From contig MHZT01000010.1 of NCBI GenBank assembly GCA_001828855.1, forward strand, positions 1 to 34,156: a stretch of 34,156 bases of DNA, in the 5' to 3' direction. A program made the position numbers and the translations under genes. Under the pieces are notes generated by a model, which searched no databases, had not been told where the DNA came from, and saw only the letters and a list, made by a program, of their open reading frames with translations. Positions 1-34,156 of the stretch are shown here, piece after piece; positions within the stretch are counted from its first letter, which is position 1; the number at the start of each line of letters is the position of its first letter. The DNA is from Rhodobacterales bacterium RIFCSPHIGHO2_02_FULL_62_130 (GTDB lineage Bacteria > Pseudomonadota > Alphaproteobacteria > Rhodobacterales > Rhodobacteraceae).

Positions 1-237
1 CTGCTCAGCAAGCTTTACGAGCGCACCAGCGTCGTCATCACCACTAACCTCAGCTTCAGCGAGTGGGCCACCGTTTTTGGTGATGCCAAGATGACCACGG
101 CCTTGCTCGACCGTCTCACCCACCGCTGTCACATCCTGGAAACCGGCAACGACAGCTTCCGCTTCAAGGCAAGCTCAGCCGCTGCATCCGCAGCAAAGAG
201 AAAGAAGGAGACAACACACATCTTGCCCCCCGCCTGA
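1..237 (+). CDS. istB: IstB-like ATP-binding transposition helper, C-terminal part
   Basis: The frame is open from base 1 and stops at TGA 235-237, giving the last 78 residues. It contains the sensor-1 type stretch [13 protein letters not shown], then [20 protein letters not shown], and a basic tail. These are hallmarks of the IstB/DnaC-like AAA+ ATPase that assists the IS21 transposase IstA. The Walker A and B motifs would lie upstream of the window. The gene runs on the plus strand, which orients the element left to right, the same orientation as the IS21 left end at the other edge of the window. Confidence 0.9.
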
Positions 238-262
238 CCCGAAATCCACACTCAAAGCCGGG

Positions 263-285
263 TCAGTTCTGGGTGAAAATCAACA
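263..285 (+). repeat. IS21 right terminal inverted repeat
   Basis: These 23 bases are the exact reverse complement of 34066-34088. Beyond them the two ends diverge after one mismatch and a short CCGG match. The right edge of the window is therefore a left end and not an inverted copy of this right end. Confidence 0.85.
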
Positions 286-741
286 GGCAAGCCCTTCGCG
301 ATTGAAGTCGTCGAGCACGTTCAGCAGCCGAAATGCCCGCCCGTCGCCGAGGCGATCTGCCATGAAGTCCATCGACCAGGTCAGGTTGGGTGCCTCCGGC
401 ACGGCCAGCGCGTCGGGCTTGTCCCGCTTCAGCCGCTTGCGCGGTTTGATCCGCAGGTTCAGCTCCAGCTCGCAATAGATGCGATAGACGCGCTTGTGGT
501 TCCAGCTATGACCCTTCACGTTACGCAAATGCAGGAAACACAGGCCGAACCCCCACGTCTTGCGGGCATCGGTCAGCCCGACCAGCAGATCGGCGATCTC
601 CTCGTTCTCGGCCTTCAGCTTCGGGCCATAGCGATAACAGGTCTCGCTGACCCCGAAGGCCCGGCAGGCCAGCGCAATGCTGGACCCATGTCGCGCCACC
701 GCATTCAGGGCCATCTCACGGCGTTGAGATGGCCGCGTCAC
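286..741 (-). pseudogene. IS3-family transposase OrfB, truncated by the IS21 insertion
   Basis: The N-terminal 150 or so residues of an IS3-type OrfB remain. There is an HTH_21-like region ([12 protein letters not shown]..., [13 protein letters not shown]) and then the start of the rve/DDE integrase core with the first catalytic Asp (TWSMDFMAD). The frame continues to DDFNREGLA and then runs into the IS21 end, which supplies a Cys codon and a stop at 280. The second Asp and the Glu of the DDE triad are missing, so it cannot be an active transposase. The start overlaps the end of OrfA and is normally reached by frameshifting. Confidence 0.9.
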
Positions 742-1001
742 TTTTTTCCGAGAGCCTCCTTCAGAAGATCGGCTTGCATGCTGAGGTCCGCATACATCCG
801 CTTCAGCCGCCTGTTCTCATCTTCCATGGCCTTCATCTGGCTGATCAGGGATGCATCCATGCCGCCATACTTCGCCCGCCACTTGTAGAACGAGGCATTG
901 CTCATGCCATGCTCACGGCACAAATCGGCCACCGGCACACCGCCTTCGGCCTGCCGCAGGATCGCGATGATCTGCGCCTCGGCGTATCTTATTGTTTTCA
1001 T
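738..1001 (-). CDS. IS3-family transposase OrfA
   Basis: This is an 87-residue helix-turn-helix protein of the HTH_Tnp_1 family, beginning [19 protein letters not shown]. The recognition region is [25 protein letters not shown] leucine-zipper-like coiled coil ([23 protein letters not shown]) mediates dimerisation in this family. It ends GKK followed by TGA. On the minus strand the last codons read GGA AAA AAG TGA. This A6G run (742-748) is the usual site of the -1 frameshift that makes the OrfAB fusion. The gene is intact, but the partner OrfB is cut off. Confidence 0.92.
742..748 (-). other. Programmed -1 frameshift site of the IS3 element
   Basis: The minus strand reads A AAA AAG directly before the OrfA stop, with OrfB overlapping in the -1 frame. 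This matches the known slippery-site arrangement of IS3-family elements. Confidence 0.75.
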
Positions 1002-1167
1002 TCAGAATCTCCTCGTTCACCTTGCCGAGAAAATTCTACTTATGCAGCCCCTTACTTTCGGGGGGGATTACCCCCTGAACAAAGTCCGACCTTCACCTTG
1101 TCCGCTCAAGACAATAGATCCTCAATGGCTCGCAGTTTAGGGTATTTATTGACCCGCCGTGGAGAAC

Positions 1168-1194
1168 GCAAAAGGCCCCGCTGTTTGGCGGGGC
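1168..1194 (-). terminator. Rho-independent terminator
   Basis: On the minus strand a 7-bp stem GCCCCGC/GCGGGGC (1188-1194 with 1175-1181, 6-base loop) is followed by CCTTTTGC. It sits just downstream of the initiator tRNA fragment and of lpdA. It probably was the original terminator of the tRNA gene and now can end the thirteen-gene operon. Confidence 0.75.
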
Positions 1195-1222
1195 GCATGT
1201 CGTTGATAATGCTAGAGGATTT

Positions 1223-1246
1223 TGGTTGCGGGGGCAGGATTTGAAC
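1223..1246 (-). pseudogene. 3' fragment of an initiator tRNA-Met gene (attachment-site-like scar)
   Basis: The minus strand carries positions 53-76 of a bacterial tRNA-fMet. These are G53, the T-loop TTCAAAT, the 3' half of the T-stem CCTGC, the acceptor strand CCCCGCA, then A and encoded CCA. Upstream the match stops exactly at position 53: the 5' T-stem half is CAGTG where GCAGG would be needed. The D-arm and anticodon are absent. Such 3' tRNA pieces are typically left by integrases that target tRNA 3' ends, or by recombination. No integrase gene is in the window. Confidence 0.8.
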
Positions 1247-1305
1247 ACTGTTTGGCCAAATGTCGGACGAAATGAAACAACTCGCGGCGATTGACAAAGT
1301 GCCGG

Positions 1306-2706
1306 TCAGCCGTGAATTGCTCCACCCCGCGCGGCGAGAACCGCTTCGTGCAGGGCTTCCGACAGGGTCGGATGTGGAAAGACCACCGCAGCCAGTTGCG
1401 CAGATGTGGCACCTAGAGTGACGGCAATTGTGAGGCCATGGATCAACTCGCTGGCCTCGGCCCCGATGATCTGCGCGCCGAGCAGACGGTCGGTTTCGGC
1501 ATCAAAGACGCATTTCGCCAGCCCGTCCGGCTCTCCCAGGACCAGCGCCTTGCCATTGCCGCGCAGCGAGAAGCGCCCCACCAGCAGCGACCGGCCTTCG
1601 GCCTTGGCGGCCTCTTCGGTCAACCCGACCGATGCGATTTGCGGGCTGGCGTAGATGCAGGCGGGGATCGGACCGCGATGGTGGCCATGCGGGATACCCG
1701 CAATCGCCTCGACACAGGCGATGCCGTCATGTTCGGCCTTATGGGCGAGCATGGGTGGGCCGGCCAGATCGCCGATGGCGTAAAGGCCCGGCACCGAGGT
1801 GCGGCCCGCAGCATCGGCCTTGACCACGCCACGGTCCAGCGCGACGCCCAGCGCCTCCAGTCCCAGCCCATCGACATTTGCCACCACACCGGCCGCCGAA
1901 AGCAGACGGTCGGCGGCAATTTCGCTGCCATCCGACAACTGCGCCGTCAGGCTGTTGTCCTGCCGGTCCAAGCCCACAACAGACACCCCAGTGCGCAGCG
2001 CAATGCCGCGCTTTTGCAGCGCCTTGGCCATCAGGCCGGCAATCTCGGCGTCTTCGGTCGGCAGGATGCGGGGGGCAAGTTCCACCACCGTCACCTGTGC
2101 GCCCAGCGCGGCATAGATCGAGGCGAACTCGATGCCGATGGCACCAGAGCCGACCACAATCAGCCGCTCCGGCACCGCCTTGGGCCGCAGCGCCTCACGG
2201 TAGGTCCAGACCAGATGGCCATCCGCCTCAAGCCCCGGCAAGGCCCGCGGGCGCGCGCCGGTGGCAAGGATGACATGATCGGCCGCGTAAAGCCCAGGCC
2301 CCTTGGCTCCGCGCGGCGCGGGGGCGGCCGTTTCGCTAACCTGCACCTGCCCCGGCTGCACCAGCCGGGCCGCGCCCCAGATCACCTCGACCCCGTTCTT
2401 CTTCAGCAAAAAGGCAATCCCGGCGGTCAACTGACCGCTGACTTCGACCGCGCGGCCCACCAGCCGTTCAGGCTCGATCCGCGGCTCCAGCGGTGCAAGG
2501 CCAAAGCGGTCAGCGTGGCGCGCGGCTTCAAGCACATCGGTGCCTTTCAACATGGCCTTGGTCGGAATGCAGCCCCAGTTCAGGCAAATGCCGCCCAGGT
2601 GATCCCGCTCGATCAGACCCACTTTCTTGCCCAATTGCGCCGCGCGGATTGCCGCCACATAGCCGCCAGGGCCCGCCCCGATGATCAGGATGTCATAGTC
2701 GCTCAT
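1306..2706 (-). CDS. lpdA: Dihydrolipoyl dehydrogenase (E3)
   Basis: This FAD-dependent enzyme reoxidises the dihydrolipoyl group of 2-oxo-acid dehydrogenase complexes and passes electrons to NAD+. It has 466 residues, the normal length. The FAD Rossmann motif GAGPGG is at residues 10-15 and the redox disulfide is C41/C46 in CLNWGCIPTK. The NAD-binding GSGAIGIEFAS lies mid-protein, YAIGDLAG is the second FAD contact, and the catalytic pair is H445/E450 in HPTLSE. The start at 2706 (MSDYDIL) has an AAGGAT site 7 bases upstream; a longer frame to 2790 adds 28 unlikely residues. It is the last gene of the operon and completes the complex encoded at its start. The final codons (RGGAIHG) use GGT GGA GCA ATT, unlike the rest of the gene. 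Confidence 0.96.
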   Translation of the reverse strand: MSDYDILIIGAGPGGYVAAIRAAQLGKKVGLIERDHLGGICLNWGCIPTKAMLKGTDVLEAARHADRFGLAPLEPRIEPERLVGRAVEVSGQLTAGIAFLLKKNGVEVIWGAARLVQPGQVQVSETAAPAPRGAKGPGLYAADHVILATGARPRALPGLEADGHLVWTYREALRPKAVPERLIVVGSGAIGIEFASIYAALGAQVTVVELAPRILPTEDAEIAGLMAKALQKRGIALRTGVSVVGLDRQDNSLTAQLSDGSEIAADRLLSAAGVVANVDGLGLEALGVALDRGVVKADAAGRTSVPGLYAIGDLAGPPMLAHKAEHDGIACVEAIAGIPHGHHRGPIPACIYASPQIASVGLTEEAAKAEGRSLLVGRFSLRGNGKALVLGEPDGLAKCVFDAETDRLLGAQIIGAEASELIHGLTIAVTLGATSAQLAAVVFPHPTLSEALHEAVLAARGGAIHG

Positions 2707-2768
2707 GTCAAAATCCTTCCATGCCGCGCCAAGGGCGCGGTCTATGTTGCGATGCGGGGAAAGGCCGG

Positions 2769-3689
2769 TCAGATCGTCGGGATGATCCAATCGGGCGTGA
2801 TGCCCGATGCCTTGATGAAGGGGGTCACGTCGCGGCCTTTGAACAGGCCATGGTCGGTGACCAGAATGGTGCCATGGCCTGCCGCCTGCCCACCCAGAAT
2901 GTCGGTGTGCAACGTGTCGCCCACCATGGCCAGCCGCCCTGCCCCGATGCGTTCGGCGGCAAGGGAGAAGGCTTCGGGAAAGGGTTTGCCGAAATAGGCG
3001 ACGGGCTGGCCAGTGCGGTCTTGCAGGTCATGCGCCCAGAAGCCGGGTTCCACCGTCAACCCGCCTTCGCGCGGGGCCACCAAGTCGGGGTTGCCCACCA
3101 GCACAGGCCGGGGCTTGCGGATCAGGGAGTGGATCAGACGCTCCTGATCGGCCTCGCTCCACCGTGCGGCGGAGAGGAAGAGGAAGCCCTCGGCGCTGTC
3201 CCAATCGGGAAATTCATCCAGATGCTGGATCGGCTCCTTGGTATCAGCGAAACGATCCTCCACCGCCGCAATCGCGCCCCAGCTGACACCCGGATAGTTC
3301 GCCGCAAGGTGGCGGAACAGCACATCGCGGCTAGAGATGATTTCCTCGGCCCGCACATCCAGCCCAAGACGGGCGTATTTGTGAAACGCGTCCGCGCTGG
3401 TGTAGCTGGCCGCATTGGTCAGGATACAAAAGGGTTTGCCGCGCTGGCGCAGGGCCAGAAGGCATTCCGCCGCACCTGCGATGGCACTGTCCCCGACATT
3501 CAGGACGCCAAAGGAATCAAAGAGATAACCGTCAAAGGCGTCAACCGTGGCCAAAAGCCCCTCGGCCTGTTGCGCCACCACGGGCGCGCTGGCCTGCGGC
3601 AGGCGCGGACGAATGTCCTCGTAGCGCGAAAAGGCGACGTCGAAAGGAATCAGCTTTTGCAGATCGGCGGCTTTGGTCATCTGGTTCAT
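2769..3689 (-). CDS. HAD-superfamily class IIA phosphatase-like protein
   Basis: This 306-residue protein of the NagD-like HAD class IIA would be expected to dephosphorylate a small phosphorylated metabolite. Motif I reads FDSFGVL, with nucleophile D58. Motif II is ILTNAA, motif III is the Lys in YFGKPFPE, and motif IV is GDTLHTD. The second Asp of motif I (D-x-D), the usual general acid/base, is Phe60. The related alphaproteobacterial group reads DxWGV here, so this is a subfamily trait rather than a lesion, but it leaves catalysis open. An AGGGGAAAG ribosome site precedes the start. Its position between an FGGY kinase and Lpd suggests removal of phosphate from an intermediate or a dead-end product of the pathway. 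Confidence 0.85.
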   Translation of the reverse strand: MNQMTKAADLQKLIPFDVAFSRYEDIRPRLPQASAPVVAQQAEGLLATVDAFDGYLFDSFGVLNVGDSAIAGAAECLLALRQRGKPFCILTNAASYTSADAFHKYARLGLDVRAEEIISSRDVLFRHLAANYPGVSWGAIAAVEDRFADTKEPIQHLDEFPDWDSAEGFLFLSAARWSEADQERLIHSLIRKPRPVLVGNPDLVAPREGGLTVEPGFWAHDLQDRTGQPVAYFGKPFPEAFSLAAERIGAGRLAMVGDTLHTDILGGQAAGHGTILVTDHGLFKGRDVTPFIKASGITPDWIIPTI

Positions 3690-3707
3690 GTCTTTCCCCT
3701 GCGGGTC

Positions 3708-5228
3708 TTAGGCAATCTCGGCCATCACCTGCCGCAAACGCTGGAAATGCTCGCGCAGCGCGGGGTAGATGTCTTTGTAAAGCCCATAAAGCTTGTCATA
3801 TTTTGCACTTTGGGCAGGCTGCGGCTCATAGGTCTTGCCGACGCCCGTCATCGCCGCAGCGGCCGCTTCGACGCTGTCGAAATGGCCCGCGCCATAGGCC
3901 GCAAGAATGCCGGCGCCAAGGCAGGTTGCCTCGGGTTCGCGCGCCACGGCCACGGGTTTGCCCAGCACATCGGCCACGATCTGGCACCACAGCGGGCTGC
4001 GCGCCCCGCCGCCCATGGCAAGGAACCGGCGGATCGGCATGTCGCTGGCGGCTTCGGCCCCGGTGGTCGACAGCCGCTGTTCCATCGCCAACCCTTCCAG
4101 AATGGCGCGGTAGACATGGGCCTTGCCATGCCGCCCGGTCAGGCCAAACAACACCCCGCGCGCCGTGCTGTCCCAATAGGGGGTCAGCACGCCGGTCAGA
4201 TAGGGGAGCGACAAAAGCCCGTCCGACCCCGAAGGCAGCGCTGCCGCCGCACTTTCAAGGATCTGTTCCGGCGCAAGGTCAAGGCCAAAGGGCCGCTCGC
4301 CAATGCCCGAGAACTGCTGTACGAACCAGTTCAGGTTATAGGTGCCGCCGCCAAAGAAGGTCTCGAAGATATAGGTGCCGGGCACACCGCCCGTCATGGT
4401 GCGAAACGACCGGTCGGTGCCATAAGTGGCGCTGAAATTGCCCGACACGATGCCGGTGCCAAGGTTAAGATAGGCCTCACCCGGTTTGGTGATGCCCACG
4501 CCAAGGCCCGCCGATTGGCCATCGCCCAGACCCGCAACCACCTTCAGGCCGCGGTTCAGGCCCAAAAGTTCCGCCACATCATCGCGCAGGATGCCCAGCA
4601 CCTCGCCCGGCGCGCAAAGCTCTGGGAACTGATCCGGACGCAGGCCGACACGGTCCACCAGATCGCGCGACAGGGTGAAATCGCGCAGGTCCACCACGCC
4701 CAACGGGTCAACACTGCCGTATGAGGTGCGCCATTCCCCGGTCAGGCGGTTGACCAGATAGGAATGCACATCGGCCACCCGGTCGGTTGCCTCGATGCAG
4801 CGGGGTTCATGCTCGGTGAGCCACGCCAGCTTATACCAGCTTGTCGCGGTGTTCGGCGGCTTGCCGGTGATCTGGTGGATGTCCTCGCTGCCAAGCCGGT
4901 TGACCTGATCGGTCGCCCGGGTGTCCAGCCACAGCATGGCCGGGCGCAGGGCGTGGCCGTCGCGGTCCAGACAGACGAAGGTTTCGCGCTGATGGGTGAT
5001 GGAAAGCGCGGCAAGCCGCGACGGGTCGATCTGGCGGCAGGCAAAGCCGATTGCAGCAACGGTGGCGTTCCACCAATCCACCGGGTCTTGCTCTCCCCAG
5101 CCGGGGTGCGGCGAGGAATGGCTATAGGCAGACCGCCCTACAGCAACGCTGGTACCATCCAGCGACCAGACCACAGCCTTGGCTGCGGTGGTTGAGCAAT
5201 CAAGGCCAAGGACAAGATCACGCTGCAC
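3708..5228 (-). CDS. FGGY-family carbohydrate kinase, xylulokinase-like
   Basis: This 506-residue kinase of the FGGY family phosphorylates a sugar, ketose or polyol with ATP. The N-terminal phosphate-binding loop is LGLDCSTTAAKAV. The substrate-side stretch is HSSPHPGWGEQDPVDWW with ITHQRETFVCLD. The catalytic Asp lies in VAGLGDGQSAGLGVG, and the C-terminal ATP-binding segment is RRFLAMGGGARSPLWCQIVADVLG. The start is GTG at 5228. Its GTG overlaps the last codons of the preceding dehydrogenase gene by 11 bases, indicating translational coupling. It resembles XylB more than GlpK, but substrate cannot be read from sequence. A second, different FGGY kinase is at 17349. Confidence 0.93.
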   Translation of the reverse strand: MQRDLVLGLDCSTTAAKAVVWSLDGTSVAVGRSAYSHSSPHPGWGEQDPVDWWNATVAAIGFACRQIDPSRLAALSITHQRETFVCLDRDGHALRPAMLWLDTRATDQVNRLGSEDIHQITGKPPNTATSWYKLAWLTEHEPRCIEATDRVADVHSYLVNRLTGEWRTSYGSVDPLGVVDLRDFTLSRDLVDRVGLRPDQFPELCAPGEVLGILRDDVAELLGLNRGLKVVAGLGDGQSAGLGVGITKPGEAYLNLGTGIVSGNFSATYGTDRSFRTMTGGVPGTYIFETFFGGGTYNLNWFVQQFSGIGERPFGLDLAPEQILESAAAALPSGSDGLLSLPYLTGVLTPYWDSTARGVLFGLTGRHGKAHVYRAILEGLAMEQRLSTTGAEAASDMPIRRFLAMGGGARSPLWCQIVADVLGKPVAVAREPEATCLGAGILAAYGAGHFDSVEAAAAAMTGVGKTYEPQPAQSAKYDKLYGLYKDIYPALREHFQRLRQVMAEIA

Positions 5229-6690
5229 GATCCACCCCCGTTGCTGCAGCCAGCACCTGATCCACCCGCGCCATGATACGCGCCACGCCTTCGGCGTCGA
5301 GCCAGCCCGCCAGATACAAAAGGTCGGCGATCGTAAAGCGTTCGCGCATGAACTGGCAATTTCCGATCACCCACCGCGTCAGGTCTTCGGACGGGGCCGG
5401 AACCAGCGCGTCAAACCGCATCGCGGAACCGGCGCGCGAGAGGTATTCGACAATCTTTGCCGTATCGAACACCAGTGCGTCATGCGCCTGACGATGCTGC
5501 GGCCAGTTGGGGAAAAATGCCTCAACGGCGGGCCAGTTCGCCTGAAGCGTGGTTAGCTTGGCGCGGTAGCGGGCCTCGCATTCGGCCCCGATCGCGCCCG
5601 AAGGGTCAAGCGCCTCAAAAGCGTCGCGCGCCGCTCTGGCCTGCGCGTCAAGATCAAAGGCGATATCCTGCGCGGTAACAGGGGTTTCCTGCATGCGGGC
5701 GCAGAACACATCCCAGGCGGCAGCGGCGATGACAGATCCCACCCCCACCTGCGCGCCATGTTGGCTCATCGGGGTGTGGGTCTGGCTTGCCACCATATCG
5801 AGCATATGGCTGAAAAGATGCTCCATCCCCGAAAGCGTGGCCGTGGTGCCGCCGGTACCGGTTACGATCCCGCGAAAGGCCAAGGCGCGGGTCAGCTTTT
5901 CGCTGTCGCCCAGATCGCCATTGGCAAGACCCCGTGACCAATCTTCAATCCCATGCCCACAGATCGCCAGCAGTTCCAGCAAGACGGGCGTGAAGGATGT
6001 ATCGACGCCCAGTTGCGCCGCAAGATACCAATCGCCCGGCGCGCAGAACATCGACATCATCTCGCCCATGCCCGCCGCCGTCATCCGGGGCGGCGCTTCG
6101 GCAATGGTGCGCACATCGGCCAGCACGGCATCGGGCCAGCGTGACAGGCTGGTCTTCTTGACACCGTTTTGCAGCACGACCGAAAAGTTGTCGGTGAACC
6201 CGTCAACCGAGGCAGCCGTCTGGATCACCACATGCACCGGCACGCCCGACCGCACCGAGGCGACCTTGGCCACATCGGTGATGGTACCACCGCCGACCGA
6301 CACAATGGCATCTGCCCCAAGCACGCCCTTTGCGGCGGCTTGCAAGATCGGCTCATCGGCGTGCAGCACATCCTGGCCGTCATCCAGTTCGACCAAGCGC
6401 ACGCGATGGGTCCGTTCCAGTGCGGCGATGACATCGGCCTTCAGGTCACGCCCGGCCCGCAAGATGCGCACCGGATCGACCACCACGCAGACAACCGCCC
6501 CCGAGGCTGGCTTGCCTGCGGCGACCAGCTGGCGCGCCAGAGCTTCCGGCAAGAGCTCCAGCACATTGTCGGCCACGATCACCTCTTTCATACCCAGCCG
6601 GGCGAATTGACCGCGCGGATCGTTGCGCTGCATGGCGGCGTCGATCCGGTTCAGGTTCGACAGATCAGCAATTGTCAGGCCAAGCGACAT
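5218..6690 (-). CDS. Iron/zinc-dependent dehydrogenase of the sn-glycerol-1-phosphate dehydrogenase (AraM/EgsA) family
   Basis: Members reduce dihydroxyacetone phosphate to sn-glycerol-1-phosphate, or catalyse the reverse, with NAD(P)H and a bound metal. This protein has 490 residues, longer than AraM of about 400, with an extra C-terminal helical part. NAD-binding SVGGGTITDVAK is at residues 131-142, followed by the ASVDGFTD substrate region. Likely metal positions are E210 in GMGEMMS, where Asp is usual, H291 in SGMEHLFSH and H311 in QHGAQVG. The Asp-to-Glu change suggests an altered site or substrate. It sits between importer genes and an FGGY kinase, which fits a catabolic role on an imported polyol or its phosphate rather than ether-lipid synthesis. 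Confidence 0.87.
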   Translation of the reverse strand: MSLGLTIADLSNLNRIDAAMQRNDPRGQFARLGMKEVIVADNVLELLPEALARQLVAAGKPASGAVVCVVVDPVRILRAGRDLKADVIAALERTHRVRLVELDDGQDVLHADEPILQAAAKGVLGADAIVSVGGGTITDVAKVASVRSGVPVHVVIQTAASVDGFTDNFSVVLQNGVKKTSLSRWPDAVLADVRTIAEAPPRMTAAGMGEMMSMFCAPGDWYLAAQLGVDTSFTPVLLELLAICGHGIEDWSRGLANGDLGDSEKLTRALAFRGIVTGTGGTTATLSGMEHLFSHMLDMVASQTHTPMSQHGAQVGVGSVIAAAAWDVFCARMQETPVTAQDIAFDLDAQARAARDAFEALDPSGAIGAECEARYRAKLTTLQANWPAVEAFFPNWPQHRQAHDALVFDTAKIVEYLSRAGSAMRFDALVPAPSEDLTRWVIGNCQFMRERFTIADLLYLAGWLDAEGVARIMARVDQVLAAATGVDRAA

Positions 6691-6735
6691 CGTGGCGTTC
6701 CTTCTGACGCGGGTGACAGACAGTCGTGAAAGGGA

Positions 6736-7743
6736 TCAGCGCGTTGCCGCGCGGCGATCCAGCATCACGGCGATGATGATGGCGACCCCGATCACCACCG
6801 GTTGCAGGTTGGGCGAAACGTTGATCAGCGCCATACCGTTGCGCAGCACCCCAATGATCATCAGGCCGATGAATGTGCCCATCATCCCGCCCGAACCGCC
6901 AGAAAGGCTGGCGCCGCCAATGACAACCACCGCGATGACGCTGAGAAGGTCATTGACCCCCGCCGTCGGGTGAGCGGCATCCAGACGCGAACCGACAATC
7001 AGACCGGCCAGCGCGGCGAGAAAACCTGCGGTGACATAGACCATCACCTTGGCGCGACGCGTGTTGATGCCCGACAGCCGCGCCACTTCCTCGTTCCCGC
7101 CAATCGCATAAAGCGCGCGGCCCGAGGGGCGGAAGTAAAGCCAGTAGGCGACGATCAGATAGACCACGACCAGGATCACGAATTCCAGCGGCAGCCCGAA
7201 GAAACGGGCCGAGGTGATTTCAGAAAACCACTCGGGGAAGCCTGTGACAGGGCTGCCATTGGTGATGAACAGCGCCAGACCCGAACAGGCCGACATGGTG
7301 GCAAGCGTCGCCACGAAGGGTTGGATGCGGCCGTAGGTCGACAGGATGCCATTTACCAGCCCGACAAAGGCGCCCAAGGCCAGCCCGGCCAGAGTGGAAA
7401 TGACGAAGGGCACGCCGAAATCGCGGTAGAGCCAAGCGTTCAGCATCAAAGACACCGCCAGCACCGCGCCGACCGACAGGTCGATCCCGCCGATGATGAT
7501 GACCAGCGCCGCCCCTGCCGCCATGATGCCGATTTCGGACATCTGCGAGAAGACGTTGAACAAGTTCCGCGTGGTCAGGAAATACGGGGAAAGCACCGAA
7601 AAGACGACGCTGACCAGGATCAACCCGATCAGCGGACCGGGAATATAGCGCTGAACCTTCTTCACAAAATCCATCCCTGCCTCCGTCTTGCCCTTGCCTG
7701 CGCTTGCTCCGGGGTTTGGCCCGGTCTGATCCAGAAGTGTCAC
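6736..7743 (-). CDS. Sugar ABC transporter permease, RbsC-like (importer 1)
   Basis: This is an inner-membrane permease of the BPD_transp_2/RbsC family with 335 residues and 8-10 predicted hydrophobic segments. The family signatures AALVIIIGGIDLSVGAVLA, GxNEEVARLSGI (the cytoplasmic loop that contacts the ATPase) and VVVIGGASLSGGSGGMMGT are present. The start drawn here is a GTG whose bases overlap the TGA of the ATPase gene (GTGA). An internal ATG at 7674 (MDFVKKVQR) has a GGAGG five bases upstream and may be the true or a second start, giving 312 residues. It is the only permease of this importer, so it presumably works as a homodimer. Confidence 0.94.
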   Translation of the reverse strand: MTLLDQTGPNPGASAGKGKTEAGMDFVKKVQRYIPGPLIGLILVSVVFSVLSPYFLTTRNLFNVFSQMSEIGIMAAGAALVIIIGGIDLSVGAVLAVSLMLNAWLYRDFGVPFVISTLAGLALGAFVGLVNGILSTYGRIQPFVATLATMSACSGLALFITNGSPVTGFPEWFSEITSARFFGLPLEFVILVVVYLIVAYWLYFRPSGRALYAIGGNEEVARLSGINTRRAKVMVYVTAGFLAALAGLIVGSRLDAAHPTAGVNDLLSVIAVVVIGGASLSGGSGGMMGTFIGLMIIGVLRNGMALINVSPNLQPVVIGVAIIIAVMLDRRAATR

Positions 7744-9290
7744 GCTCCGTTCCCTCCCCGTTCGATGTTTCCATTTGCCTTCGCAGCGCCGTCAGCGCCG
7801 GGAACGGCCAGCGCCATCACCTGTTCGGGCGTGGCCGCGTCGCGCGGCAGATCGCCCTGCAGGCGGCCTTCCGACATGACGAGAACCCGATGGCACAGGC
7901 CCAGAACCTCTTCGAGTTCCGACGAAATCACGATGACGCTGATCCCGCTTGCCGCCAGCCCGCGGATGATTTCGTAGATCGCCATCTTGGCGCCCACGTC
8001 GACCCCGCGCGTCGGTTCATCGACGATGAACACACGCGGGGTTTTCACCAGCCATTTGGCCAGCAGAACCTTTTGCTGATTGCCGCCCGACATGGAGTTG
8101 ACCGGCAAACCCATCTGGCCGCGAATGTCGAAACGTTCTTTCTGGCGGCTGCCCAACGCGTCGATCCTCGACGGAAACACCATCCCGGCACGCGTCAGAC
8201 TGCGCTCCCAAGGCTGGGCGATGTTGCGCGCCGCCGACTGATCCAGCGACAGGCCCAGACCCTTGCGGTCCTCGGACACCATGACGATGCCCGCCTCGAT
8301 CGCATCGCGAGGCGACGATAGACGCAGCACACGACCATCCAGCCGGATTTCACCGGCCTCGATCGGATCCGCCCCCGACAACGCCCGGCCAACTTCCGAC
8401 CTCCCCGCGCCGATCAGCCCGGCCAGCCCCAGAATTTCGCCCTGCCGCAAATCAAAGGAAATGTCGCGGAAGGCCCGGCCGCGCGACAGGCCGCGCACCT
8501 GCAACACCACGTTCTCACCCGAAGGTTCTGGCGCGCGGTGTTCAAAAGTGAACTCGCGGCCCACCATGCCGTTGATCATCTTTTCCTTCGTCACCGACGC
8601 GCCGTCCCAGTCGGCCACGCGATTGCCATCGCGGAAGCAGACAACGTGGTCGGCAATGGTCATGATTTCGTCCAACCGGTGCGACACGTAGATGATCGCG
8701 GTGCCGTTCTGTTTCAAAAGCCGGACCTGTTCAAAGATCAGCTCGGCATCCGCCTCGCCCAAAGAGGCGGTCGGTTCGTCAAAGATCACGTAGCGCGGCT
8801 TGCGCAAAAGCGCCTTGCAGATCTCGATCCCCTGCTGCACCGCCATCGACAACCCGCGCACAACGCGGTTCGGGTCGACGTTCACGCCCAGCGCCCGCAA
8901 GATCTCGCGCGACTGGCGCACCATTTCGGCGCGATCGACACGGCCTGCCCGGGTGGGCTGGCGGCCCAGAAAGATGTTTTCCGCCACGGTCAGTTCGGGC
9001 AGTAGCCGGATTTCCTGATGGATGAGTGCCACGCCGTTGTGGATCGCATCGGCGGGCGATAGCGGCACGTACGGGGCGCCATCGAGCCACATCTGGCCTT
9101 CCGAGGGTTTCACCACCCCGGCAATGATGTTGTTGAAAGTGGACTTCCCAGCCCCATTTTCACCGATCAGGGCAACGACCTGTCCCGGCAAGACCGAAAA
9201 ATCGACCGATTTCAGCACCTGAATCTGGCCATAGCTCTTGCAAAGCCCACGGCAATGCAGGCCGGTCGAGTGCGGTGCGCTATCCAACAT
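7740..9290 (-). CDS. Sugar ABC transporter ATP-binding protein, RbsA-like with two ABC domains (importer 1)
   Basis: This cytoplasmic motor of a simple-sugar importer has 516 residues from the ATG at 9290, which has AGGGGG 8 bases upstream. An ATG at 9353 would add 21 residues lacking family character. Domain 1 has Walker A GENGAGKST, the divergent signature LSMAVQQGIEICKAL and Walker B YVIFDEPTASLGEAD. Domain 2 has a degenerate Walker A GLIGAGRSE, the signature MSGGNQQKVLLAKWL and VFIVDEPTRGVDVG. This asymmetry between domains is normal for the RbsA/MglA family. It overlaps the permease by four bases and follows the binding-protein gene after a hairpin. Confidence 0.95.
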   Translation of the reverse strand: MLDSAPHSTGLHCRGLCKSYGQIQVLKSVDFSVLPGQVVALIGENGAGKSTFNNIIAGVVKPSEGQMWLDGAPYVPLSPADAIHNGVALIHQEIRLLPELTVAENIFLGRQPTRAGRVDRAEMVRQSREILRALGVNVDPNRVVRGLSMAVQQGIEICKALLRKPRYVIFDEPTASLGEADAELIFEQVRLLKQNGTAIIYVSHRLDEIMTIADHVVCFRDGNRVADWDGASVTKEKMINGMVGREFTFEHRAPEPSGENVVLQVRGLSRGRAFRDISFDLRQGEILGLAGLIGAGRSEVGRALSGADPIEAGEIRLDGRVLRLSSPRDAIEAGIVMVSEDRKGLGLSLDQSAARNIAQPWERSLTRAGMVFPSRIDALGSRQKERFDIRGQMGLPVNSMSGGNQQKVLLAKWLVKTPRVFIVDEPTRGVDVGAKMAIYEIIRGLAASGISVIVISSELEEVLGLCHRVLVMSEGRLQGDLPRDAATPEQVMALAVPGADGAAKANGNIERGGNGA

Positions 9291-9325
9291 TCTCTTTGCC
9301 CCCTGCATTGCGGTTTGCTTTGGTC

Positions 9326-9351
9326 GCGGGCCCGGCTGGTACCGGACCCGC
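9326..9351 (-). other. Intercistronic hairpin after binding-protein gene
   Basis: GCGGGTCCGG and CCGGGCCCGC pair around a 6-base loop with one mismatch, between the stop of the binding-protein gene and the ATPase gene. There is no T tract. Such hairpins in ABC operons commonly protect the 5' transcript and raise binding-protein output. A similar one is present in the second importer operon at 24110-24134. Confidence 0.6.
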
Positions 9352-9362
9352 AATAGATTGAC

Positions 9363-10337
9363 TTACTTCATGGCTTCCGCGGCCGGGCCATAGAAATCGG
9401 CCGGCGAGACGGAGCCGACATTCTCGGCGGTGACCAGAACGGTGTCTTGATACTGCAGTTCCGGCACGGTTTCGCCGTTCAGCACCTTGATCGCGTTCTC
9501 GACGCCCATCTGGCCCATCTTGTAAGGGATCTGGGCCATGGTTGCCTGGGTCAGCCCGTCCTTGATGCCGTCGAACATGGTCGGGAAGCCGTCGATGCCG
9601 ACCGAGATCAGATCGGTGCGGCCAGCCTCACGGGCAGCTTTGGCCGCGCCCAGCGACATGGCATCGCTTTCGGCAAAGACGGCGGCCAGATCGGGGTTGG
9701 CGGTCAGGATGTTCTGGGTGGCCTTGAAGGCTTCGGTCTCATCCCAGTTGGCGGTCTGTTCGGCGACAACCTTGATATCGGGATAGTTCGCCAGGGCTTC
9801 CTGACAGCCTTGGGTGCGCTGAATTTCGGCGGTGGAGCCGAGAACGCCGTGCAGAATGGCAATCTGGCCCTTTCCGCCCATCTGGTCGAACATCCAGGTG
9901 CACAGATCCCGCGCGGCCTTGACGCTGTCGGTGGCGATATAGGTGGCGAGTTCGCCTGCACCCGATTCCGGGCGCTGGTCCACGGCGATCACAGGAACAC
10001 CGGCCTTGTTCGCAGCCTTCACGCCCGCCGCCGCAGCGGTGCTGTCTTGCGAGATGAAAACCAGCGCGCCGATGTTCTGCACCAGAAGGTTGTTCACCTG
10101 ATTGACCTGCTCACGCCCGTCGTTGTTGGCGACAGCGACGGCCACTTCATAACCAGCGGCTTCGGCGGCGGCTTTCATCCCTTCCAGGGCAGCGACATAA
10201 AACAGCGATTTCTGGTCCGCGACGGCAATGCCGATCACAGGCTTTTCTTCCGCAATGGCCGAGACCGGAGCGAGGGTCATGGCGCACGCAGCGCCGAGCA
10301 GTCCACGCAATATCGCGCGCTTGGTAGCATTCATCAT
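9363..10337 (-). CDS. Periplasmic sugar-binding protein, RbsB-like (importer 1)
   Basis: This 324-residue substrate-binding protein of the Peripla_BP_4 family is exported to the periplasm. A Sec signal peptide (KRAILRGLLGAACAMTLAPVSAIA) is predicted to be cut after about residue 29 before EEKPVIGIAVAD. The mature part shows the family pattern QVNNLLVQNIGALVFISQDSTAA, VIAVDQRPESGAGELATYIATDS, GKGQIAILHG and AVFAESDAMSLGAAKAAREAG. The start follows AGGAGG by nine bases. The ligand is unknown; RbsB relatives bind ribose, xylose, allose, polyols and AI-2. It is the first gene of the importer block embedded inside the large operon, and E2 ends 71 bases upstream. Confidence 0.94.
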   Translation of the reverse strand: MMNATKRAILRGLLGAACAMTLAPVSAIAEEKPVIGIAVADQKSLFYVAALEGMKAAAEAAGYEVAVAVANNDGREQVNQVNNLLVQNIGALVFISQDSTAAAAGVKAANKAGVPVIAVDQRPESGAGELATYIATDSVKAARDLCTWMFDQMGGKGQIAILHGVLGSTAEIQRTQGCQEALANYPDIKVVAEQTANWDETEAFKATQNILTANPDLAAVFAESDAMSLGAAKAAREAGRTDLISVGIDGFPTMFDGIKDGLTQATMAQIPYKMGQMGVENAIKVLNGETVPELQYQDTVLVTAENVGSVSPADFYGPAAEAMK

Positions 10338-10408
10338 AACCGGGTTCCTCCTGTTGGGTTATGTTAGGTCTTATTCTCGACAGAAATCACGATGAATTTG
10401 TCGGGTTT

Positions 10409-11080
10409 TCAGGTTGTGCAGCCTTCGAGGATGTCCTTCACGACGCCCAGGAAACGGGCGGCGAGTGCGCCATCGACGGCGCGATGGTCGCAGGTCAGGG
10501 AAAAGGCGCTGATCGGCCGCCATTCCGGAGCACCGTCATTCCACACCTGAATGGTGCGGGTCGATCCGACCGCCAGAATGCCCACCTGCGGCGGGTTCAG
10601 AATGGCCGTGAACTGGCGGACATCGAACATACCAAGGTTGGACACCGTGAAGGTGCCCCCCACGACCTCGGAAACCGAGATGCTGCCGGTCCGCACCTTT
10701 TCCACCAGCGCCTTGCGGCGTTCGGCGATCCCGTCCAGCGACAGGCCATCGGCCCCGTGGATCACCGGAACCGTCAATCCGCGCGGCGACGCCACCGCCA
10801 GGCCCACATTCGCCACCGCATATTCATGCACGGCGTCATCGCGAAAATGGGCGTTCATCGCCGGAAACTGGATCAGAGCCTTGGCACAGGCGGACAAGAT
10901 GATATCCGTGACCGTGACACCGGGGCGGCGCTGGCCCAGCGCATGCTGCATGTCGATATCGACAACGATGTTGAACTGCGGCGCCGACCATGCCGCAAGC
11001 ATCGCGCGCGACATGACCTTTTCGGTCTTGGTCAGGGGGCGCACGGCCACCTGCGGATCAGGGTTCAGGGTGACGGTCAT
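10409..11080 (-). CDS. Stand-alone catalytic domain of a dihydrolipoamide acyltransferase (E2)
   Basis: This 223-residue protein consists only of the 2-oxoacid_dh acyltransferase domain, which moves an acyl group from the lipoyl arm to coenzyme A. The catalytic motif DHRAVDG places the active His at H199 and Asp at D203. The fold-specific GGTFTVSNLGMFDVRQFTAILNPPQVGILAVG and VTDIILSACAKALIQFPAMNAHF are present. Normal E2 chains of 370-550 residues carry one to three lipoyl domains and a peripheral-subunit-binding domain in front; both are missing here. The start at 11080 is preceded by AAGGGG and sits 9 bases after the aldolase stop, so it is a complete gene and not a truncation. The lipoyl domain is encoded separately at 13771-14013. 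Confidence 0.93.
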   Translation of the reverse strand: MTVTLNPDPQVAVRPLTKTEKVMSRAMLAAWSAPQFNIVVDIDMQHALGQRRPGVTVTDIILSACAKALIQFPAMNAHFRDDAVHEYAVANVGLAVASPRGLTVPVIHGADGLSLDGIAERRKALVEKVRTGSISVSEVVGGTFTVSNLGMFDVRQFTAILNPPQVGILAVGSTRTIQVWNDGAPEWRPISAFSLTCDHRAVDGALAARFLGVVKDILEGCTT

Positions 11081-11089
11081 GGCTGCCCC

Positions 11090-11950
11090 TTACGCCGCAA
11101 GTTCAAGGGCGGATTTGCCGATGCATCCATAGGACTTCATCTTGTCGATGGTCGCGTCGATCATACGGGTGCGGCCTTCGGCCATAGCTTCCTCCAACTG
11201 GCGGTCGCCCTTGGCCCAGATTGATTCAAACCCAGAGCGGAAGGCATGGCGCAGATCGGTGTCGGCGTTGAACTTGTGAACACCGGCGGCGCGGGCTTCA
11301 TCCACTTCGCGCTGGGTCAGACCCGAGGCGCCGTGCAGCACCAGCGGAATGCCGGTTGCCGCCTTGATGTCCTTGATGCGCTGGATGTTGATCGGCTCCA
11401 GCGGGATGCCCGGCACAACGCCATGCACGATGCCAACCGAGATCGCCAGATAATCGATACCGGTCTCGGCCACAAAGCGGCGGGCTTCTTCGACATCCGT
11501 ATAATAGTCTTCCCAGTTGACCGACTGGCCCACATCCGGAATCTTGCCCAACTCGGCCTCGACCGGAATGCCGAAGGCGTGGGCGATTTCCACGATCTTG
11601 CGGGTGGTGGCGATGTTTTCCTCAAACGGCAGATGCGCCCCGTCGTACATCACCGACTTGAAGCCCAGCTTGATGGCTTCCAGCACCTCATCCCATGACC
11701 CGTGATCCAGGTGGATCACATATTCCGCATTCGACTTTTCCGCGATGCGCTTGGTCATCTCGAAGGCGCGGCGCACGCCCATATGCGGGATGATCGCGCG
11801 ACCGACCTGCAGGAAGATCGGCGACGAGGACCGTTCGGCGGCCCATACCAGCGCTTCGGTCGTCTCTTCGTTGTGCATGTTGTAGGCCCCAACCGCATAG
11901 CCACCGCGGCGGGCGTTTTCGATCATGGACCGGGGGTTCGACTGTTGCAT
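11090..11950 (-). CDS. Class II (zinc) ketose-bisphosphate aldolase, FbaA/GatY/KbaY family
   Basis: This 286-residue enzyme would cleave a ketose phosphate into dihydroxyacetone phosphate and an aldehyde. Zinc ligands by family alignment are H83 in HLDHGS, H176 in VGIVHG and H206 in LVLHGASG. The catalytic Asp is D82, and the phosphate-binding segment is FNADTDLRHAF. The start at 11950 (MQQSNPRSMIENARRG) has GGAG 8 bases upstream; the open frame extends to 12154 but the added residues overlap glpD and lack family similarity. It lies 20 bases after the glpD-like gene, so oxidation of a phosphorylated polyol to a ketose phosphate followed by aldol cleavage is a natural reading. Confidence 0.92.
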   Translation of the reverse strand: MQQSNPRSMIENARRGGYAVGAYNMHNEETTEALVWAAERSSSPIFLQVGRAIIPHMGVRRAFEMTKRIAEKSNAEYVIHLDHGSWDEVLEAIKLGFKSVMYDGAHLPFEENIATTRKIVEIAHAFGIPVEAELGKIPDVGQSVNWEDYYTDVEEARRFVAETGIDYLAISVGIVHGVVPGIPLEPINIQRIKDIKAATGIPLVLHGASGLTQREVDEARAAGVHKFNADTDLRHAFRSGFESIWAKGDRQLEEAMAEGRTRMIDATIDKMKSYGCIGKSALELAA

Positions 11951-11970
11951 CTTGGGGTCTCCAGAGTGGG

Positions 11971-13671
11971 TCAACCGGCCTGCACGGCGGCTGTGGTTTG
12001 CGAAAGGGAAGGATTGGACGCATTGCGCGAGGGCACGGCAAAGCGGGTGATGTAGGACAGGTATCCGTCGATTTCGGTCTGCTTGCGCGCCTCCGACCAG
12101 CCAAGGCGACGCGCCAGAAGGTCGGCAGCGCTGTCCAGCACGTCCCGCCCGCATGAGCCATTCAGACCCACCATGATGCGTCGGATCAGAGCATCGGTCA
12201 GTGTGCGACAGAATTCGTGTTCAAAGGTAAAGACGAGTTCGGCACCGATCGCACCGCTATCCGGATCAAAGACCGCCAGCAGGCTTGCGTCTTCGCGGCC
12301 CAGTTCCAGAACGTCAGCCGCGCGCGACCCGTAGATCGACACCAGACGATCAATGATGGCGGAATCGACAGGAAAGCTCAGCTTCAGATCGCGGGCGAAT
12401 TGCGCGGCATCGGCAATCCGTGCACCGGGGAACAGGACCGAGCGGGTGGTGCAGGCGGGCGCCTTTTTGCCCAACATACGGAACACCAGATCGACGGTTT
12501 CTTCGGCCAGACTGCGATAGGTGGTCAGCTTGCCGCCGATGATAGACAGCAGGCCCGGATGGTGAGGCGCGTGATCGTGGATCACATGGCTGCGCGGCAC
12601 CTTCCATTCGCTTTGCGCGGGCACATAGGGCAAGGGCCGCACGCCGCTGTAGGTATAGACCACATCCGCAGGCGTCAGGTTCGCGCCGGGGATCAGCTGG
12701 TTCACCTCGCCCAGCAGATATTCCATCTCCGACGGGTCAGCCTTGGCGGTGTCGGGGTCTTCCTCGAATTTCTTGTCGGTGGTGCCGATCATATAGCGAT
12801 CCCCCCACGGGATCACCAAAACCAGACGGCCATCAGCACGGGATTCGTAATAGACCACATCCTTGGGCGCACCGGGAAAGGGGTTGACGATCAGGTGGCT
12901 GCCCTTGGCCCCGCCAATATGGCGGCGTTCATTGGCATGTCCGTCGCCCAGCACCACATCGACCCATGGGCCAGCAGCATTGATGACGATAGAGCCTTTC
13001 AGGGTATGGCGGCTGCCATCCAGCATGTCGGTAAAGTGAACGCCCGCGATGCGGCCGCCCTCACGCAGGAACCCCTCCACCTTTGACCAGGTGTAGATAT
13101 GCGCCCCATCCGCATGGGCCGCGAGGGTGATCTCGGTGCAAAGCCGTTCGGACCAGACAACCTGCCCGTCCATGAAGATCGCCGATCCACGCAGCCCATC
13201 TTTGGACATGCCCGGAAACCGTTCCAGCGTCTTGCTGCGCGACAGGATCTTGTGCGTCACCGTGCTTTTGTCGAACGACAGGATGTCATAGGCCAGCATC
13301 GCAATTCGGATCATCCAAGCGGGGCGCGCGTTATGCTTGTAAAGCGGCATCATCAGCGGGACGGGTTTGACGATATGGGGCGCAAGGCGGAAAAGGAGCT
13401 CGCGTTCCCGCAAAGACTCGCGCACCAACGCGATGTCGCCCTGCTCCAGATAACGCAGTCCGCCGTGGATCAAACGGCCAGACCAACTTGAGGTGCCGCT
13501 GCCGATGTCTTCCTTCTCGACCAGCGCCACCCGCAGCCCACGTGCTGCCGCATCCCGCGCAATACCGGCCCCGTTGCAGCCCGCACCGATGACGATCAAA
13601 TCGTAGACCGAGTCCACCGGCGTGGCGGCGGCTTTGGCATCAAGAGCGTGAACGTTTGGAACCTGTTGCAT
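11971..13671 (-). CDS. glpD: FAD-dependent glycerol-3-phosphate dehydrogenase family protein (GlpD-like)
   Basis: This 566-residue membrane-associated flavoprotein oxidises a polyol phosphate and feeds electrons to quinone. The FAD motif is VIGAGCNGAGIARDAAARG, followed by the GlpD signature SGRLIHGGLRYLEQGD and the downstream signature IGGKLTTYRSLAEE. The C-terminal region is DAO_C-like (LVFTFEHEFCRTLTDALIRR). Classical GlpD is about 500 residues; the extra length is mainly at both ends. The same family includes erythritol-4-phosphate dehydrogenase EryB, so the substrate need not be glycerol-3-phosphate. Its place beside an aldolase and FGGY kinases favours a larger polyol phosphate or a specialised GlpD. 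A 100-base gap with hairpins separates it from the lipoyl gene. Confidence 0.92.
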   Translation of the reverse strand: MQQVPNVHALDAKAAATPVDSVYDLIVIGAGCNGAGIARDAAARGLRVALVEKEDIGSGTSSWSGRLIHGGLRYLEQGDIALVRESLRERELLFRLAPHIVKPVPLMMPLYKHNARPAWMIRIAMLAYDILSFDKSTVTHKILSRSKTLERFPGMSKDGLRGSAIFMDGQVVWSERLCTEITLAAHADGAHIYTWSKVEGFLREGGRIAGVHFTDMLDGSRHTLKGSIVINAAGPWVDVVLGDGHANERRHIGGAKGSHLIVNPFPGAPKDVVYYESRADGRLVLVIPWGDRYMIGTTDKKFEEDPDTAKADPSEMEYLLGEVNQLIPGANLTPADVVYTYSGVRPLPYVPAQSEWKVPRSHVIHDHAPHHPGLLSIIGGKLTTYRSLAEETVDLVFRMLGKKAPACTTRSVLFPGARIADAAQFARDLKLSFPVDSAIIDRLVSIYGSRAADVLELGREDASLLAVFDPDSGAIGAELVFTFEHEFCRTLTDALIRRIMVGLNGSCGRDVLDSAADLLARRLGWSEARKQTEIDGYLSYITRFAVPSRNASNPSLSQTTAAVQAG

Positions 13672-13710
13672 GATAGCCTTCGTCTTGTCGCGAAAGTGTT
13701 GGAATTCTGG

Positions 13711-13767
13711 TCCCGGGGTCAGCGAGGGAGCGCGCCAGCCCCGGGAAAGCCCCTTACGAAAAGGGGG
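13711..13767 (-). other. Paired hairpins between lipoyl-domain gene and glpD
   Basis: An 8-bp perfect stem TCCCGGGG/CCCCGGGA (13711-13718 with 13739-13746, 20-base loop) is followed by a 6-bp CCCCTT/AAGGGG stem (13750-13755 with 13761-13766). No T run follows on the minus strand. They could attenuate or process the long transcript after the first three genes of the operon. Confidence 0.5.
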
Positions 13768-13770
13768 TAA

Positions 13771-14013
13771 TCAGGCGTCGGTTTCGATGTAGGCGATGAT
13801 ATCGCGGCACTTGGCCTCGGTGCCTTCGGGCACCAGAATTTCGACCAGAATGCCTGAGGCGGGGGATTCAAGTTCCTGCGTCGCCTTTTCGGCTTCGATC
13901 TCGGCCAAAGGCTCATCTTCCTCAATCCGCTCACCGACTTTTTTCAGCCAGCTGGTGATGGTGCCTTCGCTCATACCCATGCCCCACTGGGGCAACAGAA
14001 CTTCAACTTTCAT
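13771..14013 (-). CDS. Stand-alone lipoyl-domain (biotinyl/lipoyl attachment) carrier protein
   Basis: This 80-residue protein is a single lipoyl domain. The lipoylated lysine is K43 in EIEAEKATQEL, where family E2s usually read ETDKA. The hallmark first strand and loop LLPQWGMGMSEGTITSWLKKVGE and the closing ESPASGILVEILVPEGTEAKCRDIIAYIE are complete. The gene starts with AGGAGA seven bases before its ATG and ends at a proper stop, with no acyltransferase domain attached. It lies directly after E1 beta, so it most likely carries the acyl group from E1 to the free E2 domain at 10409. Lipoyl synthase, the enzyme that would modify it, is encoded nearby at 18829. Confidence 0.95.
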   Translation of the reverse strand: MKVEVLLPQWGMGMSEGTITSWLKKVGERIEEDEPLAEIEAEKATQELESPASGILVEILVPEGTEAKCRDIIAYIETDA

Positions 14014-14034
14014 GGGAATTCTCCTGTCTGCGGT

Positions 14035-15033
14035 TCAGTGGCCGCGAACCTTGCGGATCGCGTCGATGATCTTTTCCTTGGTGGGATACATGTGCCGCTC
14101 CAGCGCCGGGCTGAACGGGATCTGCATGTTCAGCGCCGTTACGCGGATGATCGGCGCCTTGAGGTAGGGCTGGGCTTTTTCCGCCACGATGGCCGATATT
14201 TCGGCAGCCGCGCCGCAGGTGCGGTGGGCAGGTTCTGCGATGACCAGACGACCGGTTTTCTTGACGGACTCAATGATCGAGGCGCTGTCCAAAGGCACCA
14301 GCGTGCGCGGGTCGATCACCTCGCAGGAGACACCCTCCTCGGCCATTGCGTCTGCCGCCTGCAGTGCCAGCGGCAGGGAGCCGGAGATGCCCACCACCGT
14401 CACATCGCTGCCTTCACGGCGGATGCGCGCCTTGCCGAAGGGCACCCAGTATTCTTCGTCCGGCACTTCTTCCTTCTGGCCCCACAAGGGAACCGCCTCG
14501 AAGATCAGAACTGGATCGTCGCTGTCCACCGCCGAGCGCATCAGCCCCTTGGCATCCGAGGCCGAGGCCGGGGCCAGAATTTTAAGGCCCGGAATAGTCA
14601 TGAACATCGAATAGGGGCGGTCCGAATGGTGCGCGCCGGTGTTCAGCCCGTAGAACATGGCCGAGCGGAACACGACCGGGATCGAGCTTTGGCCGCCGAA
14701 CATGTAGCGGTTCTTGGCCGCCTGGTTCACGAACTGGTCCATCGCCATGTAAAGGAAGCTGGAATAGGACAGATCCACGATGGGGCGCAGGCCGGTCATG
14801 GCCGCACCAATGGCAGCCCCCACCATCGCCTCTTCGGAAATCGGCGTGTTGCGGATGCGCATTTTGCCAAACTGCTCGACAAAATCACCCGACTCTGCAC
14901 GCTGCTTGCTTTCGCCGGTGGTGCCGTAGACGTTCGCCTCGACATCCTCGCCGATAATGATCACGCGCTTGTCGGCCTGCATGGCCTCACGCTGGGCGGC
15001 ACCGATGGCACCGATATAGGTCATGACGCTCAA
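14035..15033 (-). CDS. Thiamine-diphosphate-dependent dehydrogenase E1 component, beta subunit (AcoB/PdhB-like)
   Basis: This is the beta chain of a heterotetrameric E1 that decarboxylates a 2-oxo acid or cleaves an acyloin and reductively acylates a lipoyl arm. It has about 330 residues, with the transketolase pyrimidine-binding domain (IIIGEDVEANVYGTTGES, NTPISEEAMVGAAIGAAMTGLRPIVDL, FLYMAMDQFVNQAAK) and the transketolase C domain (VTVVGISGSLPLALQAADAMAEEGVSCEVIDPRTLVPLD). The drawn start is a TTG with GGAGG seven bases upstream that overlaps the E1 alpha stop; the ATG three codons later (15024) is the alternative. Sequence style is closer to acetoin dehydrogenase than to housekeeping pyruvate dehydrogenase. 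Confidence 0.93.
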   Translation of the reverse strand: MSVMTYIGAIGAAQREAMQADKRVIIIGEDVEANVYGTTGESKQRAESGDFVEQFGKMRIRNTPISEEAMVGAAIGAAMTGLRPIVDLSYSSFLYMAMDQFVNQAAKNRYMFGGQSSIPVVFRSAMFYGLNTGAHHSDRPYSMFMTIPGLKILAPASASDAKGLMRSAVDSDDPVLIFEAVPLWGQKEEVPDEEYWVPFGKARIRREGSDVTVVGISGSLPLALQAADAMAEEGVSCEVIDPRTLVPLDSASIIESVKKTGRLVIAEPAHRTCGAAAEISAIVAEKAQPYLKAPIIRVTALNMQIPFSPALERHMYPTKEKIIDAIRKVRGH

Positions 15034-16034
15034 AGCACGTCCTCCAGTTCGTATTTGTCGCTGTAGAGATCCTGGAAGGCGACGCTGGCATCAGGATCAG
15101 GGCTTTCGATGGCAAAGGTCGCGCAGTCTTCAACCTCTTGCGCGATGGCCGCTTCCAGCGCGTCCATCTCGTCGGGCGTCGCGCGCTTCATATCGACCAG
15201 ATATTCGCGGAACATCTTGATAGGATCACGTGACAGCCACAGCTCCCGCTCGGCCTGATCGCGGTAATCGATGTTGATCCGCAAGCCTTCGGAATGTTCG
15301 CGGAAGCGGTAGGTCATCACCTCGATCAGCGTCGGGCCTTCACCGCGACGGCCACGGGCCACGGCCTCGGACACTGCCTCATAGACGTCCAACACCTCTT
15401 GACCGTTCTCGACGCGCACGCCCGGCATGCCGAAACCGGCGGCCCGGTCCACGATGCGCCCGCCGGTCACGGTATGGGCAGGGGTGGACAGCGCGTAATG
15501 GTTGTTTTCGCACAGGAAGATGACCGGCAGCTTCCACGCCGAGGCAAGGTTCATCGATTCATACAGCACGCCCTGATTGGCCGCGCCGTCGCCGAAAAAG
15601 CACATCGCCACGCGGTCTTCGCCCAGCACCTGCGCCGAAAGGCCCGCACCTGCCGCAATCGGAATGGACGACCCGGTGATGCCAGACTCCCCAAGGCTGC
15701 CCACGGCGTAATCGGCTAAATGCAACGAGCCGCCCTTGCCTTTGCACACGCCCGTCGCCTTGCCGACAAGCTCAGCCATCAGCGGCCCGAGGGGCGAGCC
15801 CATGCCAATCGGGTGGCCGTGGCTGCGATGGTTTCCGGTCATGTGATCACCGGGGCGCAGCGCCATGCAGGCACCCACAACCTGGGCTTCCTGCCCGATG
15901 CTCGTATGCACCGTTCCAGGGATGTAGCCGCGCTTCACCATCTTGGAGGCGCGTTCGTCGAAAAGGCGGATGCGCAACATGCGACGCTGCATTTCAAGCA
16001 GGGTTTCCGTCGGGAGATTGGGGCGCGATGTCAT
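15030..16034 (-). CDS. Thiamine-diphosphate-dependent dehydrogenase E1 component, alpha subunit (AcoA/PdhA-like)
   Basis: This 334-residue E1 alpha subunit has the thiamine diphosphate and magnesium motif CFFGDGAANQGVLYESMNLASAWKLPVIFLCENN. It also shows the family N-terminus LEMQRRMLRIRLFDERASKMVKRG and the active-site loop around HLADYAVGSLGESGITGSSIPIA and YRFREHSEG. The start at 16034 (MTSRPNLP) has GGAG five bases upstream; the open frame extends further but crosses the promoter region. It is the first gene of the thirteen-gene operon and has a SorC-type operator 22 bases upstream. Pairing with E1 beta is by a four-base overlap. The acceptor could be a 2-oxo acid or an acyloin derived from the sugar. 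Confidence 0.94.
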   Translation of the reverse strand: MTSRPNLPTETLLEMQRRMLRIRLFDERASKMVKRGYIPGTVHTSIGQEAQVVGACMALRPGDHMTGNHRSHGHPIGMGSPLGPLMAELVGKATGVCKGKGGSLHLADYAVGSLGESGITGSSIPIAAGAGLSAQVLGEDRVAMCFFGDGAANQGVLYESMNLASAWKLPVIFLCENNHYALSTPAHTVTGGRIVDRAAGFGMPGVRVENGQEVLDVYEAVSEAVARGRRGEGPTLIEVMTYRFREHSEGLRINIDYRDQAERELWLSRDPIKMFREYLVDMKRATPDEMDALEAAIAQEVEDCATFAIESPDPDASVAFQDLYSDKYELEDVL

Positions 16035-16055
16035 GGCAACTCCGGTTTGATACTT

Positions 16056-16077
16056 TTGTGCATTGCTTGAACATTTG
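16056..16077 (-). promoter_or_regulatory. SorC-type operator, site 1 (dehydrogenase operon)
   Basis: The dyad is TGTGC-N7-GAACA at 16057-16073, one mismatch from the perfect TGTTC-N7-GAACA, with conserved flanks (TT before, TTTG after). It overlaps the proposed -10 of the E1 alpha promoter, a position suited to repression. Confidence 0.7.
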
Positions 16078-16227
16078 TAGCGATTGTTTTTTGAATCTGG
16101 CAAGCCCCAATTTTTGCGAACGACAAAATTCTTGCCGGCCAAGGGCGAGCCTTGGAATTTTCTGCGTAGTTTCTTTCTGTTAGAATGATGGCTGCACTGG
16201 ATTTTGGCGGGCCGCCGGTCTATGAAT

Positions 16228-16252
16228 AAACTGTTCAAAGCGGGAACAGTTT
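16228..16252 (+). promoter_or_regulatory. SorC-type operator, site 4 (regulator gene)
   Basis: A 9-bp perfect inverted repeat AAACTGTTC/GAACAGTTT has a core TGTTC-N7-GAACA identical in half-sites and spacing to site 2. It lies 69-85 bases upstream of the regulator start, consistent with autoregulation. Confidence 0.65.
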
Positions 16253-16316
16253 GCGTCACCCTGCTGAGAATCAGCTCTGGAACACCCACCACTGGTCGCA
16301 ACCCCTAGGTCCTTCG

Positions 16317-17261
16317 ATGAATGATTTTGAGAAGAAGTCGAGTGAGATGGCCCGCGCGGCATGGCTCTATTACGCCGAGGAACTGACCCAAAGTCAGATC
16401 GCCGAAAAGCTGAACGTCAGCCGCTCGACCGTGATCCGCATGATCCAGCGGGCGCGCGAGATCGGCTTGGTCAAGATCTCCATCGGCGTGCCGTCCGACA
16501 CCTTCGAGTTGGAGCGCGATCTGGAAAACCTGTTCGGGCTGCGCAAAGTTCGGCTGGTGCCCGAGGCCGTGAACGACCAGATGCAGCGGCGCTGGCTGGG
16601 GCAGGCCGCTGCCGAAATGCTGATCGAATTGGCACGCGACAACACCACCATCGCCCTGAGCTGGGGTTCAACCATGCAGGCGATGGCGGATTCGCTGCAG
16701 GGCAACATGCAGCATCAGGGCATGATGACCGTGGCGCTGAACGGCGGTCTGCACAACGCCAGCCGTGGCACCAACCCGCATGAGGTGGCCGAACAGGTTG
16801 GCCAGTTCTTCGGCGCGATTTCACATTCGCTCTACGCGCCGGTCTATGTGCGCAATGAGGCGACGGCGGCCGGGCTTTACCGTGACCCCGGTGTGCAAGA
16901 GGCGCTGAACCTGGCGCGCAACGCGGCTTTGGTGGTTTTTTCCTTCGGGGGAATCCAGGAAGGCGCCACCATGCTGCGGCTCGGCTATGTCACGCCCGAA
17001 GAGCGTGACTTCCTGCTGCGCAACGGGGCCGTGGGCGAAATCGCGGGCCGCTGGATTGACCGCGACGGCCAAACGGTGCGTACGCCGGCCTCGATTCATC
17101 CGATCGGCATCACCGTCGAAGAGTTGAAGCGCGTGCCAGACCGCATGGCCGTTGCAGGTGGCCCAGAAAAACTGAACGCGATAAGGGCTGGCTTGAAGGG
17201 CGGCTTGGTGACGCATTTCGTCACCGACGAACGCACCGCATCGCAACTTTTGGGGCGCTGA
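16317..17261 (+). CDS. SorC-family sugar-binding transcriptional regulator
   Basis: This 314-residue regulator has an N-terminal helix-turn-helix at about residues 20-50 (ELTQSQIAEKLNVSRSTVIRMIQRAREIGLVKISI). The large SorC/DeoR-like effector domain shows TIALSWGSTMQAMAD, VVFSFGGIQEGATMLRLGYVTPEE, GAVGEIAGRWID and RVPDRMAVAGGPEKLNAIRAGLKGGLVTHFVTDERTA. Family members (SorC, DeoR, LsrR, EryD) bind a phosphorylated sugar or polyol as inducer. The start at 16317 precedes the HTH by a normal distance; upstream in-frame codons from 16251 lie inside the promoter region. It stands at the hinge of the cluster and is followed by a kinase, so a kinase product may be its effector. Four matching dyads nearby are its likely operators. 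Confidence 0.95.
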   Translation: MNDFEKKSSEMARAAWLYYAEELTQSQIAEKLNVSRSTVIRMIQRAREIGLVKISIGVPSDTFELERDLENLFGLRKVRLVPEAVNDQMQRRWLGQAAAEMLIELARDNTTIALSWGSTMQAMADSLQGNMQHQGMMTVALNGGLHNASRGTNPHEVAEQVGQFFGAISHSLYAPVYVRNEATAAGLYRDPGVQEALNLARNAALVVFSFGGIQEGATMLRLGYVTPEERDFLLRNGAVGEIAGRWIDRDGQTVRTPASIHPIGITVEELKRVPDRMAVAGGPEKLNAIRAGLKGGLVTHFVTDERTASQLLGR

Positions 17262-17295
17262 GACGACCCGCCCCAGACTCTCGCAAGGAAGGGGG

Positions 17296-17326
17296 TTGAC
17301 ACACTTGTTCATATCTTGAACATTTG
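17296..17326 (+). promoter_or_regulatory. Promoter with SorC-type operator, site 2 (kinase-lipA operon)
   Basis: A consensus -35 TTGACA (17296-17301) is followed by a weak -10 near 17319. Overlapping the spacer and -10 is a perfect dyad TGTTC-N7-GAACA (17306-17322) with the same flanks as sites 1 and 3. The operator ends 22 bases before the kinase ATG. Confidence 0.75.
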
Positions 17327-17348
17327 CGCCAACACGAGGGGGCCACAC

Positions 17349-18806
17349 ATGATCTTGGGAATCGATCTTGGCACATCCATGGTCAAAGCGACCGCTTTCG
17401 ATCTGGATGGGCGTTGTCTTGGCTCAGCGGCGCGCAAGACCGTTCTAAAGTATCTTGGCGCGGGCCGGGTTGAACAGGATTACGAATTCCTGGTGCAACA
17501 GGTGGGCGAGGTTGTCCGCCAGGTGGTGGCCGAAACCGGCCGCACGCCACAGGCGATCGGCATCACCGGGCAAAGCGACGGGCTGTGGCTGGTGGATGAA
17601 AACGGCCATGCCACGCAGGACGCGGTGTCGTGGCTGGACGATCGCGGCAATCCCTTCCTTCAGGGCTGGATCGACAGCGGCGCGTTTGAGGCGGTGTTCC
17701 GTCGCAACGGCAACGCGATCTTCCCGGGCAGCCATGCCCCGCTGATCGCGGCCATGGGCGCACAAAATCCGGCAGCGCTCGACCGTGCGCATACGGTGAC
17801 CTATCTCAAGGACGCAATTCTGCAACGGCTGACGGGCGTGCGCGTGACCGATGCCTCGGACACCTCCCTGCCCTTCCTCGACACCCGCACCCGCCAGTAT
17901 GATCCGGAAATCTTCCGAATTCTGGGCTTGGAGAAATACCGCCGCCTCTTGTCGCCGGTCATGCCCAGCCCCGGCCAAGCCTTTCCGATGACTGCCGCGG
18001 GCAGCGCACTGACGGGCCTGCCCGAGGGCATTCCCGTTCACGCAGGCCCCTTTGACCTGCCCGCCTGCGCCATTGGCGGCGGGGTGCGGAATGTGGGCGA
18101 TGGGCTGATCATCGTTGGCACCACCCTGGCCTGCGAAGTGCTGGTCGATCAGGTGCGCACCGATGGTGACCCGGTAGGCATGACTCTGTGCATGCCCGAA
18201 GAGGGCCGCTGGATCAGGGCGATGCCCGCAACCGTTGGCACGGCCTCGCTCGATTGGGTGCTGGGCATGATCGGCGCCGATGCCAAGGATGTGGACGGGC
18301 TTCTGGCCCAAAGCCGCCCCGGCGCGAACGGCGTGGCTGCGCTGCCGTATTTCTCGGCCACTGGTGAACGCGCGCCTTTTGTCGATGTGAACGCGCGCGG
18401 CATGCTGACCGGACTGAACACCTCAACCACCCGCGCCGATCTTGTCCGCGCAGTCTGCGAATCCGTGGCCTATGCCGCCCGCCATTGCATCGAGGCGGCC
18501 GGGCTGACCGGCAATCTTTACGTCTGCGGCGGGGGGTCGAACTCCTCCACCTGGAGCCAGATGATCGCCGATGCGCTGCAAATCCCGCTGCACATCTCGC
18601 CCCGCCCCGAGGTGGGCGCACGCGGGGCTGCAATGACGGCGATGCGGGTGGTAGGCATTGAGTTTGACGCCGATGCCTGGACCCGGCCCGAAGGGGTGAT
18701 TTCGCCTGATAAGGCCATGGCCGCGCATTACGACCGTGGCTTTGGCCTCTATAAAGAGATGGTCGCCGCCGCGCGGCCGCTTTGGCACAGCCCTTTCCGG
18801 CTGTAA
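17349..18806 (+). CDS. FGGY-family carbohydrate kinase (second kinase)
   Basis: This 485-residue sugar/polyol kinase has the phosphate-binding N-terminus [21 protein letters not shown]. The substrate-contact region is [17 protein letters not shown] with WLDDRGNP. The catalytic Asp is in [15 protein letters not shown], and the C-terminal adenosine motif is [21 protein letters not shown] with [16 protein letters not shown] lies eight bases before the ATG at 17349; the open frame begins 11 codons earlier inside the promoter. Its pairing with a SorC regulator recalls the eryA-eryD and lsrK-lsrR pairings, but overall similarity is not decisive. It probably makes the phosphorylated intermediate that is both pathway substrate and inducer. 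It differs clearly from the kinase at 3708. Confidence 0.92.
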
Positions 18807-18828
18807 CCCCTTCCAGCGGAGCCCGCCC

Positions 18829-19773
18829 ATGCGCGATCTGACCATCCCCGCCGAACGTCACCCCGAAAAGGCGCATCGCCCGACGACCGAGCGGCTGAAA
18901 AAGCCCGGCTGGATCCGGGTGAAGGCCCCGAACTCCAAAGGGTTCAAGGCCACACTGGAAACCGTGCGGGAACACAAGCTGGTCACGGTCTGCGAAGAGG
19001 CGGCATGTCCCAATGCCGGTGAATGCTGGGGCCAAGGTCACGCCACCATGATGATCATGGGCGAGATTTGCACCCGTGGCTGCACCTTCTGCAACGTGGC
19101 CACCGGCAAGCCCAATGCGCTGGATGTGTTTGAGCCTGGCCGGGTGGCAGATGCGGTGGCCAAACTGGGACTGAAGCATGTTGTGGTCACATCCGTGGAC
19201 CGGGACGATCTGGCCGATGGGGGTGCGGAACACTTTGCCCAGACCATCCGCGCCATCCGCCACCGTTCGCCTTCGACAACGATCGAGGTTCTGACACCGG
19301 ATTTCCTGAAATGCGATGCTACCGCACTGGAAACCGTGGTTGCGGCGCGGCCCGATGTGTTCAACCACAATCTTGAAACCGTGCCGGGCCTGTACCACGA
19401 GGTCCGCCCCGGCGCGCGCTATTTCCACTCCCTGCGGCTGTTGCAGCGGGTCAAGGAGCTGGATCCGACGATCTTTACCAAATCCGGCATCATGGTGGGC
19501 TTGGGCGAAGATCGCCCCGGTGTCTTGCAGGTGATGGATGACATGCGCGCGGCGGATGTCGATTTCCTGACCGTTGGGCAATATCTGCAACCGACCCCCA
19601 AGCACCACCACATCGCCCGCTTTGTCACGCCCGAGGAATTCGCCGCCTATGAGGCCGCCGCTTGGGGTAAAGGGTTCCTGATGGTGTCAGCGACGCCGCT
19701 GACGCGATCATCCTATCACGCGGGTGATGACTTTGCCCGCCTTCGGGAAAACCGGCAGGCCCGTTTGGGCTGA
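18829..19773 (+). CDS. lipA: Lipoyl synthase
   Basis: This radical-SAM enzyme inserts two sulfurs into protein-bound octanoyl groups to make the lipoyl cofactor. It has 314 residues. The auxiliary cluster ligands are C55, C60 and C66 ([14 protein letters not shown]), the radical-SAM cluster ligands are C81, C85 and C88 (CTRGCTFC), and the conserved C-terminal RSSYHAGD serine motif starts at R293. It starts 22 bases after the kinase stop with GGAG seven bases upstream, so the two form an operon. No lipB or lplA is in the window, so octanoyl transfer must come from elsewhere. Placement in a sugar regulon next to a free lipoyl-domain protein suggests dedicated supply, but it could also be the only lipA of the cell. 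Confidence 0.97.
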
Positions 19774-19780
19774 TCTGACG

Positions 19781-19809
19781 AAAACGCCGGTCGAAGGGAC
19801 CGGCGTTTT
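19781..19809. terminator. Bidirectional Rho-independent terminator between lipA and ribH
   Basis: A 12-bp perfect stem AAAACGCCGGTC/GACCGGCGTTTT (19781-19792 with 19798-19809) surrounds a five-base loop. The flanking A and T runs serve both the rightward lipA transcript and the leftward ribH transcript. Confidence 0.93.
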
Positions 19810-19822
19810 GCTTTTCACCGCC

Positions 19823-20272
19823 TCAGGCAGGAAGCTGTTGCGACAGTTCCCAGATCTGCACCGCAGCCTCGGCCGCCTCAGCGCCTTTTTCCACGAAATG
19901 CGCCGTGTAGAAGGTTTCGTGCTCGGCCTTCGGCTGGAAATGATGCGGCGTGAGCGACACCGAGAACACCGGCACCCCGGTTTTCAACTGCACATCCATC
20001 AGGCCCGTGACCACTGCCTGTGCCACGAAATCATGGCGATAGATGCCGCCATCGACGACCAGCGCGGCGGCGATGATGCCATCATACTTGCCCGTCACGG
20101 CCAGCCGCTGCGCCAGAAGGGGCATTTCGAAAGCCCCGGGCACGGCAAAAACGTCAACCTCGGCCTGAAGGCCCCTTTCGGCCAGACGTGCCCTGAAGCC
20201 CGCCTCGGCCTGATCGACGATACCCGCATGCCAACGGGCTTTGATAAAGGCAAATTTCGGGGATTTTGTCAT
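19823..20272 (-). CDS. ribH: 6,7-dimethyl-8-ribityllumazine synthase, RibH2 type
   Basis: This 149-residue enzyme of riboflavin synthesis condenses 5-amino-6-ribitylamino-uracil with 3,4-dihydroxy-2-butanone 4-phosphate. Substrate-binding segments are VPGAFEMPLLAQRLA and VVDGGIYRHDFVAQAVVTGLMDVQL with catalytic His H80. The SVSLTPHHF stretch and the GGIYRHDF variant are characteristic of the alphaproteobacterial RibH2 branch (as in Brucella and Mesorhizobium) rather than the icosahedral RibH1. The start at 20272 (MTKSPKFAFIKARWH) has AAGGA about ten bases upstream; the in-frame extension to 20434 covers the riboswitch and is not coding. It is monocistronic between an FMN riboswitch and a terminator. 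FAD is needed by GlpD and Lpd of the same cluster. Confidence 0.95.
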   Translation of the reverse strand: MTKSPKFAFIKARWHAGIVDQAEAGFRARLAERGLQAEVDVFAVPGAFEMPLLAQRLAVTGKYDGIIAAALVVDGGIYRHDFVAQAVVTGLMDVQLKTGVPVFSVSLTPHHFQPKAEHETFYTAHFVEKGAEAAEAAVQIWELSQQLPA

Positions 20273-20308
20273 GGCTTTGTGATCCTTTCCTGATGACAGA
20301 ATCCCAAG

Positions 20309-20335
20309 GCGCAAAAGCGACGGCAAAGCTTGCGC
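20309..20335 (-). promoter_or_regulatory. Hairpin in the expression platform of the FMN riboswitch
   Basis: GCGCAA and TTGCGC pair between the aptamer and the ribH ribosome site. This could switch between an anti-terminator/anti-sequestor and the aptamer P1 stem. No T tract follows directly, so control of translation is more likely than termination. Confidence 0.45.
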
Positions 20336-20347
20336 TGTGCCGCCCCC

Positions 20348-20468
20348 CTCTCTCATCCGGACTTTAACCGTCGGCCCCGGAGTTTCACCGGATCTGCTGA
20401 CCCTGTCTTGCGAAAGGCGCTCGCGGGCTGTCACCGCCGGTGGGGAGTTTCACCCCGCCCTGAGAAGT
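20348..20468 (-). ncRNA. FMN riboswitch (RFN element)
   Basis: The minus strand shows the conserved RFN blocks in order: CTTCTCAGGGCGGGGTGAAA, then CTCCCCACCGGCGGT, AGCCCGCGAGCG, GGTCAGCAGATCCGGTGAAA, CTCCGGGGCCGACGGTTAAA and GTCCGGATGAGAG. The ends pair as P1. The element senses flavin mononucleotide and represses the downstream gene when FMN is plentiful. It lies 75 bases upstream of ribH2, and it follows the last gene of the importer operon. It can therefore act on read-through from that operon as well as on its own promoter. Confidence 0.97.
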
Positions 20469-20534
20469 TCGTTTTCCTTGCGTGTGGCCCTGCCCTTGTT
20501 AACGGCCCTTGCCGCCGGACACAGCCTTGTCATG

Positions 20535-20555
20535 CCCCCGTCGCGTGGGCGGGGG
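20535..20555 (-). other. GC hairpin between importer operon and riboswitch
   Basis: CCCCCG/CGGGGG arms (20535-20540 with 20550-20555) lie just after the stop of the permease gene. There is no T run on the minus strand, so it is a weak or Rho-assisted end at best. Read-through into the riboswitch remains possible. Confidence 0.35.
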
Positions 20556-20562
20556 GATCACC

Positions 20563-21582
20563 TCACTTGATGACCGCGCCGCGCACGCGGCTGGTGGTCA
20601 GGGCAACAACGGTGATGATGAAGAGGCCGTAGACCAAGCTTTGCGCCTCGGCTCCGAAACCCATGGCCTGAATGGCGATTGGCACGAAGGCGACGGTCAA
20701 CGCGCCAAAGACCACGTTGATCGGGTTGGTCTGCCCGCCGGAAATCGAGGTGCCGCCGACCAGCGCCGCCGCGATGCCGGGCAGCAGAAGGTTACTCCCC
20801 AACCCGCTGGCCGAGGCTGACCCGGCCTGTGCCACGATGGCCAGCCCCGCCAGACCACCGCTGAGCCCCGAGATGGCAAAAGTGATGATCTTGATCCGGT
20901 TCGTTGGCACCGCCGAAAGGGTGGCCGCGCGTTCGTTTTTGCCAATGGCAGTCATCCCCAGCCCCAGACGGGTATAGCGCAACACGGCCCAGTAAATCAG
21001 CGCCACCAACACCCCGATCCAGAAGGTCAACGGCGAGAAGAGGACTGAATTGCTGTAAAACGCCCCGATCAGCTCTCGGTTTTCAGAGACATAGATGGTC
21101 TGGCTGTCGCTCGTCACGAGTGCCGCCGTCTGCAACAGGCCCAGCGTGCCCAAGGTCAGCGCGAAAGAAGGCACCTGCGTATAGGCGACTATGGCGCCGT
21201 TCAGGATACCGATGGCAACCGTGACGGCAAGCACCAGCAGGATGCCGGAAACCCCCATCGCTGGCAGCCACATCGCCACAAGGATCGCGGCCACCATGCT
21301 GACCGCGGCATTCGAAAGGTCGATCGAGCCGATGTTCAGCACCATCGCCTGCCCCAAAGCCACCAGCAGGATGGGCGCCGCAGACGCCGTGACAATCGAA
21401 ATGCCCAGCGGTTTGAGGTAGTTCGCATTCAGGATGCCGACGATCAACAGCATCGAGACAAAGACCAGCACCGGGGCCAGCGCGTGCCAGGCGGCAACCA
21501 TGCGATAGCGCGTGATCCCGGCGGTGGACACCGGCCCGCCAAAGCTGGCCGGGGAAGCAAGGGTTTGCGTCTTGGTCATCAT
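20563..21582 (-). CDS. Sugar ABC transporter permease, RbsC-like (importer 2, second permease)
   Basis: This 339-residue inner-membrane permease of the BPD_transp_2 family carries ILLVALGQAMVLNIGSIDLSNAAVSMVAA, a divergent form of the family GGIDLSVG motif. It also has the cytoplasmic coupling loop GMTAIGKNERAATLSAVPTNRIK and AALVGGTSISGGQTNPINVVFGA. Its ATG overlaps the ATPase stop by four bases. It differs strongly from its partner permease at 23105, so the importer is expected to use a heterodimer, as LsrCD does. Confidence 0.93.
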   Translation of the reverse strand: MMTKTQTLASPASFGGPVSTAGITRYRMVAAWHALAPVLVFVSMLLIVGILNANYLKPLGISIVTASAAPILLVALGQAMVLNIGSIDLSNAAVSMVAAILVAMWLPAMGVSGILLVLAVTVAIGILNGAIVAYTQVPSFALTLGTLGLLQTAALVTSDSQTIYVSENRELIGAFYSNSVLFSPLTFWIGVLVALIYWAVLRYTRLGLGMTAIGKNERAATLSAVPTNRIKIITFAISGLSGGLAGLAIVAQAGSASASGLGSNLLLPGIAAALVGGTSISGGQTNPINVVFGALTVAFVPIAIQAMGFGAEAQSLVYGLFIITVVALTTSRVRGAVIK

Positions 21583-23108
21583 ACCATCTCCGCCACAATG
21601 TCCTGAATGGTCAGGCTTTGGTTTACATGCAGGTCATGCTGGGCCGAGCGCAGCCCGTCACGCATGACGATGATGTCGTCGGCCATCTCCAGCGCCTCTT
21701 CGATGGTGTCGGGGATCAGGATCACCGCCGCCCCCGCCTTGCAGGCCGCGCGGATCTGCGCGTTGACGGTGGCAGCCGCCCCCACGTCCAGCCCGCGCAG
21801 CGGGTGGTCAAGGATCAGCACCTTCAGATTGTCCGAGTTCAGCCATTTCGCCATGACAACCTTTTGCTGGTTGCCGCCCGAAAACTGGCCCAAAGGCAGA
21901 TGGATATTGTCCGGCCGGACGTCCAGGCGATCGAACCAGCTGCGCGCGACACGGGCCATAGCGCTCGGCCAAAGGAAGGGGCCCGAAGCCCCCTCGCCCG
22001 GATGGGTCAGCGCGATATTCTGGGTCGAGGAAAACCCACCGACAATGCCTTCGACCTTCCGCTCGGCGGGCACATAGGCCAGCCCCGCCTTGGCTGCTTT
22101 CAGGATCGACCAACCCGAAACGGGCCGCCCCTCGATCTCGATACTGCCCGCGTCATAGGTTTCGGCCCCGAACAATGTGCGCGCGAGGGACTCGCGGCCC
22201 GATTTCGAAGACCCGACCAGCGCCAGAATCTGCCCAGGCTGCACTGCAAAGGAAATGGCCTCATACTCTCCGCGCCGCGTCAGGTTGGTAACCTTGACGG
22301 CAGGCCGGGGCGCCCCCGCCGGACGCGCCCGCAGATGCGGGACGGCTTCGGCCTCGGCATCAACCATGGCGGCAAAAAGCTCGGCCTTGGTGACGCCTTT
22401 GGTAGGCCGGTCGCTGGACAATTGGCCCGAGCGCATCACCACCACGCGGTCACAGATGCGCAGGATCTCATCCAGACGGTGCGACACGAAAATGACGCTG
22501 GCGAATTCCTTCAGCTTGCGGATTTCGCGTTCAAGGATCGCGGTTTCCTGCTGTTCCAGCACGGCGGTCGGTTCATCCAGAATGACCAACGGCGTGCCGC
22601 CCTTGCCCGGATCAATGCAGACCGCGCGGGCAATTTCCACCATTTGCCGGTCGATGAAGGACAGGTCCGCAACCTTGGCATTGGGGTCCAGCTTCACGCC
22701 GATCTTGTCCAGCACCTTCTGCGCCTCGCGGTTCAGCCGCGCCCATTCCTGAATACCCAAGCGCGAAAGGCCGGTTTCCGAAAGGCTGTGCTGCTCGATA
22801 TTCTCGGCCACGGTCAGGTTGGTGAACAGGGATTGCTCCTGATGCACCACGCCAACCCCCGCCGCGCGGGCGTCGGCGGGGCCACGGAATTTCACCTCAA
22901 CCCCGTTCATCTCGATCTTGCCGGTATCGGGCTTTTCGATCCCGGCGAGGATTTTCAGAAGCGTCGATTTGCCCGCGCCGTTTTCGCCGACAAGGCCCAA
23001 GACCTCACCCCGCTGGATTTCCAGCGACACATTGTTCAGGGCTTTCACGGGGCCGAAGGAACGGCTTACATTGGTCAGCCGCAGAACCGGGGGATAAGCG
23101 TTGCTCAT
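21579..23108 (-). CDS. Sugar ABC transporter ATP-binding protein, two ABC domains (importer 2)
   Basis: This 509-residue RbsA/MglA-type ATPase has domain 1 with Walker A GENGAGKST, signature LSFIDRQMVEIARAV and Walker B LVILDEPTAVLEQQE. Domain 2 has a degenerate Walker A GSSKSGRESL, signature FSGGNQQKVVMAKWL and LKVLILDHPLRGLDVG. The Walker B Asp-Glu of domain 2 reads DHP instead of DEP, so the usual catalytic Glu is His and domain 2 is unlikely to hydrolyse ATP. It overlaps both flanking permease genes by four bases, giving a tightly coupled unit. Confidence 0.94.
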   Translation of the reverse strand: MSNAYPPVLRLTNVSRSFGPVKALNNVSLEIQRGEVLGLVGENGAGKSTLLKILAGIEKPDTGKIEMNGVEVKFRGPADARAAGVGVVHQEQSLFTNLTVAENIEQHSLSETGLSRLGIQEWARLNREAQKVLDKIGVKLDPNAKVADLSFIDRQMVEIARAVCIDPGKGGTPLVILDEPTAVLEQQETAILEREIRKLKEFASVIFVSHRLDEILRICDRVVVMRSGQLSSDRPTKGVTKAELFAAMVDAEAEAVPHLRARPAGAPRPAVKVTNLTRRGEYEAISFAVQPGQILALVGSSKSGRESLARTLFGAETYDAGSIEIEGRPVSGWSILKAAKAGLAYVPAERKVEGIVGGFSSTQNIALTHPGEGASGPFLWPSAMARVARSWFDRLDVRPDNIHLPLGQFSGGNQQKVVMAKWLNSDNLKVLILDHPLRGLDVGAAATVNAQIRAACKAGAAVILIPDTIEEALEMADDIIVMRDGLRSAQHDLHVNQSLTIQDIVAEMV

Positions 23109-24076
23109 TTTGCCACCTTCAGACGGCTGCGATGCGGCCAGGCGACGGTGACGACCGCGATGATCAGGATCAGACCGAAGACACCTTGCTGATAGTTGGG
23201 GCTGACGCCCGCCAGCACGAGGCCGTTGTTCAGGATGATCAGCAGGAACACCCCAAGGGCCGAGCGCATGATACCGCCCTCTCCGCCGCTCAACGCAGTG
23301 CCGCCGATCACGGCAGCCGGGATGACAGTGAAAAGCTGGGTCGAGCCGATATCGGACGAACCCGAGCCAAGCTGCATGGTCGCCAGAATACCCGCCAGCG
23401 CCGACAGGCCCCCGGCAATCGACAGCGCGAGGATCTTGTAGCGTGATACACGGATACCGCTGGAGCGGGCGATGATTTCGTTGTTGCCGATGGCCAGAAG
23501 GCCCCGGCCAAAGCGGGTGTAATTCATGATCAACACACCCAACAGCAACACCGCCGCCGCCAACCAGAAGGAATTCGGGATGCCAAGGCTTAGGCGCGTG
23601 GGCCAGCGGGCCAAGGTTTCATTGGTGAGGCTCGGCAAGAGACCATTGCCGTAAAGCATGATGCCGATGCCAAGACCCACATACCACGTGCCAAGCGTGG
23701 CCACGAAGGACGGCACCTTCAGCTTGTCATAGATCAGCCCGGCAAAGAGCCCCAGCAAGACGCCGGTGGCAAGCGCGATCACCCAGGCCCAGGCGCCATA
23801 ATCCAGTTCCGTGCGGGTGTTCGGGGTGATCAGAATCCAAGCCATGCCCGCGGCCCCCATCACGCCCTGCACCGACAGGTCGATGGATCCCATGATGATC
23901 ACCAGCGTGGCACCGACCACGATGATCAGCGGGACCGAGGATTGGAACAGCACGTTTTGCAGGTTCTCGACGCTGGCAAAACGCGGATTGAGAAAGGAAA
24001 AGACCACGATCAGGACAATGACCGAAACGATCAGCCCGACAGGCCCTTTGCTCTCATTCGATAAGAGGTGCTTCAT
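23105..24076 (-). CDS. Sugar ABC transporter permease, RbsC-like (importer 2, first permease)
   Basis: This 323-residue membrane protein of the RbsC family has the motifs PLIIVVGATLVIIMGSIDLSVQGVMG, GNNEIIARSSGIRVSRYK and VIPAAVIGGTALSGGEGGIMRSALG. About nine hydrophobic segments are visible. The stop overlaps the ATPase start by four bases. Upstream, a 74-base gap with a 10-bp hairpin separates it from the binding-protein gene. Confidence 0.94.
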   Translation of the reverse strand: MKHLLSNESKGPVGLIVSVIVLIVVFSFLNPRFASVENLQNVLFQSSVPLIIVVGATLVIIMGSIDLSVQGVMGAAGMAWILITPNTRTELDYGAWAWVIALATGVLLGLFAGLIYDKLKVPSFVATLGTWYVGLGIGIMLYGNGLLPSLTNETLARWPTRLSLGIPNSFWLAAAVLLLGVLIMNYTRFGRGLLAIGNNEIIARSSGIRVSRYKILALSIAGGLSALAGILATMQLGSGSSDIGSTQLFTVIPAAVIGGTALSGGEGGIMRSALGVFLLIILNNGLVLAGVSPNYQQGVFGLILIIAVVTVAWPHRSRLKVAK

Positions 24077-24109
24077 TGTCTTTGCCTCGTCACATGGCGG
24101 GAAGGGGAT

Positions 24110-24134
24110 GGTTCCGGCCGCATGGGCCGGAACC
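24110..24134 (-). other. Intercistronic hairpin after binding-protein gene of importer 2
   Basis: A perfect 10-bp stem GGTTCCGGCC/GGCCGGAACC with a five-base loop lies directly downstream of the binding-protein stop. It lacks a T run and is probably a transcript-stabilising or attenuating hairpin, like the one at 9326-9351. Confidence 0.65.
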
Positions 24135-24150
24135 GTTTGATGTCAGGCGC

Positions 24151-25254
24151 TTACCACTCGGCAGCAGCCGCAGCACCGCCGCCGACCAGCGGCATCGGCT
24201 CGGTCGCCCAGGGGCCATTGGCGATCAGACGATCAACAAAGGCAGCAGGCGCGTCGGGCGCGTCGTATTGCAGATACTGCTCGTAGTTCGACGGCGTGAC
24301 GCAGCTCAGCTGGAACAGGCTTTCGCGCTTGTCGTCCGAAAGTTCGCTCGGAACGATCTCGCCCGTCGCGGCCAGATAGGCGGTGTAAAGACCGACAGCC
24401 GAAGCCATGTAGCCGCGGTGGAAGGTTTCACCGACGATGGCGTTGTTGCCACGGCCCGATTGCAGGTCTTCCAGCGTTTTCGGATAGAGGCCGTCCGAGG
24501 CGAATTTCACCTTGTCCAGAAGGCCCGCGTTTTCAAACGACTGCATCGCGCCGATCTGCATGCCGTCATCGGCACTCCACACGCCATTGATCTGGTCGCC
24601 ATACTTCACGATCAGGTCTTGCGCGTTGCGGGCACCCAGTTGCGGATCCCAGTTCGAGGGACGCTCGTCCAGAATGGTGATGTCGGGCCAGTTGGCTTCG
24701 ATCTCGGCGCGGAAGCCCGCGACGCGGGTTTTCGAGGTGGTCGAGTCCGGCACGCCCGGCAGCAGCACGACATTGCCCTTACCACCGATGGCTTCAGCAA
24801 TCGCCTTGGCACCGCAAGCGCCCGATGACAGGCCCGGGATCTTCTGGAAGGCAACAAAGTTGTCGCCCACATCCTGCGGCTTGTAATCGGCGGGCTTGTT
24901 CCACCAGATCGTCACATAGCCACCGGCTTGTTTCACCGCGTCAACGATGGTCGGCGCGTCCGACGAGGCCACGGTGTTGACGAACATGATCGGGGTCTTG
25001 CCCGACGCAAGGATCGACATGATCCCGGCAATCTCGGTCTGCGACGAGCCGTTCGAGTTCACGATCTCCAGCGGAATGCCCAGTTCCTCCGACAGGGCTT
25101 TGCCGCCTTCGATGTTCGAAATCATGTAAGGGTTCGTGGTGTTGATGACCGAAACCACCAGCACCATGTCTTCCTTGGCAACCGGTGCGGCAAAGGCGGC
25201 CCCGGCAACGACGCTGGCGGAAACACCGGCCAGCAAAAGGCTTTTCACGTTCAT
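24151..25254 (-). CDS. Periplasmic sugar-binding protein (importer 2)
   Basis: This 367-residue substrate-binding protein of the Peripla_BP_4/RbsB type has a Sec signal peptide MNVKSLLLAGVSASVVAGAAFA cut after about residue 22. The start at 25254 has GGAGG ten bases upstream; eight further in-frame codons (to 25278) would lie before the ribosome site. The mature protein shows NTTNPYMISNIEGGKALSEELGI, IMFVNTVASSDAPTIVDAVKQAGG, GKGNVVLLPGVPDS and WSADDGMQIGAMQSFENAG. Two cysteines (SGACGAK and FQLSCVTPS) might form a disulfide. It is longer than RbsB and not close to the binding protein of importer 1, so the two importers probably take different ligands. Confidence 0.93.
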   Translation of the reverse strand: MNVKSLLLAGVSASVVAGAAFAAPVAKEDMVLVVSVINTTNPYMISNIEGGKALSEELGIPLEIVNSNGSSQTEIAGIMSILASGKTPIMFVNTVASSDAPTIVDAVKQAGGYVTIWWNKPADYKPQDVGDNFVAFQKIPGLSSGACGAKAIAEAIGGKGNVVLLPGVPDSTTSKTRVAGFRAEIEANWPDITILDERPSNWDPQLGARNAQDLIVKYGDQINGVWSADDGMQIGAMQSFENAGLLDKVKFASDGLYPKTLEDLQSGRGNNAIVGETFHRGYMASAVGLYTAYLAATGEIVPSELSDDKRESLFQLSCVTPSNYEQYLQYDAPDAPAAFVDRLIANGPWATEPMPLVGGGAAAAAEW

Positions 25255-25304
25255 TCTGTCTATTCCTCCATTTGACAAAATTCTCTCGGTCGCCCGCTTT
25301 GGGG

Positions 25305-26546
25305 TCAGCCGCGATAGGCGTTGAAGAAGCTGCGCAGGTCACCGACGAAGAGGTCGGGAACTTCCAAAGGTGCGAAGTGGCCGCCTTCGTTGTGGACGCG
25401 GTACTGCTTCAGGTTGAAGTACTTCTCGGTCCAGGTCATCGGCGGCTTGTAGATCTCGCCGGGGAAGATCGAGACAGCGGTGGGCACGCCCACGACCGGG
25501 AAGCGGTCGTGGCTGGGCGTCCACGGATTGCCGCGGCATTCCCAGTAATAGCGCGATGAGGTGCCCCCGGTGCGGGTCAGGAAGTAAACCGCCGCGGTGG
25601 TGATCAGGTCTTCCTTGGGCCAGACCTTTTCAAAGGCCGCAGTGCCCACGCCACGTTCGGCCAGACCCCAGAAATAGCGCTTTTCGGTGATCCATGCGAG
25701 CTGACCGGCGGGCGAGTCCGTCACCAAAGCCGCCAGCGTCTGGGGCTTGGTCAGCTGCATCTCGCCATAGCCGCTCTCGTTCTGCACGAAGAGCTTACCG
25801 CGTTCGAACCAGCCGGCCTCCTCGGCGGTGTATTCGCTTTCGGCGGGCAGGCCCAGAACCGGGTCAAACTTGACGCCTTCGGGCTGGTCGGGATGCGACG
25901 GCAGATAGTGGCTCATCTGCGCCGGGAAGTGGGTGTAAACCCCGATCACATCCTTTTCATACTTGTGACCATGTTGCTGGGCGATCAGCGCGCCCCAGTC
26001 ACCGCCCGCCGTGGCATAGCGCTCATACCCCAGAATTTCCTTCATCAGGGTGTTTTCAAGGTCTGCTGTGTGCCAGAAGTTCCAGCCGGTTTCCTTGAGC
26101 GGCGCCGAGAATCCATAGCCCGGCAGCGAGATGAGAACGACGTCAAAGCTGTCCTCTTCCTTGCCGCCATAGGCGACGGGATCGGTGAGGGGGCCAATCA
26201 CCTTGCGCAAATCCCAGAACGTCCAGGGCCAGCCATGATGGATCAGAAGCGGCATCGGGTTCTTGCCCTTGCCCTTCACATGGATGAAGTGCAGCGGAAC
26301 GCCCATCAGATCGACCTTGAACTGCGGCAGTTCGTTCATCCGCCGTTCAACGTCGCGCCAGTCGTAATCTTCAATCCAGTAGCGGATCAGTTCACGGTGA
26401 TAGGCGGTGTTGTAGCCGTATTTCCAATCATCATTGGCAAAGTCATCGGGAAAGCGGGTGCGCTTCAGCCGGTCCATCATGTCGGCCAGATCGGCCTCGG
26501 GGATAGAGATCTTGTAGGGCTTCACATCGTATTTCGTCGCCAGCAT
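25305..26546 (-). CDS. Epoxide hydrolase, alpha/beta-hydrolase with EHN domain
   Basis: This 413-residue enzyme of the microsomal-type epoxide hydrolase family opens epoxides to diols. The N-terminal EHN domain (PYKISIPEADLADMMDRLKRTRFPDDF) covers roughly residues 10-115. The catalytic domain has the oxyanion motif HGWPW at 104-108, nucleophile D183 in GGDWGALIAQ, and the catalytic His H390 in NEGGHFAPLE. No signal peptide is evident, so it should be cytosolic. GGGAGG precedes the ATG. It sits between pepD and importer 2 on one strand with short gaps, so it probably acts on the imported compound or detoxifies an epoxide by-product. Confidence 0.92.
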   Translation of the reverse strand: MLATKYDVKPYKISIPEADLADMMDRLKRTRFPDDFANDDWKYGYNTAYHRELIRYWIEDYDWRDVERRMNELPQFKVDLMGVPLHFIHVKGKGKNPMPLLIHHGWPWTFWDLRKVIGPLTDPVAYGGKEEDSFDVVLISLPGYGFSAPLKETGWNFWHTADLENTLMKEILGYERYATAGGDWGALIAQQHGHKYEKDVIGVYTHFPAQMSHYLPSHPDQPEGVKFDPVLGLPAESEYTAEEAGWFERGKLFVQNESGYGEMQLTKPQTLAALVTDSPAGQLAWITEKRYFWGLAERGVGTAAFEKVWPKEDLITTAAVYFLTRTGGTSSRYYWECRGNPWTPSHDRFPVVGVPTAVSIFPGEIYKPPMTWTEKYFNLKQYRVHNEGGHFAPLEVPDLFVGDLRSFFNAYRG

Positions 26547-26569
26547 GGTTTCCTCCCTCGCGGCAAATC

Positions 26570-26602
26570 CGGGGCAAATCTCTCCGGTTTGCCCGGACGC
26601 GC
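26570..26602 (-). other. Imperfect hairpin between pepD and epoxide hydrolase genes
   Basis: TCCGGGGCAAA and TTTGCCCGGA pair with one bulged G around a short loop. No T run is present, so internal processing is more likely than termination. Confidence 0.4.
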
Positions 26603-26649
26603 AGAGGCGTCGGGGCAGCAGGTTCAGTCAGATCGGGGTCTTTCGGGCC

Positions 26650-28116
26650 TTAGTGCTTCAGGCTGCGCATCACGTCCTTGATCAGCGGCCAAACCCGCGC
26701 AGCCGAGGTGTGGTCCATGGATTCTTTCGGTGAATGCAGGTCATACAGGTTGGTCCCGATGCCAATGGTATCCAGCCCCTCGATCCGCTGGGTGAACATC
26801 CCCAGCTCCAGCGAGCAGACCGACACCAGCACGTCAGGCTTGCGGCCCATCACGCGCTCATAGCTTTCCTTGGCAATCTCCAGCATGCGCGAGCGGGGGT
26901 TCCACGGGAATTCCGGCGCATCCAGACCGATCTGCTTGGCGCGCACGCCCTCTCCCGCCAGTTCGGCAATCTGGAACATCTGGTCCAGAAGCAGATGCTT
27001 GCGCGAGGTGACAGCGCTGGTGATGGTCGAAGTGATTTCCACCTGATCGCCCAGCGTCCGCATGAAACCGATATTGTTCGAGGTTTCCCAGTTGCCCGCC
27101 ACTTCCAGATTCTGGTTGGTGATGCCATTGGGCAAAAGCGAGATCACCTGCACCAGCCGCCGCGCCGCCGCGTCCGAGAATACCCGCGCCGGGGCTGCAT
27201 CACCGCGCGCAACCGAAATGCGCATGTCGGGGTCGGCAATGCGGAATTCGGACCGGATATCGCGGGCCAGCGCCTCGACCGCCTGGGTCACGGCGCCCAG
27301 CTCTGCCGGGGCGACCAGCAGCGTGGCCTGCGCCTCGGCCGGGATGACGTTGTTCTGCACGCCGCCCATGACCGTGGCAACCTGCACCGGCCCCGCCTTC
27401 ATCGCCGCACGCATCAGGCGGGCCAGAAGCACAATCGCATTGCCGCGTTCGAAATGGATGTCAAATTCGCAATGCCCGCCGCGCAGACCGCGAATATCGA
27501 TCACCAGCGCCACTGCACCCGCAGGGGCCGCTTGCCACTGGGTGTCCACATCAATCCGGCAAGACACGTCGCCCGAACAGCCCGCCAGCAGTTGCTTTTC
27601 TTCAATCCAGTTGAAGTCGATCATCCGCTTGCCGGTCAGCGTGGTCAGGTCAACGTTGTCGCCCCCCACCTTGCCCATCTCTTCCATCACGGTCATCACG
27701 CATTCCAGCGGCGGATGCGGGATGTCGGTCGAATCCAAGAGCGCCAGCATATAGGAAATGCCCAGACCGTTATCGGCGCCCAGCGTTGTGCCCGCCGCGC
27801 GGATGCGGTCACCGTCCACGACCAGCTTGACGCCTTGGGTCGCAAAATCATGCTCCACCCCGTCATCCAGTTTGCAGACCATGTCGATATGGCCGTGCAG
27901 GATGACGGTGGGGGAGTTTTCATAGCCCGCCGTGCCCGGCTTTTTCACAATGATGTTGTCCAGCGCGTCGCGGTGATAGACCAACCCGCGGGCGGTGGCG
28001 AACTCAGCAATGAAATCCGTCGCCTGCTTTTCATGCTGCGAGCAGCGGTGCTTGGCGCTGAGCTTTTCGAAAAAGCCCATAACTTCCTGCGGTTCGATTC
28101 CTTGCAGCACTGACAC
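26650..28116 (-). CDS. pepD: Beta-Ala-His (Xaa-His) dipeptidase, M20 family aminoacyl-histidine dipeptidase
   Basis: This 488-residue cytosolic zinc dipeptidase matches the usual PepD length. Metal and catalytic residues by family pattern are H76 and D78 in HGHIDM, D115 in GADNGLG, and E145/E146 in VMEEMGKVGG, with HCEFDIHFERGNA from the dimerisation domain and IGIGTNLYDLHSPKE near the C-terminus. The start is GTG at 28116 with GGGGAG six bases upstream; the open frame to 28383 runs through the promoter and operator and is not coding. It is the first gene of the second operon and is preceded by operator site 3. A peptidase in a sugar regulon suggests an amino-acid or peptide-linked substrate. 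Confidence 0.92.
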   Translation of the reverse strand: MSVLQGIEPQEVMGFFEKLSAKHRCSQHEKQATDFIAEFATARGLVYHRDALDNIIVKKPGTAGYENSPTVILHGHIDMVCKLDDGVEHDFATQGVKLVVDGDRIRAAGTTLGADNGLGISYMLALLDSTDIPHPPLECVMTVMEEMGKVGGDNVDLTTLTGKRMIDFNWIEEKQLLAGCSGDVSCRIDVDTQWQAAPAGAVALVIDIRGLRGGHCEFDIHFERGNAIVLLARLMRAAMKAGPVQVATVMGGVQNNVIPAEAQATLLVAPAELGAVTQAVEALARDIRSEFRIADPDMRISVARGDAAPARVFSDAAARRLVQVISLLPNGITNQNLEVAGNWETSNNIGFMRTLGDQVEITSTITSAVTSRKHLLLDQMFQIAELAGEGVRAKQIGLDAPEFPWNPRSRMLEIAKESYERVMGRKPDVLVSVCSLELGMFTQRIEGLDTIGIGTNLYDLHSPKESMDHTSAARVWPLIKDVMRSLKH

Positions 28117-28227
28117 GTGCGTCTCCCCTTCATGTTCCACGCTTAAGCCTGCTTGACACGGGGCAAACGGTGTCCTCTTCACCTTAGCTCCCAGCCACAT
28201 CGGCGGCGATCCTGCCGTTTGAAACTT

Positions 28228-28249
28228 TTGTTCATAACTTGCACATTTG
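28228..28249 (-). promoter_or_regulatory. SorC-type operator, site 3 (pepD operon)
   Basis: The dyad TGTTC-N7-GCACA (28229-28245), one mismatch from perfect, has the same TT and TTTG flanks as sites 1 and 2. It lies 112 bases upstream of the pepD GTG start. I see no convincing -35/-10 pair near it. Confidence 0.7.
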
Positions 28250-28274
28250 TTTCTTGTATTACTGATACCAAAAG

Positions 28275-28339
28275 AATCCCCGGCGTGACAACTGAATTTC
28301 CTCGATAGGAAAAAAATCCCCGGAGCAATGAAATTCCTT
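28275..28339. repeat. Imperfect direct repeat with 40-base period
   Basis: AATCCCCGG occurs at 28275-28283 and 28315-28323, each followed by a GAATTTCCT or GAAATTCCT block. The spacing is close to four helical turns. It lies upstream of the pepD operator and may mark a protein-binding array or the edge of the foreign DNA to the right. Confidence 0.5.
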
Positions 28340-28381
28340 GGATGATCAGGGGGGTAGGCTCTACAGCGATGGACATGCCGC

Positions 28382-29158
28382 ATGCCCTACCGGAGATCGT
28401 GCCGCCGTCCTGTGATGATTGCAGCCTTTGCCCGAGGACTGATTCGACGCTATCGCCTGACTACGCCGCAATTCGCAGACCGTGTGCTAGGCAAATCGCA
28501 AGCCTTGCGGCTGCCGAACCGCGTCCTCCTAATCTTCACGGGCAACAACCTCACCTTCGAGGGCGACATGACGCGCCGTGTGATCAAGTGCCGGATCGAC
28601 GCGCGCTCCGCGACGCCCTTCGACCGTGAGTTTGCAATGGACCCCTTGGCCCACGTTCGCACCCATCGCCTCGAGATGGCGACGGCAATCTGCACCTTGA
28701 TCCGCGCATATCAGACGTCTGGGGCGCCACGCGCGAAGGGGCGTATGGCAAGCTTTGAGGACTGGGACGACATTGTCCGTCAGACTGTCGTGTGGGTTGG
28801 GACAGTTTTGGCACCCGGCGAATATGGCGACCCGATGGACCTTGTCCGCGAGGCACAGGCCGCCGATCCCATGGTGGATGCGTTGGGTGACCTGTTACAG
28901 GCGCTGTCGGCGCAATTCAGCGATGACTGGTTCACGGGCAAGGATGTTCAGAAGTCCATCGAAACATCCATCTCGTTGACCCTGAAAGACGCCCTGAACG
29001 ATGTGGCGGGGCGTGATATCTCAGAAAATGCGCGCAGCATCGGCAAGCTGCTGTCGGGCCGCAATGGTCAGATTGCCCACGGGCTGCGCCTGACGGCCCG
29101 CAAGGTAAACACCAAAGACGCCGTGTCCTACCGCGTGGAAAAGGAGGGCGGCCCCTAG
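28382..29158 (+). pseudogene. C-terminal part of a phage/plasmid-type replication helicase or primase-helicase gene
   Basis: The reading frame carries, from about residue 22, RYRLTTPQFADRVLGKSQALRLPNRVLLIFTGNNLTFEGDMTRRVIKCRIDA. This is the sensor and arginine-finger end of the AAA+ helicase domain found in prophage and integrative-element replication proteins. A helical C-terminal region follows. The Walker A and B part is absent and the first codons are of poor quality, so the gene is truncated at its 5' end near 28400-28450. Its junction with the pepD promoter marks the border between the regulon and decayed mobile DNA. Confidence 0.8.
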
Positions 29159-29160
29159 AA

Positions 29161-29280
29161 TGGGGGGAATGACGGGAATGGCGGGAATGTTTCCTGTCTT
29201 TCGCGGATGCAAATTTTTTTGGGGATCACACACATATAGAAGCACTGGGAAACACTCCCGCCATTCCCCCCATTCCCGCC
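29161..29280. repeat. GGGAATG-rich inverted repeat downstream of helicase remnant
   Basis: Three GGGAATG units stand at 29165-29189. The 21-base block at 29174-29194 pairs with 29248-29268 with a single mismatch across about 53 bases. Further CATTCCC units follow to 29280. The loop contains a T8 run and an alternating CACACACATATA stretch. The convergent, iteron-like units next to a replication gene suggest an origin or a regulatory cruciform of the former mobile element. Confidence 0.65.
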
Positions 29281-29407
29281 AAATGGCCTTGTGGTCGCCC
29301 CTGCGGAAAGGGCATGGTGACGGTTGTCATGTCCCGTGGGTTGGTCGGTGTGCTTTCCCTTGCCGCCTGCGTCGCAAGCCCTGCCCAGCAGAGCGCGACG
29401 GCTGACC

Positions 29408-29578
29408 ATGACGGAACAGCGGTCACCCCCTCCGTCTCCCGGCCTGACAACGCTGGTCCATGGCGAGGAAGACGACGGCGGTGGCACGCAGATCGAGGTT
29501 CTGCCGATTACCCTGCCAGAACCGCAGGGTTTCCTCGCCTCGGTCGCTGATATCATGGCACGGCTGCGCGCCTTCTGA
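29408..29578 (+). CDS. Small hypothetical protein in mobile-element remnant
   Basis: A 56-residue frame begins MTEQRSPPPSPGLTTLVHGEEDDGGGTQIEVLPITLPEPQGFLASVADIMARLRAF. It has a proline-rich start and acidic middle and no family I recognise. The amino-acid pattern looks coding, and it lies downstream of the helicase remnant on the same strand. No strong ribosome site is evident. A longer in-frame start at 29324 exists but is less credible. Confidence 0.4.
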   Translation: MTEQRSPPPSPGLTTLVHGEEDDGGGTQIEVLPITLPEPQGFLASVADIMARLRAF

Positions 29579-29748
29579 TCGCAAGGGGAAAGTCCGATCC
29601 CTCGATCAGCGCAATACATGGTGCCGCGCGCAGGTTCGGGGTCGAGGCGGTTGACCTCTGGACCGAAACCGCTGCCGTCACTTTCGATCCACTGACGGCG
29701 GCGCTGTGGCAAGATGCCCACGAGGTCGCTGACATCGCTGCGGGCTGA
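29575..29748 (+). pseudogene. Open frame without start codon, coding-like
   Basis: The frame overlaps the stop of the preceding small gene and reads LIARGKSDPSISAIHGAARRFGVEAVDLWTETAAVTFDPLTAALWQDAHEVADIAAG followed by a stop. Composition is typical of real protein, but the frame has an upstream stop at 29548 and no ATG or GTG before the coding-like part. It may be the tail of a gene shifted out of frame by a deletion, or be reached by ribosomal frameshifting from the gene before it. Confidence 0.35.
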
Positions 29749-29878
29749 TGTGTTCGGCACGGGCAAAATGTCGGTCACAGCCGTGCTGCGCGGGTGGCTG
29801 GCTTGTCATCGGCTTAACCCCATGGGCTTTGGTCGCTCAGCCTCGGTTAACAAGCTGAGTGCCTTGGCCGCTGCCTAG
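29714..29878 (+). CDS. Small hypothetical open frame
   Basis: A 54-residue frame begins MPTRSLTSLRADVFGTGKMSVTAVLRGWLACHRLNPMGF and ends at TAG. No family is recognised and no clear ribosome site is seen. It overlaps the preceding startless frame and could equally be non-coding. Confidence 0.2.
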   Translation: MPTRSLTSLRADVFGTGKMSVTAVLRGWLACHRLNPMGFGRSASVNKLSALAAA

Positions 29879-29910
29879 CGCTTGGATTGTTGCGACAGGG
29901 CATACGTTGG

Positions 29911-30537
29911 TCAGAGGAAGCTGAACTGGCTTTTCAAATCGTCGACGTAGAGAATTTTGGATATTCCGAGCGCTGTATCTGTGGGGCAAGGCTCATACGT
30001 CATGTCAATTAGCATCCGACTGCCATAGCGTTTGAAACCGGCAAACCAGCGATGACGAAAACCGGCATCGATTTGAAGGCTGACGTGGCGGTCGCTTACG
30101 GCCTCAACATAGGCGACATCGCCCGCGACGACCGACTGAAGGAAATCGTCGCGTCCAAACAGGGCCGCGCTTTCTTCCACCAGATGGTTGCGCAGCGCAG
30201 GTTTCGCGCCCATGGCGAAATCGGGCCAGACGGACTGGAAGCCCGCCGAGGCAACCTGAAGAGTGATGCTTTCGAGATCAAACAGCGCGCGAAGCTGCGA
30301 CTGGCCGGACACCATATGTGCGTCATAGGCAAGACTGCCACGGTATGTTGCGATAAACAGATCGTTCAGCCTGTGCTTGGCATGTGCGGGCGGTATGTCG
30401 GTGCCTGCCTCCCATCGTGAGATTGTTGCCTGAGAGACGGACAGCATTTCAGCCAGCACCGCTTGCTTCAGTCGGTTCGTCTTGCGCCATGCCCGTAAAT
30501 TTTCACCAAACGGTGCAATGCCCATCGACCTGCCCAA
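29911..30537 (-). CDS. XRE-family transcriptional regulator
   Basis: This 208-residue protein has an N-terminal HTH_3 domain at about residues 10-60 (FGENLRAWRKTNRLKQAVLAEMLSVSQATISRWEAGTDIPP). The C-terminal 140 residues are without a recognised motif (LFDLESITLQVASAGFQSVWPDFAMGAKPALRNHLVEESAALFG, VSLQIDAGFRHRWFAGFKRYGSRMLIDMTYEP) and may be a PAS- or sensor-like domain. Start at M1 (30537) or M5 (30525). It is downstream of the barrel protein gene on the same strand but separated from it by a strong hairpin. It may be a leftover regulator of the accessory region. Confidence 0.85.
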   Translation of the reverse strand: MGRSMGIAPFGENLRAWRKTNRLKQAVLAEMLSVSQATISRWEAGTDIPPAHAKHRLNDLFIATYRGSLAYDAHMVSGQSQLRALFDLESITLQVASAGFQSVWPDFAMGAKPALRNHLVEESAALFGRDDFLQSVVAGDVAYVEAVSDRHVSLQIDAGFRHRWFAGFKRYGSRMLIDMTYEPCPTDTALGISKILYVDDLKSQFSFL

Positions 30538-30644
30538 AGTTTCACTCTGCGCCAGTCGTTACAGCAGCGCGGCAAACAGTGGCAACTGACCTTAAGTGTA
30601 TGGACAAACGTTGTTTTCGTCGGTGACTGTATCGAAAGGTGCGT

Positions 30645-30671
30645 GGTTGCCCGCTTGAAGTGCGGGCAACC
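30645..30671 (-). terminator. Hairpin terminator-like element downstream of the barrel protein gene
   Basis: A perfect 10-bp stem GGTTGCCCGC/GCGGGCAACC with a seven-base loop lies 16 bases after the stop. It is not followed by a clear T run, so termination strength is uncertain. Confidence 0.6.
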
Positions 30672-30686
30672 GCCGACGGTCATATG

Positions 30687-32729
30687 TCAGAATTCATACT
30701 TATAGTCGAAATTGATGGCCGACTGTGTGCTTGAGCCAAGGCGGTATATCCGAATGGCGGCGTTCATCGAACCAAGTCCGTCAGCCGTCCGGGTCGCAAT
30801 GCCCAGATCAATCCCGCCGCCACATTCGGTGGCTGACGTGATCGCTGCGACGTATTCGCATGCGACATGCGGCGCGAGGCTGAGAAGCGACCGGCTTTCG
30901 GCGACCCGCAGCCCGTCAAGCGGCAGCAGGAATTCGGGCCGGAACGTCAGGTCGGTGATCGCCACGTTGCCCGCATCGACGCTCAGCGTGTCATCCGTCA
31001 CACCCTTGCTTTCGCCGGTGAAGCCCACATTGCCGATCCATGTCTTGCCATAAGAAAGGGCAAGTTCGGGCCGGAATTCATAGCCATTCCCTTCGATACG
31101 GGCGCTAAGGGCGCCACCTATGGTGGCCGTTTGCGTGCCATATTCGCCCGACACCTCGATCAGGTCATTTCCAAGCGCCAGATCATTGCTCCCCATAGCC
31201 ACCGTGGCGAAACCGTCGGCGTAGACATTCGTGCCGAACTGGTGGACTGCGTAGACGCCGAGCGATGCCTCATAGCGCGACTGATTGCCCTCAACAGAGC
31301 CGACAATGTCGGATTTGGCGTAGTCCAGACCGCCAAAGTAGCCAAGCAACGTGTTTTCGGAGGCCATATGTTCCCACGCGACCTTGCCGCGCAGCATCAC
31401 CCGGCTAGACCCGTCATCCTCTTGTTGAACGTCGAAATCTCCAAAGACCAGTCGCAGCGACGAGCCATCGACCTGCGCATCCTGCTGGAAGAACGTACCC
31501 TTGGTGCTGAGTACTAGGTCTGAGTTGTCGACAGTTCCGTCTACGTCAAAGGCCACATCTTCGGTGCTGACCGTTTTCGGCGCAGCCCGTCCTGCGGAGC
31601 CGGTCATCATGCGGCCACGCGCGTCGCGCGCTACGCTGCGGTCGTCATTGATCCGGCTTTGCAGGCCGCGCCGCGCTTCGTTGACAATGGCTTGGCGGAT
31701 TTCGTCGCGCTGCGTAGCAAACTCTTCATCCAATCCGCCAGAGGGCGCTTGCACCGTGATGACCACAGTGTCGACATCGCTATTTTCAGTGCCGTCGTTC
31801 ACGACAAGCTCAAAGGTCAGCACGACATCAGCATCGCTCACCGCCAAAGTTGGTGCGGTAAAGGTCGGCTGCGCTGCTGTCATGTCAGAAAGCGTGATCG
31901 TCGCTCCGCCGGTCTGGGTCCAGACATAAGACAGTGGCGAAGTTTCTTCGTCACTTGATCCGGTACCGTCAAGCGTAACGACCGCTGCCGAAGCGACTGT
32001 CTGGTCCGGCCCGGCGTTGGCGATCGGGGCCGCGTTGTTAAGTGTTTTGGGATCAAACGTTGTTGGAACGGTAGCGAGCGCAAGGGCAAGGCCGCTGTCA
32101 TCGGGCTGCAGCCCGAATTCACCTGCCGCGAATGTCACGATTGAGCCGACGTATGCGTCCAGTTTGGTCTGGTCGACAAGGGTCGGCCCGCTGGGCATCA
32201 TTAACATGATGATGAAGCCCATATCCGGCTTTGCTTCTGTCGCCAGAGCATATGCCGCTGAAAAGTCGGCATAAACCAGCCCGGTTGCGTCGTAGCTTTC
32301 GGTCGAAGCATAGTCATACTGTGCGGCCACGTCTCGCACCGCGTTGTTCATTGCGGTTGCTTCGTCATCGGTGAGACTATTAAAATCGACGGCCGCGAAC
32401 GCGACTTCGATCCCTGCGGCCATGGCCGACCTGTACCCGATTTCGGTAATGAAGAACTGTCCATCCGGAGCGGAATAGAGGCCATTGCCGTCAAGGTCAG
32501 ACACGTTGACCGCCGTGGATTGGGTCATGAGATTGAAAAGCGCTTCCGAGCCGGTATCAACGGCGCTGACCGGTACCCGCCGACCGATGACAACATCCGA
32601 TGCCGCGACCGTATCGGGGATGGTCCAGTTAAACACGACCGGATCGGCGCTTGCGCTGCGGGGTTCGGCGCAGACCACGCACAGGCCGGAAACCAGCATG
32701 ACGCGAACAAAGGTGAGCAGGGTTTTCAT
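30687..32729 (-). CDS. PKD-domain outer-membrane protein with C-terminal autotransporter-like beta-barrel
   Basis: This 680-residue secreted protein has a signal peptide of about 28 residues ending SASA before DPVVFNW. An N-terminal domain of about 200 residues has no recognised family. A PKD/Ig-like domain at roughly 232-330 (NAGPDQTVASAAVVTLDGTGSSDEETSPLSYVWTQTGG) is followed by a linker (EFATQRDEIRQAIVNEARRG). The C-terminal 270 residues consist of alternating strands and end in YKYEF; a terminal Phe is typical of outer-membrane barrels recognised by BamA. Its ATG overlaps the stop of a short upstream frame (ATGA). Codon use is less GC-biased than in the regulon, suggesting transfer. It may be a surface adhesin or display protein. 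Confidence 0.85.
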   Translation of the reverse strand: MKTLLTFVRVMLVSGLCVVCAEPRSASADPVVFNWTIPDTVAASDVVIGRRVPVSAVDTGSEALFNLMTQSTAVNVSDLDGNGLYSAPDGQFFITEIGYRSAMAAGIEVAFAAVDFNSLTDDEATAMNNAVRDVAAQYDYASTESYDATGLVYADFSAAYALATEAKPDMGFIIMLMMPSGPTLVDQTKLDAYVGSIVTFAAGEFGLQPDDSGLALALATVPTTFDPKTLNNAAPIANAGPDQTVASAAVVTLDGTGSSDEETSPLSYVWTQTGGATITLSDMTAAQPTFTAPTLAVSDADVVLTFELVVNDGTENSDVDTVVITVQAPSGGLDEEFATQRDEIRQAIVNEARRGLQSRINDDRSVARDARGRMMTGSAGRAAPKTVSTEDVAFDVDGTVDNSDLVLSTKGTFFQQDAQVDGSSLRLVFGDFDVQQEDDGSSRVMLRGKVAWEHMASENTLLGYFGGLDYAKSDIVGSVEGNQSRYEASLGVYAVHQFGTNVYADGFATVAMGSNDLALGNDLIEVSGEYGTQTATIGGALSARIEGNGYEFRPELALSYGKTWIGNVGFTGESKGVTDDTLSVDAGNVAITDLTFRPEFLLPLDGLRVAESRSLLSLAPHVACEYVAAITSATECGGGIDLGIATRTADGLGSMNAAIRIYRLGSSTQSAINFDYKYEF

Positions 32730-32980
32730 GAGTTATCTACTTTTTGGGAAGCTGTCAGAACGGGGGGGGCTGCCCGCAACAGCGGACAACAATGTTGCGC
32801 CCACTGCGCGGTAAGACTGACCAGTGCGACGGTCTTGCTGCCATCGGTGGCAGCAGTCGTGCCTGCCACGACCATCAGTTTGTCGCCTTGCATCACCACT
32901 GCGATGTCGCCGCCGCCGAGCAAGGTCGAGACGATGCCCAGAGGGGGCGCCATCTTCTCCAGCGCCGAACGAGGTGACAA
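32726..32980 (-). CDS. Small hypothetical protein translationally coupled to the barrel protein gene
   Basis: An 84-residue frame begins with TTG at 32980 or ATG at 32953 (MAPPLGIVSTLLGGGDIAVVMQGDKLMVVAGTTAATDGSKTVALVSLTAQW). It ends in an ATGA overlap with the next gene, whose own ribosome site is weak, so coupling is plausible. No family is recognised. A coding-like frame continues upstream (DPAPPKALACLS...) to an in-frame stop, so a frameshift or a longer ancestral gene is possible. Confidence 0.4.
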   Translation of the reverse strand: MSPRSALEKMAPPLGIVSTLLGGGDIAVVMQGDKLMVVAGTTAATDGSKTVALVSLTAQWAQHCCPLLRAAPPVLTASQKVDNS

Positions 32981-33271
32981 GCAAGCCAGCGCCTTGGGAG
33001 GTGCCGGGTCCAGTGGTCAGCACAAGACACGAGGCGGTCCGTGCTGCTGTAGCACGACCGCATAAGCCGTAATCAGACATGTCAGCGGGTTCCTTCAAGA
33101 GCGGTTCGATGGCGGCGACCCACCGTCGGCACCGTCATTCGGACCGGGCGAAGCCGTATCCAACTCACTTTAACCAGCCACGGCGCATCAGTCAGAAACA
33201 GAAATATACATTCTATTCAGAACCGATTTGGCGCGCTCGTGACCGTCACTTGTGGAAAGGCGGACAGCGCC
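32981..33271. other. Intergenic stretch without recognisable gene
   Basis: Frames on both strands are short and unrelated to known families. I see no tRNA, terminator or repeat. It lies between the barrel gene and the hsdR remnant and is probably decayed sequence. Confidence 0.5.
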
Positions 33272-33502
33272 GTTCAGGTGATGGGCAATGACCAACTCAA
33301 GGTGATCGCCCACGAACTCCTGAAAAACCTGCAGTCGAACATCACAATCGACTGGGCGCATCGGGAACCTGCCCGCGCGCGGCTCCGCGTCTTGGTCAAA
33401 CGCATCCTCAAAAAGTATGGCTATCCCCCAGACCTGCAGGACAACGCTGTGAAAGTTGTTTTGCAGCAGGCGGAAGTCCTGTCGGCGAAGTGGGCTGCTT
33501 GA
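33272..33502 (+). pseudogene. Type I restriction enzyme HsdR, C-terminal remnant
   Basis: The last 70 or so codons of an hsdR gene read NDQLKVIAHELLKNLQSNITIDWAHREPARARLRVLVKRILKKYGYPPDLQDNAVKVVLQQAEVLSAKWA. This matches the well-known conserved C-terminal tail of HsdR, including the RxxLRVLVKRILxKYGYPPD block. The helicase and nuclease domains are missing, and no hsdM or hsdS is in the window. The gene is broken upstream of about 33272, although an open frame extends to 33239. Confidence 0.85.
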
Positions 33503-33687
33503 GGCAAGCGGTCTTTCGACCAAGTGCCTGACGTTGCTTAGATGAATTTCTCGACCGCGACCTACCCTGCGTCAGAAATGACGATGTACCCAAAGGTTGG
33601 CGACGACCAAAGAATTCAGAGTAAATATCGTTTAGCTGCCGCCTGCATCTCCTAAGTGCAGCCATCTACCCCTATGCGCAGATGGCC
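33503..33687. other. Junction between hsdR remnant and binding-protein fragment
   Basis: No gene, RNA or clear repeat is seen here. The stops of two unrelated broken genes face each other across this 185-base stretch, so a recombination point or old element border is likely within it. Confidence 0.4.
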
Positions 33688-34065
33688 TTAGTTGACACCA
33701 GCCGGGATCTGCCCAGCAGATTTGGCCCAGAAGTCGGCCTTGATCGCCTCATAGGTGTAGTCGGCCGGATCAGGCTTGCGGGCCAGGAACTCGGTCGCGT
33801 TTTCCTTGGTGATCAATATCTGCTGAACAAAGAAGTCACGCTGGGCTTCGCTCAGGTCAGCCAGTTTGATATCGCCGACACGCACGCCGTAGGCCAAAGC
33901 CGCCGCAATCGCGCCCTGATATTCGTTCAGGCCCGACATCGTCGACAGCATCTCGCCGGTTTCGATCAGCTTGACCACGTCGCTGGAACCGTCGGTGCCG
34001 GTGACGAAGACTTTACCAGCCAGACCCGCTTCGCGCAGCGCCGCCACGGCACCCAAGGCCATCGC
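33688..34065 (-). pseudogene. Periplasmic sugar-binding protein, C-terminal fragment cut by IS21
   Basis: The last 125 codons of an RbsB/YtfQ-like substrate-binding protein gene are present: MALGAVAALREAGLAGKVFVTGTDGSSDVVKLIETGEMLSTMSGLNEYQG and onward to QIPAGVN. The family normally reads NDEMALGA, and here the frame runs directly into the IS21 end after AMALGA, so the insertion removed the first 200 or so residues and the promoter. No ATPase or permease gene accompanies it within the window. It is a third sugar-binding protein, different from those at 9363 and 24151. Confidence 0.88.
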
Positions 34066-34088
34066 TGTTGATTTTCACCCAGAACTGA
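34066..34088 (+). repeat. IS21 left terminal inverted repeat
   Basis: These 23 bases match the reverse complement of 263-285 exactly. The internal repeat at 34104-34124 differs from the terminal block by a few bases. Confidence 0.85.
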
Positions 34089-34156
34089 GCCGGTTAGGCG
34101 CATAATTTTCACTGAGAGCTGAGCCATGTGAACCTTTCCCCGAAGCTGTGAGCGGC
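34066..34156 (+). mobile_element. IS21-family element, left-hand end (partial)
   Basis: The sequence starts TGTTGATTTTCACCC. The first 23 bases are the exact inverse of 263-285. A second, imperfect copy of the terminal block (ATTTTCACTGAGAGCTGAGCC) stands at 34104-34124. Multiple terminal repeats like these are typical of IS21 ends and precede istA. It is oriented the same way as the element at the left edge. Confidence 0.82.

Follow-up and report, generated by a model that had tools for sequence, protein, structure and literature searches.

The locus

The window, by which we mean the whole stretch of DNA analysed (34,156 nt), spans positions 1 to 34,156 of contig MHZT01000010.1 from Rhodobacterales bacterium RIFCSPHIGHO2_02_FULL_62_130 (GCA_001828855.1). 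Thirteen genes run along its minus strand from 16034 to 1306; neighbours either overlap by a few bases or lie no more than 99 bases apart. A previous sequence-only reading had described 13 same-strand, tightly spaced genes here; all are present, and Pfam and NCBIfam concur with the names it gave them. Two starts were corrected, that of E3 most likely to 2709 and that of E1 alpha to 16034. The conserved unit runs past 16034 onto the other strand, up to 19773, where a divergent operon that the earlier reading did not include encodes a SorC regulator, another FGGY kinase and lipoyl synthase LipA. The features are as follows.

15030..16034, minus: E1 alpha, ThDP-dependent, acetoin-dehydrogenase-like by tree and motif, HRSHGHP motif (PF00676, E1_dh)
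14035..15033, minus: E1 beta, HSDRP motif (PF02779 and PF02780; Transket_pyr, Transketolase_C)
13771..14013, minus: free lipoyl-domain protein (Lip), 80 aa, lipoylation lysine K43 (PF00364, Biotin_lipoyl; K43 invariant in 13 rows)
11971..13671, minus: GlpD-like FAD polyol-phosphate dehydrogenase (PF01266 and PF16901; DAO, DAO_C; NF008899 above cut-off)
11090..11950, minus: class II (FBA/TBPA-type) aldolase (PF01116, F_bP_aldolase)
10409..11080, minus: free E2 catalytic (acyltransferase) domain, 223 aa, DHRAVDG (PF00198, 2-oxoacid_dh, alone, 207 bits; alignment; tree)
9363..10337, minus: RbsB-like sugar-binding protein (PF13407, Peripla_BP_4)
7740..9353 (scanned: 7740-9290), minus: RbsA-like ABC ATPase, start uncertain (PF00005, ABC_tran, two stretches)
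6736..7743, minus: RbsC-like permease (PF02653, BPD_transp_2)
5218..6690, minus: G1PDH/AraM-like NAD(P) dehydrogenase, 490 aa (PF13685, Fe-ADH_2; NF002022, G1PDH, below cut-off)
3708..5228, minus: FGGY carbohydrate kinase 1 (FGGY profile matches; XylB-like below cut-off)
2769..3689, minus: HAD-IIA phosphatase (TIGR01460 above cut-off)
1306..2709, minus: E3, dihydrolipoyl dehydrogenase (TIGR01350, 522.5 bits against a cut-off of 408.8)
16251..17261, plus: SorC/DeoR-type sugar-binding regulator, divergent (PF04198)
17316..18806, plus: FGGY kinase 2 (PF00370, PF02782)
18736..19773, plus: LipA, lipoyl synthase; start uncertain, the frame having its first ATG at 18829 (TIGR00510, 365.9 bits against a cut-off of 310.25)
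19823..20434, minus: RibH2-type lumazine synthase, listed frame, likely start about 20272 (NF009084 above cut-off)
20341..20471, minus: FMN riboswitch, preceding the likely start of RibH (RF00050, 110.7 bits)
20563..25278, minus: second sugar-type ABC importer (PermA, ATPA, PermB, SBP2), conserved (profile matches)
25305..26546, minus: alpha/beta hydrolase with epoxide-hydrolase N-terminal domain (PF06441)
26650..28125, minus: beta-Ala-His-type dipeptidase, M20 (TIGR01893 above cut-off)

No NCBIfam equivalog scored above cut-off for the G1PDH-like, FGGY or aldolase proteins; in that collection the aldolase passes the broad subfamily model TIGR00167 only, and the phosphoglycolate-phosphatase matches of the HAD-IIA enzyme are weak and below cut-off.

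Conservation

E1 alpha, E1 beta, the free lipoyl protein and the aldolase occur together in all eight sugar-type loci, drawn from Alphaproteobacteria and Rubrobacter. Because free E2 is missing from two of these (present in 6/8), E1, the free lipoyl protein and the aldolase make up a tighter core. In the family sample the aldolase threshold was passed in five of 394 genomes, the window's own included (67-100% identity), and in all five the genes for E1 alpha, E1 beta and Lip lie next to the aldolase. Such co-occurrence across genomes contradicts chance neighbourhood, the check the sequence-only reading had set for its view that the dehydrogenase and sugar genes belong together. An Arthrobacter plasmid carries a similar set with a different (fused) E1, divided between the two ends of the record: one holds the genes for GlpD, E3 and free E2, the other those for the aldolase, this E1, a free lipoyl protein, FGGY and SorC. 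E3 lies inside the locus in the window and G. lanyuensis only.

The Rubrobacter plasmid yielded no E2, and in genome G622 none adjoins the sugar-type E1: the nearest is a full-length chain that belongs to a second complex and lies 12 kb off. Such loci may therefore rely on a different E2 or do without one.

Lipoylation genes. LipA lies in five of the eight loci and an LplA-like ligase in one, which gives a lipoylation gene in 6/8. More than one LipA is encoded by four of the six operon-bearing genomes counted, Shinella lying outside this count (two copies in the window genome, G000, and in G1032 and G1082; three in G992). In a fifth, G622, the LplA-like gene adjoins the operon, and the contig stops 0.7 kb beyond it. 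The window thus has both a stand-alone lipoyl protein with the conserved lysine and a cluster LipA beside a second copy in the genome. G1129, with a contig end, gave no LipA match genome-wide, and the Rubrobacter plasmid no LipA or LplA-like match.

The split E2

Lipoyl, peripheral-subunit-binding and catalytic domains are typically joined in one E2 chain. In the window Lip and E2 are separate genes, as had been proposed: each has a start and a stop of its own and is preceded by a purine-rich stretch, and the GlpD and aldolase genes sit between them. A Pfam scan for E3_binding (PF02817) matched 0/13 operon proteins; in the control it was found in 4/4 one-chain E2s, including the PDH E2, OGDH E2 and AcoC of this genome. 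PF02817 occurs at three places genome-wide, all outside the window, whose single PF00198 match is the free E2. Neither a full-length E2 nor a binding domain is present in the window, and the split and the missing binding domain stand as first described. With separate chains of 80 and 223 aa and no PF02817 in either, the pair differs from E2 chains of the PDH/OGDH/BCKDH type.

The lipoyl protein matches Biotin_lipoyl best (68 bits, against 26 bits for GCV_H), and in alignments K43 is conserved in 13/13 free lipoyl rows and the catalytic His/Asp of DHRxxDG (H199, D203) in 8/8 free E2 rows. In comparisons with three relatives, Lip has a dN/dS of 0.05-0.14 and E2 one of 0.17-0.27; judged from these coding sequences, both pieces are under purifying selection. 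Free E2s from seven loci form one clade (97/99), which the tree separates from its 14 longer E2s.

These observations bear on two alternatives. Possibly, though with well under even odds, Lip, E2 and E1 assemble tightly and non-covalently into a complex of conventional style, the split being a gene fission of little mechanistic effect. Every catalytic part of a normal complex is indeed present, and neither the acyltransferase core nor the active site has been lost from E2; however, the binding domain and linker are both gone, and E2 is kept less than Lip both in locus counts (6/8 against 8/8) and by its higher dN/dS. The missing domain and weaker retention are themselves compatible with non-covalent assembly. 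Slightly less probable, and in our estimate unlikely, is that the real unit comprises E1 and the free lipoyl protein, with free E2 optional and a housekeeping E2 or other acceptor used elsewhere. The Rubrobacter plasmid, G622 and three sphingomonad loci, all with E1 alpha, E1 beta and Lip lacking an adjacent E2, speak for it, but six of the eight loci and Arthrobacter retain a free E2 of one clade.

Type of E1

The window E1 alpha has the motif HR-x-HGH rather than YR-x-HG (HRSHGH, against YRDHGH in PDH of the same genome and YRAHG in the human enzyme), and so lacks the PDH-type motif. It is 49% identical to AcoA of its own genome (residues 12-280) and 40% to its PDH. In a tree rooted on that PDH, nine E1 rows form a clade (100/100) that branches among acetoin-type rows (87/93) and within no labelled group, a placement resting on few reference rows; NCBIfam confirmed the AcoC and PDH E2 labels of this genome. 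E1 thus looks acetoin-type, by motif and tree, rather than 2-oxo-acid-type. The earlier interpretation holds for the linkage of dehydrogenase and sugar genes, which the conserved loci support, and is revised as to the kind of E1. The acetoin-dehydrogenase-like motifs make a 2-oxo acid a less likely substrate than an acyloin, ketose or aldehyde, and the route to acyl-CoA could therefore do without decarboxylation. The scan of window genes turned up no acetoin or butanediol enzymes.

It is improbable that the complex is an ordinary pyruvate (2-oxo acid) dehydrogenase co-regulated with a sugar operon. The nearest NCBIfam models for E1 alpha and E1 beta are those of PDH, though below cut-off, and E2 carries SNLGMF, a motif we take to be that of acetyltransferases; yet the genome already has its own PDH, OGDH and AcoC-type complexes, and this E1 groups apart from that PDH and carries the HR and HSDRP motifs.

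Comparison with known systems

The acetoin dehydrogenase complex (AcoABCL) also has a heterodimeric E1, from the same broad group and with HR-x-HGH, as well as a lipoyl domain and the E2 and E3 roles, but in this genome AcoC joins lipoyl, binding and alpha/beta-hydrolase domains in a single E2 chain. Rhodococcus sp. PD04 likewise has a one-gene E2 (about 518 residues) beside butanediol and acetoin enzymes, in a stretch with no annotated aldolase, GlpD or sugar kinase, unlike the window. PDH and OGDH complexes share the E1-lipoyl-E2-E3 division of labour and the E2 catalytic family PF00198, and differ in the unsplit E2, PF02817 and the YR motif.

The erythritol-type pathway (EryA/EryB) employs an FGGY kinase, a GlpD-like dehydrogenase, a SorC regulator and EryC/RpiB-type isomerases; the first three are present in the window, with no such isomerases among the genes scanned. 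Rhizobial clusters L049, L050 and L051 share the module of SorC regulator, FGGY kinase, G1PDH, HAD, GlpD and ABC genes with an aldolase, but have HAD-IIB and a bifunctional aldolase/SDR, and no E1, lipoyl protein or E2 is annotated in the stretches compared. Glycine cleavage offers a natural example of a free lipoyl carrier, the H protein, which works between a different set of partner enzymes. LbpA of sHdr sulfur oxidation (PMC6067878, PMC10332631) is a free lipoylated protein with a dedicated ligase and lipoylation genes in its cluster; it is GcvH-like and serves sulfur oxidation, whereas the window carrier is of E2-lipoyl type beside E1 and E2. The window genes scanned include no GcvH-like protein with hdr-like genes.

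Proposed pathway

The observed gene content, domain architecture, conservation and family-level active-site residues suggest, with a probability of roughly 0.6, a polyol or sugar catabolic locus whose split acetoin-type dehydrogenase system uses a free lipoyl carrier. The reactions, the substrate and tether-free action of the carrier are predicted. RbsBAC would take up a small polyhydroxylated compound, to which an FGGY kinase would add phosphate. The GlpD and G1PDH families oxidise glycerol phosphates of opposite handedness; here either the flavoenzyme related to GlpD or the NAD enzyme related to G1PDH would oxidise the carbinol adjoining the phosphate (C2 oxidation), and from the ketose phosphate the class II aldolase would release an aldehyde and a fragment of the dihydroxyacetone-phosphate type. 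A pathway-derived carbonyl compound (acyloin, ketose or aldehyde, not a 2-oxo acid) would react with ThDP on E1, and E1 would then load the acyl group onto K43 of the free lipoyl protein. From there the stand-alone E2 domain (H199/D203) would transfer it to CoA, leaving E3 to reoxidise the carrier's lipoyl group, whose synthesis would be completed by LipA, which shares an operon with kinase 2. More tentatively, and at less than even odds, the whole may amount to a carbon-conserving polyol pathway that combines an acetoin-type E1, which would cleave or oxidise a sugar-derived acyloin, ketose or aldehyde with no loss of CO2, a diffusible, separately encoded lipoyl carrier and a self-standing E2 that would together bring the acyl group to CoA, and cofactor installation in the same locus.

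The covalent swinging arm on E2 is the textbook account of acyl-group channelling in these complexes, and a natural, conserved split version would let the need for tethering be tested directly. It would also reveal an undescribed polyol pathway common to Alphaproteobacteria and Actinomycetota, and offer small modular parts (E1, an 80-residue carrier, a 223-residue acyltransferase, a lipoyl synthase) for engineering sugar to acyl-CoA conversion.

It is very improbable that the substrate is a 2-methyltetrol or another branched or deoxy polyol, which after oxidation would undergo retro-aldol cleavage to formaldehyde and 1-deoxy-tetrulose phosphate, the latter giving acetyl-CoA and glycolaldehyde phosphate through E1 before the HAD enzyme acts. 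Two oxidases of opposite handedness, two kinases, the weak, below-cut-off phosphoglycolate-phosphatase matches, and an epoxide-hydrolase-like gene and lumazine synthase in the conserved block would fit, and lumazine synthase uses 3,4-dihydroxy-2-butanone phosphate. Since its gene sits behind an FMN riboswitch, however, riboflavin supply is the simpler role, and a literature search for this route gave nothing relevant. The lumazine synthase gene adjoins LipA in two further loci but is absent from that place in G. lanyuensis, and a part for it in the pathway is doubtful.

Chance neighbours or an assembly or frameshift artefact, for which the draft state of the assembly is the sole argument, can practically be dismissed, given the identical split and order in independent assemblies, the GlpD and aldolase genes between the two pieces, and purifying selection.

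Gene set of the locus

The window is the entire contig C10 of a 4.97-Mb draft genome. Thirteen minus-strand genes run from 16034 to 1306; neighbours are no more than 99 bases apart or overlap by a few. Family scans identify E1 alpha, E1 beta, an 80-residue lipoyl protein (Lip), a GlpD-like flavoenzyme, a class II aldolase, a 223-residue E2 catalytic domain (the free E2), an RbsBAC-type importer, a G1PDH/AraM-like enzyme, an FGGY kinase (FGGY1), a HAD-IIA phosphatase and E3, and the gene list drawn up in the sequence-only reading is accurate by these scans. No dehydratase or acid-forming step was found among the operon genes scanned. That reading lacked a divergent unit, whose LipA is directly relevant to the lipoyl protein:

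16251-19773, divergent (+), SorC-type regulator, second FGGY kinase (FGGY2) and lipoyl synthase LipA

The E2 is split into two pieces

The top Pfam match of Lip is Biotin_lipoyl, accompanied by weak GCV_H and QRPTase_N matches, while the sole match of the free E2 is 2-oxoacid_dh. The Pfam scan found no E3_binding domain in any of the 13 proteins; the three in the genome all lie outside the window, in the E2 of PDH, the E2 of OGDH and the acetoin-type AcoC, labels that score above their NCBIfam cut-offs. This agrees with the earlier statement that no binding domain is visible in either E2 piece. Within a 22-row E2 set, at most 40 residues are open before the catalytic match in the eight free E2s, against at least 197 in the 14 others. 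All eight free E2s retain the catalytic His and Asp, all 13 free lipoyl proteins compared retain the lipoyl lysine, and comparison with three relatives shows Lip and the free E2 both to be under purifying selection. The original observation of an operon with separate lipoyl and catalytic pieces is confirmed and strengthened. AlphaFold, run on a three-row alignment, gave a model of the free E2 with a mean pLDDT of 38.2, which was discarded.

When the free E2 was used as a query in 40 relatives, all matches had 28-43% identity and lay in open frames of 241-777 residues. A search of genome contigs gave two loci, and L014, from Gemmobacter lanyuensis, is the same system. A Rhodospirillaceae locus (L015) was rejected as an instance, its lipoyl and E2 matches being in one frame and its E1 grouping with acetoin-type rows; Natrinema and Streptomyces matches lie in other gene neighbourhoods.

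Conservation of gene company

Eight loci have E1 alpha, E1 beta, Lip and the aldolase together: the window, G. lanyuensis (L014, L043, L044), a plasmid of Shinella sp. WSC3-e (L016), the family members G1129 (L063), G1032 (L059, L060), G1082 (L061, L062) and G622 (L030), and a plasmid of Rubrobacter indicoceani (L022, L023). Counted within the stretches read, a GlpD-like gene is also found in all eight (at only 32% identity in G622), the G1PDH-like gene and FGGY1 in seven each, HAD and the free E2 in six each, RbsBAC and LipA in five each, and E3 in two. RbsBAC is missing from G1082, and Rubrobacter and G622 have other importers. The order E1 alpha, E1 beta, Lip, GlpD, aldolase, E2 is identical in six loci.

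A test using the aldolase only was passed at E 1e-85 by five of 394 family genomes, our own included, with 67-100% identity, and E1 alpha, E1 beta and Lip adjoin the aldolase in all five. On these counts the dehydrogenase and sugar genes belong together and are not chance neighbours; this is the part of the original interpretation that stands, the whole being partly supported.

Few genomes have the locus, and its occurrence is sporadic. E1 alpha at E <=1e-120 was found in one of 385 class genomes and two of 248 family genomes (own included in both), and at E <=1e-100 in one of 398 phylum genomes (the own genome). The genus of G. lanyuensis has the locus in one of 11 genomes (1e-90). The aldolase matched 404 records in the plasmid collection; two Shinella records (83%) and one from Rubrobacter (57%) are set off from the rest, identity being no higher than 38% in the remaining 22 of the 25 matches listed. 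Horizontal transfer would be the simplest account of this distribution.

Loci without a free E2, and an independent case on an Arthrobacter plasmid

No E2 was found on the Rubrobacter plasmid. G622 has none adjoining its sugar-type E1; the full-length E2 of a second complex lies 12 kb off, and the contig ends close to the operon. Three sphingomonad plasmids (L024:9971-14654, L025:10001-14268 and L047:9976-12237) carry E1 alpha, E1 beta and a free lipoyl protein with no E2 in the stretches read, although one has an E2 match about 43 kb away. Because E2 is missing beside E1 in all these cases, the free E2 may be replaceable. In two of the three sphingomonad plasmids a PQQ-dependent alcohol dehydrogenase follows the trio.

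An Arthrobacter sp. FW306-07-I plasmid carries a similar set at the two ends of its linear record:

L017:2202-4317, E3 and free E2 end
L067:758-3104, fused E1 alpha/beta and free lipoyl end

At one extreme end the free E2 (46.5% identity) lies beside E3 and a GlpD-like gene. The opposite end opens with a cut aldolase, and after the fused E1 alpha/beta come a free lipoyl protein of 85 residues, one FGGY kinase, a SorC-like regulator, an importer and another FGGY kinase. The two ends are probably adjacent. This free E2 groups with the other six in one clade (support 97/99); the E1 is of another kind, with 39-41% identity and a THRPHGH motif, so similar functional company occurs with two different E1s.

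Elsewhere, a Rhodococcus pseudokoreensis plasmid (L018:11300-15054) has unannotated E1 alpha, E1 beta, lipoyl and E2 matches next to nitrate reductase genes. Its E2 falls into two pieces, and it gave no aldolase, GlpD or kinase match.

Lipoylation genes and free carriers

LipA adjoins FGGY2 in each of the five loci that have it. Whole-genome LipA counts are two for the window's genome, for G1032 and for G1082, three for G992 and one for G622. The whole genome of G1129 gave no LipA match, and its operon contig ends at FGGY2. In G622 an LplA-like gene adjoins the aldolase, with a second family member elsewhere. The Rubrobacter plasmid gave no match to LipA or to two LplA-like queries.

A second kind of split system is found on Gemmobacter fulvus plasmid p2 (L020:7668-13642), where E1 alpha, E1 beta, Lip and E2 are directly followed by an LplA-like gene; its E1 and E2 form long branches outside the window's clades. 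This system adjoins a GMC oxidoreductase.

Free lipoyl proteins are known as LbpA, with dedicated ligases, in sulfur oxidation (PMC6067878, PMC10332631), and a single-domain lipoyl protein class is mentioned in archaea (PMC3904984). The passages on them describe no split E2 beside E1. No description of the present gene combination was found in the open-licence literature searched.

E1 relationships and substrate type

The E1 tree has 18 concatenated rows rooted on the genome's own PDH, and excludes the later-found G1032, G1082, G1129 and Arthrobacter. The window E1 falls in a five-row clade of sugar loci (100/100), nested in a nine-row clade (100/100) that adds two rows from Novosphingobium and one each from Sphingobium and Mesorhizobium. 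The nine-row clade branches among acetoin-type rows (87/93), within no labelled group. Eight of its nine E1 loci have a free lipoyl gene; Mesorhizobium belongs to the clade, but no adjoining lipoyl match was found there.

The nine have in common the E1 alpha motif HRSHGHP and the E1 beta motif H(S/A)DRP. The corresponding E1 alpha motif is HRGHGH in the genome's own AcoA, whose partner AcoC passes the acetoin model, and in Rhodococcus sp. PD04, whose E1 sits beside acetoin reductase and butanediol dehydrogenase; it is YRDHGH in the own PDH and YRAHG in human PDH. The window E1 alpha is 49% identical to the own AcoA (residues 12-280) against 40% to the own PDH. Motifs and identities, judged against few labelled references, make an acyloin or related carbonyl a more likely E1 substrate than a 2-oxo acid. 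The own genome also has a separate acetoin-type complex (L041:1755-5026), with an AcoC of alpha/beta-hydrolase type carrying lipoyl and binding domains.

Proposed pathway

Phosphorylation by a kinase, oxidation at C2 and aldol cleavage form a familiar sequence, and a polyol would follow this route here. Rhizobial clusters have the same SorC, FGGY, G1PDH, HAD and GlpD module but with a bifunctional aldolase/short-chain dehydrogenase, and on Rubrobacter plasmids related modules occur together with RpiB and genes of dihydroxyacetone-kinase type. In the window the E1, Lip, E2 and E3 set takes the position that a dehydrogenase domain has in those clusters, so the fragment that remains from the aldol step, or one split off alongside it, would probably be turned into acyl-CoA. 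A bolder reading, moderately likely, would make this a carbon-conserving, non-tethered route to acyl-CoA.

On glycerol phosphates the GlpD and G1PDH families are stereochemically opposite, so both enantiomeric forms of a polyol may be used here. Ribose is an unlikely substrate: in an alignment read by eye, the binding protein keeps D89, R141, D215 and Q235 and differs at N13, R90 and N190, all ribose-contact positions of RbsB.

Neighbouring genes

The stretch 19823-20471 holds a RibH2-type lumazine synthase together with its FMN riboswitch; the gene is one of three of its family in the genome. A riboflavin-related pathway was set aside because the riboswitch precedes this gene, which lies on the opposite strand relative to the copies beside LipA in G1032 and G1082. 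Further along, 20563-28125 encodes another importer, a protein resembling epoxide hydrolases and a dipeptidase of beta-Ala-His type, conserved with 67-94% identity in three other loci. A tRNA-Ser (CGA) gene at 28031-28114 marks the edge of this conserved block and is a possible integration site.
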